DNA of 64,000 nt from Arthrobacter terrae (GTDB taxonomy: Bacteria; Actinomycetota; Actinomycetes; Actinomycetales; Micrococcaceae): assembly GCF_015708085.1 (NCBI RefSeq), contig NZ_JADNYM010000011.1:1-64000 (forward strand), given 5' to 3'. Positions 1 to 64,000 of this stretch are shown here, one piece after another. The translations under genes were made by a program, and so were the position numbers. The notes under the pieces are model-generated. The model was given only the letters and a program-made list of their open reading frames with translations, ran no database searches and was not told the DNA's origin. The first letter of the stretch is position 1. Each line of letters opens with the position of its first letter.

Positions 1-322
1 CCAGTTCAGCGATCCAGCCCCTGATCACGGCCTCGTTCACCCGCCCGGCAGGAAGACCGAAGGACAGGACCGGTGCAACGACCACACCGGCCGCACTCGG
101 CGAAGCGTTTACAGCAGCGTTTACAGCAGCGCGTGCCGGGACGGGTGCGGGAACGGATCCTGCGGGGCAGTGGACCACCGCGGTGGAGGGTGCCGGGACA
201 GCCGGCGGTGCAGGGACAGCCAAGGGTGCCGGGACGGGGCAGCGGACCAACGCGGTGGAGGGTGCCGGCGAAGTGTGTGGTGTTTCGCTGGTTCCGGTGC
301 TTGTTCTACTACTATCGAACAT
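1..322 (-). CDS. Unidentified protein, N-terminal part (runs off left edge)
   Basis: An open frame starts at an ATG complementary to 320-322 and stays open to base 1, giving about 107 codons of the N-terminus. Residues 15-70 are low complexity, rich in Pro, Ala and Val, with repeated APSTA-V and CPVPAP-like units. The DNA there carries imperfect copies of GCGGTGGAGGGTGCCGG. After this the sequence becomes ordinary protein-like ([17 protein letters not shown], then [13 protein letters not shown]). I do not recognise the family. The start is an assumption because no strong ribosome-binding site is visible. The continuous frame and GC-rich third positions support a real gene, but the repeat region makes coding statistics unreliable. 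Confidence 0.45.
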
Positions 323-534
323 ATCTTCAGTTTAGTCCTGTTGGTTAGAACAGACAATAGTATATGGGGTCTGTGGACAACGAATTCTCACGGTTATTGG
401 GGCCGATTACGGGGCCAGACCGCGCAGGTCTCCACACCGCCGCGGCCTGCACTCCGCCGTGGCTCGCACAGTGCAGAGAGCCTTGGCACCGTTGCACTCT
501 TGCGGCCTGGCAGGAATCTGCCGAGAATACTTTC

Positions 535-903
535 ATGACCAGCCGACTTGCCACCATAGCAATTGATGCCCATGACCTCCGCCGGATCGCCGACTTCTGG
601 TGCGAGGTACTGAGCTGGAAGATCATCGACGAAGATGTCGGCGGCATTAGCATCGCGTCCCCCGATGGGGCCGGGCCGACCATTGATGTCCTGCACGTTC
701 CGGAGGGTAAGAGCGTCAAAAACCGCCTGCACTTTGACCTTCGAGCGCATGGCACGACGACGTCCGAAGAGCTGGAGCGGCTGCTGGCACTGGGAGCCAG
801 CCGGTCCGACGTCGGCCAGGGTCCAGACGTGAGTTGGGTAGTGCTGGGGGATCCTGAGGGGAACGAATTTTGCCTCCTATCCCGCTCTGATCAGGAACTG
901 TGA
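535..903 (+). CDS. VOC family (glyoxalase-like) protein
   Basis: The product is 122 aa, the size of a single vicinal-oxygen-chelate domain. It opens with beta-alpha motif sequence (IAIDAHDLRRIADFW), continues with VLSWKI, and ends with LGDPEGNEFCLL, the typical C-terminal strand and turn of the glyoxalase/bleomycin-resistance/dioxygenase fold. The pattern SPDGAGPTIDVLHVPEGK is common in actinobacterial VOC proteins of unknown substrate. The frame is open further upstream to 364, but the family homology begins at the ATG at 535. It stands alone between two apparently non-coding stretches. Substrate and reaction cannot be told from the sequence. Confidence 0.85.
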   Translation: MTSRLATIAIDAHDLRRIADFWCEVLSWKIIDEDVGGISIASPDGAGPTIDVLHVPEGKSVKNRLHFDLRAHGTTTSEELERLLALGASRSDVGQGPDVSWVVLGDPEGNEFCLLSRSDQEL

Positions 904-1449
904 GCCGGATCCCACGCCGGAATAGCTATCGTGCCGGGTAGTGCTAATGCGGCCTCCGACGATTTGCCCGCGCACCTCCTCGCCAGACCAGGATGCGTGC
1001 CGTGGGACTTGTCGCGGGCCGGGGTCCGCGGTCACTGTGTCCATCGGAATTGTCTCCGACCTGCCGCAGCATGTTGATGACGTCCGGGTGGTCTGTGAAC
1101 GCGGGCTGATTATTTCCGATCCGCGAAGGGGGCACCCAACTTCAGCGTGACGGGCGAACCAGCATTCTGCACGAGCCAGCCCCTGAGGAAATTCAGAATG
1201 GCTTCCTGCTTCAACTGCAGGATTTCGCGGCGGTGGTGACCGGTGCGGCCCCAAAGGTCAGGATCGCGCACGCCCGGCATACTGTGCAGGTGGTGCTGGC
1301 TGCTCCCGGAGTGTGTCCGATCCGGCTAATCAGGCGCAGCACGCCGCAGAGGCAGGGATTAATAGGTAGTGGATAATTCCACTCTGAGGAAGACTGGACC
1401 CTTGGTCAAGCGCACGACGTGTGCTCGGGAGAAGAGCGGAGGGAGCCGC
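904..1449. other. Intergenic stretch with no convincing long gene
   Basis: No frame in these 546 bases shows a recognisable domain. The only stretch with coding-like character is a short minus-strand frame at 1110-1280, listed separately. The last ten or so bases before 1450 hold the ribosome-binding site (GGAGGGAG) of the downstream gene. No terminator hairpin or mobile-element end was seen. Confidence 0.5.
1110..1280 (-). CDS. Possible small ORF or gene remnant
   Basis: An ATG complementary to 1278-1280 opens a 56-codon frame ending in TAA. Third positions are about three-quarters G or C, like the neighbouring real genes. The peptide has an amphipathic stretch (REILQLKQEAILNFLRGWL) and ends KLGAPFADRK. 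The frame is open a little further upstream to a TAG near 1328 without another good start. I recognise no family. It could be a real small protein, the tail of a decayed gene, or chance. Confidence 0.25.
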   Translation of the reverse strand: MPGVRDPDLWGRTGHHRREILQLKQEAILNFLRGWLVQNAGSPVTLKLGAPFADRK

Positions 1450-2349
1450 ATGCGGCTGGCATTTTCAACTTTGGGGGCGCCTGACGCTTCTGTGACGCAA
1501 CTGGTCCGGTGGGCACGGCGGTTTGGTGCCGAAGGGCTGGAAATACGGGTGGACGACGGCGGCATCGCACCTTTGGGGCTGTCTGCGGCCGGGCGCGTGG
1601 TGCTTCGGCAGGCACTTGAAGATGCCGGGGTTGGAGTGCTGGCGCTGGCGAGCTACGTCAATATCTGCGCGTCGGAACCGGATCAGGAGGTGTTGGCCGG
1701 CTTGCGTGCGAACGTGCAGCTGGCAGCGGACCTGGGCGCGGCAGGGATACGGGTTTTCCCCGGCGCGGGAGTAGATCCTCTTGCGACGACTGATATGTCA
1801 GTGTTCGATGCGGCAGGTGCCCGGCGGCTGTCGGCGGTGCTGGGCGACGCCCGGGACCTGGGCGTCCGGTTGCTGCTGGAGACGCACGATTCACACCCAA
1901 GGGGTGCGGACGTGGCACGTTTATTGTCACTGGTTGAGGACCCGGGCGCGGATTCAGCCGCCGGTGCTGCCGAGGCCGAAACGGGCCAGTCCGGTGCTGC
2001 CGGGGCCCAAGCCGGCCAGCCCGCCGTTGGAATCATTTGGGACGTGCTGCACCCATGGCGATATGGCGAGACCCCGCAGGAGACAGCCCGGCAGATAGCC
2101 CCATACTTCGCTTACTGCCAGTTTAAGGACGGACAAGTGGGCTCCGCGCCGAAGGATGTCACCCTGCGGCTGCCGGGGGAGGGCGACGTTCCACTGCGGG
2201 AAATGGCACGGTTGGCCACTTCCTTGAGTGCGGCGCAGGGCAATGAAGATCCGTGGTTCTCGCTGGAATGGGAGAAGGCCTGGCATCCGGAGCTTCCTGG
2301 CCTACCGGAGGCGCTCACAGCTCTGCAGCGGATTCTCTGCGCAGACTAG
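1450..2349 (+). CDS. Sugar phosphate isomerase/epimerase family TIM-barrel protein
   Basis: The product is 299 aa and resembles the AP-endonuclease-2/xylose-isomerase-like TIM barrel found in IolE, IolI and related isomerases. Visible landmarks are an N-terminal strand (MRLAFSTLGAPD), GAEGLEIRVDDGG, a mid-barrel LLLETHDSH with putative metal-ligand Glu and His, IIWDVLHPWRYGE (Asp/His ligands), FKDG, and LEWEK near the end. The start at 1450 follows a GGAGGGAG ribosome-binding site, so the longer upstream frame was not used. Between about residues 172 and 191 there is a 30-bp tandem duplication (1963-2022) encoding two Ala/Gly/Gln-rich units, absent from typical homologues. The substrate is unknown. 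Confidence 0.8.
   Translation: MRLAFSTLGAPDASVTQLVRWARRFGAEGLEIRVDDGGIAPLGLSAAGRVVLRQALEDAGVGVLALASYVNICASEPDQEVLAGLRANVQLAADLGAAGIRVFPGAGVDPLATTDMSVFDAAGARRLSAVLGDARDLGVRLLLETHDSHPRGADVARLLSLVEDPGADSAAGAAEAETGQSGAAGAQAGQPAVGIIWDVLHPWRYGETPQETARQIAPYFAYCQFKDGQVGSAPKDVTLRLPGEGDVPLREMARLATSLSAAQGNEDPWFSLEWEKAWHPELPGLPEALTALQRILCAD
1963..2022 (+). repeat. 2 x 30-bp in-frame tandem repeat inside the TIM-barrel gene
   Basis: Two adjacent 30-base units starting GGTGCTGCCG encode GAAEAETGQS and GAAGAQAGQP. They form an Ala/Gly-rich insertion between barrel elements and keep the reading frame. Confidence 0.75.
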
Positions 2350-2465
2350 GGCGCTGAAACAGAGCGACAAGACTCGACGGACGGGGTGCTTGGTCGGTGC
2401 AGCTGCTCAACCGGCGACGGGACTCAAGCCGCGGGGGTGCTCAGTAGGCGGGTGTGCTCCACCGA

Positions 2466-3362
2466 TTATGGCTTGCGCGCGAAGATCTCCACCGGTGCAA
2501 GGATGCCGGTCCGAAAGGCGGCGAGCAAATTGGCCATCCGCGGCGGCCCGTCAGGGCCAAGAACCAGCAGCGGGCCAAGCGGCGATGGACCCTTTTCGGC
2601 CGCCCGCGCCTGTCCCCGTTCCATGAAAGCGATGCCAAAATCGCGGCGGTTCCGCTCTGAGTCGACCGCAAAGCCAGCCGCCTCCAGCCCTTCGGAGTAC
2701 TCCATGGGCGAGCAGACAAAGGAATCTGCCGGCACTGTGGACCAGGGCAACGGATAGGTGGGTTCGTCGTCGACCATTTGCATCACGTCGTAGACAGCAA
2801 AGACGCCACCGGGCTTGAGGACACGGAATACCTCGGCGAACAGCGCAGCCTTATCGTCGATGTTCATACCCACATGCAGCATGGTGGCGACGTCAAACTC
2901 GTCGTCGCCAAAGGGCAGCGCCAGCGCGCTGCCCTGGTTGAAGGTAACCTGCCCGCTTAGCCCGGTCCGCTCGGTCAATAACCGGGCAACCTGGACAAAT
3001 TCCGGAGTCAGGTCGACGCCGTTGACTTTTGCCCCAAAACGCTGCGCAAACAGCCGCGCGGGGCCGCCGATGCCGCTGCCGACGTCCAACACGTGCGAAC
3101 CGCTGTGGATGCCGGCGCCGCGGGCAAGATCCTCAGTGGACTTGATGCCGCCGATGTGGAATTCATCGGCACCCGCAAGGTCCTCTTGATGCAGGTGCTC
3201 CGGGTCGCGGCCCGCGGCACGCAGGGCCGCGAGGAACTTCGCTTCCAGTTCCCCAAGGGAATAGTGGCTGATGGTGTTCTTTTCAACGGTGTTGTTTTTC
3301 ACGGTGTTGTTCTCCACAGTGTTGTTCTCCACAGCGTTATTCTCCACAGCGTTCGCCTCCAC
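2466..3362 (-). CDS. Class I SAM-dependent methyltransferase with repeat-bearing N-terminus
   Basis: The product is 298 aa. After a repetitive N-terminus (VENNT-type pentapeptides, residues about 5-30) a Rossmann-type methyltransferase domain begins. Motif I is VLDVGSGIGGPARLFAQRFG, followed by GVDLTPEFVQVA, the acidic motif DEFDVATMLHVGMNI and VLKPGGVFAVYDV. The order and wording resemble the UbiE/sarcosine-dimethylglycine-methyltransferase-like group, so a small-molecule O-, N- or C-methyl acceptor is likely, but the substrate cannot be read. It lies 21 bp downstream of the XPB helicase gene on the same strand. The repeats make the exact start uncertain; a start nearer ISHYSLGELE is possible. 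Confidence 0.85.
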   Translation of the reverse strand: MEANAVENNAVENNTVENNTVKNNTVEKNTISHYSLGELEAKFLAALRAAGRDPEHLHQEDLAGADEFHIGGIKSTEDLARGAGIHSGSHVLDVGSGIGGPARLFAQRFGAKVNGVDLTPEFVQVARLLTERTGLSGQVTFNQGSALALPFGDDEFDVATMLHVGMNIDDKAALFAEVFRVLKPGGVFAVYDVMQMVDDEPTYPLPWSTVPADSFVCSPMEYSEGLEAAGFAVDSERNRRDFGIAFMERGQARAAEKGPSPLGPLLVLGPDGPPRMANLLAAFRTGILAPVEIFARKP

Positions 3363-3363
3363 A
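3274..3363 (-). repeat. Six 15-bp tandem units at the 5' end of the methyltransferase gene
   Basis: Six consecutive 15-base units occupy 3274-3363. Two are identical (GTGTTGTTCTCCACA on the + strand) and the others differ by a few bases. On the minus strand they encode N-terminal pentapeptides of the type VENNT, VKNNT and VEKNT. Because the unit is a multiple of three, copy-number change would lengthen or shorten the N-terminus without breaking the frame. Confidence 0.95.
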
Positions 3364-3383
3364 GCGCCGATCCTACTCCGCTT

Positions 3384-5030
3384 CTATCCGGTTGTGGCGA
3401 TGTCCTTCGCATCCAGAATCCGGTAGGCGTATCCCTGCTCCGCCAGGAAGCGCTGGCGCTTGGCCGCAAAGTCCTGATCCAGCGTGTCCCGTGCCACCAG
3501 GGTGTAGAACCGTGCTGACCGGCCGTCCGCCTTGGGCCGGAGCAATCTGCCGAGGCGCTGCGCTTCCTCCTGCCGGGAGCCGAAGGAACCGGAGACCTGA
3601 ATGGCCACCGATGCCTCGGGCAGGTCGATAGAAAAGTTTGCCACCTTCGAGACCACCAAAGTGTGAATGGTCCCATTTCGAAACTCGCCGAACAGCCGCT
3701 GCCGTTCCTTAACGCTTGTTTCGCCCTTAATGACGGGCGCGTCAAGGCGTTCGGCAATTTCATCGAGTTGATCGATGTATTGGCCGATCACCAGCAGCTG
3801 CTCACCCTGATGGGCCTTGACCAGTCGCTCCACCACAGCTGTTTTGGTCTCGCTGGTGGCACACAACCGGTATTTATCCGCATCGTCGGCCATGGCATAG
3901 GCCATTCGTTCGTCACGAGGCAGATCCACCCGGACCTCCACGCAATCCGCCGGCGCTATATAGCCCTGCGCCTCGATGTCCTTCCACGGGGCGTCGTAGC
4001 GTTTGGGTCCTATCAGCGAGAAAACTTCGCCTTCCCGGCCATCCTCCCGGACCAGCGTGGCCGTTAGTCCGAGCCGCCGTCGTGCCTGCAGATCCGCCGT
4101 CATCCGGAAGATCGGCGCCGGCAGCAGGTGTACCTCGTCATAGATGATCAGGCCCCAATTGTTCGCATCCAGCAGTTCCAGATGCGGGTACAACCCGCCG
4201 CGGCGCATGGTCAGGACCTGATAGGTGGCAATGGTGACCGGGCGGACCTCCTTGACAGCGCCGGAATATTCCCCGATTTCCGCCTCCGTGAGACTGGTGC
4301 GCTTGAGCAGCTCCTCCTTCCACTGCCGCGCCGACACGGTGTTGGTGACCAGGATCAGCGTGGTGGTACCGCTGAACGCCATCGCCGCGGCGCCCACCAG
4401 GGTCTTGCCGGCACCACAGGGAAGAACGACGACGCCGGAACCGCCGGCCCAGAAATTCTCCACCGCTAGCTGCTGGTACGGCCGCAGCTTCCAATCCTCC
4501 TCCAGCAGCGCCACCGGGTGCGGGGTGCCGTCCACATATCCGGCCAGGTCCTCCGCCGGCCAACCGATTTTGAGCAGGAGCTGCTTGAGTGCACCGCGTG
4601 CGGACGCATGGACGACGACGGTCATCGGGTCAATGCGCGGACCGAGGAGCGGCTCAATCTTCCTGGCCCGAATGACCTCTTCGAGAACCGGATAATCATC
4701 GGTTCGCAGCACCAAACCGTGCACAGGGTCCTTTTCCAGCCGAAGCCGGCCGTACCGCGACATCGTCTCCGCGACGTCAATCAGCAGCGCGTGCGGGACG
4801 GGGAAGCGCGAGTACTTCAGCAGGGTATCCAAAACCTGCTCTGCGTCGAGTCCGGCGGCGCGCGCATTCCACAGGCCCAGCGGCGTCAACCGGTAGCTGT
4901 GCATGTGCTCCGGGGCGCGCTCCAATTCGGCAAACGCCGCGATGGCATGCCTGGCCTCGGTGGCCAGCGGATGATCCACTTCCAGCAGGATCGTCTTGTC
5001 GCTCTGCACAATCAGCGGTCCGTCGGTCAT
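3384..5030 (-). CDS. XPB-type DNA repair helicase
   Basis: The 548-aa product is a superfamily 2 helicase of the XPB/Ssl2 type found across Actinobacteria. An N-terminal domain of about 180 residues is followed by LRPYQQLAV, Walker A PCGAGKT (about residues 204-210), a DEVH box (about 298-301), GLTATLVREDGRE with the XPB-specific RED segment, and a C-terminal helicase half with SKVANFSIDLPEAS and the arginine-finger region EEAQRLGRLLRP. It is expected to be an ATP-driven 3'-5' DNA translocase in repair; the exact bacterial role is poorly defined. Its start overlaps the end of the upstream helicase-associated gene by 4 bp (ATGA), so the two are surely co-translated. Confidence 0.95.
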   Translation of the reverse strand: MTDGPLIVQSDKTILLEVDHPLATEARHAIAAFAELERAPEHMHSYRLTPLGLWNARAAGLDAEQVLDTLLKYSRFPVPHALLIDVAETMSRYGRLRLEKDPVHGLVLRTDDYPVLEEVIRARKIEPLLGPRIDPMTVVVHASARGALKQLLLKIGWPAEDLAGYVDGTPHPVALLEEDWKLRPYQQLAVENFWAGGSGVVVLPCGAGKTLVGAAAMAFSGTTTLILVTNTVSARQWKEELLKRTSLTEAEIGEYSGAVKEVRPVTIATYQVLTMRRGGLYPHLELLDANNWGLIIYDEVHLLPAPIFRMTADLQARRRLGLTATLVREDGREGEVFSLIGPKRYDAPWKDIEAQGYIAPADCVEVRVDLPRDERMAYAMADDADKYRLCATSETKTAVVERLVKAHQGEQLLVIGQYIDQLDEIAERLDAPVIKGETSVKERQRLFGEFRNGTIHTLVVSKVANFSIDLPEASVAIQVSGSFGSRQEEAQRLGRLLRPKADGRSARFYTLVARDTLDQDFAAKRQRFLAEQGYAYRILDAKDIATTG

Positions 5031-7519
5031 TGCGTTACCCTTTTCCCGTCCGGCAGATCCGCCAGCTCGACGTCCATCACCCGATGAATCGAGACCACGC
5101 GCTCAATTTCCCGCTCCGGGTCATAGACCCGCACCCGGCCGCCGGTGACCGAGAGAGGCACCAGGACCTGCTGGTCATGGTTGCCATTGCTGTCCACAAT
5201 CGAAATATTCACGGACTTCTTCAACCGGATGGCCTGGCGCAATATTTCCAGCCCCAGCTGCGGGGCGGCTTCGGTACCGGAAGGAGCCCACGATGGTTTG
5301 CTCCGCAGCGCCGCGAGCTGGGCTGCAATTTCCGCCTCGGCAGGGGCCTCCCCGCCGGTGCGCCGGGCAGGGCCGGCGGAGCGGACCACTGACGGACTGG
5401 GCTTTGGCACTTTCACCACGCCGCCGTCGGCCTCGGTATGGGCGGGGGACATGCCCACTGAGCGCAGCGCTGCGGCTAACTCCCGTGACCCGACCCTGGA
5501 AATGAGGACGGTGGGGGCCAGCGGGACCAGTCCCAGATGCTTGAGCGCGGGAAGCTGCGTCAATTCCCGAAGCATGCCGTCATCTTCGCTCTGCACATAG
5601 CTGACGGCCCGTCCCACGCGGAGCTTGCCGTGCCGGGCGGCAGTATCTTCGACGAGGTAGCGCAATGGCTGTGGAATGTCAGTTGCCGAATGCCGGCCCA
5701 GGAAATCGAGGATCCGCACGGCGTCCTGCCCGGCGTCCAGGGCGCGACGGATCGAGGCCGGGCTGAACCGGTAAATGGTGGCCGGTCCCTGCCCCTCCGC
5801 CTCGGCCAGCAGGCTTAGCTCTGCCGTCAGTTCCGGAGACAGATATCCGGGGGCGACGGCGGTCAGATCGGCCTGCAGCAAGACGTGCGTCAGCGGTTGC
5901 GGCAGGGCCTTGCGCAGCACGTCCAAAGCCTCTTCCGGGGTGCCGGCGGCGACGGCGCGTCCCACCACGGTAAGCGAACCCGATCCTGTCATGCCAAGCA
6001 GCTCTGCCTCGCGCAGGAAGCCCGCCAGGAGACGGCGGAGCCGCCGGGCCAGCCGGGGCCGCCGCCATTGGAAGCGGCTCAGGATAGCGGCCTCGTCCAG
6101 CACGGGGACGGTATCAGGATTGCTGGTGTCTTCGGCGCTGAGCTCGGCCATGATGGAGAGCGTCTGCTGGCGCAGAACAGGAGCATCGGGACGGTGAGCC
6201 TCCGCGGCCAACGCATTGACCGGCCCGGTTCCGCCCGCGGTGCCGGAAGGGCTGGAAGTGGCGGAGGAGCGGGAAAGGCCAGCTGGGCTGGAAGGGGCGG
6301 AAGGGCTGGAATTCCGCGACGCCCACTGGGCGGCCAATGACGGTGCGCGGTCGGCTGCGAGCCAGGAAGTAGCCAGCCAGAGCCACTGCTGCTCCCGTGG
6401 TAATTGCTGCCAGCCGGTCTGCGACAGCTGCCATCGGGACGTGTCAACGTCCAGGACCAGCAACGAGGACAGCGCTGCAAGTTCCAATAGCTGCGTGGTC
6501 AGTTCCGTGTCCACCCGTAAGGCATCGGCCAATCTGCGCACTTCACGCACACCGACCCCACCAGCTCGAAGGGTGGACAGCGGGGTGTTCCGGATCTGGC
6601 TGAGCAATTCCGTCTCGAGCCGCAGCAGCTCCGCAATGGCTCCGAGTGCCGCGTTGGTGCGAAGCGAGGCACTGGTCCGTTGAAGCTTCGGGGCCGGCGG
6701 GTTGGCGGTAAACTCCTGGATGATGACGCGCCCGCGGAGCACGATGGCAACGTCCGAAGGCAGCTCTACATGCTCGTTATCCAGCGGGATCAACAGGCCT
6801 CGAGCCAGCAGCCAATCCACCGGCGTTGGGTCCGCTGCCTCCGGCCGCACGGTTCGCTGGGCATTCTCAACGGCACCCATCGCCCCCGCACTGAAGCGGG
6901 AGAGCATGCCCGCCGTGGTCTCCGGCGCTGCGGCCAAGAGCTGCTCGAGCAGGCCCGGAGCGCTCACCCAGGACTGCATCGCCAGCGCGGCTTCCAGGGC
7001 AGTGGACGCGGATTCGACACCGGCCCCGAACCGATGCAGGGCTTGCACCGTTTGCAGCAGCCGAGCCCCGACCAAGGGTTGGGTGCGCACCAGCTCGGGG
7101 TAACTGCGGCCCAGCCCCGCAGGGTGCAGTCCGATCACATCCTTGAGGCTGCTGACGGCCAGGAATCCGGATCCGTCTGGAGCCCGGTACACGAGGGCAC
7201 GCGCGTGCAGGTCCTCGAGAATAGCCTCGATCACAGCCGTGGTGCTGCCTGCGATCAATGGCTTGAGTGATCCGGCGCTGGCACTTTGCCCCAGGTCCTC
7301 GTTGGTGCTCAGATGCAGCACTTCCAACACCTGCATCTGGGGTTGACTAAGGTGGTCCAGCGCGCGGGCAACGCTGACTCTGGCGCAGGCACGCGCGGCG
7401 AGAGCAGCGAAATCCGGTACCGGTGGCGAGATCAGATCCGGCCGCGCAGCAAGGAGCGAGCGCAAGGAGTTGTCGCTTCGCGCCGCCAGTTCCGTGGTCA
7501 GGATCCTTATCGAGGACAT
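5027..7519 (-). CDS. Helicase-associated domain protein (partner of XPB)
   Basis: An 830-aa protein that in Actinobacteria is typically encoded beside the XPB helicase and carries the XPB/Ssl2-like helicase C-terminal-associated domain. The N-terminal half reads as winged-helix-like regulatory segments (LRSLLAARPDLISPP, LDHLSQPQMQVLEVLHL). A Ser/Pro/Ala/Gly-rich linker lies near residues 405-435. The conserved C-terminal module includes ATIYRFSPASIRRALDAG, ILDFLGRHSATDIPQPLRYLVEDTAARHGKLRVG and LKHLGLVPLAPTVLIS. The last 60 residues (KKSVNISIVDSNGNHDQQVLVPLSV) resemble a WYL-like or helicase-tail strand region. It overlaps the XPB gene by 4 bp. It probably modulates or tethers the helicase. 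Confidence 0.9.
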   Translation of the reverse strand: MSSIRILTTELAARSDNSLRSLLAARPDLISPPVPDFAALAARACARVSVARALDHLSQPQMQVLEVLHLSTNEDLGQSASAGSLKPLIAGSTTAVIEAILEDLHARALVYRAPDGSGFLAVSSLKDVIGLHPAGLGRSYPELVRTQPLVGARLLQTVQALHRFGAGVESASTALEAALAMQSWVSAPGLLEQLLAAAPETTAGMLSRFSAGAMGAVENAQRTVRPEAADPTPVDWLLARGLLIPLDNEHVELPSDVAIVLRGRVIIQEFTANPPAPKLQRTSASLRTNAALGAIAELLRLETELLSQIRNTPLSTLRAGGVGVREVRRLADALRVDTELTTQLLELAALSSLLVLDVDTSRWQLSQTGWQQLPREQQWLWLATSWLAADRAPSLAAQWASRNSSPSAPSSPAGLSRSSATSSPSGTAGGTGPVNALAAEAHRPDAPVLRQQTLSIMAELSAEDTSNPDTVPVLDEAAILSRFQWRRPRLARRLRRLLAGFLREAELLGMTGSGSLTVVGRAVAAGTPEEALDVLRKALPQPLTHVLLQADLTAVAPGYLSPELTAELSLLAEAEGQGPATIYRFSPASIRRALDAGQDAVRILDFLGRHSATDIPQPLRYLVEDTAARHGKLRVGRAVSYVQSEDDGMLRELTQLPALKHLGLVPLAPTVLISRVGSRELAAALRSVGMSPAHTEADGGVVKVPKPSPSVVRSAGPARRTGGEAPAEAEIAAQLAALRSKPSWAPSGTEAAPQLGLEILRQAIRLKKSVNISIVDSNGNHDQQVLVPLSVTGGRVRVYDPEREIERVVSIHRVMDVELADLPDGKRVTQ

Positions 7520-7565
7520 CCCACTAACGGTATCGCGCCTTGCCTAATGGAGAGCCAGCGCCGCG

Positions 7566-7820
7566 CTAGAGCCGGCGCCGGCGGGCAACCGCCCGCAGCA
7601 GTGCGATTCCCAGCAGAATAAAGGCCAGCGGCAGCCCGATCATCGCAATCCAGTCCAGCCCGACCCAGGGATGGCCGCCGGCGACCTTGATCAGCAGGAC
7701 CGCGGCCAGGGAGGCGACGCAGACAATGGCGAGCGCTGCGGCCAGCGCATTGAATACTTGGCGGCTGCGACCGGATTCCTGCTGTGTACTGACGGGCAGG
7801 TTGCGGTCATTCTCAGTCAT
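7566..7820 (-). CDS. Small two-helix membrane protein (possibly DUF2530 type)
   Basis: Starting at the ATG complementary to 7818-7820, the product is 84 aa (MTENDRNLP...). It has two hydrophobic segments, roughly residues 25-45 (ALAAALAIVCVASLAAVLLI) and 56-75 (DWIAMIGLPLAFILLGIALL), and ends in a cluster of arginines. Small membrane proteins of this size (DUF2530) often sit near cspB and DUF3027 genes in Actinobacteria, which suggests the family, but I cannot prove it. An in-frame upstream extension to 7898 is possible but has no membrane or conserved features. Function unknown. Confidence 0.65.
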   Translation of the reverse strand: MTENDRNLPVSTQQESGRSRQVFNALAAALAIVCVASLAAVLLIKVAGGHPWVGLDWIAMIGLPLAFILLGIALLRAVARRRRL

Positions 7821-8032
7821 GCCCATAACGCTAACAGCGGATATCGGTGTGGCAAAGCACCGCAAGCGCCCAAACGCACGGCAGCCGGGAAGCAACAAGC
7901 TAATCTAGAGAGAGCAGACCAACACGCCCAACGCCGTCGCGCCCTTTTTATGATTCCCTTCCGGGGTTTCCGCTATTGATCGCAGGCTGCAACGGGCGGG
8001 ATTCGAGTACGACGATGAACGAGGTAACCTAA

Positions 8033-8413
8033 GTGCCAACCGGGAAAGTCAAGTGGTATGACAACGAAAAGGGCTTCGGCTTCCTGACTACCGACGACGG
8101 CAAGGAAGTCTTCCTGCACGCCAACGCCCTGCCGGACGGCGTTTCCGACGTCAAGGTGGGTATGCGGATGGAGTTCGGCGTCGCTGACGGACGCAAGGGT
8201 GCCCAGGCTTTGGCCGCCCGGATCCTGGACAAGGTACCTTCTGTTGCGAAGGCGAAACGGATGCCGCCGAAGGATCTGGCACCGATTGTCCAGGATCTGG
8301 TGAGCATGCTGGAGAAATCTGTGGGCGGACTCACCAACGGCAAATACCCGGATGGCGACGCGGCCAGGATTGCCGCCGCGCTGCGCAAGGTTGCCGAAAA
8401 CTTCGACGCGTAA
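8033..8413 (+). CDS. Cold shock protein, CspB-like with C-terminal extension
   Basis: A 126-aa protein with a GTG start. Residues 1-65 are a cold shock domain with RNP1-like KGFGFL and RNP2-like VFLHA motifs, so it should bind single-stranded RNA or DNA. Residues 70-126 are an extra helical tail (AKRMPPKDLAPIVQDLVSMLEK) seen in long actinobacterial CspB proteins and absent from the usual 67-aa Csp. An upstream leader of about 120 nt follows a possible -10 (TAATCT near 7900). The stop codon overlaps the start of the DUF3027 gene by one base (TAATG), implying translational coupling. Confidence 0.93.
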   Translation: MPTGKVKWYDNEKGFGFLTTDDGKEVFLHANALPDGVSDVKVGMRMEFGVADGRKGAQALAARILDKVPSVAKAKRMPPKDLAPIVQDLVSMLEKSVGGLTNGKYPDGDAARIAAALRKVAENFDA

Positions 8414-8961
8414 TGGACGACTCCTCAACTCCCCAGTCCGCTGCTGACACGGATAAGGCAGCGCCGGCGGTTGCAGCGCCGGCCAAGCAGCCCAAAGTCC
8501 GCGTCGGCGTACCCCTCTGGCGCACCGGTAAGCCCGATTCCGTACTGGCTGCCGCCGTCGATCTGGCGCGCAACGCCGTCCTCTCAATAGCAGCGGAGGG
8601 GCAGGTCGGCGTGCACTTGGGGGTCCGCAGCGAGGGCGAGCGCGTTGCGACGCACCTTTTCGAGAGCAAAATGCCAGGCTACCTGGGCTGGCAGTGGTTC
8701 GCGGTCCTGACCCGTGTGTCCCGGTCCAAGACTGTCACCGTAAATGAGTTGGGTCTGCTGCCGTCGGCACAATCCGTACTCGCCCCGGAATGGGTGCCGT
8801 GGGCGGATCGTGTGCGGCCGGGGGACGACGACGAGGCCGTCCAGCTCGCGGGTCTGGCGCCCGCGGAATCATCTGAGGCCGCGGCAACCGGGGGCGACGC
8901 CGAACGCGAACACGTGTTGGAACAGGACGCGGCGGACGCCGAGGCCGACACGCACAACTGA
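8413..8961 (+). CDS. DUF3027 family protein
   Basis: The product is 182 aa. Conserved features are PLWRTGKPDSVLAAAVDLAR, GVHLGVRSEGERVATHLFES and the run GYLGWQWFAVLTRVSRSKTV followed by LLPSAQSVLAPEWVPWADR, which match the DUF3027 family usually encoded right after cspB in Actinobacteria. The N-terminus is Ala/Pro-rich and the C-terminus acidic (GDAEREH, AADAEAD), both probably disordered. No membrane segment is present. It is translationally coupled to the cold shock gene. The molecular function is not known. Confidence 0.88.
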   Translation: MDDSSTPQSAADTDKAAPAVAAPAKQPKVRVGVPLWRTGKPDSVLAAAVDLARNAVLSIAAEGQVGVHLGVRSEGERVATHLFESKMPGYLGWQWFAVLTRVSRSKTVTVNELGLLPSAQSVLAPEWVPWADRVRPGDDDEAVQLAGLAPAESSEAAATGGDAEREHVLEQDAADAEADTHN

Positions 8962-8992
8962 GGCGAAGTCACTGACCCGCGGCCGGGCCACC

Positions 8993-10237
<1,245 letters not shown>

Positions 10238-10288
10238 CTAACGTAGAGAGAAACCAACGCAGGCAGATAGCGCCAGGAGGCTGTTGAC

Positions 10289-10984
10289 TTGTCCGACCTG
10301 ATCGACACAACAGAAATGTATTTACGGACCATCCTGGAACTGCAAGAGGAAAACATCGTGGCCCTGCGTGCGCGCATAGCGGAGCGGCTCCATCATTCCG
10401 GTCCGACGGTTTCGCAGACCATCGGCAGGATGGAACGCGACGGGCTGGTGGTCGTTTCCGGGGACCGCCATCTGGAGCTGACGCAACTGGGTAAACACAA
10501 GGCAACTTTGGTGATGCGCAAGCATCGACTGGCCGAGAGGCTGCTCTCCGACGTGATCGGGCTGGAATGGGCCTATGTCCACGATGAGGCCTGCCGTTGG
10601 GAACACGTCATGAGTGAGCGGGTGGAGCAGCGTATTTACGAGATGCTCGGGCACCCGGACGAGTCACCCTACGGCAATCCCATTCCCGGGCTCGAAGAAC
10701 TCGGTGGCCCGGCGGCAGGATCCTTTACCGATGGGGTGATGAATCTGCTGGAAGCGATGCCGCTGTATACGGATCAGTCCCGGGTCGAGATCTGCCGGCT
10801 GTCCGAGCGGATCCAGGTGGATCCGGAGCTGCTGACCCAGTTCGATGAGGGCGGCCTGCGGCCAGGTGCGCGGATCTCGCTGGCCTTGGTGGGCGGCTAC
10901 ATTTCAGTGCGCGTGCCGGAAATTGACGGCGCGTTGGAACTTCCGCCGGAAGTTGCCGCGCATGTTTTCGTTTCGCTGGGCTGA
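10289..10984 (+). CDS. DtxR/IdeR-type metal-dependent regulator
   Basis: The 231-aa product starts at a TTG preceded by CAGGAGG. The N-terminal winged helix is DTTEMYLRTILELQEENI...SGPTVSQTIGRMERDGLVV. The dimerisation/metal domain carries the expected ligands: Met near the start, HRLAERLL, and DEACRWEHVMSE with the Cys/Glu/His set, then GHPDESPYGNPIPG. A C-terminal SH3-like domain (LRPGARISLALVGGYISV) is present. Family members bind Fe2+ or Mn2+ and repress iron uptake or manganese genes. No target operator was identified here. Confidence 0.92.
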   Translation: MSDLIDTTEMYLRTILELQEENIVALRARIAERLHHSGPTVSQTIGRMERDGLVVVSGDRHLELTQLGKHKATLVMRKHRLAERLLSDVIGLEWAYVHDEACRWEHVMSERVEQRIYEMLGHPDESPYGNPIPGLEELGGPAAGSFTDGVMNLLEAMPLYTDQSRVEICRLSERIQVDPELLTQFDEGGLRPGARISLALVGGYISVRVPEIDGALELPPEVAAHVFVSLG

Positions 10985-11299
10985 GTTATAACGAATACAT
11001 CACGGTGGAGAATTCTACCGTAGAGTAGCTAGCTGACGCTGAGATCAAAGCGTTACCTGTTCCGGCGCCGAACCTTGCCAACGGAGCAGGTGAAAACCCG
11101 TTGGCAAGGACGGAGGACCCACTTTCGGCAGCTGACAGAGGCTGCCTTGGGGTGAAGCCCCGTGCGGTACCGTCCACGATGAAGCGGCCATACTTCGCTC
11201 TCCATCGCAGCGGGACTGCGCTGCCTGGGCCGAGTTGTAGAGCATTGCGCAGACTCGAATCCGACAGCTAACTCCGCAGGCGTTCATCGAGAGGGCCTC
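10985..11299. other. Leader region between regulator and M23 peptidase
   Basis: This 315-base gap is mostly occupied by the first c-di-AMP riboswitch (about 11050-11285). The first 60 bases probably hold the promoter; a possible -10-like TAGAGT lies near 11020. No protein-coding frame is supported. Confidence 0.7.
11050..11285 (+). promoter_or_regulatory. c-di-AMP riboswitch (ydaO-yuaA type), copy 1
   Basis: The leader contains the ordered conserved blocks of the ydaO-yuaA class: GCCGAACC near 11076, CGGAGGACCCA near 11110, CTTGGGGTGAAG near 11145, and the 3' signature CGAATCCGACAGCTAAC followed by TCCGCAGGCG ending near 11283. Pairing segments such as CTTGCCAAC/GTTGGCAAG are visible. The RNA sits directly before the M23 peptidase start. 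The class is known to sense c-di-AMP and, in Actinobacteria, to control resuscitation and cell-wall hydrolase genes, usually turning them off. Edges are approximate. Confidence 0.9.
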
Positions 11300-12133
11300 T
11301 TGTCAACAAAATTGTCCACCAATTACCAGCATGGCCGCAGGCGTTCCCGCCCGGACTCCGGCGGACTCCCGGCCGCAGTCGTGCCGTCCGTGGACGCGCA
11401 GTGCAGGCGGGACGTCATCCGTGCGGAGCGGGGGAAAAGCCGCAGAAATACGGCGGCAGGCGGGCACATCCGAAGGATGGTTTCCGCAGGGCTGAGCCAA
11501 AAGGCCGGCATGGTGCTGGCAGCTGCCGGGTTGGCGCTCGCCGTGACGGTGCCGACGACGACGCCGCCCCTCGCCGGCAGCGTATCCGATGCCTCTCCTG
11601 TCGTAGAACCGGCGGTTACGGCCGCGGCCGGCGCCCCTTTGGACTTTGCCAGGCCGCAGGTCAGCAGCAGCCTGGACGCCGATGGAAAACTGCATCAAAC
11701 GTTGGCTGTCTCGGCTGATCACGTTACGGCTGCGGCGGCCAAGGGCGTGCTCAGTGCGCCGCTGGACTCTCCGCAGCAGACCTCCGGATTCGGTGGGCGC
11801 GTCAACCCGCTCACCGGCGAAATGGGAGAACTTCATACCGGCCAGGATTACGGCGTAGCCTGCGGCAGTGCCGTTCACGTTGCCGCCGGGGGAACAGTGA
11901 CCGGTGCCGGCTGGCACCCGTATGGGGGCGGCAACCGCATCCTGGTTGAGCACGGAAACGGTTTAGCAACGACGTACAATCACCTTTCCGAGATTAATGT
12001 CACCGTTGGCCAGAAGCTGGAGCGCGGTGCACAGATCGCCCTGAGCGGCAGCACGGGGGCGTCCACGGGCTGCCACTTGCATTTCGAAGTCACTGTGGAT
12101 AACGCCCCGGTGGACCCGCTGGGCTGGCTTTGA
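11300..12133 (+). CDS. Secreted M23 family peptidoglycan endopeptidase
   Basis: A 277-aa product from a TTG start behind GAGAGGG. After a basic N-terminus, a hydrophobic segment at about residues 67-88 (KAGMVLAAAGLALAVTVPTT) acts as signal or anchor. The C-terminal LytM domain contains the zinc ligands: GELHTGQDYG (His and Asp) and CHLHFEV (HxH), with SGFGGRVNPLTGE at its start. The enzyme should cut peptide cross-links in peptidoglycan outside the cell. The linker (VSDAS, FARPQVSS) is shared with the two NlpC/P60 proteins downstream. Expression should be gated by the c-di-AMP riboswitch just upstream. A later start is possible. Confidence 0.92.
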   Translation: MSTKLSTNYQHGRRRSRPDSGGLPAAVVPSVDAQCRRDVIRAERGKSRRNTAAGGHIRRMVSAGLSQKAGMVLAAAGLALAVTVPTTTPPLAGSVSDASPVVEPAVTAAAGAPLDFARPQVSSSLDADGKLHQTLAVSADHVTAAAAKGVLSAPLDSPQQTSGFGGRVNPLTGEMGELHTGQDYGVACGSAVHVAAGGTVTGAGWHPYGGGNRILVEHGNGLATTYNHLSEINVTVGQKLERGAQIALSGSTGASTGCHLHFEVTVDNAPVDPLGWL

Positions 12134-12200
12134 GCACCGAGCGTCGTTCCTGAGTTGTCAACAGGCCGCTAAGTTGTCAACAGGCCACCGTGACCTGAAC

Positions 12201-12229
12201 GTGACATTAGGCCGGATCTGTTGTAGCGT
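12201..12229 (+). promoter_or_regulatory. Probable promoter of the riboswitch/NlpC transcript
   Basis: GTGACA (12201-12206) and TAGCGT (12224-12229) are separated by 17 bases and lie about 30 bases ahead of the structured leader. This fits a primary sigma-factor promoter with one or two mismatches per box. It is a pattern call only. Confidence 0.45.
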
Positions 12230-12261
12230 CTTACTCGCGCCAACTTGTACAGAAGTTGGCG

Positions 12262-12472
12262 TCCTTGAGTGGATTGCCTAGCTCTGCCACCGCTCATGGT
12301 CCGTTCGCAACAATCGTCTGGCAGGGGCGGGGGAACCAATATCGGGCTTCGCAAGAAGTCCTTGGGGTTAAGTCGCCAAGCATTCCAGTGGAAGAGATTC
12401 TGCTTCGGATGTACGGCGGCCGGGTGACTCCCATCCGAATCCGACAGCTTACCTCGCAGGCATTGGGAGAGG
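12262..12472 (+). promoter_or_regulatory. c-di-AMP riboswitch (ydaO-yuaA type), copy 2
   Basis: Conserved blocks are GATTGCCTAGCTC, GGCGGGGGAACCAA (near 12325), CCTTGGGGTTAAGTC (near 12360), and the 3' signature CCGAATCCGACAGCTTACC followed by TCGCAGGCATT ending near 12465. The ribosome-binding site (GGGAGAGG) follows at once, with the GTG start at 12481. Copy 2 shares the 3' signature with copy 1, although the two interiors differ in sequence. Edges are approximate. Confidence 0.9.
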
Positions 12473-12480
12473 CATCAGTC

Positions 12481-13290
12481 GTGTCATCAATCAATACCCT
12501 TGGCCGCCACCGTGCGGCCACGGCCACTACAAACCCGCTTTCGGCCGTTTCCAAAGCCGTTTCCTCGAATGCGGGGACTGTTGGCCGTCAGGCAGCAGTT
12601 ATTGCCGCCGCTTCGGGCCTGATCCTGAGCATCGGTCTTCCGGCGCAGGCATCTGAAACCGGCCGCGTTACGTCGGACGCCTCTGCATCTGTCCAAGTTG
12701 CTCCGCTGTCCATCACAGCACCGGCAACTGCCTCCGTTTCATTTGCACGTCCGGCCGTTAGCTCCACACCCGCCGTTGTGCCGGTAGCACCTGTTGCCAC
12801 TGTCGCTGCCGCTGCTGACAATGTCGCCGCAGTAGCACCGACCGCCCCGGCCGCCCCAGTGGCAGCCGTAGTGGTAGCACCGACGGCCACCGTAGCCGCC
12901 CAGCCCGCTGCCGCAGCCAAGGTTCAGGCCCCGGCACCGGCGGCTCCCGCCGTCGGCAGTGGACATTCCGGTGTTGCGGCAGCCGCTTACGGCGGAATCG
13001 GCCACCCCTACGTCTGGGGCGGCAACACGCCTTCCGGCTGGGACTGCTCCGGATTCGTGCAGTGGGCATACGCCCAGGCCGGCATCTCCCTCCCGCGGAC
13101 CAACCAGTGGAATGGCATGGTCCAGACCTCCAACCCGCAGCCGGGCGACTTGGTTGTCCAGAACGGCGGAGTCCACGTCGGAATCTATGTCGGCAACGGC
13201 ATGGTCATCAGCGCGCTCAACCCCAGCGATGGAACTGTGCTCCTGCCGGCGACCGCGACGGGAACCTCCGTCTTCTACACGCTCCCTTAA
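12481..13290 (+). CDS. Secreted NlpC/P60 peptidoglycan hydrolase
   Basis: From the GTG at 12481 (behind GGGAGAGG) the product is 269 aa. An N-terminal segment AVSKAVSSNAG leads into a hydrophobic signal (RQAAVIAAASGLILSIGLPA). An Ala/Pro/Val-rich linker follows (about residues 90-160). The C-terminal 110 residues are an NlpC/P60 domain with the catalytic Cys in GWDCSGFVQWAY and His in GVHVGIYVGNG. The enzyme should hydrolyse peptidoglycan stem peptides. An earlier in-frame start at 12256 was rejected because it would translate the riboswitch. A 13-bp hairpin follows the stop. Confidence 0.93.
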   Translation: MSSINTLGRHRAATATTNPLSAVSKAVSSNAGTVGRQAAVIAAASGLILSIGLPAQASETGRVTSDASASVQVAPLSITAPATASVSFARPAVSSTPAVVPVAPVATVAAAADNVAAVAPTAPAAPVAAVVVAPTATVAAQPAAAAKVQAPAPAAPAVGSGHSGVAAAAYGGIGHPYVWGGNTPSGWDCSGFVQWAYAQAGISLPRTNQWNGMVQTSNPQPGDLVVQNGGVHVGIYVGNGMVISALNPSDGTVLLPATATGTSVFYTLP

Positions 13291-13297
13291 TACCTAA

Positions 13298-13329
13298 GCA
13301 ATACCTCAGGTTCATACCTGAGGTATTGC
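13298..13329 (+). terminator. 13-bp perfect hairpin after the NlpC/P60 gene
   Basis: GCAATACCTCAGG (13298-13310) pairs perfectly with CCTGAGGTATTGC (13317-13329) around a 6-base loop, 7 bases after the stop codon. There is no T-run, so termination may be partial or factor-assisted. Confidence 0.7.
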
Positions 13330-13445
13330 CTTCCACGCGGGCCGGCGGCTCGCGAAAAACAATCCGCTGAGCCCCCAGTACCCTCAAGGTGATCCCGATC
13401 AGCTTGAGAACCAATCAGCTTGAGGACCTTGAAAGTGAGCATCAC

Positions 13446-14351
13446 ATGACCACTCGTGCACCCATTGCACGGCACCGCGCCGAGGTGTCAAAGACCAACT
13501 CGATTTCGGTAATTGCTAAAGCCGTCAGCTCCAATGCCGGGGGCATGGGCCGCCAGGCGGCAGTCATCGTTGCCGCTTCCGGGCTGGTTCTGACCACCGG
13601 CATCGCGGCGAATGCTGCCGAGCCGACAATGATGCGGGTATCTGACGCGTCGTCCACCCTGAACGTCAAGGCCGAAGCGGCGCAGACCGTTACGGCTGAC
13701 TCCGCGGTCAAGTTGGCGTTCGCCCGGACGGCCAACGCCTCCACTCCGGCGCCGGCCCCCGTCGTCGAAGCAGCAGTCGTGGCGCAGGCAAGCACGGAAG
13801 CTCCAATCAGTAACGTCGCCGTCGCTAACACACGCAACGCGGCGGCAACCAACGCCGTTGCACCCGCTCCGGCCCCGGTCGCTGCACCCGCACCGGCCCC
13901 GGTCGCTGCACCTGCTCCGGCCCCGGTCGCTGCACCTGCTCCAGCCCCTGCTCCGGCACCTGCACCTGCTCCGGCCCCGGTCGCTGCACCCGCTCCGGCT
14001 CCGGCTCCCGCGATAGCCAGCGGCGTCGGCGCCACCATCGCCGCTGCGGCCTACGCCCAGCTCGGCGTGCACCAGGACTGCACCGCACTGGCCAGCAATG
14101 CGTTGGCTGCAGCAGGTATCTTCTACCATGGCTGGCCTGCCGGTTACATGTCTCTCGGCCGGACCGTCTCGGCCGGAGAGGCCCAGCCGGGCGATCTCAT
14201 CTACTATGACGACGCTGGCGCCGGTGTTCCGCACATCGCGGTGTACGTTGGTAACGGCCAGGCAGTCCACGGTGGATTCAACGGTGGTAACACGCAGCTG
14301 TTCAGTGCCTACCTGGGCTCCGGCCCGGTATTCATCGCGATCGGCCACTAG
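13446..14351 (+). CDS. Secreted NlpC/P60-like hydrolase with Ala-Pro repeat linker
   Basis: The 301-aa product starts at the ATG at 13446 behind GAAAGTGAG. The N-terminus (SVIAKAVSSNAG then RQAAVIVAASGLVLTTG) is clearly homologous to that of the preceding gene, followed by VSDASS and a LAFARTANAS motif. Residues about 138-190 are an Ala-Pro-Val repeat. The C-terminal domain has QDCTALASNALAAAG with the candidate catalytic Cys, GEAQPGDLIYYDD, and PHIAVYVGNGQAVHGG with the His. It is shorter and more diverged than the first NlpC/P60 domain, so substrate preference may differ. No riboswitch is visible in its 155-bp upstream gap. Confidence 0.88.
   Translation: MTTRAPIARHRAEVSKTNSISVIAKAVSSNAGGMGRQAAVIVAASGLVLTTGIAANAAEPTMMRVSDASSTLNVKAEAAQTVTADSAVKLAFARTANASTPAPAPVVEAAVVAQASTEAPISNVAVANTRNAAATNAVAPAPAPVAAPAPAPVAAPAPAPVAAPAPAPAPAPAPAPAPVAAPAPAPAPAIASGVGATIAAAAYAQLGVHQDCTALASNALAAAGIFYHGWPAGYMSLGRTVSAGEAQPGDLIYYDDAGAGVPHIAVYVGNGQAVHGGFNGGNTQLFSAYLGSGPVFIAIGH
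13860..14009 (+). repeat. 24-bp tandem repeats encoding APAPAPVA
   Basis: Three nearly identical 24-base units (13860-13883, 13884-13907, 13908-13931) are followed by degenerate copies to about 14009. They code for an Ala-Pro-Val linker between the signal segment and the NlpC/P60 domain, probably a wall-spanning spacer. Confidence 0.9.
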
Positions 14352-14371
14352 GTCACAGCCGCTGCGGCGGC

Positions 14372-14416
14372 AAATAGCTTTCGGCTCCCGTCGTCAAACG
14401 GGGGCCGAAGCTATTT
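14372..14416 (+). terminator. Rho-independent-type terminator
   Basis: AAATAGCTT-TCGGCTCCCGT pairs with ACGGGGGCCGAAGCTATTT across a short loop, with one bulged T and one mismatch, about 20 bases after the second NlpC/P60 stop. The right arm ends in TTTAAT. Confidence 0.8.
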
Positions 14417-14546
14417 AATCCGCGTCGGATTGCGCAATACGGCTGCTCCGTGTTTAGTCTTATCGGTAGAATCCACGGTTCGGAAACCAGCGGAGGGCAG
14501 CCGGCCCGGCCGCAACGGTGACGGACTTTGCCGAAAAGAAGCGTGC

Positions 14547-15047
14547 ATGCGCACTCTCATTCTGAACGCCGGATATGAGCCACTGGCGGTAGTGACCTTC
14601 CGCCGGGCGCTGGTCCTTGTTCTCACGGGGAAGGCCAGCGTCCTGGCCGAAAGTGACGATCCGGTGGTGGGCCCCAGCGAAATCCTTGGGCGACCTTCCG
14701 TCATACTGCTGACGCGTTACGTACGTTTGCCGTACAACCAATCCGCTCCGGTCACCCGGCGGGGCGTGTTGCGCCGTGACGAGCACCGGTGTGCGTACTG
14801 CGGAAAGAGCGCCACCACCGTAGATCATGTGGAGCCGCGTTCCCGCGGCGGAACGGACAGCTGGGAGAATCTGGTGGCCTGTTGCCTGCGGTGCAATGGA
14901 TTGAAGGGGAACCACACCCTTGCCAAAATGGGCTGGAAACTGCGGGTCGCCCCGGCGCCGCCGCGGTCCGGCTTCCGGCAGATCAAGGAACTGGACAAGC
15001 CGGTACCGGAGTGGATGCCATTCCTTCGGCAGGAGTCGGCGGCGTAA
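14547..15047 (+). CDS. HNH endonuclease
   Basis: The 166-aa product starts MRTLILNAGYEPLAVV, the wording typical of a widespread actinobacterial HNH family. A C-terminal HNH domain contains CAYCG, TVDHVEPRSRGG, ENLVACCLRCN and KGNHTL, giving two zinc-binding CxxC pairs and the catalytic His-Asn-His set. Proteins of this family are chromosomal and of uncertain role; nothing here ties it to a phage or homing element. The frame is open upstream to 14430, but the conserved family start is the ATG at 14547. Confidence 0.92.
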   Translation: MRTLILNAGYEPLAVVTFRRALVLVLTGKASVLAESDDPVVGPSEILGRPSVILLTRYVRLPYNQSAPVTRRGVLRRDEHRCAYCGKSATTVDHVEPRSRGGTDSWENLVACCLRCNGLKGNHTLAKMGWKLRVAPAPPRSGFRQIKELDKPVPEWMPFLRQESAA

Positions 15048-15078
15048 GCTGAGGGAAGCTGCGAGAAAGGGCGTCGTC

Positions 15079-15474
15079 ATGATCCAGCCAGTAACGTTCG
15101 TGGAGATACACAGTCCTGATATGGCTGCCACCCGGACCTTCATGCAAGCAACCTTCGGATGGGATCCGCAGCCGTTCGGTACGCCGGAGTACCTGATCGC
15201 TGAACACAGCGGTGCCCCGGGTATCGATACCGGACTGATGGCGTCCCAGGACGGTGACCCGCATGCCACCCCGGTGATCGCCGTCCCGGATCTGGACGCG
15301 GCGATGGCCGCCGTGGTCGCTAATGGCGGTGAGATAGTTTATCCGCGCTTTGACAAGGGCGCGGCAGGTGGAGCCAGTTACATCGTGGATCCGGCAGGGG
15401 TGCTGTTCGGGCTGGCGCAAATGAAGAATGAAAAGGTCGACGACGCCGGCGAGGAACGTCTCGGGCTTGCCTAA
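15079..15474 (+). CDS. VOC family protein
   Basis: A 131-aa single VOC domain beginning at the ATG at 15079 behind GAGAAAGGG. Typical features are FVEIHSPDMAATRTFMQATFGW, EYLIAEHSGAPGIDTGLM, IAVPDLDAAMAAVVANGGEIV and YIVDPAGVLFGLAQ. It belongs to the glyoxalase/extradiol-dioxygenase-like superfamily without an assignable substrate. Its 3' end overlaps the candidate start of the mobA gene, so the two are likely co-transcribed. Confidence 0.88.
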   Translation: MIQPVTFVEIHSPDMAATRTFMQATFGWDPQPFGTPEYLIAEHSGAPGIDTGLMASQDGDPHATPVIAVPDLDAAMAAVVANGGEIVYPRFDKGAAGGASYIVDPAGVLFGLAQMKNEKVDDAGEERLGLA

Positions 15475-16216
15475 GCAACCGGGTACCGAAGGCGAACCCG
15501 GCGCTGCAGGCGGACCCCGGACGGGGGAATCCCGCATCACCGGTGTCATTGTCCTGGCCGGCGGCCGATCGTCCCGTCTGGGCGGAACAGCGAAGGCGGC
15601 TTTGACGATCGGCGGCGTCAGCCTGCTGGCCGGAACGGTGGCGGCGGCCAGAGGCTCGCTGCGGTCCAAGGAGCGTCCTGTGCTGGATGCTCCCGTTGTT
15701 GTGGTGGGACCTGAAGAACAGCTCAGGCCCCTGCTAGCGACAACCGCGACAACGGGCATTGACAAACAACAGCTGTTTTTTGTTCGAGAGGAGCCGGTAT
15801 TTTCCGGCCCGGCTGCCGCACTTGCCACCGGACTGGCCCGGCTTACCACAATGACGGGATCAGCCGGATATGTCCTGGTGCTCGCATGTGACATGCCCAG
15901 GGTACCGGTTGTACTCCGGTCGCTACTGGACCACGGCTTAGCCGCCGATGGTGTTCTTGCCACTGACCAGGGACGGGACCAGCCATTGGCCGCGGTGTAC
16001 CGCATTGCCGCACTGCGCGGTGCCATTGACAGGGCCCGGCGGGAAGGAATTGTGACGAATGCTTCGCTCTTCTCTCTGATTGCTAGTCTGGAGGTGGCTC
16101 GTACCACGGTCCCCGTCGGCAGCACCGCGGATGTGGACAGTTGGGCAGATGCCGCCAGGTTGGGCGTTGACGGGATTCCCGGCATCAGCCCACCGGATGC
16201 AGCCGACGACGACTGA
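15428..16216 (+). CDS. mobA: Molybdenum cofactor guanylyltransferase
   Basis: The product (up to 262 aa) is a nucleotidyltransferase with the MobA signature VIVLAGGRSSRLGG...KAAL, a GPEEQLRPLL segment, the metal-binding VLACDMPRVPVV, and ATDQGRDQPLAAVYR. It would attach GMP to molybdopterin to make the dinucleotide cofactor used by formate dehydrogenase-type enzymes. The first 35 residues are poorly conserved; a TTG at 15467 is an alternative start that would cut the overlap with the VOC gene from 47 to 8 bp. Next genes are DUF6457, moeA and fdhD, which fits the assignment. Confidence 0.9.
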   Translation: MKRSTTPARNVSGLPKQPGTEGEPGAAGGPRTGESRITGVIVLAGGRSSRLGGTAKAALTIGGVSLLAGTVAAARGSLRSKERPVLDAPVVVVGPEEQLRPLLATTATTGIDKQQLFFVREEPVFSGPAAALATGLARLTTMTGSAGYVLVLACDMPRVPVVLRSLLDHGLAADGVLATDQGRDQPLAAVYRIAALRGAIDRARREGIVTNASLFSLIASLEVARTTVPVGSTADVDSWADAARLGVDGIPGISPPDAADDD

Positions 16217-16317
16217 CGGAAAACCGCCAGTGAGTCGGGAAGTAATGATTTAACCCAGCCGAACCATAACAACCTTTGCGGGTCGTGGTTTGAACTTATT
16301 GCACGTCAGGAGCCATC

Positions 16318-16596
16318 GTGAAGAGCCAGGAAGAGTTGCTGGAAGATTGGGTGCATACACTGCTGCAGGGCTTTGAGATTACCGAGCTTTCCATTGATAC
16401 CAATGCCATTCTCAAGGTTGCCGGCGAGGCAGCCCATGCCGTAGTACGCCCGGCCGCTCCATTGACCACGTTTATCGCCGGACTGGCAGCCGGATTGGCT
16501 GCCGGTTCCGGCCAAGCGCCCGAGGCGGCCGCAATGCGTGCGGCACTGGAGCTGGCGGGGAAAATGGCAGCTGCCGAAGCCGACGGGACGATTTAA
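16318..16596 (+). CDS. DUF6457 family protein
   Basis: A 92-aa, largely helical protein from a GTG start behind CAGGAG. ELLEDWVHTLLQGFEI and ILKVAGEAAHAVVRPAAPLTTFIAGLAAG match the DUF6457 family, which is encoded beside, or fused to, MobA in Actinobacteria. It therefore probably assists molybdenum-cofactor maturation, but no biochemical role is established. The stop overlaps the moeA start by one base (TAATG), so translation is coupled. Confidence 0.85.
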   Translation: MKSQEELLEDWVHTLLQGFEITELSIDTNAILKVAGEAAHAVVRPAAPLTTFIAGLAAGLAAGSGQAPEAAAMRAALELAGKMAAAEADGTI

Positions 16597-17852
16597 TGCC
16601 CAGCGCCGAACCGGCGCCGGTGCCGTCCGACCTTCCGGTGCCGTCTGACCTTCCCGGGCCGCAGGTGCGTTTGCCGCACAGTTGGGACGAGGCACGAGCC
16701 AGGGCCTATAACTGTGTTGTCCCGCTGCCGGCACATTCGGTCTCCCTCGATCAGGGAATAGGCCGGATCCTGGCGCAGGACATTACGGCGCTGCAGGACA
16801 TTCCGCACTATGCTTCCTCGGCCATGGACGGCTGGTCGGTTGCCGGCAGCCCGCCGTGGATTATGGCGCAGACCGGACTCCGGCTTACCGCGGGTCAGGC
16901 GGCTCCGGTCGTGACCGGGGGGCTGATCCCCGCCGGAGCCAAGGCCGTGCTGCGCAGTGAGTCGGGGCGGTTGAGTAGGGATGAGGACGGGCTGCCGGTA
17001 CTGGTGCTCAGCGAGAGTGCTCGCCCAGGTGAGCCCAAGGGCGGCCAGCACATCCGCCGACCGGCGGAGGAAGCCAGCGCCGGGGAGGTTATGGTGCGCA
17101 GCGGCCAGCGGCTCAATCCGGTGCATATTGCCGTAGCAGCACTGGCCGGACTGGATGAGGTACGGGTGTTGGGGCAGCCCGCGGTGAAGCTGGTCTTCAC
17201 CGGAGACGAGGTGGTTTCCGCCGGATTGCCCGGGCCTGGACAGGTCCGCGATACCTTTTCCCCACAGCTGGCCGCGGTGGTCCGCATGCTCGGCGGCTCG
17301 GTGCTTGAACAGCAGCGCGTCGCCGATAACCTGGCGGCAATGACTGCAGCACTCGAAGACCGAGTGGAGGATCCTGCCGACGTGATTATCACCACCGGCG
17401 CCACGGGACGTTCCAGCGTGGACTTTCTGCGGGCAGCCGTGGCAGGGCTCGGCGGCACGATGATCATCGATGGGATCGCCATGCGACCGGGCCATCCGAC
17501 ACTGCTGGCCGAGTTCCCGGACGGCAGGCTGCTGGTCGGCCTACCGGGGAATCCACTCGCGGCGATGATGGGCCTATTGACCGTTGCGGCGCCGCTGTTG
17601 GCCCGGCTGGGCAGCCGTGAGCTGCCGGCACTGGGGGAGGTATTTTGTGGTTCACCCATTCCGGAAAGCCCGGGGCGGACCCGGCTGTTGCCGTACCGGT
17701 TGGTTTATGGATTGGCATCGCCGACTAAGTTTGCGGATTCGGGCATGCTGCGTGGGCTGGCAGCGGCCGACGGCGTCATGCTGGTACCGCCGCACGGTGC
17801 GAAAATGGGCGGGACCGTAACTGCGATTCCGCTGCCATGGCAACTGCCGTGA
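16596..17852 (+). CDS. moeA: Molybdopterin molybdotransferase
   Basis: The 418-aa product is a MoeA-type enzyme that inserts molybdate into adenylylated molybdopterin. Seen in order are SLDQGIGRILAQDITAL, the SSAMDGWSV active-site segment, AVLRSESG, VKLVFTGDEVV, VIITTGATGRSSVDFL, GMAMRPG-type (GIAMRPGHPTLLAE) and GLPGNPLAAMMGLL, then a C-terminal domain IV-like tail. The first residues carry a duplicated hexapeptide PVPSDL encoded by two 18-bp units (16618-16653). It is translationally coupled to the DUF6457 gene and followed after 16 bp by fdhD. Confidence 0.94.
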   Translation: MPSAEPAPVPSDLPVPSDLPGPQVRLPHSWDEARARAYNCVVPLPAHSVSLDQGIGRILAQDITALQDIPHYASSAMDGWSVAGSPPWIMAQTGLRLTAGQAAPVVTGGLIPAGAKAVLRSESGRLSRDEDGLPVLVLSESARPGEPKGGQHIRRPAEEASAGEVMVRSGQRLNPVHIAVAALAGLDEVRVLGQPAVKLVFTGDEVVSAGLPGPGQVRDTFSPQLAAVVRMLGGSVLEQQRVADNLAAMTAALEDRVEDPADVIITTGATGRSSVDFLRAAVAGLGGTMIIDGIAMRPGHPTLLAEFPDGRLLVGLPGNPLAAMMGLLTVAAPLLARLGSRELPALGEVFCGSPIPESPGRTRLLPYRLVYGLASPTKFADSGMLRGLAAADGVMLVPPHGAKMGGTVTAIPLPWQLP

Positions 17853-17868
17853 TCACAAAGGAGAGTGT

Positions 17869-18804
17869 ATGGGACGGCTGACACAACGCGTCCGGATGAC
17901 CAAGGTCCGATTGTCGACGACGACGACGACGGCGGCGCGGGAAGGAACGGCGCCGCAGGGAACGGTACCGCAGGCAACGGTACCGGCTGTGTCCGTCATC
18001 CGGGCGGGCGAACACCACGGGGAGGACACGCTTGCGGTGGAAGAGCCGCTGGAAATCCGCTTGGGAGACGTGCCCTTCAGCGTGACCATGCGGACCCCGG
18101 GTGACGACTTCGACCTGGTGGCAGGTTTCCTCGTCTCCGAAGGGGTTATCTGGGAACCTGGTCAGTTGGTATCGCTGCGGTTCTGCGCGGGCGAGGACGA
18201 AAACGGCCGGCAGACCTTCAACGTGGTCCAGGCCCAGCTGCGACCGGATGTTGCACCACCGGATACTGGACTGGCCCGGCATGTGTACACCACCAGCTCC
18301 TGCGGAATTTGCGGGACGGCATCTATTGATGCCGTCCGGAAATCCTCCCACTTCGCCCCGGCCGCGGCGGTGCGCGGGGCGCCATTGGTGGGGGTGGAGC
18401 TGCTGGCCTCGCTGCCGGACAAACTGCGGCAGCGGCAGAAACTCTTCGACCGCACCGGCGGCGTGCATGCCGCCGGTTTATTCAGTGCGGCGGGGGAGCT
18501 GCTGTGTCTGCGTGAGGACGTTGGCAGACATAACGCGGTGGACAAGGTGGTGGGGTGGGCGCTGCGGGAAGGCAGACTGCCGCTGAACTCAACCGTGCTT
18601 CAGGTGTCCGGGCGGGCCTCGTTTGAACTGGTGCAGAAGGCATCCCTGGCCGGCGTGCCGATCCTCGCGGCTGTGAGCGCGCCGTCGTCATTGGCCGTGG
18701 AACTGGCCGAGAGCTCCGGCTTGACTCTCGTCGGGTTCAGCCGGGGCAGCAGCCTGAACGTCTACAGTCATCCGGAACGGGTCCTCAACCAACCCACCGA
18801 GTGA
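17869..18804 (+). CDS. fdhD: Formate dehydrogenase accessory sulfurtransferase
   Basis: The 311-aa product starts at an ATG behind AAAGGAGAG. It carries FdhD hallmarks: EEPLEIRLGDVPFSVTMRTPGDDFDLVAGFLVSEG-type sequence, the conserved TSSCGICG cysteine pair, GGVHAAGLFSA, REDVGRHNAVDKV and SGRASFELVQKASLAG. FdhD passes sulfur to the molybdenum cofactor of formate dehydrogenase. The N-terminus holds three 15-bp repeats (17944-17988; GTAPQ, GTVPQ, ATVPA) not found in ordinary FdhD. The formate dehydrogenase itself is not in this window. Confidence 0.95.
   Translation: MGRLTQRVRMTKVRLSTTTTTAAREGTAPQGTVPQATVPAVSVIRAGEHHGEDTLAVEEPLEIRLGDVPFSVTMRTPGDDFDLVAGFLVSEGVIWEPGQLVSLRFCAGEDENGRQTFNVVQAQLRPDVAPPDTGLARHVYTTSSCGICGTASIDAVRKSSHFAPAAAVRGAPLVGVELLASLPDKLRQRQKLFDRTGGVHAAGLFSAAGELLCLREDVGRHNAVDKVVGWALREGRLPLNSTVLQVSGRASFELVQKASLAGVPILAAVSAPSSLAVELAESSGLTLVGFSRGSSLNVYSHPERVLNQPTE
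17944..17988 (+). repeat. Three 15-bp tandem units in the fdhD 5' region
   Basis: Units GGAACGGCGCCGCAG, GGAACGGTACCGCAG and GCAACGGTACCGGCT are consecutive and in frame, encoding Gly/Ala-Thr-x-Pro pentapeptides in a variable N-terminal segment ahead of the conserved FdhD core. Confidence 0.85.
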
Positions 18805-18814
18805 GGAGCACCTA

Positions 18815-21800
18815 GTGCATGATGACAGACTGTTGACCGAGGCCCGGTTGAGCCGCTTTGTCCGGGACCGGCTGCTCCCGGCCATCTACATCCGCAGCGT
18901 CGCGCTGACCGTCACCGGCTGGACCGTCCCGGGCGAGCCGGTTCCGTTTACCGAGGCGACGGCGCCGGCGACAGTGCAGGAATACGTATCCGTCGCACCG
19001 GGCGCAGCATGGGGGGCGCCCTGGTCCACGACCTGGCTGCACCTCACCGGTCCAGTGCCGGCGGGGTGGGGGAGCGCCGGCACCGCACTGGAGGTCGTGG
19101 TTGATCTGGGTTTCACCATTGAACTCCCCGGATTCCAGTGTGAAGGCATCGCCTGGCGACGGGACGGGACCATCGCGAAAGCCATTTCGCCACGCAACCA
19201 GCACGTAGCACTGGAGTTGCTCGCCGGGACCGGAACGGCGAAGACCGACGCAGCGAAGACCGGGCCGGAGAATGACGAAACCAGCAGAGCGGTGGACTTC
19301 TACGTCGAGGCGGCGGCCAATCCCGATGTGGCGGCGGGTTTTAGCTTCGCCCCTAATCCCCTGGGGGACAGGGCGACGGCGGGCACGCTGCCGCAGTATC
19401 GGCTGGGGCCGATTGTGCTGGCCGAGCGGGATCTGCAGGTCTGGGAACTGTGCCAGGATGTGGCTGCCCTCAGCGGCCTGATGCTCGTACTGCCAACGGA
19501 TCTGCCTCGCCGCTCCGAGATTCTGCGGGCGCTCGAAACCATGATGGACGTGATGGACCCGGATGACGTCGCGGGTACCGCCATCGCCGGCAGGAGTGTG
19601 CTGGCCGGAGTGCTCAGCCGGCCGGCATACGCGTCCGCGCACGGTGTGGTGGCAACCGGTCATGCCCATATTGACTCGGCGTGGTTGTGGCCCGTGCGCG
19701 AGACCATCCGCAAATGTGCCCGGACGTTCGCTAACGTGCTGGCCCTGATGGATGAGAACCCCGACTTCTTCTTCTCGTGTTCCTCCGCGCAGCAGCTGGC
19801 GTGGATGAAGGAGTTCTACCCGGAATTGTTTGACCGGATCAGGGCCAAAGTGACCGCTGGGCAGTTTGTTCCGGTGGGCGGTATGTGGGTCGAGTCAGAT
19901 ACAAATATGCCCGGTGGGGAGGCGATGGCGCGGCAGTTTGTCGAGGGGAAGAATTTTTTCCGGAGAGAGTTCGGGATTGACTGCCTGGAGACGTGGCTGC
20001 CGGATTCCTTTGGCTATTCCGGAGCGCTCCCGCAGATTGCCCGTGCGGCGGGAATGAGATGGTTCCTGACCCAGAAGATCTCCTGGAACGAAGTGAACAA
20101 GATGCCGCACCATACCTTTCTCTGGGAGGGGATTGACGGCAGTCGGATCTTCACGCATTTTCCCCCCGTGGACTCCTACAGCTCGGACCTGAGCGCGGCG
20201 GACCTGGCGCACGCGCAACGGAACTACCGTGAGCAGGGGCGCGGCACTTTGTCGCTTGTTCCCTTTGGCTACGGCGACGGCGGCGGCGGCCCCACGCGCG
20301 AAATGATTGCGGCTGCGCACCGGTCCTCGGATCTGGAGGGCTCGCCCACCGTAGTGATGGGAACCGCGGCACAGTTCTTTGAGCAGGCTCAGGCCGAGTA
20401 CCTGGATCCCCCAGTATGGCTGGGAGAGATGTATCTGGAACTGCACCGCGGCACCTACACCAGCCAGGCCAACACCAAAAGAGGTAACCGGCGCAGCGAA
20501 CACCTGCTCCGGGAAGCTGAGCTGTGGGCCACGACGGCCGCCGTGCGCACCGGCGCGGACTACCCCGCCGCGGAGCTTAAACGCCTCTGGCAGGTGGTCC
20601 TGCTCCAGCAGTTCCATGACATCCTGCCCGGCAGCGCCATCGCCTGGGTCCACCAGGACGCCGAACGCAACTATGCCGCCGTCGCCCATGATCTGGAAGC
20701 CCTCATCACCGCCTCGGCACGGACACTGCTCGGGGAGGGGGAGACGGAATTCCTGCTTAACGCTGCCCCGCATGAGCGTTCCGGAGTTCCCGCGCTCGCG
20801 GCAGCCACGGTATCCGTGCCGGAGCTGCCGGTCGAAGTCACCGCTCGGGACGGGGGTTACATCCTGGACAACGGAATCATTCGGGCAGTGCTGGACGGTA
20901 ACGGACTGCTGACGTCCCTGATGGACCATGCCACCGGACGTGAGGCCATTGCCCCGGGGAGCTTCGGCAACCATCTTCAGCTGCACCGCGACACTCCCAA
21001 TGCCTGGGACGCCTGGGACGTCGAGGAGTTCTACCGCCGCAATGTCACCAGTTATGCACAGGCGCGGTCGGTGACACTCGAACGCGCCGGGTGGGACGCC
21101 GTTGTCGTCGTAGAACGCCTCGTCGGGTCCTCACCGGTAACGCAGCGGATCCGGCTGGCGGCCGGTGCGCCGTCGCTGGTCATCAGCACTGTGGTGGACT
21201 GGCAGGAAAGCGAGAAACTGCTCAAGCTCGGCTTTGCGTTGGACGTGCGGGCGGACCGCTCCGCCGCGGAAACGCAGTTCGGCCACGTCTACCGGCCCAC
21301 GCACAGCAACACCTCCTGGGACGCAGCCAAATTCGAGATCTGCGCGCACCGCTGGATCCATGTGGGCGAGCCGGGGTATGGCGTGGCGATCTCCAACGGT
21401 TCGACGTACGGGCACGACGTGACCCGGGCGGTCCGTGCCGGCGGCGTGTCGGGATCGGAGGGCACGACGACGACGGTCCGGCTCTCGTTGCTGCGCGCGC
21501 CGCGCTGCCCGGACCCGTTCACCGACCAGGGCCGGCACGAACTGACGGTGACTATCCGCCCCGGTGCCGGGATCGCCGATGCCGTGGAAGAGGGCTACCG
21601 GACCAATCTGGAGCCGCGTCTTGTCCACGGTGCGCATGCTGCGGACCCGCTGTTCACCGTTTTCAACGCGGCCCTCGTGATCGAAGCGGTGAAGCTGGCC
21701 GAGGACGGCTCGGGCGACGTCATTGTCCGGTTGTACGAATCCCTGGGCGAGCGTTCCAGTGGACTGGTGACCGCCAACTTTGCGGTCCGCGATGTTGCGC

Positions 21801-21916
21801 TGACAGACCTGCTGGAGGATCCCATTGCAACTCCGCCGGGTATCGTGTTCGGCCGGGACTTCGCCGAGCTGACGCTGCGGCCCTTCCAGCTGCTCACCTT
21901 GCGCTTTTGCCGCTGA
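18815..21916 (+). CDS. GH38 alpha-mannosidase
   Basis: A 1033-aa cytoplasmic-looking protein (no signal peptide) with a GTG start behind GAGGAGCAC. The catalytic domain begins near residue 280 with GHAHIDSAWLWPVRETIRK and continues with FSCSSAQQLAWMKEFYPELFDRI, GGMWVESDTNMPGGEA (nucleophile Asp), LPDSFGYSGALPQI, and a middle domain with RGTYTSQANTKRGNRRSEHLLREAE. The C-terminal beta domains contain FGHVYRPTHSNTSWD and FQLLTLRF. It belongs to bacterial GH38 exo-mannosidases that trim alpha-mannosides after uptake. It follows fdhD by 10 bp but is functionally unrelated to it. Confidence 0.95.
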   Translation: MHDDRLLTEARLSRFVRDRLLPAIYIRSVALTVTGWTVPGEPVPFTEATAPATVQEYVSVAPGAAWGAPWSTTWLHLTGPVPAGWGSAGTALEVVVDLGFTIELPGFQCEGIAWRRDGTIAKAISPRNQHVALELLAGTGTAKTDAAKTGPENDETSRAVDFYVEAAANPDVAAGFSFAPNPLGDRATAGTLPQYRLGPIVLAERDLQVWELCQDVAALSGLMLVLPTDLPRRSEILRALETMMDVMDPDDVAGTAIAGRSVLAGVLSRPAYASAHGVVATGHAHIDSAWLWPVRETIRKCARTFANVLALMDENPDFFFSCSSAQQLAWMKEFYPELFDRIRAKVTAGQFVPVGGMWVESDTNMPGGEAMARQFVEGKNFFRREFGIDCLETWLPDSFGYSGALPQIARAAGMRWFLTQKISWNEVNKMPHHTFLWEGIDGSRIFTHFPPVDSYSSDLSAADLAHAQRNYREQGRGTLSLVPFGYGDGGGGPTREMIAAAHRSSDLEGSPTVVMGTAAQFFEQAQAEYLDPPVWLGEMYLELHRGTYTSQANTKRGNRRSEHLLREAELWATTAAVRTGADYPAAELKRLWQVVLLQQFHDILPGSAIAWVHQDAERNYAAVAHDLEALITASARTLLGEGETEFLLNAAPHERSGVPALAAATVSVPELPVEVTARDGGYILDNGIIRAVLDGNGLLTSLMDHATGREAIAPGSFGNHLQLHRDTPNAWDAWDVEEFYRRNVTSYAQARSVTLERAGWDAVVVVERLVGSSPVTQRIRLAAGAPSLVISTVVDWQESEKLLKLGFALDVRADRSAAETQFGHVYRPTHSNTSWDAAKFEICAHRWIHVGEPGYGVAISNGSTYGHDVTRAVRAGGVSGSEGTTTTVRLSLLRAPRCPDPFTDQGRHELTVTIRPGAGIADAVEEGYRTNLEPRLVHGAHAADPLFTVFNAALVIEAVKLAEDGSGDVIVRLYESLGERSSGLVTANFAVRDVALTDLLEDPIATPPGIVFGRDFAELTLRPFQLLTLRFCR

Positions 21917-21942
21917 CCGTTTGGGAGGTATCCGCAGGCCAG

Positions 21943-22725
21943 CTAGAAGTCGTGCAGCAGCCGCTGGAGGAATTGCTGGGTGCGTTCCTGTTGGGGCTGG
22001 CGCAGAACTTCGGATGCGGGGCCGCGTTCCACCACGACGCCGTCGTCCATGAAGATGACTTCGTCAGCCATTTGACGGGCGAAACCGAGCTCGTGGGTGA
22101 CGATTACCATGGTCCAGCCTTCCTCGGCGAGTTCCTTAATGACGCCCAGAACGTCGCCGACCAGCTCCGGGTCCAAGGCCGAGGTGGGCTCGTCGAAGAG
22201 CAGCAACTGGGGCCGCAGAGCCAGCGCGCGCACGATTCCAACCCGCTGCTGCTGACCGCCGGAGAGTTCAAACGGGTAGGCATCCTTCTTTTCCAGCAGC
22301 CCGACACGGGCCAGCAGCCGCTCGGCTTCCTCGACAGCCTGCGTCCGGGGCCGCTTTTGCACCTTGATCGGCCCTTCCGTGACGTTCTGCAGAACCGTCA
22401 TGTGCGGAAAGAGGTTGTAATGCTGGAACACCATGGCACTGCGGTCGCGCAGCGCGAAGATCTCCTTGCGCGAAACTTTCCCTCCGAAATCCAGCCGCAG
22501 TTCCCCGGTTCCGTTCCCGCCGAGGGCTACCGTGCCGCCGTCGGGCATTTCCAGTCCGTTAAGGCAACGGAGCACGGTGGTCTTCCCTGACCCCGAGGGG
22601 CCGATCAGCGCCACGACTTTGCCCTTGGGCACGTCCAGATCGATGCCCCGGAGAACTGCATTGCTGCCAAAGGACTTGGTCAGTCCTCTGACCTTGAGCA
22701 CCGGTGCCTCATCAGTGGGCGACAT
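21943..22725 (-). CDS. Amino acid (cystine-type) ABC transporter ATPase
   Basis: The 260-aa product from the ATG complementary to 22723-22725 is a polar-amino-acid ABC ATPase: [14 protein letters not shown] (Walker A), [18 protein letters not shown] (Q-loop), [16 protein letters not shown] (signature), [14 protein letters not shown] (Walker B) and [10 protein letters not shown] (H-loop). The start overlaps the end of the permease gene by 14 bp. With the permease and lipoprotein next to it, it forms one importer operon on the minus strand. It converges with the alpha-mannosidase gene. Confidence 0.95.
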
Positions 22726-23377
22726 AGCGGTCCAATCTCTTTTCGAGCTGTGATTGTGCAGAGGACAAGACCAGGCAGATAACCCAGTACACCGCTGCCG
22801 CCTCCAAATACAGCGCCATGAATTCCTGGCTGAAGGCCGCAACCTGCTGGGCCTGCCGGAACAGTTCAGTAACCAGGATCAGGGACGCCAGCGAGGTGTC
22901 TTTCACCAGCGAAATGAAGGTGTTGGACAGCGGCGGAACTGAGACCCGGGCGGCCTGGGGCAAAATGATCCGCAGCAGGGCCTGTCCGCGGGACATGCCG
23001 ATGGTGTGCGCGGCCTCCCACTGACCCTTTGGTACCGACAGGATCGCGGCACGGATCACTTCCGCCGCGTAGCCACCCACATTCAGTGAGAAGGCGATAA
23101 TCGCACTGGGCCAGGGATCCAGTTTGATGCCGATGGTTGGCAGCCCGTAGAAGATCACGAAGAGCTGCACCAGCAATGGCGTGCCGCGGATCACCGAGAC
23201 ATAAAAGCGTCCGACGGCGGCAAGGATCACGTTCCGGCTCAGCCGCATCAGCGCCACGATCAGGGCAAGAATCAGCCCCAGCACAAAAGAGGCGAGGGTG
23301 AGTGGGATGGTGCCTTTGATCGCGCCGCCGATCAGCGGGCCCAGCGAACTCCAGACTAAGTCCCAGTTGACACTCAT
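22712..23377 (-). CDS. Amino acid (cystine-type) ABC transporter permease
   Basis: A 221-aa integral membrane protein of the His/Glu/Gln/Arg/opine permease family. It has hydrophobic segments at about residues 20-42, 55-75, 85-110 and 185-205, and the EAA loop appears as [47 protein letters not shown] is the usual family block. It overlaps the ATPase gene by 14 bp and starts 41 bp after the binding-protein gene. Homology wording is closest to L-cystine systems (TcyL/YecS type), but substrate range is inferred. Confidence 0.94.
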
Positions 23378-23418
23378 GCTTTAGCCTAACGGGGCGGTCG
23401 TGTGGAAACACGGAGCCG

Positions 23419-24237
23419 TCATTTGGAAACGTCCACGCCAAAATACTTCTGAGAAATTTTCGTCAGCGTGCCGTCGGCCTGAAGTTCTGCCAGCGCCTTA
23501 TCCACCGCGTCCACCAAGGCGGTGGAGCCCTTCCGGAAGACGAAGGCGTTCTCGGACTTGTCGGGACTTTCGGCAGCTATCTTCAAACCCGCGTCCGGAT
23601 TGGTCTTAATGTAATCAAGGTAGGTGAGTTTGTCATTTACCACAGCATCCACGCGGCCTTGGCGCAGCAGGGCAATGGCCTGCGCCCAGCCTTCGACGGC
23701 CTCGACATTGGCACCGCTCTTTTGCGCCAGCGTGTAATAGTTGCTGGTCAGCGACTGCGCGGTGGTCTTGCCCTTGAGGGAGTCGAAGCTGGTGATGGAG
23801 TTATTGTCCGCTTTGGTCACAATTACCCCCGATGAGACGGTGTACGGCGTGGAAAAATCGTACTTGGCGCTCCGCTGCGGGTTGATGGAGACCTGGTTCG
23901 CGATCATGTCGAACCGATTGGCTTCGAGTCCGGCGAAAATTCCGTCGAACTGGGTTTCCCGGAAGGTTGCCTTGACGCCCATTTTGTCCGCTACAGCCTG
24001 TGCAATTTCTACGTCGTAACCGGTCAGCTGGCCGGAACCGTCGGCATGGAAGGTGAAGGGTTTGTAGGTGCCCTCGGTGGCGATCACCAGTTCACCCTTG
24101 GACTTCACGTCGCTTAGCGAGGTATCGGCACCGGTGGAACCGCTGGACGCGGAACTGGAGCCTGAGCCCGTTGAGCAACCTCCCAGGGCCAATGACACTG
24201 CGGCCAAACCGACTAGGACAAAACGGCGGCGGTTCAT
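23419..24237 (-). CDS. Solute-binding lipoprotein of the cystine-type ABC importer
   Basis: A 272-aa lipoprotein: signal sequence RRRFVLVGLAAVSLALGGC with lipobox LGGC, then a Ser/Gly-rich linker. The type-3 binding domain begins at KGELVIATEGTYKPFTF and includes LTGYDVEIAQAVADKMGV, FDGIFAGLEANRFDMIANQ and KYDFSTPYTVSSG, which closely resemble L-cystine-binding proteins (FliY/TcyJ group). It leads the operon followed by permease and ATPase. A 223-bp divergent region with GTTAACC repeats separates it from the exporter gene. Confidence 0.93.
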   Translation of the reverse strand: MNRRRFVLVGLAAVSLALGGCSTGSGSSSASSGSTGADTSLSDVKSKGELVIATEGTYKPFTFHADGSGQLTGYDVEIAQAVADKMGVKATFRETQFDGIFAGLEANRFDMIANQVSINPQRSAKYDFSTPYTVSSGVIVTKADNNSITSFDSLKGKTTAQSLTSNYYTLAQKSGANVEAVEGWAQAIALLRQGRVDAVVNDKLTYLDYIKTNPDAGLKIAAESPDKSENAFVFRKGSTALVDAVDKALAELQADGTLTKISQKYFGVDVSK

Positions 24238-24368
24238 AAGGATGCCCTTCTTCTAAGAATTCCGCGGACAGGTGTCTGTCCGCGGGCACAGGTTGCGACC
24301 ATAGCAGCGTCAACGTCTTTACGGCGTGGTCTTATTTCCTCCCATGAAGCCTTCTTGACCCAGACCGC

Positions 24369-24393
24369 GTTAACCTGCCGTGTTAACCTACCG
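24369..24393. promoter_or_regulatory. Tandem GTTAACC repeats in a divergent promoter region
   Basis: GTTAACCTGCCG (24369-24380) and GTTAACCTACCG (24382-24393) repeat with a 13-base period between the divergent cystine importer and ABC exporter genes. A TTGACC lies just upstream (near 24354). This could be an operator for a regulator of either operon. Confidence 0.45.
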
Positions 24394-24460
24394 CGCCCTA
24401 CAGGCCCTAGGCTTGATCCTCGGATACGGCGCGGGGCACAGCAAAACCAAAGGAAACACC

Positions 24461-26359
24461 ATGAGTATGGAAGGCGCAGCCTGGAGCTCGCTCTGGAGCT
24501 CAATGCGTTCGGATAAGAGCGGCAGCGGGATCTCCAAGGACACGCCGAAGCGAACACTCGCTTTTGCCAGGCCGTACAGCGGCCGGCTGGTGGTCTTCGT
24601 GGTGCTGTCCGTAGCATCGGCGATCCTCGCCGTTGCCACACCGCTGTTCGCCGGGCAGGTAGTGGACGCCATCATTGCCCGCGCCGATGTGCAGGTTGTC
24701 ATCAACCTGGCCCTGCTGATCGCTCTTGTGGCGGTGCTGGACGCAGGCTTCTCGCTGGTGATCCGCTGGATTTCCGCAAACCTGGGTGAGGGCGTAATCC
24801 TGGACCTGCGCACCGCGGTGTTCAATCACGTGCAGAAGATGCCGATTGCCTTCTTTACCAGGACCCGTACCGGCGCGCTGGTCAGCCGGCTGAACAATGA
24901 CGTGATTGGTGCGCAGCAGGCCTTCAGCGGCACGCTCTCCGGCATCGTCAGTAACTCCGTGGCCCTGATCCTGACCCTGGTGGTAATGCTCGGCAAGTCC
25001 TGGCAGGTGACCGTGCTTGCCTTGGTCCTGCTGCCCATCTTCCTGATCCCGGCCCGGCGGTTTGGCTCCCGACTGGCGGGCATGCGCAAAGAGGCGGCTG
25101 ATCTGAATGCTGACATGAGCACCCAGATGACGGAGCGCTTCTCCGCACCCGGGGCGACCCTGGTCAAGCTCTTCGGCCGGCCGGCGGAGGAATCCCGCGA
25201 GTTCACCGGACGGGCCGCCCGGGTGCGGGACATCGGTGTCCGGACCGCCGTCATGCAGTTTGTCTTCTTTACCGCCCTAATGCTCGTCTCCTCGCTGGCC
25301 CTTGCGCTGGTTTATGGTCTGGGCGGCTACTACGCCATCCGCGGTCAGTTGGCTGCCGGCGACGTCGTCGTCCTGGCTTTACTGTTGACCCGTCTCTACG
25401 CGCCGCTCACCGCGCTGGCCAACGCCAGGGTGGACATTATGAGCGCTCTGGTCAGCTTCGACCGGGTTTTTGAAATTTTGGACCTCAAACCGCTGATCAC
25501 CGAAAAACCCAACGCGCACGGGATTCCCCGCGGACCGGTGGCCGTGGAGTTTGACGATGTCCGCTTCGCCTACCCGTCCGCGGACAAGGTCTCCTTGGCG
25601 TCGCTGGAGGATGTGGCCACGCTGGACACCCGGGGCGGTGAGGAAGTGCTGCACGGAATCAGTTTCCGCGCCGAACCGGGGCAGACGATTGCCCTCGTCG
25701 GGTCCTCCGGGGCGGGAAAATCCACTATCGCGCAGCTCCTGTCCCGGCTCTACGACGTCGATTCCGGTGCGGTCAGGCTGGCCGGAACGGACGTGCGTGA
25801 GGTGACCTTTGACTCGCTGCGCCAGACTATCGGCATGGTCACCCAGGACGGGCACCTGTTCCATGAATCCATCCGCTCCAACCTGCGGCTGGCAAAACCT
25901 GACGCCAGCGATGAACAGATCTGGGATGCGCTTCGCCGGGCGCGGCTGAAAGACATGATCGCCTCCCTGCCCGACGGGCTGGACACTGTGGTGGGCGAAC
26001 GCGGCTACCGGCTCTCCGGCGGCGAGCGTCAGCGCCTGACGATTGCCAGACTGCTCCTGGTCCAGCCCGCGGTTGTCATTTTGGATGAGGCGACGGCGGC
26101 ACTTGACTCGACGAACGAGGCCGCGGTTCAGGCCGCACTCGGGGAAGCGCTGCAGGACCGCACAGCTATAGTCATTGCGCACCGGCTTTCCACCATCCGG
26201 GCTGCGGACGCAATTTTAGTCATTGAGGCGGGGCGCATCGTGGAGCAGGGCACACATGAGGATCTGCTTCGCGCCCGCGGCCGCTATGCGGAGCTGCACG
26301 ACACGCAGTTTGCCCAGGCCGTGGCCGCCGTCGCCGAGGCTGGCGTGTCCGACGCCTGA
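24461..26359 (+). CDS. ABC exporter, fused transmembrane and ATPase domains
   Basis: The 632-aa half-transporter starts at the ATG at 24461. The N-terminal six-helix domain spans about residues 45-330 (RLVVFVVLSVASAILAVATP, MPIAFFTRTRTGALVSRLNND). The nucleotide-binding domain begins near residue 360: IALVGSSGAGKSTI (Walker A), TQDGHLFHESIRSNL, RLSGGERQRLTIARLL (signature) and VVILDEATAALDS (Walker B), then VIAHRLSTIRAAD. It belongs to the type IV (MsbA/LmrA-like) exporters. Substrate is unknown. It is monocistronic, ending in a strong hairpin. Confidence 0.93.
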   Translation: MSMEGAAWSSLWSSMRSDKSGSGISKDTPKRTLAFARPYSGRLVVFVVLSVASAILAVATPLFAGQVVDAIIARADVQVVINLALLIALVAVLDAGFSLVIRWISANLGEGVILDLRTAVFNHVQKMPIAFFTRTRTGALVSRLNNDVIGAQQAFSGTLSGIVSNSVALILTLVVMLGKSWQVTVLALVLLPIFLIPARRFGSRLAGMRKEAADLNADMSTQMTERFSAPGATLVKLFGRPAEESREFTGRAARVRDIGVRTAVMQFVFFTALMLVSSLALALVYGLGGYYAIRGQLAAGDVVVLALLLTRLYAPLTALANARVDIMSALVSFDRVFEILDLKPLITEKPNAHGIPRGPVAVEFDDVRFAYPSADKVSLASLEDVATLDTRGGEEVLHGISFRAEPGQTIALVGSSGAGKSTIAQLLSRLYDVDSGAVRLAGTDVREVTFDSLRQTIGMVTQDGHLFHESIRSNLRLAKPDASDEQIWDALRRARLKDMIASLPDGLDTVVGERGYRLSGGERQRLTIARLLLVQPAVVILDEATAALDSTNEAAVQAALGEALQDRTAIVIAHRLSTIRAADAILVIEAGRIVEQGTHEDLLRARGRYAELHDTQFAQAVAAVAEAGVSDA

Positions 26360-26370
26360 CCCGGACAGCT

Positions 26371-26400
26371 GGAGTCTGCGCCCGGACGGGCGCGGGCTCC
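26371..26400 (+). terminator. Terminator-like hairpin after the ABC exporter
   Basis: GCGCCCG (26378-26384) and CGGGCGC (26387-26393) form a tight stem, extended by outer GGAG and CTCC arms. It lies 12 bases after the exporter stop and between convergent genes, so it may serve both. Confidence 0.65.
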
Positions 26401-26415
26401 GGCGACCTTCTTGTT

Positions 26416-26871
26416 CTACCCCACTGGGCGGAACAAGGACGTGGTCAGCAGCAGATTCTTGTCCGGTCCGCTGACATCCCATTCGTAGTCGAGCCGGCGG
26501 GCTGAGACCACGTGGTAGGTGACCGTGTACGTGTCCGGTGCACACCCGTGCACGGTGGTCCACGTGCCGGCGGACAGATTCAGCGTATGGAAGAAGCGCC
26601 CGGCGGGAAAATAAATGTCCAGGGCGGCAGGCTCTGTGGTGGCTTGCAGCAGATATTCGCGGGTCGCTTTCCCGGTGTACGTCGGCCAGCTGATCGTGCC
26701 GTGTTCACGCTGCCGCAGCCCGCCGCCGTCGGGCTCGAAGTCGCCGGGTACAAACAGTACTGTCCCGTCGAAGCGCCCGCGGGACCCGCTGGAACGGTCC
26801 ACCAATGTGCGCTCAACCCGCCAGCTCCCGGCCAGATAGGCGCATAGATCGGCGACGGGTACAGGCTCCAC
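26416..26871 (-). CDS. DUF6314 family protein (tentative)
   Basis: A 151-aa soluble protein: DLCAYLAGSWRVERTLVDR at the start, GRFDGTVLFVP, LRQREHGTISWPTYTGKATREYLL, FFHTLNLS and VTYHVVSARRLDYEWDVSGP near the end. This pattern of a beta-rich lipocalin-like barrel with a SWRVER motif matches the DUF6314 family as I recall it. No catalytic residues are evident. It starts just beyond the 3' end of the tRNA gene, on the same strand. Confidence 0.7.
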   Translation of the reverse strand: MEPVPVADLCAYLAGSWRVERTLVDRSSGSRGRFDGTVLFVPGDFEPDGGGLRQREHGTISWPTYTGKATREYLLQATTEPAALDIYFPAGRFFHTLNLSAGTWTTVHGCAPDTYTVTYHVVSARRLDYEWDVSGPDKNLLLTTSLFRPVG

Positions 26872-26872
26872 G

Positions 26873-26946
26873 TGCGCGAGGCGGGATTCGAACCCGCGAC
26901 CTTCCCTTTAGGAGAGGGATGCTCTATCCTGCTGAGCTACTCACGC
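26873..26946 (-). tRNA. tRNA-Arg (anticodon CCT)
   Basis: Read on the minus strand, a full cloverleaf is seen. Acceptor arms GCGTGAG and CTCGCGC pair over seven positions with one G-U. The D arm is GCTC...GAGC, the anticodon stem TCCCT/AGGGA with loop CTCCTAA (anticodon CCT), and the T arm contains GGTTCGAAT. The discriminator is A and no CCA is encoded. It reads the rare AGG arginine codon. Confidence 0.97.
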
Positions 26947-27037
26947 CCGCACCGGTTAGGAACGTATTCGCAAACCTGTGCGGAAACTACCTTACCGGTT
27001 TCGGCACGATGTCTGTGGCCACGGCTAAAGTGAAACC

Positions 27038-27820
27038 GTGACCGAATCAGTTTCGCAGCCCGCAGCAGAGCCTCACCGGGAAGGCATGGCGGCAGCCGTG
27101 CCGCTGGCTGCCCTGTCCACGGCACAGCTGACCAGGACACGAACCCTGGTGGGGGCGTGGGCCAAAATCAGCATTCTGCAGTATTTCATTGCCGAAGCGG
27201 TGGTCATTGCCGCCTGGGCCGGGCCAACCGCCTACAGTCGCCGTTTCAATGTCATCAGTGACCTGGGTGCCGAATATTGCGGGGTATACAGCGGCCGGGC
27301 GGTGTGCTCGCCATTGCACCGGCTGATGGACGCCTCCTTCATAGTTCAGGGTCTGGCAATGATCATCGGCGCGGTGCTGCTGAGCTCGGTGCTCTTCCGG
27401 GTTGCCGGTAAACCGGGCCTGCCGGGTCTGCCGCCGGTCAGGGGCTGGCCCGTTGCCGTCCGCGCGCTGATCGGTGTGTCGGGGCTCGGCACCATTGTGG
27501 TGGGGCTGGTCCCGGAGGACACGATTTCCTCCCTGCACTATGCCGGGGCTGTGCTGTTCTTCATTGCGGGGGGCTTGTCGCTGGTGGTGCTTGGCTGGAA
27601 TTGGCGCCGACGGCGGCTGATCAGCGCATTCTTACTGCTCTGTGGCGTAGTGTCGTTGATTTCCACCGTGGTGTTCGCGCTGGTTCCCGGCATCGAAGTC
27701 GGAACGGTGGAGCGCCTGATGGCCTACCCGATCACGATCGGGCTGTCGGTGGTGGGCATGGTGATGGCCCGCGGATGCCAGCAGGCGCGGGCATCCGTCC
27801 GGGAGCACGCCCTCGCCTGA
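27038..27820 (+). CDS. DUF998 family membrane protein
   Basis: A 260-aa protein from a GTG start. After about 40 soluble residues it has six likely membrane helices. The conserved YSRRFNVISDLGAEYCG...VCSPLHRLMDASFIVQGLAMIIGA is the DUF998 pattern (SDLG near the first loop and a short extracytoplasmic Cys-containing segment). Later helices include LIGVSGLGTIVVGLVPED and HYAGAVLFFIAGGLSLVVL. DUF998 members are integral membrane proteins of unknown function. The start lies close to the tRNA 5' end, in the opposite direction. Confidence 0.85.
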   Translation: MTESVSQPAAEPHREGMAAAVPLAALSTAQLTRTRTLVGAWAKISILQYFIAEAVVIAAWAGPTAYSRRFNVISDLGAEYCGVYSGRAVCSPLHRLMDASFIVQGLAMIIGAVLLSSVLFRVAGKPGLPGLPPVRGWPVAVRALIGVSGLGTIVVGLVPEDTISSLHYAGAVLFFIAGGLSLVVLGWNWRRRRLISAFLLLCGVVSLISTVVFALVPGIEVGTVERLMAYPITIGLSVVGMVMARGCQQARASVREHALA

Positions 27821-27897
27821 GCGTGGCTCCGGCAGCGCTGGGAGAGGCCCCGGGCGGAAGGTGCCGGCCGCTTCGTTGTCACGGGCTCACCCCTGTC

Positions 27898-28614
27898 TCA
27901 CCGGCGGCCGCGAGGAGAGTTGCCGCCCGGAGAGCCGCCGTCGGGAGAAGCACTCGGACCGCCGTCGGGAGCAGCCTTAGCGCCGTTTGCGCGGCTGTGC
28001 CGCTTCCTGCCCCGGCCCAAAACGAGGGCGCAGCCACCTGCCAAGAGGGCCAGCGCCAGCAGTACCCACGACGAGACGACCAGGAAGCTGGTCAAGGCAA
28101 CCTGACCGCCGTCGGGCGTTCCATCCGCGAGCATGCTGTCGACAGCAACGTTTGCGCACAACTGCACGACGGCGAAGAGTACGGGGACGGCCCACAGCGC
28201 ACGTCTGAGGGCTGCCCGCCGGACGTTGAATGCGATCAGGATAATCCAGGTGAATCCGAAAACCAGCGGGAACAGCGTACCGGCCGTCTTGTGCACGAAC
28301 TGCAGCTGCCCCCGTGCGTCGGCATCCATCGAGCCGCGTAGCTGTTCAATGTAGGACAGGTCGAACCCGCCGATCAGAGAATCGGGCATGGGATGGCCGT
28401 TGGAGAGCTGGGTCATCTGCTCGAGCGTGAGCAGGTGGAAGTACCAGAAGAGGAAGGCGGTGGCCACGCTGGCGGCTATCAAAATGAGATTGCCGTTTCC
28501 GCCCCCTTCAGCCACAGCAGCAGGGGAGCCTGGTCGGGCGAGGACTCCGGGCTGGGTGAGGCTGGTTGCCGGACCACCGTGTTTGGCAGCGCGCTGCGCG
28601 GGAGTTTTGGCCAT
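27898..28614 (-). CDS. Hypothetical four-helix membrane protein
   Basis: From the ATG complementary to 28612-28614 (MAKTPAQRAAKHGG) the product is 238 aa. Predicted membrane segments are near residues 45-63 (NLILIAASVATAFLFWYFH), 115-135 (TLFPLVFGFTWIILIAF), 145-165 (ALWAVPVLFAVVQLCANVAV) and 178-205 (FLVVSSWVLLALALLAGGCALVL). The C-terminus is a basic and Gly/Ser/Pro-rich tail with duplicated PDGG units. I recognise no family. It converges with the DUF998 gene and is divergent from the phosphatase gene. Confidence 0.75.
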   Translation of the reverse strand: MAKTPAQRAAKHGGPATSLTQPGVLARPGSPAAVAEGGGNGNLILIAASVATAFLFWYFHLLTLEQMTQLSNGHPMPDSLIGGFDLSYIEQLRGSMDADARGQLQFVHKTAGTLFPLVFGFTWIILIAFNVRRAALRRALWAVPVLFAVVQLCANVAVDSMLADGTPDGGQVALTSFLVVSSWVLLALALLAGGCALVLGRGRKRHSRANGAKAAPDGGPSASPDGGSPGGNSPRGRR

Positions 28615-28664
28615 GGCTCCATTATCCACTCGGATGGGAAAGACCTTATCGGTAGGCTGGGCCC

Positions 28665-29597
28665 ATGGCCTCCAAATCCGCTCCGTCTGATAATTCCGCC
28701 GCACTGGACTCCGCCGCACTCGACTCCGCCACCCTGGACCCCGCCACCCTGGACCCCGCGCGCACAGATTTGGAGCTGGCTGCGGAGTTGGTCCGCCGCG
28801 CGGGTGCACTGGCGCGGCGGATGCGCGCCGACGGGCTGCTTGCCGAGCAGAAATCATCCGTTTCCGATGTTGTAACAGCCGCCGATCGCGCGGCGGAGAG
28901 TTTTATCGTGGAGCAGCTGCGCCGCTGCCGTCCCGCGGACGGCATTCTGGGGGAGGAAGGCGCAGCGCATCCGGGATCAAGCGGCCGTACCTGGGTGATC
29001 GACCCGGTGGACGGGACCTACAACTTCCTCAGCGGATCCACCTATTGGTGCTCGGCCCTTGCCCTGAAGCTGGACGGTGTCCCTTCCGGCGGACCTGCCG
29101 GCGGACCTGCTGACGGACCTGCCGGCCCAGGGACGGCCCCGGATCCGGATGTACTCGTGGGCGCAATCTACCAGCCGGAGGAGGACAAACTCTGGCTGGG
29201 CGGGGTGGATCACCCGGCAACGCTGAACGGACGGCTGTTACCGCCGCCGTCGAACGCCGGCATTGGCCAGCTAAGCGCCGGCACCTACATTCACCCGTCC
29301 TGGCTGGTGCAGCCTCATGCGGCGATGCCTTGGCACGCCGCCGCGATCCTGCCCGCCACGATCCGCATGCTCGGTTCCGGATCCTGCGATTTGGGCCGCG
29401 TGGCGGACGGGCAGCTGGGCTGCTGGTTCCAGCACAGCTGCCCCGAATGGGACTGGCTGCCGGGGAAGGCAATTGTCCAGGCAGCTGGCGGCACCACCGC
29501 CGTCGTGCGGGTCAATGGCCTGGATTGGTGTATCGGCGGAGGCCCGACGGCGGTCCGGGAAGTAGCTGCGGCGCTGCGGTCCGGGGCGCTGGACTGA
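28665..29597 (+). CDS. Inositol monophosphatase family protein
   Basis: A 310-aa product of the Mg2+-dependent IMPase/HisN/CysQ superfamily. Motif 1 is GILGEEGAAH, motif 2 WVIDPVDGTYNFLSG, and the C-terminal metal ligand lies in CPEWDWLPGKAIVQAAGG. It could act on inositol phosphate, histidinol phosphate or another phosphoester; the motifs alone do not decide. The N-terminus contains four 15-bp repeats (28695-28754) and a second Gly/Pro-rich repeat lies after the LKLDG segment (about residue 145), both absent from typical family members. Confidence 0.9.
   Translation: MASKSAPSDNSAALDSAALDSATLDPATLDPARTDLELAAELVRRAGALARRMRADGLLAEQKSSVSDVVTAADRAAESFIVEQLRRCRPADGILGEEGAAHPGSSGRTWVIDPVDGTYNFLSGSTYWCSALALKLDGVPSGGPAGGPADGPAGPGTAPDPDVLVGAIYQPEEDKLWLGGVDHPATLNGRLLPPPSNAGIGQLSAGTYIHPSWLVQPHAAMPWHAAAILPATIRMLGSGSCDLGRVADGQLGCWFQHSCPEWDWLPGKAIVQAAGGTTAVVRVNGLDWCIGGGPTAVREVAAALRSGALD
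28695..28754 (+). repeat. Four 15-bp tandem units near the 5' end of the phosphatase gene
   Basis: Units TCCGCCGCACTGGAC, TCCGCCGCACTCGAC, TCCGCCACCCTGGAC and CCCGCCACCCTGGAC are consecutive and encode pentapeptides SAALD, SAALD, SATLD, PATLD ahead of the first conserved helix. Confidence 0.9.
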
Positions 29598-29657
29598 GTC
29601 TGCAGGCCGGCTGCGGTGCCGAAGTGCCGCGCCGTCTGCAGGCCGGCTGCGGTGCCG
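29598..29657. repeat. 24-bp direct repeat between phosphatase and pcrA
   Basis: A 24-base segment beginning GTCTGCAGGCCGG at 29598-29621 recurs exactly at 29634-29657 with 12 bases between the copies. It overlaps the phosphatase stop codon by one base and lies about 50 bp before the pcrA start. Confidence 0.85.
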
Positions 29658-29710
29658 CTGGACCGTAGCGAAGGTCCGTGTCAGGGGCAGCGATTAGACT
29701 TGATATCACC

Positions 29711-32125
29711 ATGGATATGTTGTTTGACCCTCGCCCCACGCCCCAGCCGTCCACCTCTGCCCCGGCCCTGCCTAGTGCCGTGGACCTGCTCGTCGGGCTT
29801 AACCCCGAGCAGGAACTGGCCGTACGGCACACCGGTTCGCCGCTGCTGATTGTCGCTGGCGCCGGATCGGGGAAGACGCGGGTGCTCAGCCATCGGATTG
29901 CTTATCTGCTGGCCACGGGCAAGGCGCATCCGGGACAGATTCTGGCCATTACCTTCACCAATAAGGCCGCCGCGGAAATGCGCGAACGGATCGGTTCGCT
30001 GGTCGGTGAACGGGCCAAGAGCATGTGGATCTCAACGTTCCACTCGTCCTGCGTGCGGATTCTACGTCGCGAGGCCGGTAACGTGGGGCTGAACTCCAAC
30101 TTCTCTATCTATGATTCAGCCGATTCACTGCGGCTGATTACGCTGGTGGCCAAGGGACTAAACTTGGATCCGAAACGGTTCGCCCCGAAAGCGATCCAGC
30201 ACAAAATTTCGGCACTGAAAAACGAGCTCATTGATGATGATGAGTATTCGACCGAGGCTAATCATAGTGATCCCTTTGAGCAAGCGGTTTCCGAGGTCTA
30301 TCAGGGGTACACCCAGCGCCTGCGCCAGGCCAACGCCATGGACTTCGACGATCTGATTGCCCAGACCGTCTACATTTTCCGGGCCTTCCCGGGCGTCGCG
30401 GATTATTACCGCAGGCGTTTCCGGCACGTTCTGGTCGACGAGTACCAGGACACCAACCATGCCCAATATGCGTTGGTGCGCGAGTTGACCCTGCCGGTGG
30501 AGGACGGCATCCTGGCGCCTTCCCCGGCGGAACTGACGGTGGTGGGGGATTCGGATCAGTCCATCTATGCGTTCCGCGGAGCCGATATCCGCAATATTGT
30601 GGAGTTCGCCAAGGATTACCCGGCGGCGCAGACCATTAAGTTGGAGCAGAATTACCGGTCCACGCAAAACATCCTCAGCGCCGCCAATGCGGTGATTTCG
30701 CGGAACCCGAACCGGCCCGAGAAGCGGCTGTGGACTGCCGAGGGCGACGGCGAGAAGATCGTCGGCTACGTTGCTGAGAACGAGCACGAGGAAGCACGCT
30801 TCATCGCGGAGGAAATCGACAGGCTGCAGGATGAGTCTGAGCTGCGTCCCGGCGATGTTGCAATCTTCTACCGCACCAACGCGCAATCGCGCTCTATCGA
30901 GGAAATTCTGCTGCGGGTGGGACTTCCGTACAAGGTGGTCGGCGGCACACGGTTCTATGAACGCAGGGAAATCAAGGACGCACTGGCCTATCTGCGGGTG
31001 CTGGTAAATGCCGATGACGACATAAACCTGCGGCGGATTGTGAACGAACCAAAGCGCGGCATCGGGGATCGGGCTGAAGCAGCGGTAGCCGCTTTGGCGC
31101 AACGGGACCGGATCTCCTTCATGGCCGCCCTGCGGAGGGCCGATGAGGCGCCGGCGATGGCCACCAGGAGCGTGAACGCGGTGGCCGGATTTGTGAAACT
31201 AATGGATGATCTGGCCGTTGTTGCGGCCGGATCCGGCGCGGCCGCCGCGTTGGAAGCTGTGCTGGAACAGACCGGGTACCTGGCCGGGCTGCGGGCCAGC
31301 ACAGATCCTCAGGACGAGTCCCGGGTGGAGAACCTCGCGGAACTGATTGCCGTGGTGCGCGAATACGAGCGGGACCATCCGGAGGGAACCCTCGGCGAAT
31401 TCCTGGAGCAGGTCTCCCTGGTCGCGGACGCCGATCAGATCCCGGTTGCCCCGGGAGGAACGGCGGCAGAAGCGGCAGCGGCGGTGGCCGAGGCCAAGCG
31501 GCTGGGCGTTGTCACGCTGATGACGCTGCACACCGCGAAGGGCCTGGAGTTTCCCGTGGTGTTCCTGACCGGAATGGAACACGGTATTTTTCCGCACTCG
31601 CGCTCGGCCTCGGATCCCGCCGAGCTGGCGGAGGAACGCCGCCTTGCCTATGTGGGCCTGACGCGTGCCCGCAAGCGCCTGTACCTGACGCGGGCGGAGG
31701 TCCGCAGCCTCTGGGGGCAAAGCCAGTACAACCCGGCGAGCCAGTTTATTGAGGAAGTTCCGGCCGAGTTGATCCAATGGAAGCGCGAAGGCACCGTCCG
31801 GACCATTTCCCCGGGCGGTTTTTCCGAGGGATTCGGTGCAAACCGCTACGGCGGTTCCTTCTGGGGAGCGGGCAGCTCCATGGGCGGCCGGGACTCCGGG
31901 CAGCTCCCGCCGAGCATTTCGGCCCGCAGCGCAGCCGGCAGGGTGCAGCCGCAGAAGGAGGTGGTCGCCGTCTCTGTGGGGGACAAGGTCAATCACACCA
32001 GCTTCGGCAACGGCACGGTGCTCTCGGTGGAGGGTGCCGGAGATAAGACGGTGGCAAAGGTGAAGTTCGACGTCGGCGAGAAGCGCCTGCTGCTGCGTTA
32101 TGCGCCGTTGACAAAAGCCGTGTGA
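29711..32125 (+). CDS. pcrA: UvrD/PcrA-type DNA helicase
   Basis: The 804-aa product starts at the ATG at 29711. Superfamily 1A motifs in order: LNPEQELAV (Q motif), VAGAGSGKT (Walker A, residues 48-56), TFTNKAAAEM, VLVDEYQDTN (DExx box), VVGDSDQSIYAFRGAD, QNYRSTQNIL, TLHTAKGLEFPVVFLTG and YVGLTRARKRLYLT. The C-terminal tail GDKVNHTSFGNGTVLSV is the PcrA-type RNA-polymerase-binding Tudor-like module. It unwinds DNA 3'-5' in excision repair and plasmid or rolling-circle replication. It stands just upstream of sucCD. Confidence 0.96.
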   Translation: MDMLFDPRPTPQPSTSAPALPSAVDLLVGLNPEQELAVRHTGSPLLIVAGAGSGKTRVLSHRIAYLLATGKAHPGQILAITFTNKAAAEMRERIGSLVGERAKSMWISTFHSSCVRILRREAGNVGLNSNFSIYDSADSLRLITLVAKGLNLDPKRFAPKAIQHKISALKNELIDDDEYSTEANHSDPFEQAVSEVYQGYTQRLRQANAMDFDDLIAQTVYIFRAFPGVADYYRRRFRHVLVDEYQDTNHAQYALVRELTLPVEDGILAPSPAELTVVGDSDQSIYAFRGADIRNIVEFAKDYPAAQTIKLEQNYRSTQNILSAANAVISRNPNRPEKRLWTAEGDGEKIVGYVAENEHEEARFIAEEIDRLQDESELRPGDVAIFYRTNAQSRSIEEILLRVGLPYKVVGGTRFYERREIKDALAYLRVLVNADDDINLRRIVNEPKRGIGDRAEAAVAALAQRDRISFMAALRRADEAPAMATRSVNAVAGFVKLMDDLAVVAAGSGAAAALEAVLEQTGYLAGLRASTDPQDESRVENLAELIAVVREYERDHPEGTLGEFLEQVSLVADADQIPVAPGGTAAEAAAAVAEAKRLGVVTLMTLHTAKGLEFPVVFLTGMEHGIFPHSRSASDPAELAEERRLAYVGLTRARKRLYLTRAEVRSLWGQSQYNPASQFIEEVPAELIQWKREGTVRTISPGGFSEGFGANRYGGSFWGAGSSMGGRDSGQLPPSISARSAAGRVQPQKEVVAVSVGDKVNHTSFGNGTVLSVEGAGDKTVAKVKFDVGEKRLLLRYAPLTKAV

Positions 32126-32325
32126 CGCATGCAGGCGGCGGCTGCGCATAGCAGCCCGTGTGTGCTTTCCCACTAAACGGGTAGTCTGTAACCGGTGGAC
32201 CGCAGCCCTGGACTAAAGTTCCAGTGGGGTAGCGGGTCTGTTTTCCGTCGCCGGAAGAGCAGACCGGGCGCTCCGCAGTCGCAAGATTGAAATGAACACT
32301 ACTTCGACGTAGAAGGACGCAACCT

Positions 32326-33495
32326 GTGGACCTGTTTGAATATCAGGCGCGCGATATGTTTGAGGCGCACGGTGTCCCCGTGCTTGCCGGCATCGTGGCG
32401 CACACCCCGGAAGAGGCCAAAGCGGCTGCCGAGAAAATTGGCGGCGTTACGGTTGTCAAGGCTCAGGTAAAGGTTGGCGGCCGCGGAAAAGCCGGCGGCG
32501 TCAAGGTCGCCAAGACCGCTGATGAAGCATTCGAGCACGCAACCGCGATTCTCGGCATGGATATCAAGGGCCACACGGTCAACACCGTCATGATCGCCCA
32601 GGGTGCAGACATCGCCGAGGAGTTTTACTTCTCCGTCCTGCTGGACCGCGCCAACCGCAACTACCTGGCCATGTGCTCGGTGGAAGGCGGCGTGGAGATT
32701 GAGGTCCTGGCCGTCGAGCGCCCCGACGCGCTGGCAAAGGTTGCCGTTGACCCCGAGGTCGGTATTGATCAGGCCAAGGCCAACGAGATCGTTGAGACCG
32801 CCGGGTTCTCCGCTGAGCTGGCACCCAAGGTCGCTGCCGTGATCATCAAGCTGTGGGACGTCTTCAAGAAAGAAGACGCCACGCTCGTGGAGGTCAACCC
32901 GCTGGTGCGCACCGGCGCCGGCGACATCCTGGCACTGGACGGCAAGGTCTCCCTCGACGAAAACGCCGACTTCCGCCACCCGGGCCACCTTGCCCTGGAG
33001 GACGCCGCCGCGGCCGACCCGCTCGAGGCCAAGGCCAAGGCCGCAAACCTGAACTACGTCAAGCTCGACGGCGAGGTAGGCGTGATCGGAAACGGCGCCG
33101 GCCTGGTCATGTCCACGCTCGACGTCGTCGCCTACGCCGGCGAGGGCCACGGCGGCGTCAAGCCCGCCAACTTCCTGGACATCGGCGGGGGAGCGTCCGC
33201 AGAGGTTATGGCTGCCGGCCTTGACGTCATCCTCAACGACCCGCAGGTCAAGAGCGTGTTCGTGAACGTCTTCGGCGGCATCACCGCCTGTGACGCCGTC
33301 GCCAAGGGCATCGTTGGTGCACTGGCCGAGCTGGGCTCCGCCGCGAACAAGCCGCTGGTTGTCCGCCTTGACGGCAATAATGTTGAGGAAGGCCGCCGCA
33401 TCCTCAACGAGGCCAACCACCCGTTGGTCACCCTGGCCGCCACGATGGACGAGGGCGCCGACAAGGCTGCCGAGCTCGCCAACGCTTCGAAGTAG
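32326..33495 (+). CDS. sucC: Succinyl-CoA synthetase, beta subunit
   Basis: A 389-aa ADP-forming subunit starting at a GTG behind AGAAGGAC with the classic [19 protein letters not shown]. An ATP-grasp domain follows ([41 protein letters not shown]), then the CoA-ligase domain with [25 protein letters not shown] and [13 protein letters not shown]. With SucD it interconverts succinyl-CoA and succinate in the TCA cycle. The gap to sucD is 12 bp. Confidence 0.97.
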
Positions 33496-33507
33496 AGGTT
33501 TGCAGAT

Positions 33508-34410
33508 ATGTCTATCTTCTTGAACAAAGATTCCAAGGTCATCGTCCAGGGCATCACCGGCGGCGAAGGCACCAAGCACACCGCCCTGATGCTCAAGGCC
33601 GGAACCCAGGTTGTTGGCGGCGTGAACGCACGCAAGGCCGGTACCACCGTCAAGCACGGCGATGTTGAACTGCCGGTTTTCGCTACGGTTGCCGAAGCCA
33701 TTGAAAAGACCTCCGCTGACGTTTCCATAGTCTTCGTACCGCCGGCCTTCACCAAGGACGCCGTCGTCGAAGCCATCGAAGCTGGCATAGGCCTCGTTGT
33801 TGTCATTACCGAAGGCGTGCCCGTCCAGGACTCCGCCGAGTTCTGGGCACTGGCCCAGTCCAAGGTTGACGCTTCCGGCCAGCAGGTAACCCGCATCATC
33901 GGGCCGAACTGCCCCGGCGTCATCACCCCCGGTGAGGCCCTGGTTGGTATCACGCCGAACAACATCACGGGCAAGGGGCCCATCGGTCTGGTCTCCAAGT
34001 CCGGCACGCTGACCTACCAGATGATGTTCGAACTGCGTGACCTGGGCTTCTCTACCGCCATCGGCATCGGCGGGGACCCCGTCATCGGGACCACGCACAT
34101 CGATGCGCTGGCGGCCTTCGAGGCAGACCCGGAGACCAAGGCCATCGTGATGATCGGTGAAATCGGCGGTGACGCCGAAGAGCGCGCGGCCGAGTACATC
34201 AAGGCCCACGTCACGAAGCCCGTTGTTGGCTACGTCGCCGGCTTCACCGCCCCCGAGGGCAAGACCATGGGCCATGCCGGCGCCATCGTCTCCGGTTCGG
34301 CCGGAACGGCGCAGGCCAAGAAAGAAGCTCTCGAAGCTGCCGGAGTCAAGGTCGGCAAGACGCCGTCCGAGACGGCCACCCTGCTGCGCGAGGTTTACGC
34401 CGCCCTGTAA
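33508..34410 (+). CDS. sucD: Succinyl-CoA synthetase, alpha subunit
   Basis: A 300-aa CoA-binding subunit: [20 protein letters not shown] at the start, [37 protein letters not shown] and the active-site [12 protein letters not shown], whose histidine is phosphorylated in catalysis. It lies directly after sucC in the same operon and is followed by a strong terminator. Confidence 0.97.
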
Positions 34411-34443
34411 TTTAGCCAGGGCAAGCGTGGACACCGCACGCTA

Positions 34444-34487
34444 AAACCCCCGCTGTCCGCCGTATTCCGGCTGGACTGCGGGGGTTT
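34444..34487 (+). terminator. Strong terminator after sucCD
   Basis: AAACCCCCGC (34444-34453) pairs with GCGGGGGTTT (34478-34487); the inner segment also pairs (GTCCGCC with GGCTGGAC). It lies about 33 bases after the sucD stop. Confidence 0.85.
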
Positions 34488-34566
34488 CGCGTATACAGTG
34501 TCGGGACATGGTCGGGACATGGTCGGGACGGCGACAATCCCCGCGGACTGCCAGTAGGCTGTACCG

Positions 34567-35742
34567 GTGAATGCTCCGATCCCGACCAAGCCCCGAAGCA
34601 TTGAAGTCGCTGACCTGGTTAGGTTCGACGCTCTGGTGGAAGCCGGTGCCACGAGCATGCACGGGTGGCACCTGCAGTCCTTGGAGCTGCGCGGCCGGAC
34701 AGCGGCCCTGGCCCGGATGGAGGCGGCCGGCGCGGTATTTCTTGGCTGCAGCTTCGCCGCCGGTGCGGAGTCAGATCTTCGTTCCCGCGGCGCCTTGATC
34801 TTTCCTTTCCTTCCCGGAGTTCCCTTTGACTCGTACCGGGGCCGTCTTTACACCGGAGCGGAACTGTATGCCGGTGTCAAGACCAGCACCTATGAGCAGA
34901 CGCTCGACGCCCGCGTCTATCAGTGGACCTTGCGGGCCGGTGCCCATCCCGGGCTGGATGCCACACTCGCCACGGCCATGCACGACCATGCGATCGGCAG
35001 TGCGCTCGATGAGCTCCTCGGCAACACTCTGCCGGGCACCTCAACCGCGGCCCGTGGCGGGCTCGCGGGGCGGAAACTGGTGGGAGTGATGGGCGGGCAC
35101 GCCGCAGTCCGGGGCAGCAAGGAGTACGACGACGCCGCCCGCCTCGGCAGGCTGCTGGCGCGGTCGGGATTTGTGGTCACCACCGGCGGCGGCCCGGGCG
35201 CCATGGAGGCGGGGAATCTGGGCGCTTACCTCAGCGCGCACGACGTCGGCGCTCTCGACGGTGCGTTGGCATCCCTGGCGGCAGTTCCAAGGTTCCGCCC
35301 ATCGGTCTCGAGGTGGGCAGCCGCTGCCCTCGCCGTCGTCGACCGTTATCCCCGGGGAACCGCGAACCTGGGTATTCCGACATGGTTTTATGGTCACGAG
35401 CCGCCAAATGTTTTTGCCACTGGGATAGCGAAGTTTTTTGCCAATTCCATTAGGGAAGCGGTGCTGCTCAGCCGTTGCACGGGTGGCATTGTCTTCCTTC
35501 CGGGGGCCGCCGGAACCGTGCAGGAGATTTTTCAGGACGCGTGCGAAAACTACTACGCTGCACCCGAAGCGGTGGCACCGATGATCCTGGTCGGCCAGGA
35601 GTACTGGGAAAAGACTCTTCCAGTTTGGCCCCTGCTCCAGCGGTTGGCCAAGGGTCGGGGCATGGAAGGCCACCTGCACCTGGTCGAAACGCCCGATGAC
35701 GCGTTGGCGGTCCTCAGGCGGCCCGTTGGCCCCGGGTTGTAG
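34567..35742 (+). CDS. LOG-family Rossmann-fold nucleotide-binding protein
   Basis: A 391-aa protein from a GTG start. About 160 N-terminal residues of unknown function precede a lysine-decarboxylase-like (LOG) domain with LVGVMGGHAAVRGSKEYDDAARLGRLLA, the TTGGGPGAMEAGN motif and the PGAAGTVQEIF motif. LOG domains release free cytokinin bases from their ribosyl monophosphates, or bind nucleotides. The long N-terminal extension and the insertion between the two motifs set it apart from the approximately 190-aa cytokinin-activating LOG. It converges with the cupin gene. Confidence 0.85.
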   Translation: MNAPIPTKPRSIEVADLVRFDALVEAGATSMHGWHLQSLELRGRTAALARMEAAGAVFLGCSFAAGAESDLRSRGALIFPFLPGVPFDSYRGRLYTGAELYAGVKTSTYEQTLDARVYQWTLRAGAHPGLDATLATAMHDHAIGSALDELLGNTLPGTSTAARGGLAGRKLVGVMGGHAAVRGSKEYDDAARLGRLLARSGFVVTTGGGPGAMEAGNLGAYLSAHDVGALDGALASLAAVPRFRPSVSRWAAAALAVVDRYPRGTANLGIPTWFYGHEPPNVFATGIAKFFANSIREAVLLSRCTGGIVFLPGAAGTVQEIFQDACENYYAAPEAVAPMILVGQEYWEKTLPVWPLLQRLAKGRGMEGHLHLVETPDDALAVLRRPVGPGL

Positions 35743-35781
35743 ATTCCGGGCCGGGGACTGCACCGCACTGCGGCTGAGGAG

Positions 35782-36240
35782 CTACCCGGCAGCGGGGAAT
35801 CGCGTGGTTTGCCTCACTTGCCGGGCCAGCTTTGCTGATCCGAAGCCCGAGAAATCCGATGCTCCCGGTGCTCCCCAAATGACCACGAGTTTCAGCGGCC
35901 CGGTTCCGGTGTTGCGCAGGTCATGGTGGGCCCCCACTTTGGCCAGTATTGAGTCCCCGACCGAGATGTCAAATGTCTCACCGCTGACCTCCATCTGTCC
36001 GGTTCCTTCGGTGACAATGTAGATTTCTTCGAGCGCCATGTCGTTGTCCGTGTGGGCGTGCATTCCTTCGCAGCCGCCGGGCGGGAGTTCCCAGGTTTGG
36101 ACAGCAACCCGCAGTTCCGACTGGTCGAAGAAATGCCACTGCATCCGGACGGGAGAGCCGCCGTGCAGCCGGTAGTTAAACGCATGTTCGCCGGAATGTT
36201 CAATCATTTGGTGTTCCTGGCCTTTCGATTGTGCCGGCAT
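35782..36240 (-). CDS. Cupin domain protein of the creatine cluster
   Basis: A 152-aa product from the ATG complementary to 36238-36240, chosen because AGGAGGACAAG precedes it. The double-stranded beta-helix carries the metal motif MHAHTDNDMALEEIYIVTEGTGQMEV and a second motif VGAHHDLRNTGTGPLKLVVIWG. It is the last gene of the minus-strand run transporter-creatinase-IclR-cupin and lies 26 bp after the IclR gene. Its role is unknown; a small-molecule sensor, isomerase or oxygenase in the pathway is possible. Confidence 0.88.
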   Translation of the reverse strand: MPAQSKGQEHQMIEHSGEHAFNYRLHGGSPVRMQWHFFDQSELRVAVQTWELPPGGCEGMHAHTDNDMALEEIYIVTEGTGQMEVSGETFDISVGDSILAKVGAHHDLRNTGTGPLKLVVIWGAPGASDFSGFGSAKLARQVRQTTRFPAAG

Positions 36241-36266
36241 CTTGTCCTCCTGACGGTTGGGGATAC

Positions 36267-37070
36267 TCAACCGCGGCGAACGACGCCGCCGAGCCGGGTG
36301 GTGATTTTAGCCGCGGCATCGGTGCAGGCGTCGGCGAGGATCTGCAGTGTGTCGATCGAGACGCGGAACCTCGGTGCGGGTATCAGCACCGCTGCGACGA
36401 CATTCCCGCGATGATCAAAAACCGGGGCGGCCACACTGGCTTCGTCCAGTGACGTTTCCCCGTAATTTGTGGCGTAGCCCCGCGCGGACGTCTCCTTTAG
36501 CCGGATCAGGTAGGCCTCCAGGGCCTCGTCATCCATTCCCGGGAAGGCGATAGTGCCGCTGGTGAGCAGACTGCGCGCTCGTTCAACGGGTTCGTGCGCC
36601 AAAAAGACCTGAATCGATGAGCTGAAAGAATCATGGTAACGGGTGCCAAGTGGGGTGGTGTGTTTGACTTGATGGTGGCTGGCAATTTGCTCCACACACA
36701 TGGATTCATTGTTATCCCAAACCATCAGCGCACTGGTTTCACCGGTTCGTTCGGTCAATTCCTGCAGCACTGGATAGGCGACACGTCGCTCCTCCAGGTC
36801 TGCCAACAAGGGGCCCGCGACCGCGATCAGGCCCAGTCCCAGGGTGTAGCGTCGCGTTTCCGGATCCTGCCGGACCAGGTTTTCAGCTTCAAAAGTGGCC
36901 ATGATGCGTGAGACCGTGCTTTTGTGCATGCCGACCCGGGAGGCGATTTCCGTGACGCCCAGCAGCGGTTCTTCGGTCGAAAAGCATCGCAGTACCGCAA
37001 TTGCGTTGACAATGACGGAGCTTCCACGGCCTTCGCCGTCGGCCGAATCCCGGACTGCGGTAGTGGTCAT
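36267..37070 (-). CDS. IclR family transcriptional regulator (creatine cluster)
   Basis: A 267-aa protein from the ATG complementary to 37068-37070 behind AAAGGGGAAG. The N-terminal winged helix is VIVNAIAVLRCFSTEEPLLGVTEIASRVGMHKSTVSRIMATFEAEN-like. The C-terminal effector domain includes ALMVWDNNESMCVEQIASHH, FSSSIQVFLAH, ARGYATNYGETSLDEASVAAPVFDHRGNVVAA and ILADACTDAAAKI. It sits between creatinase and the cupin gene on the same strand and probably controls this operon, perhaps via the TTGCAA repeats upstream of the transporter. Confidence 0.92.
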   Translation of the reverse strand: MTTTAVRDSADGEGRGSSVIVNAIAVLRCFSTEEPLLGVTEIASRVGMHKSTVSRIMATFEAENLVRQDPETRRYTLGLGLIAVAGPLLADLEERRVAYPVLQELTERTGETSALMVWDNNESMCVEQIASHHQVKHTTPLGTRYHDSFSSSIQVFLAHEPVERARSLLTSGTIAFPGMDDEALEAYLIRLKETSARGYATNYGETSLDEASVAAPVFDHRGNVVAAVLIPAPRFRVSIDTLQILADACTDAAAKITTRLGGVVRRG

Positions 37071-37149
37071 TACTTCCCCTTTGAGTTTGTCGTCCGAATG
37101 CGGCGTCACGAAAACGTGGCGCCGCATTCACGAGACGGTACTTGCTGCG

Positions 37150-37200
37150 CTGCCGTCCGGACCGGCCTGCCGTCCGGACCGGCCTGCCGTCCGGACAGGC
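37150..37200. repeat. Three 17-bp tandem units between creatinase and the IclR gene
   Basis: CTGCCGTCCGGACCGGC is repeated head to tail at 37150-37166, 37167-37183 and 37184-37200; the third copy has one change (A for C). Each unit contains the palindrome GTCCGGAC. The array lies between the end of creatinase and the start of the IclR gene. Confidence 0.95.
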
Positions 37201-37219
37201 CTGAGCCCTGTGTTATGTC

Positions 37220-38476
37220 TTAGGCTCCCACAATGTTGTGCTCGGGGCCGAACGGGAATTTGGTGATATTCTCCGCGCCATCGGTGCCAACCACCAGAAT
37301 GTCGTGCTCACGGTAACCACCGGCGCCTGCCTGGCCGTCCAGCACGGTGATCATCGGTTCCATCGAAACCACCATGCCCGGTTCCAGCACGGTATCGATG
37401 TCTTCACGCAGTTCCAGCCCCGCTTCGCGTCCGTAGTAGTGGCTCAGAACGCCGAAGGAGTGCCCGTAGCCGAAGGTCCGGTTAGCGAGCAGGCCGCGGT
37501 CCACGTAAATCTCGTTGAGTTCAGCGGCAATGTCCTTGCAGACGGCGCCGGGCTTGATCAGTTCCAGTCCGCGCTTGTGGACCTCGACGTTGACGTTCCA
37601 CAGTTCCAAAGACCGTGCATCGGGCTCGCCCAGGAACAGGGTCCGTTCCAGTGCGGTGTAGTAGCCGCTGGTCATCGGGAAGCAGTTCAGGGACAGGATG
37701 TCGTGCTCCTGGAGCTTGCGCGTTGTGGCCCAGTTGTGGGCACCGTCGGTGTTGATGCCGGACTGGAACCAGACCCAGGTGTCGCGGATCTCGGAGTTAG
37801 GGAACGTGCGGGCAATTTCGTGCACCATGGCTTCGGTGCCGATCAGGGCGACCTCGTACTCGGTGATGCCGACCTTGATGGCGTTGCGGATCGCTTCTCC
37901 GCCCAGGTCACCGATGCGGGCGCCGTGCTTAATGACGGCAATTTCTTCCGCGGACTTGATCATGCGCTGGCGCATGGCGGCCTGTGCCACGTCCACCAGG
38001 GTGGCGCCGCTGAACGCGGCCTGGATCTTATTGCGGTTATCCAGTGGCAGGGAGTCGTCCTCGACGCCGAGCCGGCGGACGTTGATGCCACGGGTGCGCA
38101 GGGCCTCTTGGATCGCAAAAATGTAATTGTCCCGGCGCCAGTCCGTGTACACCACGTTGTCGCCGTAACCGCGTCGCCACGGCATGCCGGCGTCGATGTT
38201 CGCCGTAACGGTGACGGTGTCGTCCGCGGTGACCACCATGGCGTAGGAGCGGCCAAAGTAGGTGAAGAGGAAGTCCGAGTAGTACTTGATGCTGTGGTAA
38301 CTGGTCAGTACGACGGCGTCGAGCTCCTTGGCCGCCATGATTTCCCGCAATCCACCGAGACGGCGTTCAAACTCTGCATCGGAGAAAGTGAGCTGAACCT
38401 TTTCGCCGTTGTGCAGGACTTTGAGGCGTTCCAGCTCGGATACGGAGCTGGCGTTTTCGGGAATGGTGATGCTCAT
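37220..38476 (-). CDS. Creatinase (creatine amidinohydrolase)
   Basis: The 418-aa product, from an ATG behind AAGGAGACACC, hydrolyses creatine to sarcosine and urea. It has the pita-bread (M24) fold but reads as creatinase throughout: TSYHSIKYYSDFLFTYFGR, GMPWRRGYGDNVVYTDW, MIKSAEEIAVIKHGARI, WFQSGINTDGAHN with the catalytic His near residue 247, TALERTLFLG, FGYGHSFGVLSHYYGRE, DTVLEPGMVVSMEPMI and ENITKFPFGPEHNI. These blocks match the Pseudomonas enzyme as I remember it, including active-site Glu positions. It follows the MHS transporter by 63 bp and precedes the IclR gene. Confidence 0.96.
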   Translation of the reverse strand: MSITIPENASSVSELERLKVLHNGEKVQLTFSDAEFERRLGGLREIMAAKELDAVVLTSYHSIKYYSDFLFTYFGRSYAMVVTADDTVTVTANIDAGMPWRRGYGDNVVYTDWRRDNYIFAIQEALRTRGINVRRLGVEDDSLPLDNRNKIQAAFSGATLVDVAQAAMRQRMIKSAEEIAVIKHGARIGDLGGEAIRNAIKVGITEYEVALIGTEAMVHEIARTFPNSEIRDTWVWFQSGINTDGAHNWATTRKLQEHDILSLNCFPMTSGYYTALERTLFLGEPDARSLELWNVNVEVHKRGLELIKPGAVCKDIAAELNEIYVDRGLLANRTFGYGHSFGVLSHYYGREAGLELREDIDTVLEPGMVVSMEPMITVLDGQAGAGGYREHDILVVGTDGAENITKFPFGPEHNIVGA

Positions 38477-38539
38477 GGTGTCTCCTTGTTGATGTTGCAT
38501 TGGTAAATTGAGGGGAAAGTCTGGGATGGGCCTGGGCCG

Positions 38540-39943
38540 TTAGTGCATCAACGGCGCCTTCGAGGTCTCCTTGGCAAGCGACACGGCGATCAGGGATACG
38601 ACGGCGGCCGCCATCAGGTACCAGCCCGGTGCCAGGTTGGAGCCGCTGAGCTTGATGAGCAGTGTGGAGGCGAACAGTGCGGTGCCGCCAAAGAGTGCGT
38701 TAGTGAGGTTGAAACTTACAGCGAATCCGCTGTAGCGGATCTTTGTCGGGAACAGTTCGGCCAGGAAGCTGGGCAGCGTTCCGTCATTGAGGGTCAGCAT
38801 CGCGCCCAGCAGGATCTGGACCAGGATGATGATCAGGAAGTTTCCGGTGCTCAAGAGCAGGAACATCGGAACGGTCAGCACCACGAAGAGGATCGATGCG
38901 GTGATCAGGACCCGTTTCCGGCCAAACCGGTCCGAGGCCAGGCCGGTCAGGAAGATGAAGCCAATGTAGGTGACCAGGGCGACCGTGGTGGCCAGGAACG
39001 ACTCGGAGGAATCCAGGCCGACTACCTCACTGAGGTAAGTGGGCATGTAGCTGAGAACCACATAGAATCCGACCGCGTTCAGAACCACTGCACCGACGGC
39101 GATCAGAAGCGGACGCCAGTGCTTGCGGAACAGGTCCGTGACGGGGGCCTTGATCGCCTCGTCTTCCTTTTCCAGGGCCAGGAATGCCGGGGTGTCCTCG
39201 AGCTTGACACGGATGTAGCGGCCGATCAGACCCATCGGGGCGGCAAGCAGGAACGGAAGGCGCCAGCCCCAGGAGTTCATTTGGTCCGGGGACAGGGAAA
39301 CGGAAAGCAGCAATGCGATCAGGGAGCCAAGCAGCAGGCCGGTGGCCGTGCTGGCGGGCACCACGGCTGCGTATAGTCCGCGCCGGTTCGCCGGGGCGTA
39401 CTCCACCAGGAATGCCGAGGCGCCGGCGTATTCACCGGCGGCCGAGAACCCCTGGACAACGCGCACGAGCAGCAGCAGGATCGGTGCCCAGATACCAATG
39501 ATGTTGTAATCAGGGATCAGCGCAATCGCGAAGGTCGCCGCGGACATGATCAAAATCGATAAGGACAAGGCGTTCTTGCGCCCCACCCGGTCACCGATGT
39601 GCCCCCAGATGAACCCCCCGATGGGGCGGACAAAGAAGGAGATGGCAAACAAGCCGAACGTCAGCAGCAGTGCGGTCTGCTTGTCCGTCTCCGGAAAGAA
39701 CGCATGCGCTATGGTGACGGCCAGGTATCCGTAGACGGCGTAGTCGAACCATTCGACGAAGTTGCCGATGAAACTGGCGCCAATGACCCGGCGCAGAGTT
39801 TTCTTGGAAACGCCGGTTCCGTCATTGGGGTTTTGCTGGCCGCTGAGGGTCGTCGTTCGGGGGGACGGCGAAGCGGGCCCGGCATAGGGCTCGGTGCCCG
39901 GCAAACCGGCGGGCAAAGCTACTGGGGGTGTTTCATTCGTCAT
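38540..39943 (-). CDS. MFS transporter of the metabolite:H+ symporter (ProP-like) family
   Basis: A 467-aa, 12-helix protein from the ATG complementary to 39941-39943. Family blocks are GASFIGNFVEWFDYAVYGYLA, FVRPIGGFIWGHIGDRVGRKNAL, RVVQGFSAAGEYAGASAFLVEYAP, GWRLPFLLAAPMGLIGRYIR and LASDRFGRKRVL. The closest functional relatives carry proline, betaine or organic acids with protons. Because it directly precedes creatinase in the same direction, uptake of creatine (or sarcosine/betaine) is the likely job, by context only. About 55 N-terminal residues are polar and poorly conserved. Confidence 0.9.
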   Translation of the reverse strand: MTNETPPVALPAGLPGTEPYAGPASPSPRTTTLSGQQNPNDGTGVSKKTLRRVIGASFIGNFVEWFDYAVYGYLAVTIAHAFFPETDKQTALLLTFGLFAISFFVRPIGGFIWGHIGDRVGRKNALSLSILIMSAATFAIALIPDYNIIGIWAPILLLLVRVVQGFSAAGEYAGASAFLVEYAPANRRGLYAAVVPASTATGLLLGSLIALLLSVSLSPDQMNSWGWRLPFLLAAPMGLIGRYIRVKLEDTPAFLALEKEDEAIKAPVTDLFRKHWRPLLIAVGAVVLNAVGFYVVLSYMPTYLSEVVGLDSSESFLATTVALVTYIGFIFLTGLASDRFGRKRVLITASILFVVLTVPMFLLLSTGNFLIIILVQILLGAMLTLNDGTLPSFLAELFPTKIRYSGFAVSFNLTNALFGGTALFASTLLIKLSGSNLAPGWYLMAAAVVSLIAVSLAKETSKAPLMH

Positions 39944-39967
39944 AAGAATCCACCAAAGGGTTTGGGG

Positions 39968-39993
39968 TTGCAAGCGTTGCAACGTCGTTGCAT
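39968..39993. promoter_or_regulatory. TTGCAA repeat cluster upstream of the transporter-creatinase operon
   Basis: The self-complementary hexamer TTGCAA occurs at 39968-39973 and 39977-39982, with TTGCAT at 39988-39993, all within 50 bp of the transporter start. The spacing and symmetry suggest an operator, possibly for the IclR regulator of the same operon. Confidence 0.5.
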
Positions 39994-40136
39994 AAGCGTA
40001 CGACGTGATTCGCATCACGGTCAAGGGGTTGCGTGTTTGAGTTTCCCCCAGCCGCGACAACGGCGCCGTAGCCTAGCCCGTTGCGGCACCGTCGTTGCAG
40101 AGCAGTAATTTGCGTCGAGGAAAGCGAATGCCGCCG

Positions 40137-40934
40137 CTAGGCCGGCACACCCGCGGGCTCGCGAACCAGTTCGTTGGCCAGATCCATCACCAAGTCGTCA
40201 ACCACCTGGCCATGGAGCAGTTCACCCTTAGCTGCGCTGGACCCGGCTGCCGAGGACAGGCAGCCGGTGTCCGGCGTGCGGTCCGGCACCACGGGGAGCC
40301 GGTCGAAGCGCGGCAGCACGGCGGCCGGACCGTCGACAACGCGGTCCATGGCTACTCTGCCCGGCTCAAGGTAGAGCATGAGCGAGGTCTCCAGTACCCC
40401 GCCATGCTCGATCTCCCACCCGGGGAAGCCGCCGGGGTAGACCTGGGCCAGCGTGTCCGGGGTGACAAAGTCCCAGTAGGACAGCAGCAACACGCTTGGC
40501 TTCGCGCCCGGCCCGATCCCGAGTTCCTCCAGGGCCAGGTCGATCCCTTCATAGAGGAACTGGTAGTTCTCGAAGTGCCCGTTGACAAAGACCACGTGCC
40601 GGACGCCCTGGTTCAGGAAGGACTTGACCAGATTGCGCGCCACGCCAATGAGCGAGGCGCCGTCCAGGCTGGTGGTGCCGCAAAGGTGGTTGCCGCCGCC
40701 GGACTTCTGCTGTGACTTGTAGCCGTAGGCGATGGGCTGGGCAACAAGCGCCCCCAGCCGGGTGGCCACTGCCTGCGCGAAATGCGTTGACAAGATGGTG
40801 TCCGTTCCCAGCGGCAGGTGCGGCCCGTGCTGCTCCAAGGAACCGACAGGGATGAGGACAATTGCCTCCCCGGACGCCAGAGCCTCGCGATAGGCGAAGG
40901 CGTCCAGGTCTTCCAGAAATACTGATGTGCCCAT
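40137..40934 (-). CDS. Creatininase (creatinine amidohydrolase)
   Basis: A 265-aa enzyme from an ATG behind GAGGAGCACCACC. It opens the creatinine ring to give creatine. The metal ligands known for the Pseudomonas enzyme fall at the same positions: Glu34 and His36 in GSLEQHGPH, Asp45 in GTDT, His120 and Glu122 in NGHFENYQF. Other matching blocks are YGYKSQQKSGGGNH, TTSLDGASL, GIDLALEELG, LSYWDFVT and EHGGVLETSLML. It lies 82 bp downstream of the NCS1 permease on the same strand and 193 bp upstream of the MHS transporter. Confidence 0.96.
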   Translation of the reverse strand: MGTSVFLEDLDAFAYREALASGEAIVLIPVGSLEQHGPHLPLGTDTILSTHFAQAVATRLGALVAQPIAYGYKSQQKSGGGNHLCGTTSLDGASLIGVARNLVKSFLNQGVRHVVFVNGHFENYQFLYEGIDLALEELGIGPGAKPSVLLLSYWDFVTPDTLAQVYPGGFPGWEIEHGGVLETSLMLYLEPGRVAMDRVVDGPAAVLPRFDRLPVVPDRTPDTGCLSSAAGSSAAKGELLHGQVVDDLVMDLANELVREPAGVPA

Positions 40935-41016
40935 GGTGGTGCTCCTCGGTGGGTGTGGCATGCAGGGAAGTGAACGCTGCGGCGGCCGAAATGGCCGCCG
41001 CAGCGGGGGTGCGGGC

Positions 41017-42549
41017 TCAGACCACGGGTTCCGGGATTTTCTCTGCGCAGGCATCGCCATGCTCTGCCAGCACGGCATCGTCCTGCAGGTCAAGGCGGAT
41101 GCCCAAGGGCACACCGGCCCGGAGGCGCCTGCGGAAGCGAGGGTAGCCGAGCGCAAAATACAGGCCCGCGGAGGTGATGGTGCCAGCCAGCCAGGAAAAA
41201 TCGATTCCGCCCAAGGCCGTGGCGATGGGTCCCTGCAGGGCGGGGATGGCGCCGTACATGCACATCCAGGTCATGACAATCCCGGCGAAGAATGCAATGA
41301 ACGCGACCGGATTGAATGCTTTGAGATGGGTTTTCTCCGGGGGGAGGAACAGATAGCTGAAGTTCTTGTGCCGGCGTTCAAAGACGAAATAGTGCACGGC
41401 CATAATGCCGCCCCACGTGGCAACCCAGGCCACTATCGCGATCAGCCAGGTGTCCAGCAATTCACCGAAGTTGCGGGCAAACATGAAGCCGATTACGGCA
41501 AGCATAGAAAGGGCGCCGACCAGGATGGACAGTTTCTTGCGGGACACCTTGACATCGAGCGCTTGTACCGCGACACCGAAGGTGTACATGTTGATGATGT
41601 TGGTGGCGATCGGACCGTGGATGACGAGCAGGATGACAGGAATGGCAAACGTGCCGAAATTCTCCACGATGAGAGCTCCCGGGTCCGCGCTTCCGTTCTT
41701 GGTGGCAAGGCTGGCGCCGAGAATGCCGAGCCAAACGACCGGCAGGAACTGGCCCAGCACACTGACGGTAAACAGTTTCGCCGGTCGTATTTTCCTGCTC
41801 ACAAACCGCGAATAGTCCGGTGCGTAGGTGAACCAGCCGATTCCCCAGCCGATCCCGATAGCGGTCATCACGCCGGACATCGCGGCAATGCGGGGCATCC
41901 CGGTGAGGACTTCTCCTGCCGGGCCGGCGTAGGACCAATCGATGTTCAGGTGTGTCCAGGCGAGGATGGACATGGCGATGAGGACCACGATCGTGGGCGG
42001 CATGGTCCAGCGCTCAAACTTGGCGATGGCGTGGTAGCCGCGGTAGCAGATAATGACCTGGATGCTCATAATGACGCCGGCTGTGGCGATGCGCCAGCCG
42101 AAATTGGAAGCCGCCGGGTCCACCCAGCCGATCAGCGCGAAGAGGGCCATGACCAAGTCCAGAATGATCCAGGTGTTCACGGCCGCCCATCCGATGGCAA
42201 TCGTGGCTTGGATTGCCGCTGGCAGGTAGGCGCCCCGGCGCCCAAAGGCGCCTCTGGAGAGCAACATCCCGGTGGCACCGGTTTTCTGGCCCAAGATGAC
42301 GAAGAAGCCGAAACCCAGCATACCGATGAGGTTTCCGACAATGAGCACGAAGAGCGTATCGGAAAGGCCGAGCCCCAATTGGATTCCCAGTGCGCCGAGG
42401 ATCCAGTTGATGGGGGCCACATTGGCACCTGCCCAGATCCAGAACTGACCCGAGAGCTTAGTGGTCCGCGCCGATTCCGGCACTGGCTGGAGAATATCTT
42501 CTACTTCCTGGGTGGCGTCTTCAGATTTAGTCGCCGATCTTTGTTTCAC
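41017..42549 (-). CDS. NCS1 family (cytosine/purine-type) permease
   Basis: A 510-aa, 12-helix transporter from a GTG start. NCS1 landmarks are FWIWAGANVAPINWILGALG, GQKTGATGMLLSRGAFGRRGAYLPA, AIGWAAVNTWIILDL, GWGIGWFTYAPDYSRF and HGPIATNIINMYTFG. Characterised relatives carry cytosine, allantoin, hydantoins or thiamine. It precedes creatininase in the same direction, and is divergent from the PucR regulator and deaminase genes. It may import creatinine (a hydantoin-like ring) or cytosine. The substrate is inferred from neighbours only. Confidence 0.9.
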   Translation of the reverse strand: MKQRSATKSEDATQEVEDILQPVPESARTTKLSGQFWIWAGANVAPINWILGALGIQLGLGLSDTLFVLIVGNLIGMLGFGFFVILGQKTGATGMLLSRGAFGRRGAYLPAAIQATIAIGWAAVNTWIILDLVMALFALIGWVDPAASNFGWRIATAGVIMSIQVIICYRGYHAIAKFERWTMPPTIVVLIAMSILAWTHLNIDWSYAGPAGEVLTGMPRIAAMSGVMTAIGIGWGIGWFTYAPDYSRFVSRKIRPAKLFTVSVLGQFLPVVWLGILGASLATKNGSADPGALIVENFGTFAIPVILLVIHGPIATNIINMYTFGVAVQALDVKVSRKKLSILVGALSMLAVIGFMFARNFGELLDTWLIAIVAWVATWGGIMAVHYFVFERRHKNFSYLFLPPEKTHLKAFNPVAFIAFFAGIVMTWMCMYGAIPALQGPIATALGGIDFSWLAGTITSAGLYFALGYPRFRRRLRAGVPLGIRLDLQDDAVLAEHGDACAEKIPEPVV

Positions 42550-42714
42550 TGGTTACTCTTTCCGCCGCTGATTGAAGGTCCCTGCAGAAGTTTACGTGTG
42601 ATGGGCACCACATGATATGTTGCAAGTGTCCATATCCCCGCGGGGAAAACTTGACACTGTGTCCATTGCCGGGCTGTTTTCGAGCAGTTAGCGGCTAACG
42701 AAGGGAAACGATTT

Positions 42715-44220
42715 ATGCTTCCTCTGGCCGAGGTGCTGGACAATGAACTCGTGCGCGCGGGCCGTCCGCGTATCCGCGCGGGCCGGGCGATGATCGCGGT
42801 GAACTCGGTCCGCTGGGTCCATTCAAGTGAGGTGCTGCAAATCGCTCCGCTCCTGCGCGGGGAGGAACTTCTGCTGACGGGAGGGGCAGCTCTCTTAGGA
42901 CTTAAGCCAGCGGCACAGCAGGACTACATCCGCCGACTGGCCGAGCGGCACGTCAGTGCCCTTGTCATCGAAACGGCCGGATTAAGCCGTAAGCTTTCGG
43001 CGGAACTGGTTCAGGCCGCCGAAGACTCATCCCTGCCTCTCATCGAGTTTCAATCAGTCGTCCCGTTCGTGGACGTGGCCGAAGACATTAACCGGCGCAT
43101 CGTCTCCAAGCAGATTGCCGCCCTGCAGACTGCCGACTCCATAGCCCAGCACTTGATGGAAGCGCTGGCCTCCGGCGCCACCTTGTCGACGCTGATGGAC
43201 CTCCTGGCGAAATCGCTGAAGACGCAGGTGGTGCTGATGGATCTGCGCGGAGCCGTGCTGGAAACGGCTGGCGAGGCGATGGAGCAGGCCGAACTCATTG
43301 AGGTGGAAATTTTCATCGGGGGCATCGCGACGGCGAAACTGAGCATCCACCGCCGGGCCAGCAGCGACGCGGCCGTGCTCCGGACCATCGGTGAGAGGCT
43401 CAGCGGAACGCTGGCTCTGGCTCTGTCGCAGCGATACCAGCCGACGCTGTCCCAGGTAGCGGACACCACTTTGATGCGGGCGGTGTTGGATGGCTCCGGG
43501 GCGGCGCAGGTGAAGGAGTTTTGCGCGATAGCCAAATTCCCCACCGACCAGCCCGTACTGATGATGGAGTTCCGGAGGATAGGTCTGGCCAATATCCAGG
43601 GGTCCGCGGAACGGGCGGTGCGTCGGTGCTGCCCCGGTGTGCGGACCTATCAGGAGGGCGGGAACGTCTATGCACTGATCCCGTTGGGAAACGTCGGGAC
43701 CCGGCAGCGACGGTTTAGCATACTGGAGACATTGGAGAAGGAGCTCGCCGAAATTGCCGTCACCGGGGTCATGGGCCCAACGGTCGTCGATGCCACCTTG
43801 GCGCATTGGTCCTTGAGCGAGGCCAAGCTTGCGCATTCCCTGGGTCCGGCGTCCAAGGTCGGCAATAACCTGTGGGACAGCGAAAACTTTGTGGTGGAGC
43901 GGCTGGCCGCCGGTGCACTGCCGGCGTTGGCCGTGGCCCGCCTGACCCAGGAATTGGTCGGCGAACTACTGGAGTACGATAAACGCCGCGGTACCAAGCT
44001 CCTGGAGACACTCGATCAGTGGCTCGTAACCGGTTGTAATACGGCGGAAGCTGCCCGAATACTGTTTTTGGAGCGCCAGTCAATGCACAATCGGTTAACC
44101 AGGATATTCGAGTTACTTGGCGGCGATCCGCGCGGCACGGGCAAGATGGCTGGATTGCATCTGGCCGTCCGGCTAGCCGCAACCCTCCCGCATCACGTGC
44201 ACGCTTCACGACTGCGCTAA
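42715..44220 (+). CDS. PucR family transcriptional regulator
   Basis: A 501-aa protein from an ATG behind GAAGGGAAAC. The N-terminal PucR domain (VLDNELVRAGRPRIRAG, LLRGEELLLTGGAALLG, SALVIETAGLSRKL, LIEFQSVVPFVDVAEDIN) precedes a GGDEF-like/CdaR middle region and a C-terminal helix-turn-helix (LLETLDQWLVTGCNTAEAARIL, QSMHNRLTRIFELLGGDP). PucR proteins sense purine- or pyrimidine-related compounds. Divergent from the NCS1 permease and 57 bp upstream of the deaminase, it probably controls both directions. The 165-bp divergent gap holds a CCCCGCGGGG palindrome and two GTGTCCAT copies. Confidence 0.92.
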   Translation: MLPLAEVLDNELVRAGRPRIRAGRAMIAVNSVRWVHSSEVLQIAPLLRGEELLLTGGAALLGLKPAAQQDYIRRLAERHVSALVIETAGLSRKLSAELVQAAEDSSLPLIEFQSVVPFVDVAEDINRRIVSKQIAALQTADSIAQHLMEALASGATLSTLMDLLAKSLKTQVVLMDLRGAVLETAGEAMEQAELIEVEIFIGGIATAKLSIHRRASSDAAVLRTIGERLSGTLALALSQRYQPTLSQVADTTLMRAVLDGSGAAQVKEFCAIAKFPTDQPVLMMEFRRIGLANIQGSAERAVRRCCPGVRTYQEGGNVYALIPLGNVGTRQRRFSILETLEKELAEIAVTGVMGPTVVDATLAHWSLSEAKLAHSLGPASKVGNNLWDSENFVVERLAAGALPALAVARLTQELVGELLEYDKRRGTKLLETLDQWLVTGCNTAEAARILFLERQSMHNRLTRIFELLGGDPRGTGKMAGLHLAVRLAATLPHHVHASRLR

Positions 44221-44277
44221 CGGCATGGCGGGACCGCTGGACGAAAAATTCTGCGCATCACGAACAAGGAGAAGCTG

Positions 44278-44712
44278 ATGATCGATCCCGCATTTGAGGC
44301 AGCCGTAGCGGCAGCCCGGAAAAGCCTGCGTGAGGGCGGCATTCCGATTGGAGCGGCGTTGGCGCGCAATGGGCAAGTGGTGGCGTCGGGTCACAATGAG
44401 CGGGTTCAGCGCGGGGACCCGATCGCGCATGGTGAAATGTCAGCGCTGCGGGCCGCCGGCCGGCAAAAAAGCTACCGTGATACGGTGCTGTATTCCACGC
44501 TTGCACCGTGCGCCATGTGTACCGGCACCATCCTGCAGTTCAAGATTCCACGCGTGGTTGTGGGTGAGGCCCGGACATTTCCGGGGGAGTTCGAGCTGCT
44601 GCGCTCCCGCGGGGTGGAGGTAGTGGTTCTGGACGATGAGCGCTGCATCGACATGATGCGAAGCTTCCAACGCGACCATGCGGAACTTTGGGCCGAGGAC
44701 ATCGCTGACTAA
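44278..44712 (+). CDS. Cytosine deaminase-like (FCY1-type) nucleoside/creatinine deaminase
   Basis: A 144-aa zinc deaminase from an ATG behind AAGGAGAAG. Zinc and catalytic motifs are IAHGEMSAL (HxE) and APCAMCTG (PCxxC). Flanking text (GGIPIGAALARNGQVVASGHNERVQRGDPI, FKIPRVVVGEARTFPGEFELLRSRGVEVVVLDDERCIDMM) is strikingly like yeast cytosine deaminase FCY1 as I recall it, rather than TadA. It may convert cytosine to uracil. Because of its place opposite the creatininase operon, creatinine-to-N-methylhydantoin deamination is an alternative. A terminator follows the stop. Confidence 0.88.
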   Translation: MIDPAFEAAVAAARKSLREGGIPIGAALARNGQVVASGHNERVQRGDPIAHGEMSALRAAGRQKSYRDTVLYSTLAPCAMCTGTILQFKIPRVVVGEARTFPGEFELLRSRGVEVVVLDDERCIDMMRSFQRDHAELWAEDIAD

Positions 44713-44762
44713 AGCCGAGCCGATGGTGGCGTTTTACCCCGGACGACGACGACGGCGGCGGC

Positions 44763-44797
44763 GTGCGGGTCCGCCCAGTCGCCGGGTGGACCCGCAC
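44763..44797. terminator. Bidirectional terminator hairpin
   Basis: GTGCGGGTCC (44763-44772) pairs perfectly with GGACCCGCAC (44788-44797) around a 15-base loop. It lies between the convergent deaminase and betaine-binding-protein genes and could end both transcripts. Confidence 0.8.
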
Positions 44798-44816
44798 GTC
44801 CCTTGGATGCAGCGAT

Positions 44817-45791
44817 CTATTTCAACCAGCCGTCCACGACGCTGCCGTTCGCATCAACCCACTTCTTGGCGGCGGCGTCGGGTTTCATGCCGCCTTGAAT
44901 ATCCTTGGCCACCGAGTTCTGGTCCTCGTTGGTCCAGTTGAAGGCGGTGGCCAGTTTCGCCGCCGGCGAGCCGCTGTCGGCGAGCTTCTTGGAGATGACC
45001 TTGTTCAGCTTGTACTCCGGGTAGTCGCACGCGACCTTCTCCGGGTCGGCGTCGCAACCGGGAGTCCATGCCGGGAGTTCTACTTTGACCAATGGAACTT
45101 CTGAGAGGAACCACTGAGGGTCGTAGAAATAACCCAGCAGCGGCGTCTTGTTCGCTTCGGCTGTCCGGAACGACTGGATGAGCGCGGCTTCGGAGCCGGA
45201 GAAGACCACTTTGTAGTCCAGATTGAGGTTCTTCACCAGCGCTTCGTCGTTGGTCACGAAGGCCGGGTCGCCGTCGAGCACCTGCCCCTTGCCCGCAGAC
45301 TCGGACGTTTTGAACAGGTCCGCGTACTTGTTCAGGTTTTTGCCGTCCGTGATATCGGGATACTTTGCTGCCATCCACGGTGGTACGTACCAGCCGATGT
45401 GGCCCACGTTGCCGGTGGGACCGGCGTCGACGGCGACTTTCTGATCCGTGATGTACTGTTTCGTCAGATCGTCATGGCCCCAGTTTTCAATTATGACGTC
45501 CACCTGGCCGGAGGCGAATCCCTGCCAGGAGATCTGCTCGTTCAGGTTCTTTTCCACCACGGTACAGCCAAGCTTGTTGGTGGCCACGTAGTTGTACACC
45601 GCGGCATCGGCGGTGTATCCAACCCAGGCGTTCAACGCGACGTTGACCGTCCCGCAGTCGGTTTTGGCCGCGGCGCCGGGTGCCGACTGGTTTACGGCTG
45701 CGCCGCCGCAGCCGGTGAGCAGCATGAGTGCCCCGACGGTCGCGGCGGCGGCGGGGAGACTGCGTTTTAGGAGCCCTGCGGTTCTGGACAT
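44817..45791 (-). CDS. Glycine betaine-type ABC transporter substrate-binding lipoprotein
   Basis: A 324-aa lipoprotein: signal LKRSLPAAAATVGALMLLTGC with lipobox LTGC. The OpuAC-type binding domain reads VNVALNAWVGYTADAAVYNYVATNKLGC, WQGFASGQVDVIIENWGH, GWYVPPWMAAKYPDI, PAFVTNDEALVKNLNL and GYFYDPQWFLSEVPLVKVELP, with several Trp/Tyr residues of the kind that form the cation-pi cage for trimethylammonium groups. It lies 101 bp after the permease gene as the last gene of the long minus-strand operon. The ligand may be glycine betaine, choline or proline betaine. Confidence 0.94.
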   Translation of the reverse strand: MSRTAGLLKRSLPAAAATVGALMLLTGCGGAAVNQSAPGAAAKTDCGTVNVALNAWVGYTADAAVYNYVATNKLGCTVVEKNLNEQISWQGFASGQVDVIIENWGHDDLTKQYITDQKVAVDAGPTGNVGHIGWYVPPWMAAKYPDITDGKNLNKYADLFKTSESAGKGQVLDGDPAFVTNDEALVKNLNLDYKVVFSGSEAALIQSFRTAEANKTPLLGYFYDPQWFLSEVPLVKVELPAWTPGCDADPEKVACDYPEYKLNKVISKKLADSGSPAAKLATAFNWTNEDQNSVAKDIQGGMKPDAAAKKWVDANGSVVDGWLK

Positions 45792-45892
45792 AATTCTCTC
45801 TCTTTAGGGTGGGGGCGGTACTGGTCGGAATGCCATCGGTGAAACTGAGGTCGCAATGCCGAAGTCGTCATGCTGAGGTCGGCATGCTGGGG

Positions 45893-47914
45893 TCAGGTCT
45901 TTCGGGCACCCGGCTTCCTGCCGGGCGTTGCGGCGGCTGCCTGGGTGATGCGGTCCAGCAGAATACCGAGGAAGACAATGGCCAGTCCCGCTGCCAGGCC
46001 CTTCCCGAAGACCGAGCTCTGGACGAAGCCAGCGACCACGTCATAGCCCAGACCGCCGGCGCCGACCAGGGCGCCAATGACCACCATCGCCAGGACATAC
46101 ATCAACCCTTGGTTGGCGGCCAGGGCGAGCGTTTTCCGGGCCATCGGAAGCTGGACCTTGCTGATGACCTGCCACGGGGTGGAGCCGCTGGAAACGGCCG
46201 CCTCCACCACCGTGGGCGAAATGGCGGCGATGCCGTCCGCGGTGATCTTGATGGCCACCGGAGCGGCGTAAATGATGGCGGCCACAATGGCGGTGAAGCG
46301 GGTGGCCCCGAACAGTCCGAGGAAGGGAACCAGATAAACAAACGCCGGCATGGTCTGGCCGGCGTCGAGCATCGGCCGCATGGCCGCATCTATCCGGCTT
46401 GAGCGTCCCATCGCCACGCCGAAGACCACGCCCAGCAGCATCACAATCACGGTCGCCAGCAGGGTGCTGGCCAGCGTCACCATGGCGTCGTTCCATAGCC
46501 CCAGAGAGACGATCACGGCCAGGCAAAAGGTGGTCACCGCTGCCAGCTTCCAGCCGCCAATGGCGTAGGCGGCAATGGCAATCACGACCACCAGAAGATA
46601 AAACGGTGTCTCGGTCAGCAGCGATTGGAACGGGTTCAGGATGCCAACCGTCACCGATTCGCGGAAGGAGTGGGTCAGGAAGTACAGATTCGCCTGCAGC
46701 CAGCCGCTGGCCGCGGTGACGCCGTCACTGATGGCCGCGCCAAAGTTCAGCCGTGCAGGGAAGACAGCGGCCCACAGGATGGTGCGGGAGACCTGCACGA
46801 TTCCGAAGGTCAGCAGCAGCGTGCCCGCGAGGACGACGTACCTGGCGCGCCCGGAAAGCCTTCTGGCCCGTCGGGCACCGGGCTCTGCCCGTTGGCTGGC
46901 CGCCGTGGTGACGCGATCCAGGACGATGGCCATCAAAACGATGGCCAGGCCGGCGTTGACGGCCGTGCCCACGTCCAGGGACTGTAGGGCGACGACGACG
47001 ACCTGACCCAGTCCCGGGGCGGCGATCAGAGCCGCGATGGTGACCATGGACAGTGCAGCCATCGTGCTTTGGTTGATGCCCATCACAATGGTCCTGCGTG
47101 CCATCGGCAGCTGTACGGTGTGCAGCCGCTGCCAACCGGTGGTGCCCAGCGAATCGGATGCCTCCCTGGTGTTGTCGGGAATGCTGCGGATGCCGTGGGA
47201 CGTCAGCCGGATGACCGGCGGGGCGGCATAGATTACGGTGGCGATTACGGCGGACGCGGGTCCGATCAGAAAGATCAGCGCCAGCGGAGCCAGGTACACA
47301 AACGTGGGCATCGTCTGCATAAAGTCCAGCACCGGCGTGACGACCTTCTGCACCCGGTTGCTGGTCCCGGCCAGCACCCCCAATGGAATGCCTACGATCA
47401 GTGTCAACAGCACGGCCGTGAGCACCAGGGCAAAGGTATAGGCCGCATCGACAAACAGTCCCTGTATCCCGAAGAACGTGAAGACGACGGCGGTCAGCAG
47501 CGCGACCCTGATGTTGCCGACGGCGAACGCGATCCAGGTCAGCACGGCAACGGTCCCCAGCCAGCCCAGGACCGGGATGACTTCGCCGGTGGGGCTGGCC
47601 GCAAAGACGGCCATGAAGAAGCCGGCGACCAGTCCTACGGCGCTGCGCAGGGGCGTGAGGATGTACATGAAAACGGGATTCCCGTCGCGGTTCTCCGCGA
47701 TCCAGCCGTTGAAGCGGTTAAGGCTCCGGTGCAGGTCAGTCAGTTCCGAGGCCGGCAGGGCCAGCGTGCCGGTTCCCCGCAGCAACAAGAAGCCGAGCAG
47801 CCACAGGACAGCGGCCGCCAGCAGCAGCCAGGTCCGGCGGCTGACCCGGCGGCCGGCCACCGGGCTACGGGCGGGCCTGGCTGCTGCCGGGCGGTCCTGC
47901 AGTAGCGTAGCCAT
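45893..47914 (-). CDS. Betaine ABC transporter permease, two fused permease domains
   Basis: A 673-aa membrane protein containing two complete binding-protein-dependent permease units. The first has IPLGVLAGTSNRVQKV, PVLDFMQTMPTFVYLAPLALIF, EASDSLGTTGWQRLHTVQLPMARRT. The second has GVAMGRSSRIDAAM, PMLDAGQTMPAFVYLVPFLGLF, EAAVSSGSTPWQVISKVQLPMARKT. Each half carries its own EAA loop. Typical OpuAB/ProW is about 280-350 aa with one unit, so a single chain here supplies both halves of the channel. Its start overlaps the ATPase stop by one base. Confidence 0.94.
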   Translation of the reverse strand: MATLLQDRPAAARPARSPVAGRRVSRRTWLLLAAAVLWLLGFLLLRGTGTLALPASELTDLHRSLNRFNGWIAENRDGNPVFMYILTPLRSAVGLVAGFFMAVFAASPTGEVIPVLGWLGTVAVLTWIAFAVGNIRVALLTAVVFTFFGIQGLFVDAAYTFALVLTAVLLTLIVGIPLGVLAGTSNRVQKVVTPVLDFMQTMPTFVYLAPLALIFLIGPASAVIATVIYAAPPVIRLTSHGIRSIPDNTREASDSLGTTGWQRLHTVQLPMARRTIVMGINQSTMAALSMVTIAALIAAPGLGQVVVVALQSLDVGTAVNAGLAIVLMAIVLDRVTTAASQRAEPGARRARRLSGRARYVVLAGTLLLTFGIVQVSRTILWAAVFPARLNFGAAISDGVTAASGWLQANLYFLTHSFRESVTVGILNPFQSLLTETPFYLLVVVIAIAAYAIGGWKLAAVTTFCLAVIVSLGLWNDAMVTLASTLLATVIVMLLGVVFGVAMGRSSRIDAAMRPMLDAGQTMPAFVYLVPFLGLFGATRFTAIVAAIIYAAPVAIKITADGIAAISPTVVEAAVSSGSTPWQVISKVQLPMARKTLALAANQGLMYVLAMVVIGALVGAGGLGYDVVAGFVQSSVFGKGLAAGLAIVFLGILLDRITQAAAATPGRKPGARKT

Positions 47915-49119
47915 CAGACGACTGCTTCTTTGCTGGCTGCTTCTTTGCCGGCTGCTTCCTTACCGGGTACTTCCTTATTGGGGACAGTCTCATTGTCGCG
48001 GCCGCCCGCGGCGGGGAAGGCAGCGCCGTTGTTGCCGGAAGTAGGGCCGCCGGAAATATGGTGGCCGGAATTCCGGCCGTCGGACGTATGGCTACCGGAG
48101 CCGTGGATAACCGACAGGATGGAGTCGCGGTCTATCTGGCCGAGGATTGTTCCGTCGCCGTTGGACACCAGCACCGGAGAGATGGTGCTCATCACCACGG
48201 GAATGGCATCTCTGATCAACGTCCCTGCAGCCAGCACGGGACCATCAAGGGCCGTGCTGGACGCTACCGTTTTGGTGATCCATTTGAGCGTCAGGACGTC
48301 GGCCCGTGGTACCTCGGAGACGAAGTCAGCGATGTAGCTGTCTGCCGGGGAACCCACCAGTTGGTCACCGGAGCCCATCTGGACCATCTCGCCGTCGCGC
48401 ATTATCAGGATGCGGTCTCCGAGCTTGAGGGCCTCGGACAGGTCGTGGGTGACGAAGACCATGGTCTTGCCCATCTCCTTGTGCAACCGGATCACCTCGG
48501 CCTGCATATCGCGGCGGATCAGCGGATCCAGGGCCGAAAAGGGTTCGTCGAAGAGGATGGTATCCGGGTCTCCGGCCAGCGCCCGTCCCAGTCCGACGCG
48601 CTGCTGCATGCCACCGGAAAGCTGGTCGGGATAGTGCTGCTCGTAGCCCGTGAGCCCCACAAGGTCAATGATCTCCTGGGACTTCGTGTACCGCTCGTTT
48701 TTGGCCGTACCCCGGATCTGCAGGCCGTAGGAGACGTTGTCCAGGACCGTACGGTGCGGGAGCAGGCCGAAATGCTGGAACACCATGGAGATCTTGCGCC
48801 GGCGCAGCTCGCGCAGCTCCGAGGTGCCGGCCTGAAGTACATCCCGGCCGTCCACGAGTACCTGCCCCGATGTTGGTTCGATCAGCCGGGTGAGGCATCG
48901 GATCAGAGTTGACTTCCCCGACCCGGAAAGCCCCATCACCACGAACACCTCGCCCTTGGCGACGTCGAAATTCATGTTCCGCACGGCCGTCACGCAGCCG
49001 GTGCTTTCGAGCAGCTCGGCGGAGCTTTGTCCGGACAGCCCGGCATTACCGGGAACCTTTTCACCCCCGGAACCGAAGACTTTCCAGAGATTGCGGACCG
49101 AAATAACGGGGCTGTTCAT
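47914..49119 (-). CDS. Betaine ABC transporter ATPase with CBS region
   Basis: The 401-aa product from the ATG complementary to 49117-49119 (behind GGCAGGAGC) is a ProV/OpuAA-type ATPase: [21 protein letters not shown] (Walker A), [40 protein letters not shown] (signature), [12 protein letters not shown] (Walker B), [16 protein letters not shown]. The C-terminal region (ILTLKW-like, [26 protein letters not shown]) is CBS-like and could sense ionic strength as in OpuA. The tail is Gly/Ser/Lys-rich with [11 protein letters not shown] repeats. It starts 2 bp after the betaine aldehyde dehydrogenase stop. Confidence 0.94.
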
Positions 49120-49121
49120 CG

Positions 49122-50645
49122 CTATGCTCCTGCCGTCGATGGGTCGAACCAATAACCGGGGACCGGATCGATGTTTTGCCAGATGTGTTTTGTTTCGCGG
49201 TACTCCGCGAGGCCGGCCACGCCCAGTTCCCGTCCGTTCCCCGATTGGCCGAAGCCGCCCCATTCCGCCTGTGGAACGTAGGGGTGATAATCGTTGATCC
49301 ATACCGTTCCGTGCCGCAGCGCGATCGCCACCCGCTGGGCGCGGGCGCCATCCTGCGTCCAGACCGCGCCGGCGAGCCCGTAGATGGTGTCATTGGCCAG
49401 GCAAACAGCCTGCTGCTCGGTGCTGAAGGTCTCCACCGTCAGTACCGGGCCAAAGGACTCCTCCTGCACCACCCGCATGGTGCTGTGGCAGCCATCGAGA
49501 ATGGTCGGCGGGTAGTAGCTTCCGCCGGCCAGGTCCGGTTCGTCCGGAATGAATCCGCCGCAGAGCAGCCGGGCGCCTTCGGCCAAGCCGTCCTGAACAT
49601 AGGCATGCACCTTGGCCCGATGCGCGGTGGAGATCAGCGGGCCGGTCTGGGCGTTGTCATCAAACGGACCGCCGAGGCGGATCAGCCGTGCCCGCCGGGT
49701 GAGCTCGGCAACAAAGTCGGCGTGGATCGATTCTTCGATGATGAGCCGCGCACCGGCGGAGCAGACCTGGCCCGAGTGCAGGAAAACGGCCGTCAGAGCG
49801 TAGTCGACGGCGGCCTCCAGATCGGCGTCGCCGAACACAATATTCGGGTTTTTGCCGCCGAGCTCGAGCGCCACGCGCTTGACCGTGGCAGCCGCGGCTG
49901 CCATCAGGAGTTTGCCCGTTGCCAGCCCGCCGGTGAACGAGATCATATCCACCCGCGGATCGGTGCCCAGCACGGCGCCAACGACAGGTCCGGAGCCGGT
50001 CACCAGATTGGCCACACCGGCAGGAACTCCTGCCTCAGCAAGTGTCTCCATCAGCAGGATTGCGGTCGACGGCGTCAGCTCACTGGGTTTGAGCACGAAC
50101 GTGTTTCCCGCCAGTAGGGCCGGGGCCACCTTCCAAGATGTCTGCAGTAGTGGATAGTTCCAGGGTGTAATCAGGCCGCAGACACCAATGGGGGCATGAA
50201 CAATCCGGCTGATGGCCCCGGGACGGCCCGTGTCGATCACGCGGCCGGCGTCCGTGCCGGCGATACCGCCGTAGTGCCGGAAGCAGGAAATCACATCGTC
50301 GATGTCGTATTCGGCCTCGGCATACCGCTTTCCGGTATCCAGAGCCTCCGCCCTGGCATAGACAGACTTGTCGCGCTCGAGCAGATCTGCGGTACGCATC
50401 AGAATCCGTCCGCGTTCCTTTTCGGAGGTCGCCGGCCAGCCGCCGTCATCAAAGCTGTGCCGTGCGCTGGCGATGGCTGCTTCGGCGTCGGCCGTGCTGC
50501 CCTCAGCCACGGTGGCGACGGCGGTGCCATCCGCGGGGCAGCTGATGAGCCGGGTGTCGCCGCCAACGGATGGCAGCCACGCTCCGCCGGCATAGACGCC
50601 GCGGGCCAGCTGGGTCCCGAGGTCCATTGCCGGGGCCGCACTCAT
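49122..50645 (-). CDS. betB: Betaine aldehyde dehydrogenase
   Basis: A 507-aa NAD(P)-dependent aldehyde dehydrogenase. Landmarks are [69 protein letters not shown] (catalytic Glu), [15 protein letters not shown] (catalytic Cys), [10 protein letters not shown] and [21 protein letters not shown]. The NDYHPY and EWGG features and the position directly after choline dehydrogenase (ATGA overlap) support oxidation of betaine aldehyde to glycine betaine. Betaine importer genes follow after 2 bp. Confidence 0.93.
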
Positions 50646-52522
50646 GATGTCGTCCCGCCGCGGGTGGCAGCAGTTTCGATCATTGCTGGGTCAACCGTTG
50701 CTGATTCAACCGTTGCTGATTCCACGGGTGCCGTTGCGGGCCGGGATCCGTCGTGGCGGTAGAACGCTGCCGCCTGGGCCGGCAGCGGGGGCTTGTCGAG
50801 GATCAGGTCAGCCGCCTTCTCTGCGAGCATCATGACGGGTGCATAAATATTGCCGTTGGTCACATACGGCATCGCGGATGCATCCACTACCCGCAGGCCG
50901 CCGGTACCATGCACCCGCATGGTCAGCGGATCCACGACCGCCATCGGATCGGATGCCGGTCCCATCTTGGCGGTGCAGGACGGATGCAGGGCGGTCTCGG
51001 CGTCACGCGCCACCCACTGAAGAATCTCGTCGTCGGACTGCACCTTTGGTCCGGGGGAGAGTTCTCCGCCGTCGAACGCTGCCATTGCTGCCTGGCCCAG
51101 AATGTCCCGGGAAATGCGTACGGCTTCGACCCACTCGCGCCTGTCCTGGGCGGTTGAGAGGTAGTTGAACTTCAGTGACGGATGGCGGCGGGGATCCGTG
51201 GATTGGATTTTTACGCTGCCGCGGGAATCTGAGTACATCGGACCGATATGGACCTGGTAGCCGTGTTTGGCAGCGGCTTTCTGCCCGTCGTAGCGCACCG
51301 CGACGGGCAGAAAGTGGAACATCAGATTCGGGTAAACGGCGTCCTCATTGGAACGGACAAAGCCGCCGCCCTCAAAGTGGTTGGTCGCGGCCGGTCCGCT
51401 GCGGCGCAGCAGCCACTGCAGGCCAATGAACGGGTAGCGCCACAGACTCAGGCTCGGCTGTTGGGACACGGGCTGGGTGCAGGCATGCTGGATGTAGACC
51501 TCCAAATGGTCCTGCAGGTTTTCGCCCACGCCGGGGAGGTCCGCCACTGACGCGATGCCCAGCTGCCGCAGCTGCACCGCGTCGCCCACGCCGGAAAGCT
51601 GCAGCAGCGCGGGGGTGTTGATGGCACCGCCGCACAGGATGATCTCCGCTCCGTGCACGGTGTGCCGCCGCCCGTTCCTGCGGTAGCTTACCGACGTGGC
51701 CACAGTGCCGGTGAAGTTGATTTTCGTGACGAAGGCCCGGGTGAGCACGCTGAGGTTGGTGCGGCGGCGGTGGGGGCGAAGATAGGCCCGCGATGCGGAG
51801 AGCCGCTGGCCTTTGTGCACATTGCGGTCAAAGGGACCGAAGCCTTCCTGCCGGTACCCGTTGACATCATCGGTCCGGGGGTAGCCGGCCTGCCCGGCCG
51901 CTCGGAAGAAGGCCTGGAACAACGGGTTCCGGGCCGGCCCGCGTTCGAGCACCAGCGGCCCGTGGTGCCCGCGCAGTTCGTCATCCCCGGCCGACGCCAG
52001 CGCATTCTCCATCTTCTTGAAATAGGGCAGACAATGCGCGTAATTCCAGCTCTCCATGCCTGGATCCGCCCCCCAGCGCTCGTAGTCCAGAGGATTGCCG
52101 CGCTGGAAGATCATGCCGTTGATGGAGCTCGACCCGCCCAGCACCTTACCCCGCGCATGGGCGACCCTCCGGCCGGCCATCTGCGGTTCCGGGTCCGATT
52201 GGTAGCGCCAGTCATAGAACCGGTTTCCGCTGGGGAAGGTAAGCGCCGCCGGCATTTGGATGAACAGATCCCAGGGGTAGTCACTGCGCCCGGCCTCCAG
52301 GACCAGAACTGTATGGGTACCATCGGCGCTCAGCCGGTCCGCAAGCACCGAACCGGCACTGCCGCCGCCGACAATCACATAGTCATAGCTCACACCGTCA
52401 TACTTCACAGCATTGTCTTTGGCGCTGTCGTCTCCAGCCCTGTCGTCTCCAGCCCTGTCGTCTCCAGCCCTGTCGTTCTTCGCACTGTCGTCCATAACAC
52501 TGTCGTAGCTCTTGTCCGTCAT
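50642..52522 (-). CDS. betA: Choline dehydrogenase (GMC oxidoreductase)
   Basis: A 626-aa FAD enzyme from an ATG behind [29 protein letters not shown] is the FAD dinucleotide motif, followed by [52 protein letters not shown], and C-terminal [10 protein letters not shown] and [21 protein letters not shown]. It oxidises choline to betaine aldehyde. The protein is longer than the usual 550-560 aa because of repeat-encoded ends: DDRAG pentapeptides at the N-terminus (52425-52499) and ESATV pentapeptides at the C-terminus (50676-50735). It lies 78 bp after dimethylglycine oxidase. Confidence 0.94.
50676..50735 (-). repeat. 15-bp tandem units at the 3' end of betA
   Basis: TCAACCGTTGCTGAT is repeated exactly at 50691-50705 and 50706-50720, flanked on both sides by degenerate 15-base copies. 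On the coding strand it gives the ESATV/VDPAM-type C-terminal pentapeptides. Confidence 0.85.
52425..52499 (-). repeat. 15-bp tandem units at the 5' end of betA
   Basis: CTGTCGTCTCCAGCC is repeated three times exactly (52425-52439, 52440-52454, 52455-52469), followed by two degenerate copies to 52499 and a further partial match. They encode [10 protein letters not shown]-like acidic pentapeptides ahead of the FAD-binding motif. Confidence 0.95.
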
Positions 52523-52600
52523 GTTGCGGGTCTCCTCGTACGGGGATGGAAAAAATCCGGCCGGATGTGGTGTGTGGAAGCGGCCGCCGGACCGGCCGTG

Positions 52601-56168
<3,568 letters not shown>

Positions 56169-56241
56169 GATTAACTCCCAAAATACGTTCGCGATATACG
56201 TTCCGGACGGGCAAAGGGCTGCTGGAGGGCGGGCGAGGGCA

Positions 56242-56592
56242 TCAGCCGTGGCCCTGGAGGGTCAATCCCGGCGGCAGGTTTGGTACCTCACCGGACTCGG
56301 CGACCATGATGTTCCCGTCGATCACCGACACGGCATGAACACGGACAGGCAGCTTGGCCGGAGGAGCGTCTGCGGCGCCGGTGCGCAGATTGAAGCGGGA
56401 GGCGTGCAGCGGACACTCGACCTCGCAGCCTTCCACCCAGCCGTCCGCCAGCGAAGCATCCTGATGCGTGCACGTGTCATCGATGGCAAAAAGCTCTCCA
56501 TCCTCCGTGTGGAAGACGGCAATCGGCGGGGTCGTCTCCAGCCGCAGGGCATCGCCGGGGGCAAGAGCGCTGAGTGGACATGCGGTGTGCAT
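56242..56592 (-). CDS. Rieske-type [2Fe-2S] ferredoxin
   Basis: A 116-aa soluble Rieske protein starting MHTACPLSALAPGDALRL. The cluster ligands are CTHQDASLADG (CxH) and CPLHASRF (CxxH), the spacing of HcaC/BphA3-like ferredoxins rather than of a plant-type ferredoxin. It should carry electrons from the reductase encoded divergently at 56874 to the oxygenase at 58202. It is the first gene of an eight-gene minus-strand operon that ends with the betaine importer. Confidence 0.93.
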   Translation of the reverse strand: MHTACPLSALAPGDALRLETTPPIAVFHTEDGELFAIDDTCTHQDASLADGWVEGCEVECPLHASRFNLRTGAADAPPAKLPVRVHAVSVIDGNIMVAESGEVPNLPPGLTLQGHG

Positions 56593-56730
56593 GGGCGAAC
56601 CTCTGTTCCTAAGGAATTCTTTGAGCCATCCGTGCAAACCATCCCTACAGGTCATCTCTGCCAGGGTGGGCCGTTTCGCACTCTGCAACTTAACTCGCAT
56701 TACGGAACATCGTGATTCATCTCACACGGC

Positions 56731-56771
56731 TTGTCAAGGGGTCGGGCCATCGGAAAGGGACCCCTTGACAA
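56731..56771. promoter_or_regulatory. 13-bp perfect inverted repeat with back-to-back -35 boxes
   Basis: TTGTCAAGGGGTC (56731-56743) and GACCCCTTGACAA (56759-56771) are perfect inverted copies, 15 bases apart. Each arm contains TTGACA pointing outward, at 56765-56770 on + and 56732-56737 on -, so divergent promoters probably start here. The + side has CATTCT 17 bases on; matching -10 boxes are weak on both sides, which suits activator control. A dyad this long is also a good operator candidate. Confidence 0.75.
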
Positions 56772-56873
56772 TGCATAGTCCAACGCGCATTCTGTTTCAC
56801 ATGGCGACGTTGGTTGCGCAGGACGCAATATCGGCCTTTTCCGGCATTTTCATCCTTTAAGGAGGGACGGCAC

Positions 56874-58139
56874 ATGACCACCATCGCAGTTGTGGGAGCC
56901 TCGCTGGCGGGCATCTCCTCTGCGCGGGCCCTCCGTGCGCAGGGATACCGCGGCCGCCTGGTGATCATCGGCGACGAAGGCAGGCGGCCCTATGATCGGC
57001 CGCCGCTGTCCAAGGACTTTCTCGCCGGGAGGATCACCGCCGCCGACCTGGCGCTGGAATCGGACGATGAAGAGCTGGAGGCCGAATGGCTGCTTGGCGT
57101 CGCGGCAACCGGGCTGGACACGCGGCGACACGTAATCACCTGCAGTGACGGCCGTACAGTCGCCTACGACTCAGCCATTATTGCCACCGGCTCACGGGCA
57201 CGAATACTGCCGGCTGCGGCGGGATTCGGGAACGTCCACACCCTGCGGACCCTTGAGGATGCGCAGCGCCTGAAGGAGCAGCTTGTTCCGGGGTGCCGCC
57301 TCGTGGTGATCGGTGCCGGTTTTGTCGGAGCCGAGGTCGCGGCCACAGCCAGAAGCATCGGCGCGGACGTCACCCTGATTGGCTCGGGGCCGGCCCCGCT
57401 TAGCGGCCCCCTTGGAGCGCGAATGGGTGCCCTGATCGGCGGCCTGCACGAGGTCAACGGCGTCAGGCTCATCAGCGGCACCCGGATCGAATCCCTTGTT
57501 GCGGACGGCGGAAATGGTGGGCACGCCGGAACGGCCAGCGCAGTACGGCTGTCCGACGGGAGCACGGTGCCGGCCGACGTCGTCGTGCTGGGCTTGGGCG
57601 GAATTCCGAATGTTGAATGGCTCGCCGGCTCCGGGCTGGATCTGGCCGACGGCGTCCGGTGCGACTCCGCGGGCCGGACCGGTGCCCTCGGCGTGTCGGC
57701 GGTGGGTGACTGCGCCGCCTGGTTTGACAGCAGATCGGGCAGCTATCAGCGTGCCGAACATTGGACCGGCGCGTTGGAGCGGCCTGGCCGCGCCGTGGCT
57801 GCTCTGCTGGCGGACGCCGCCGCGCCTGCTGGTGCACCGACCGGCGCTGGTACTGGCGCGCTGGAGCTGCCGTACTTCTGGTCCGACCAATACGGCGCGA
57901 GGCTCCAGTTCGCCGGCACCGCGGACGGCGCCGACAGCGTGGAAATTGAAGCAGGTGACCCTGCCGATCACACCTTCCTGGCCGTCTACTACCGCGCCGG
58001 GGAAGCGGTCGCCGTTTTGGGCGTGAATCAGCCCCGGCTGTTCACCAGGTGGCGTAGGTCGCTCAACGGTAGTACCTCGAAGGAATGCGCGCCCGTCCCG
58101 AGGGAAACCGGAGCGACGTCGCTGAGCCCGGCCTGCTGA
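56874..58139 (+). CDS. FAD-dependent ferredoxin reductase (BphA4/HcaD-like)
   Basis: A 421-aa flavoprotein from an ATG behind AAGGAGGGACGG. First FAD motif TTIAVVGASLAGISSARALRAQG, then YDRPPLSKDFLAG, LIIATGS-type SAIIATGSRARILP, NAD-binding VVIGAGFVGAEVAATARSIG, and FAD motif GVSAVGDCAAWF, then LPYFWSDQYGARLQFAG. These are the oxygenase-coupled NADH:ferredoxin reductase features. A GAPTGAGTGA repeat sits near residue 325. It heads the short plus-strand operon with the oxygenase (62-bp gap) and shares a divergent promoter region with the ferredoxin. Confidence 0.93.
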   Translation: MTTIAVVGASLAGISSARALRAQGYRGRLVIIGDEGRRPYDRPPLSKDFLAGRITAADLALESDDEELEAEWLLGVAATGLDTRRHVITCSDGRTVAYDSAIIATGSRARILPAAAGFGNVHTLRTLEDAQRLKEQLVPGCRLVVIGAGFVGAEVAATARSIGADVTLIGSGPAPLSGPLGARMGALIGGLHEVNGVRLISGTRIESLVADGGNGGHAGTASAVRLSDGSTVPADVVVLGLGGIPNVEWLAGSGLDLADGVRCDSAGRTGALGVSAVGDCAAWFDSRSGSYQRAEHWTGALERPGRAVAALLADAAAPAGAPTGAGTGALELPYFWSDQYGARLQFAGTADGADSVEIEAGDPADHTFLAVYYRAGEAVAVLGVNQPRLFTRWRRSLNGSTSKECAPVPRETGATSLSPAC

Positions 58140-58201
58140 ACGTCCGCCCCTGATGCTGCCTGCCCCTGCTGTTGTCCGCCCCGCTGTTGAGGAGTATAAG
58201 A

Positions 58202-59344
58202 ATGACCTCCGAAGTAATTTCTCCGTCCCTGATCCCGACCCTGCCGGGGCACACATATGTCGATGAGGATATTTTCCGTGCTGAACAGGAAGAGATCTTC
58301 GAGAAGATGTGGTTTTGCGCGGTGCTGTCCGCTGACCTGACGAAGCCGGGATCGTACAAAACGGTGCAGGTAGGCCGCGAAAGCGTGCTGATCAACCGCA
58401 CTCGCAAGGGTGAGGTGCGGGCGTTCTTCAACATCTGCCGGCACCGCGGCGTGAAGTTGTGCATGGAGGAAGCCGGTGTTGTCGGCCGGGCCTTCCAATG
58501 CCCGTACCATGCCTGGACGTATGACTTCGAGGGCAAGCTCATTGCCGCGCCGAACCTGACAAAGATGCCGGACATCGACCGGCAGGAATACGGCCTGGTG
58601 AAGATCGCGGTGCGCGAATACATGGGCTATGTCTGGGTTTGCCTGGCGGACGAACCACCATCGTTCGAAGCAGACGTGATCGGCGCCATCGAGGAGCGGC
58701 TGGGTGACCTGCGCGCCATTGAGGGGTACGACATCGCGCATCTTAGCCTTGGCCGGCGCATTAGGTACGATGTGAAAGCCAACTGGAAGCTCATCATCGA
58801 GAACTTCATGGAGTGCTACCACTGCGCCACAATCCACCCGGAGCTCACCGAGGTCCTGCCGGAGTTCGCCGACGGCCTTGCGGCCCAGTTCTTCGTCGGA
58901 CATGGCGCCGAATTCGGCGAAGACATCAAGGGCTTTACCGTGGACGGTTCCGAAGGCCTGGAGCGGATTACCGGGATCGACGACGAGCAGGACCGCCGCT
59001 ACTACGCCATCACGATCAAGCCCACGGTTTTCGTCAATCTGGTGCCGGATCACGTCATCATCCACCGGATGTTCCCGATGGCTGCGGACCACACCATTGT
59101 CGAATGTGATTGGCTTTACCTGCCCAGTGTGGTGGACTCCGGCAAAGATCTCACCGCTTCCGTCGAGCTCTTCGACCGGGTCAACCGGCAGGACTTTGAC
59201 GCCTGCGAGCGCTGCCAACCGTCCATGGGATCACGCATCTACGCCAAGGGCGGCGTTCTGGTGCCCAGCGAGCATCACATTGCGGTCTTCCATGACTGGG
59301 TGACGAGCAGGATCAGCGCCGCCGGTAGCCCAGCTTCTCACTGA
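58202..59344 (+). CDS. Rieske oxygenase alpha subunit, probable glycine betaine demethylase
   Basis: A 380-aa ring-hydroxylating-type oxygenase. The Rieske domain ligands are CRHRGVKLC (CxH) and CPYHAWTYDF (CxxH); the mononuclear iron site is NFMECYHCATIHPEL with HxxxxH. Related proteins (GbcA, stachydrine and carnitine oxygenases) demethylate quaternary amines, and the neighbours (betaine supply on one side, dimethylglycine oxidase on the other) leave exactly the betaine-to-dimethylglycine step open. The substrate is therefore inferred, not shown. The 3' end overlaps the convergent IclR gene by 32 bp. Confidence 0.88.
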   Translation: MTSEVISPSLIPTLPGHTYVDEDIFRAEQEEIFEKMWFCAVLSADLTKPGSYKTVQVGRESVLINRTRKGEVRAFFNICRHRGVKLCMEEAGVVGRAFQCPYHAWTYDFEGKLIAAPNLTKMPDIDRQEYGLVKIAVREYMGYVWVCLADEPPSFEADVIGAIEERLGDLRAIEGYDIAHLSLGRRIRYDVKANWKLIIENFMECYHCATIHPELTEVLPEFADGLAAQFFVGHGAEFGEDIKGFTVDGSEGLERITGIDDEQDRRYYAITIKPTVFVNLVPDHVIIHRMFPMAADHTIVECDWLYLPSVVDSGKDLTASVELFDRVNRQDFDACERCQPSMGSRIYAKGGVLVPSEHHIAVFHDWVTSRISAAGSPASH

Positions 59345-60137
59345 CCTGCTCCCCGGTCTGCTTGAGCTCCTCAAGCAGACCGGGTATTGCTTTGGGGTCG
59401 AACCGAAAGGCCGGCCCGGAGATGCTGATGGCCGCGATCGTAACGCCGCGATGGTCGCGTACCGGTACAGCGACGGCATTGAGCCCTATCTCCAGCTCCG
59501 AATAGGAGGTGGCAAACCCGTTTGCCGCGGCGGCGATGAGCTGCTTTTCCAGTGCTGGACGGGACGTTACCGTACTCTCGGTGAGGGCCGGCTGGCCGGA
59601 TTCCTTCAGGATTTGCCCACGTTCCGCGGTGTCCAGGGACGCCAGCAGGATCTTGCCGCTGGAGGTCGCATGGACCGGTGTCAGGCTGCCCATCCAGTCG
59701 GAGGTGGCCAGTGCGGACGGGCCCATTGCCTGATCGACATTGACGGCAAAATTCGAGCGCAGTACCGCCAGATTCACTGTTTCCTGGAATTTATCAGCCA
59801 GCGCGTGCAGGAAGGGGCGGGCCTCGGCAGCCACGTTCAGACGTCCGGGGATGGAACTGGCCAGGCGCAGGATGCCGAAGCCGAGCTGATATTTGCCGCG
59901 TTCGTGGTCCTGCTGGGCCATGTCCCGGGCATCCAGGGCGCTCAGGAGACGGGAAGCCGTCGATTTGTGGACCCCCATTTCGTCCGCAATTTCACTGACC
60001 CCGGCACCGCCGGTGCGAGCCAGGATCTCCAGTACGGTGATGGCGCGGTCCACAGACTGCACCCCGCCCCGGGAGGAGGAACTTTCCGGATCGGTCAAAC
60101 CTGCGGGTAAGGCATCGGGGGATCTGTCGGCAACCAT
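59313..60137 (-). CDS. IclR family transcriptional regulator (betaine cluster)
   Basis: A 274-aa protein from the ATG complementary to 60135-60137. The DNA-binding domain is VQSVDRAITVLEILARTGGAGVSEIADEMGVHKSTASRLLSAL-like, and the effector domain includes LAVLRSNFAVNVDQAMG, THATSSGKILLA-type VHATSSGKILLAS, FATSYSELEIGLNAVAVPV and AISISGPAFRF. It is convergent with, and overlaps, the oxygenase gene, so it is well placed to regulate the oxygenase and betaine genes through the inverted repeat at 56731-56771. The first 30 residues are disordered. Confidence 0.92.
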   Translation of the reverse strand: MVADRSPDALPAGLTDPESSSSRGGVQSVDRAITVLEILARTGGAGVSEIADEMGVHKSTASRLLSALDARDMAQQDHERGKYQLGFGILRLASSIPGRLNVAAEARPFLHALADKFQETVNLAVLRSNFAVNVDQAMGPSALATSDWMGSLTPVHATSSGKILLASLDTAERGQILKESGQPALTESTVTSRPALEKQLIAAAANGFATSYSELEIGLNAVAVPVRDHRGVTIAAISISGPAFRFDPKAIPGLLEELKQTGEQVSEKLGYRRR

Positions 60138-60345
60138 ACCTTCATGCTCCCAGACTTGCCGGCGGGGATGAGACGCGCCCGGCCTCGGCGAAGCCCCGCC
60201 TGCGCGGCCATGATGGCCGCGCCCGGCACCGGGGCGAGCTGCGGAACGCCGGTTCATTCTGCGTAATGTTCAGACCTTGGTTTTCGCACCCGTACTTCCT
60301 GCGCACAGTTGCGGCCTAACTTTGCGTAGCTTTCACCGCGGAGGC
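60138..60345. other. 208-bp gap with a GC-rich dyad
   Basis: The gap between the IclR and GntR genes (both minus strand) contains GCGGCCATGATGGCCGC, a near-perfect dyad inside a longer GC-rich foldable segment at about 60186-60230. It may end the GntR transcript. No coding frame is supported. Confidence 0.45.
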
Positions 60346-61029
60346 TTAGAGAACGCTGCGGATGGTCTTTTCAAAACTTGTCACGTGCTCCAGCGCCAAT
60401 TCGGCTGCCAAGGTGGCGTCGCCGTCGGCGATTGATTCCAGCAGCCGGATGTGTTCGGTGATGTGGCCGCTGACCGAGGGGACCTTGTCCAGCACCAGGC
60501 ACCAGATCCGGGTGGCCAGATTGTCGTATCGGATCAGGGCATCCTCCAGATGCGGGTTGGCGGCCGCCTTGTAGATCAGCCGATGCACGGTGAGGTCATA
60601 CCGCATCAGCTCGCGCTGGTCCCGCGATTGAGCATCCAAGGTGCCGATGGTGGCTGCCACGGCGAGCAGTTCGGCGCGCAGTGCAGGGGTGGCGCGCAGT
60701 GCGGCGCGGCGGGCAGCGAGCGGCTCGAGCAGCTGCCGGATTTCGGAGACGTCAGCCAGTTCCGTGATATCGACGATGGTCGCAAATGTGCCGCGGCGGG
60801 GGTAGGAGACCACCAGGTGGTCAATTTCAAGTTTCTTCAGCGCCTCACGGACCGGCGTGCGGCCCACCTGCAGTTCGGCGGCCAGTTGCCCGTCATTGAG
60901 CGGCTCACCCGGCCTGATCTCCAGCATGATCAGCTTGTCGCGGATCCTCCGGTAAGCGGACTCCGCCAGGGACAGTTCTTCGGTTTCCGTTTCGGCTTCG
61001 GCGGGCGGCAATTGCGGCAGGGCGTTCAC
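60346..61029 (-). CDS. GntR family regulator with FCD domain
   Basis: A 227-aa protein from a GTG start behind AGGAACC. The winged helix is SAYRRIRDKLIMLEIRPGEPLNDGQLAAELQVGRTPVREALKKLE-like; the C-terminal helical FCD domain contains ISEIRQLLEPLAARRAAL-type text (VSEIRQLLEPLAAR), MRYDLTVHRLIYKAAANPHLEDAL and GHITEHIRLLESIADGD, with Asp/His residues that in this family bind metal and ligand. It is divergent from glyA-soxBD, with a 14-bp palindrome between the two, so it most likely regulates the sarcosine oxidation operon. Confidence 0.93.
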   Translation of the reverse strand: MNALPQLPPAEAETETEELSLAESAYRRIRDKLIMLEIRPGEPLNDGQLAAELQVGRTPVREALKKLEIDHLVVSYPRRGTFATIVDITELADVSEIRQLLEPLAARRAALRATPALRAELLAVAATIGTLDAQSRDQRELMRYDLTVHRLIYKAAANPHLEDALIRYDNLATRIWCLVLDKVPSVSGHITEHIRLLESIADGDATLAAELALEHVTSFEKTIRSVL

Positions 61030-61090
61030 ATCGGTTCCTGACTGTGCTCTAGGTTCGCGGTGACATCCGGGGAGGTTCCGGGTGGTGCTA

Positions 61091-61119
61091 TTGACTATTT
61101 GTGAGATTGATCATAGCAT
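61091..61119 (+). promoter_or_regulatory. Probable promoter of the glyA-sox operon
   Basis: TTGACT (61091-61096) and TAGCAT (61114-61119) are spaced by 17 bases about 90 bp before glyA. The palindromic operator candidate starts 10 bases after the -10, covering the expected transcription start. Confidence 0.6.
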
Positions 61120-61128
61120 TCAAACAAC

Positions 61129-61142
61129 ACTGATATATCAGT
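61129..61142. promoter_or_regulatory. 14-bp perfect palindrome, candidate GntR operator
   Basis: ACTGATATATCAGT reads identically on both strands and lies between the divergent GntR/FCD gene and glyA, just downstream of a promoter-like sequence. FCD-type GntR proteins usually bind short AT-centred palindromes of this kind, and the position would block transcription initiation of glyA-sox. Confidence 0.7.
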
Positions 61143-61205
61143 AAACCCGAATCTAACATTTCACTGAACATTTCACCGAATGGCTTTACTTCAAAGGAGA
61201 CACCG

Positions 61206-62537
61206 ATGGCAGACCTGCTCACCGACCCATTGTCCGAAGTCGACGCAGAGGTCGACGAGGCCATTTCCCACGAGCTGCTCCGACAGCAGTCCACTCTGGA
61301 GATGATCGCTTCCGAGAACTTTGCTCCGGCGGCAGTCATGGCCGCGCAAGGATCGGTACTGACGAATAAGTACGCCGAGGGGTATCCCGGAAAGCGCTAC
61401 TACGGCGGCTGTGAGCACGTGGACGTCATCGAACAGCTGGCCATTGACCGGGTCAAGGCCCTCTTTGGTGCCGAAGCCGCCAATGTCCAGCCGCATTCCG
61501 GCGCGCAGGCCAATGCGGCCGCAATGGCCGCGCTGCTGACGCCGGGCGACACCATCATGGGTCTGGATCTGGCCCATGGCGGCCACCTTACGCACGGGAT
61601 GCGGCTCAATTTCTCCGGAAAGCTCTATAACGTGGTTCCCTATCATGTGCGCAAGACGGACCTGTTGGTGGACATGGCAGAGGTGGAGGCGCTGGCGCTC
61701 GAGCACCGTCCGCAGCTGATAGTGGCCGGCTGGTCCGCGTACTCCCGCCAGCTGGATTTTGCCGAATTCCGCCGGATTGCCGATCTGGTAGGTGCCTACC
61801 TGATGGTCGACATGGCCCATTTTGCCGGGCTGGTGGCCGCGGGCCTGCACCCGAATCCGGTACCTTACGCTGACGTAGTCACGACGACGACGCACAAAAC
61901 CCTGGGTGGGCCCCGGGGAGGTGTGATCCTTAGCAAGCAGACCCTGGCCAAGAAGATCAACAGCGCCGTTTTCCCCGGTCAGCAGGGCGGACCGCTGGAG
62001 CACGTAATTGCAGCCAAGGCGGTGGCCTTCAAGCTCGCCGCGGGCGCGGAATTTGCGGACCGCCAGCGGCGTACGCTGGCGGGCGCTGCGATTCTGGCCG
62101 AGCGTTTACTGGCCGACGACGTCGCGGCCGCCGGAATCTCCGTGGTCACCGGTGGCACGGATGTCCATTTGGTCCTGGTGGATCTGCGGCACTCCGAGCT
62201 GGACGGGCAGCAGGGGGAAGACCGTCTGCATCGGATCGGCATCACGGTTAACCGAAACGCCGTCCCCTTCGACCCGCGACCGCCGATGATTTCCTCCGGG
62301 CTGCGGATCGGCACCCCTGCACTGGCAACCCGCGGGTTCGGCGCTGCCGACTTCACCGAGGTGGCGGACATAATCGCCGCAGCGCTGCTCCCCGACTTCG
62401 GGGCCGACGACGAAGCCGCACTGAGCGCCCGCGTGGGTGCACTGGCTGAGAAGTACCCGCTTTACCCCCACCTTCAGAGTGGCGGCGGCTCGTCCGCCGC
62501 CGAATCCACAGCAGATCTGATCGGAGCCGGAGCATGA
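61206..62537 (+). CDS. glyA: Serine hydroxymethyltransferase
   Basis: A 443-aa PLP enzyme from an ATG behind AAAGGAGACACC. Landmarks are [76 protein letters not shown], and [14 protein letters not shown] with the PLP lysine, then [20 protein letters not shown]. It interconverts glycine plus methylene-THF with serine plus THF. Its stop overlaps the soxB start (ATGA), so it is a dedicated copy tied to sarcosine oxidation. A second, housekeeping glyA elsewhere in the genome would be expected. Confidence 0.96.
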
Positions 62538-63754
62538 CAACCGAACATCTCCCCGAACACCCGGACTTCCTCTGGCGCAACCCGGACCCCAAAAAGTCCT
62601 ATGACGCCGTCATCGTCGGCGGCGGCGGCCATGGCCTGGCCACCGCGTACTTTCTGGCCAAAAACCACGGCATGACAAATATCGCCGTGTTGGAAAAGGG
62701 CTGGCTGGCCGGCGGGAACATGGCCCGTAACACCACGATCATCCGGTCGAATTATCTTTGGGATGAAAGTGCCGCCATCTATGAGCACTCGCTGAAGTTG
62801 TGGGAAATTCTGCCGGAGGAGCTGGAGTACGACTTTCTCTTTAGCCAGCGCGGTGTGATGAACCTGGCCCATACCCTCGGTGATGTCCGCGAAAGCATGC
62901 GCCGGGTCGGTGCCAATAAACTCAACGGCGTCGATGCGGAATGGCTGGACCCAAAGCAGGTCAAGGAGCTGTGCCCGATCCTGAACGTCAGCGACAACAT
63001 CCGCTACCCGGTCATGGGGGCCACCTACCAGCCGCGGGCGGGCATCGCCAAGCACGACCACGTGGCCTGGGCCTTTGCGCGCAAATGCGACGAAATGGGT
63101 GTAGACATCATCCAGAACTGCGAAGTCACCGGCTTCCTCAAGGATGGCAATAAGGTTGTCGGTGTTAAGACCAACCGGGGCACGATCAACACCGAAAAGG
63201 TGGGGTTGTGCGCGGCAGGGCACAGCTCGGTACTGGCTGAAATGGCCGGCTTCCGGCTGCCGATCCAATCGCACCCTCTGCAGGCGCTGGTCTCGGAACT
63301 GCACGAGCAGGTACACCCCACGGTGGTCATGTCCAACCATGTCCACGTCTACGTTTCCCAGGCGCATAAAGGGGAACTGGTGATGGGAGCCGGGGTGGAT
63401 TCCTACAACGGGTACGGCCAGCGCGGATCCTTCCACGTGATTGAGGAACAGATGGCTGCCGCCGTCGAACTTTTCCCGATTTTTGCGCGTGCCCACGTAC
63501 TGCGCACCTGGGGCGGCATCGTCGACACCACTCTGGACGCCTCGCCCATAGTCGGGCTTTCCCCGGTGGAGAACATGTACGTGAACTGCGGGTGGGGGAC
63601 CGGCGGATTCAAGGGAACCCCGGCGGCCGGACTGACCTTTGCGCACACCATCGCCACCGGCGCTCCGCATGCTTTGAATAAGCCGTTCTCACTGGAACGT
63701 TTCGAGACCGGCGCCCTGATCGACGAACACGGCGCCGCCGCCGTGGCCCACTAG
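62534..63754 (+). CDS. soxB: Heterotetrameric sarcosine oxidase, beta subunit
   Basis: A 406-aa flavoprotein. [25 protein letters not shown] is the FAD motif, with [27 protein letters not shown] next, which is typical of SoxB. The rest, including [50 protein letters not shown] and [16 protein letters not shown], follows the family. It oxidises sarcosine to glycine and, with the alpha subunit, passes the methyl carbon to THF. It overlaps glyA by 4 bp and precedes soxD by 21 bp. Confidence 0.96.
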
Positions 63755-63775
63755 AGGAAGTAAGGAGCCAGAAGA

Positions 63776-64000
63776 ATGTTGCTGTTTTCATGCCCCAACT
63801 GCGGGCCGCGTGACGAGACCGAGTTCCATTATGGCGGCCAGGCGCACGTGCCCTATCCGAAAGATGCGGATGCGCTGACCGATAAGGAATGGTCTGAGTT
63901 CTTGTTCTACCGTGACAACACCCGCGGCGACTTTGCCGAGCGCTGGGTCCACAGCACCGGCTGCCGGCAATGGTTCAACATGCTGCGGGATACCGTCAGC
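63776..64000 (+). CDS. soxD: Heterotetrameric sarcosine oxidase, delta subunit (cut by right edge)
   Basis: The first 75 codons of a small subunit of about 90-100 aa. It starts MLLFSCPNCGPRDETEFHYGG, with the zinc-binding CPNCG motif, and continues with DKEWSEFLFYRDNTRGDFAERWVH and GCRQWFNMLRDT, all typical of SoxD. The order glyA-soxB-soxD predicts soxA and soxG just beyond the window. The ribosome-binding site is in TAAGGAGCC upstream of the ATG. Confidence 0.95.
   Translation, partial: MLLFSCPNCGPRDETEFHYGGQAHVPYPKDADALTDKEWSEFLFYRDNTRGDFAERWVHSTGCRQWFNMLRDTVS

Follow-up and report, generated by a model that had tools for sequence, protein, structure and literature searches.

In Pseudomonas, the GbcAB, DgcAB and SoxBDAG proteins convert betaine to dimethylglycine (DMG), sarcosine and glycine, in that order. 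In Arthrobacter, the gene order glyA-soxBDAG-sdaA-purU, leading from sarcosine to pyruvate, has been published (an excerpt of PMC3534580, citing Meskys 2001 and Suzuki 2005). Creatine and creatinine clusters containing a heterotetrameric sarcosine oxidase, including that of Arthrobacter sp. AQ5-05, are drawn in a figure of PMC8864220, which also cites Nishiya 1998 for a cluster of creatinine genes in Arthrobacter sp. TE1826 and suggests that the MFS gene next to creatinase codes for a creatine transporter. The link between creatinine and sarcosine is, then, already in print. A different precedent is the allantoinase PuuE (Ramazzina 2008, as cited in passages of PMC3084791 and PMC10967932).

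The window (the whole stretch of DNA analysed, 64,000 nucleotides) contains between positions 35782 and 64000 a cluster that the initial annotation described as an island joining creatinine and choline/betaine catabolism. All the genes it named were found there by profile or PDB scores, including the four regulators, although its list had missed a ProVWX-type ABC transporter (44817 to about 49120) and a Rieske ferredoxin. The component proteins belong to known families:

35782-36270, minus strand: cupin-domain protein (Pfam Cupin_2, 52 bits); homologues lie near creatinase/IclR in several relatives
36267-37127, minus: iclR1, IclR-family regulator (IclR_C and HTH_IclR); near creatinase in many relatives' loci
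37220-38500, minus: creatinase (creatine amidinohydrolase), creatine to sarcosine and urea (561.6 bits to 1CHM over 29-424)
38540-40060, minus: MFS metabolite/H+ symporter, probable creatine importer, start uncertain (TIGR00883, 404.8 bits, below the cut-off of 443)
40137-40934, minus: creatininase, creatinine to creatine (TIGR04448, 313.8 bits, cut-off 235; 257 bits to 1J2T)
41017-42549, minus: NCS1-family permease, probable creatinine importer (Transp_cyt_pur, 148 bits); in relatives it partners creatininase or the protein PDA described below
42715-44220, plus: PucR-like regulator (PucR and HTH_30), divergent from the creatinine genes
44817-45791, minus: choline/betaine ABC substrate-binding protein (OpuAC, 127 bits)
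45893-47914, minus: choline/betaine ABC fused double permease (TIGR03416, 374 bits, cut-off 363, in two stretches)
47914-49302, minus: choline/betaine ABC ATPase (TIGR01186, 349.5 bits, cut-off 326.6; the match begins at residue 100 and the true start is probably at about 49120)
49122-50645, minus: betaine aldehyde dehydrogenase, BADH (best model TIGR01804)
50642-52522, minus: BetA, choline dehydrogenase (TIGR01810, 831.5 bits, cut-off 732.1)
52601-55117, minus: DMG (N,N-dimethylglycine) oxidase, DMG to sarcosine and methylene-THF (1355 bits to 1PJ5)
55197-56168, minus: PurU copy 1, 10-formyl-THF deformylase (TIGR00655, 314 bits, cut-off 286)
56242-56700, minus: Rieske ferredoxin (Pfam Rieske, 58.5 bits; CxH...CxxH motif)
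56814-58139, plus: ferredoxin reductase, HcaD/AndAa-like (Pyr_redox_2 and Reductase_C; fused 2Fe-2S domain not found)
58172-59344, plus: Rieske non-haem oxygenase, probable glycine betaine demethylase (Rieske and Ring_hydroxyl_A)
59313-60257, minus: iclR2, IclR-family regulator (IclR_C, 135 bits)
60346-61029, minus: GntR/FCD regulator (FCD and GntR), divergent from glyA-sox
61206-62537, plus: GlyA, glycine and methylene-THF to serine (NF000586, 589 bits, cut-off 335)
62534-64000, plus: soxB (62534-63754; 622 bits, cut-off 529), then the start of soxD

Beyond the window edge, soxD, soxA, soxG, sdaA and purU2 continue the cluster to about position 70083 of contig C3. The order B-D-A-G is intact, with soxD (123 bits, cut-off 116.5) and soxA (1249, cut-off 1164) above their thresholds and soxG below its own (118.9, cut-off 143.95); sda_mono and the second PurU both exceed theirs. 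The creatinase scores 561.6, 526 and 506 bits against solved creatinases, and 94 against the next M24 enzyme, a prolidase. In the creatininase, the blocks EQHG..H, NGH.EN, YWDFV and IEHGG, which hold the metal ligands and catalytic residues, align with 1J2T, and the DMG oxidase matches 1PJ5 over its full length and contains DAO, FAO_M and GCV_T domains. The betaine aldehyde dehydrogenase assignment holds in so far as TIGR01804 is its best model, although the score (578.7 bits) is below the equivalog cut-off of 668.6.

From the enzyme families, gene order and conservation observed, we infer with a probability of roughly 0.87 that the cluster channels creatinine and choline/betaine to sarcosine and then to pyruvate, the substrates, fluxes and regulation being predicted. 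Creatinine would enter through the NCS1 permease and be ring-opened by creatininase to creatine, which may also enter directly through the MFS carrier; creatinase would then yield sarcosine and urea. The urea would pass to a urease coded elsewhere, as the initial annotation had expected: the urease alpha subunit is encoded on contig C22, apart from the cluster. Choline or betaine would be taken up by the ABC system, choline being oxidized to betaine by BetA and BADH, and a three-component Rieske oxygenase would convert betaine to dimethylglycine, from which DMG oxidase would produce sarcosine and methylene-THF. By gene content, both routes do meet at sarcosine, which a probable heterotetrameric sarcosine oxidase would turn into glycine, methylene-THF and H2O2. 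GlyA would combine glycine and methylene-THF into serine, SdaA would deaminate serine to pyruvate, and the two PurU copies would remove excess one-carbon units as formate. The presence of four regulators in the cluster suggests that each branch is switched separately. Such a cluster would let a soil actinobacterium route methylated nitrogen compounds of animal and plant origin through one common trunk.

The betaine demethylation step depends on an oxygenase that was first labelled betaine-type. A Rieske oxygenase is present, although this label rests on context, because the protein scores 221.4 bits against the GbcA equivalog (NF058607, cut-off 670) and its closest PDB sequences are 3vca, 4qup and carnitine monooxygenase; 4qup carries the name monoxygenase/demethylase and is presumably a stachydrine demethylase. 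These neighbours would fit an enzyme whose substrate is a different quaternary amine, either stachydrine or carnitine, in which case the choline route would exit the cluster at betaine. This seems unlikely, given that 21 genomes list the oxygenase and DMG oxidase on one contig and in 20 of these the two lie at most 13 kb apart, and that a search of the genome with the GbcA model gave no match besides this protein. The oxygenase probably works like GbcA, judging from its neighbourhood.

Gene order was compared across Micrococcaceae in 80 genomes with creatininase, taken from the top of a list of 102 that exceeded the cut-off. Every one of them has soxB; in 63 it shares a contig with creatininase, and in 57, from 15 of 16 genera, the two genes are no more than 30 kb apart. 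Creatininase near glyA-sox is the usual arrangement in the family genomes tested. Of 79 creatininase loci, 42 contain a homologue of the GntR/FCD regulator (at least 48% identity). The betaine branch joins this pairing in a minority of family genomes: a DMG oxidase match was listed in 36/80 (7 within 30 kb of creatininase), Rieske oxygenase was found in 26/80 (10 within 30 kb), and choline dehydrogenase, at the threshold used, in 13/80 (7 within 30 kb), leaving 67/80 without it. Within flanks of up to 10 kb, 8 of 79 creatininase loci contain a gene of the choline/betaine half, defined as DMG oxidase, choline dehydrogenase, Rieske oxygenase or ABC binding protein at a minimum of 60-70% identity. 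In relatives, the modules are ordered differently around the sox operon. Six genomes from three other genera, chosen for being linked (G007, G185, G205, G150, G085 and G224), carry the creatinine genes, the Rieske/DMG-oxidase branch and the sox trunk together in varied orders, and G185 alone among them also has the choline genes (choline dehydrogenase, BADH and ABC) at the locus. Within the genus, the whole locus of G056 is collinear with that of the window strain, and so is that of G098, save for the creatininase slot, cupin/SLOG (the cupin gene is missing there) and an insertion before gntR.

It could be argued that the two halves became adjacent merely by accident in this lineage, since they are apart in many relatives: DMG oxidase is more than 45 kb from creatininase in 11 of the 21 genomes listing both on one contig, and in strain Rue61a the locus numbers of DMG oxidase (ARUE_c04530) and the sox cluster (ARUE_c39610-39670) are distant, according to an excerpt of PMC3534580. 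This is very improbable in view of the varied orders in which three other genera unite the same parts, the collinearity in G056 and most of G098, and the 7 DMG oxidase genes within 30 kb, against about 0.5 expected from random placement in 4.4 Mb (our estimate). The adjacency that the initial annotation proposed to check thus goes beyond chance in one strain. The junction also occurs outside this strain. No mobile-island sign (deviant GC or edge tRNA) was found in the window. Horizontal acquisition as a genomic island would agree with the variable presence of parts of the set among same-genus genomes and with Arthrobacter sp. StoSoilB13, in which a replicon of 1.35 Mb, entered as a plasmid, carries the creatine/sarcosine part. 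We consider it quite unlikely nonetheless: composition does not support it, as the GC content of the cluster is 0.632 compared with 0.641 in the remainder of the window, the sole tRNA found in the window is about 9 kb outside the cluster, and no integrase or transposase occurs among the proteins classified (those proteins only).

The creatininase slot of G098 is occupied by an unrelated NodB-fold protein (PDA, polysaccharide deacetylase/PuuE-like). A degraded creatininase in this slot was excluded, there being no significant match and an intact unrelated frame filling the gap. At 62% identity or more, a line set after seeing a gap in the matches (62%, then 54%, 50% and 43%), PDA is present in 53 of 395 family genomes, all 53 with a creatinase match and none with a creatininase over the cut-off. 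In StoSoilB13, the PDA gene occupies 412330-413190 of NZ_AP024648.1. An NCS1 permease gene is the neighbour of PDA in all 30 loci examined, and at least four changes between creatininase and PDA as partner are needed to explain the NCS1 tree, so that PDA resembles creatininase in the slot it fills, the permease beside it and the pattern of exclusion. A solved relative is 3rxz (324 bits), and PDA keeps the D.D/H...H motif, as in metal-binding NodB-fold members. An identity with the PuuE allantoinase was rejected (74.1 bits, TIGR03212 cut-off 424.6). As for a role of PDA in the N-methylhydantoin route, neither creatinine deaminase nor carbamoylsarcosine amidase is among the seven classified flanking frames of three PDA loci (L140, L145 and L151). 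An order-level search (169 genomes) gave nine matches, four within the family and five outside it at 55-58%; the latter have no match to the NCS1 or creatinase queries in the flanks examined (L161-L170), which limits the slot-filling PDA clade to the family in this sample. Rue61a is described in PMC3534580 as using creatine and not creatinine. On balance, we favour the prediction that PDA in other Micrococcaceae is a second, non-homologous creatininase that has traded places with the classical one on four or more occasions, next to a permease of the same type. If so, creatinine catabolism would be under-annotated, in this sample in 53 of 395 family genomes, and creatinine assays would gain an alternative enzyme fold; the slot swap offers a precise and cheap test of enzyme function.

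PDA would also be another cyclic-amide hydrolase drawn from the polysaccharide deacetylases, after PuuE. Both are NodB-fold proteins, PuuE having been recruited as the analogue of an unrelated cyclic-amide hydrolase, but PuuE is metal-independent, whereas PDA has the D.D/H...H motif, a low PuuE score and a creatine-locus setting. Regarding the cluster itself, the gene order from sarcosine to pyruvate is identical to that of the Arthrobacter glyA-soxBDAG-sdaA-purU cluster, to which the window strain adds the creatinine and choline/betaine genes on one side. Creatinine catabolism is tied to a probably tetrameric sarcosine oxidase, as in AQ5-05, although the latter (locus L066) has no choline/betaine gene within its 10 kb flanks. 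In TE1826, the creatinine genes are reportedly clustered with a monomeric sarcosine oxidase, in contrast to the probably heterotetrameric enzyme and the betaine branch of the window strain. The Pseudomonas GbcAB-DgcAB-SoxBDAG route shares with this locus a Rieske oxygenase, a DMG-oxidizing enzyme and, probably, a tetrameric sarcosine oxidase, but the oxygenase of the window strain scores below the GbcA cut-off and is accompanied by a separate ferredoxin, an HcaD-like reductase and a DMG oxidase of the Arthrobacter type.

The cluster at the end of the window is real, conserved and explicable, and is made of known enzymes. Every gene named in the initial annotation was recovered by reading frames, codon-position GC and family scans. 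The creatinase scores 506-562 bits against solved creatinases and 94 against the next M24 enzyme, the creatininase lies above its curated cut-off and can be aligned with 1J2T, and the dimethylglycine (DMG) oxidase reaches 1355 bits against 1PJ5. The window edge cuts the cluster, which goes on along the same contig with soxD, soxA, soxG, sdaA and a second purU gene (purU2). Two features are added here to those already annotated:

44817 to ~49120, choline/betaine ABC transporter
56242-56700, minus strand, Rieske ferredoxin, its gene flanked by those of PurU and the ferredoxin reductase

The ferredoxin gene lies on the strand opposite to those of the reductase (56814) and the oxygenase (58172), with which it likely forms a three-component system. 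The oxygenase had been called betaine-type; the gene is present, but its product misses the GbcA cut-off (221 vs 670), and nothing else in the genome matches the GbcA model. Its tie to betaine is drawn because, among the matches listed on one contig, Rieske oxygenase and DMG oxidase genes are at most 13 kb apart in 20 of 21 genomes (the exception is G174). Judged by gene families and order, the creatinine route would run from creatinine through creatine to sarcosine and urea, and the choline route through betaine aldehyde, betaine and DMG to sarcosine; their predicted common end is the conversion of sarcosine to glycine, serine and pyruvate, with PurU disposing of one-carbon units. Urease does lie outside the window, as had been held, its alpha subunit being encoded on another contig (C22). 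A SLOG/lysine-decarboxylase-like protein (34567-35742, plus strand) and a cupin (35782-36270, minus strand) are also found near creatinine genes in several relatives. Just past purU2, an agmatinase-family ureohydrolase and then a TPP-dependent enzyme (L002:12295-15092, that is C3:72295-75092 of the window's genome) perhaps belong to another guanidino-compound route.

Gene-order comparison in Micrococcaceae had been proposed as a check on whether the two halves of the cluster travel together. The creatininase model TIGR04448 has a match (E <= 0.001) in 132 of 395 family genomes, above the cut-off in 102, and the first 80 of these 102 were used for linkage. All 80 contain soxB; in 63 it shares the creatininase contig, and in 57, spanning 15 of the 16 genera, the two genes are at most 30 kb apart. 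In two genomes with both on the same contig the distance exceeds 45 kb. In 79 named creatininase loci (flanks of up to 10 kb, from the best 80 of 198 confirmed stretches), creatinase was found in 69, glyA or soxB in 37 and a choline/betaine-half gene in 8, at the identity limits used. Linkage of the creatinine genes to the sox trunk (glyA-soxBDAG-sdaA-purU2) is thus the rule in the genomes tested, whereas the betaine branch (Rieske oxygenase and DMG oxidase) comes along only in a minority. DMG oxidase, found in 197 of the 395 genomes, is present in at least 36 of the 80, on the creatininase contig in at least 21, within 30 kb in at least 7 and beyond 45 kb in at least 11. The corresponding numbers (present, same contig, within 30 kb) are 26, 17 and 10 for the Rieske oxygenase and 13, 8 and 7 for choline dehydrogenase. 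Four of these 13 choline dehydrogenase matches (G104, G206, G234 and G038) carry one or two internal stops, and these copies are perhaps decaying. Six genomes from three further genera (g6, g7, g8), chosen because they are linked, hold creatinine genes, betaine branch and sox trunk within ~25-40 kb in differing gene orders; only one of them, G185, also has the choline dehydrogenase, betaine aldehyde dehydrogenase and ABC genes at the locus. Among the genomes examined that far, the full set including choline genes occurs only in the window, the same-genus G056 and G185. The joining of the betaine branch to the creatinine genes and sox trunk is therefore recurrent but confined to a minority, and neither GC nor tRNA gave signs of a mobile island.

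The most interesting thing to which the window leads is the prediction, made from sequence comparison, that in relatives an unrelated protein stands in for its creatininase. Creatininase is present in two of five same-genus genomes (the window's own and G056) and absent from G028, G078 and G098. The last of these keeps the window's order, iclR1-creA-mfs-X-ncs1-pucR-ABC-BADH-CDH-DMGO-purU1-reductase-Rieske-iclR2, followed ~10 kb past iclR2 by glyA-soxBDAG-sdaA-purU2; it has the full set minus creatininase and lacks the cupin and SLOG genes. The slot is filled by a frame (X) for a NodB-fold protein of the polysaccharide-deacetylase type (PDA):

L085:9902-10888, minus strand, PDA in the creatininase slot of G098; also in L110-L139, L174 and L186

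X occupies the place of creatininase and has no significant similarity to that enzyme. It matches 3rxz (324 bits), the peptidoglycan deacetylase entry 3qbu, HP0310 (136), 1z7a (82) and the PuuE allantoinase (74). An alignment covering 31 orthologues and five outgroup relatives shows that X retains D44.D46, H119...H123 and H257 (numbering starts at the frame's first ATG). Its probable start lies ~20 bases inside the end of ncs1, with GAGGAG ahead, as in a coupled operon, and reading of the sequence showed no obvious signal peptide. The adjoining NCS1 permease is 91% identical to that of the window, and therefore the imported substrate is probably unchanged.

Across the 395 genomes, PDA has a match at E <= 1e-40 in 78, of which 53 are at 62% identity or more and the next at 54% and below, a line set after the data were seen. 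All 53 have a creatinase match, with one stop codon in five (G389, G176, G324, G343 and G352), perhaps upstream of the true start, and in none does creatininase exceed its cut-off; weak sub-cut-off matches (62-84 bits) occur in four (G348, G364, G368 and G391). The 177 genomes with creatinase (E <= 1e-120) divide into 97 with creatininase, 53 with PDA, none with both and 27 with neither; 5 of the 102 creatininase genomes give no creatinase match. Fisher tests on these co-occurrences, which ignore kinship, give 2e-21 and 3e-25. One genus, g10, accounts for 48 of the 53 PDA genomes and has 13 genomes with creatininase instead; the window's genus has two of each. Creatinase-like genes also occur on 420 plasmid records in PLSDB (264 Klebsiella, 103 Acinetobacter), 328 of them at 60-80% identity, the Acinetobacter ones being annotated, among the matches listed, as M24 family metallopeptidases.

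In all 30 short loci examined, out of the 53, NCS1 adjoins PDA. The order mfs-creA-iclR1-pucR-ncs1-PDA (G392, G295, G324 and G376, the ncs1 of the last matched in two pieces and perhaps broken) is that of mfs-creA-iclR1-pucR-ncs1-crnA in four creatininase loci (L012, L013, L015, L019). G045 and G069 have mfs-ncs1-PDA-creA. Many of the other g10 genomes viewed have pucR-ncs1-PDA beside purU2 of the sox operon. The named strain Arthrobacter sp. StoSoilB13 carries iclR1-creA-mfs-gntR-glyA-soxBDAG-sdaA-purU2-pucR-ncs1-PDA on one replicon. Of the 27 genomes with neither enzyme, four were viewed over 20 kb, and these have creA and mfs and lack the pucR-ncs1-enzyme set. An NCS1 tree of 67 proteins, of which 30 stand next to creatininase and 37 next to PDA (four genomes are represented twice), requires a minimum of five partner changes; a careful tree of 62, with duplicates and one long branch removed, has four changes, each of them demanded by branches with good support. 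In a quick creatinase tree (90 rows: creatininase in 69, PDA in 17, neither in 4) the creatininase/PDA label changes at least seven times, but only three of these changes are forced by well-supported branches.

PDA may instead act on another substrate, such as N-methylhydantoin, hydantoin or allantoin. Creatinase and PDA lie within 10 kb of each other in 21 of the 53 genomes. Against a creatinine-hydrolysing PDA stands their separation in the others, by 12-60 kb in 28 (so that 49 genomes in all have both on one contig) and on different contigs in 4. Relatives at 35-54% identity, moreover, share genomes with creatininase (G273, G185 and G150, for example), and the only such context viewed, that of the 54% relative in G273 (L155), lies outside the creatinine loci; the fold by itself therefore has no predictive value. 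That relative adjoins a very distant NCS1-like permease (22%), and the two perhaps serve another cyclic amide. A literature search, mostly of papers outside subscription journals, found no creatininase analogue among the papers listed, judged by titles and abstract openings, and nothing linking creatininase, polysaccharide deacetylase and creatinine, nor any paper on two of allantoinase analogues, gene displacement and creatininase. The logic of such a recruitment has a precedent in PuuE, described as an allantoinase analogue recruited from the polysaccharide deacetylases (cited in PMC3084791, PMC10967932).
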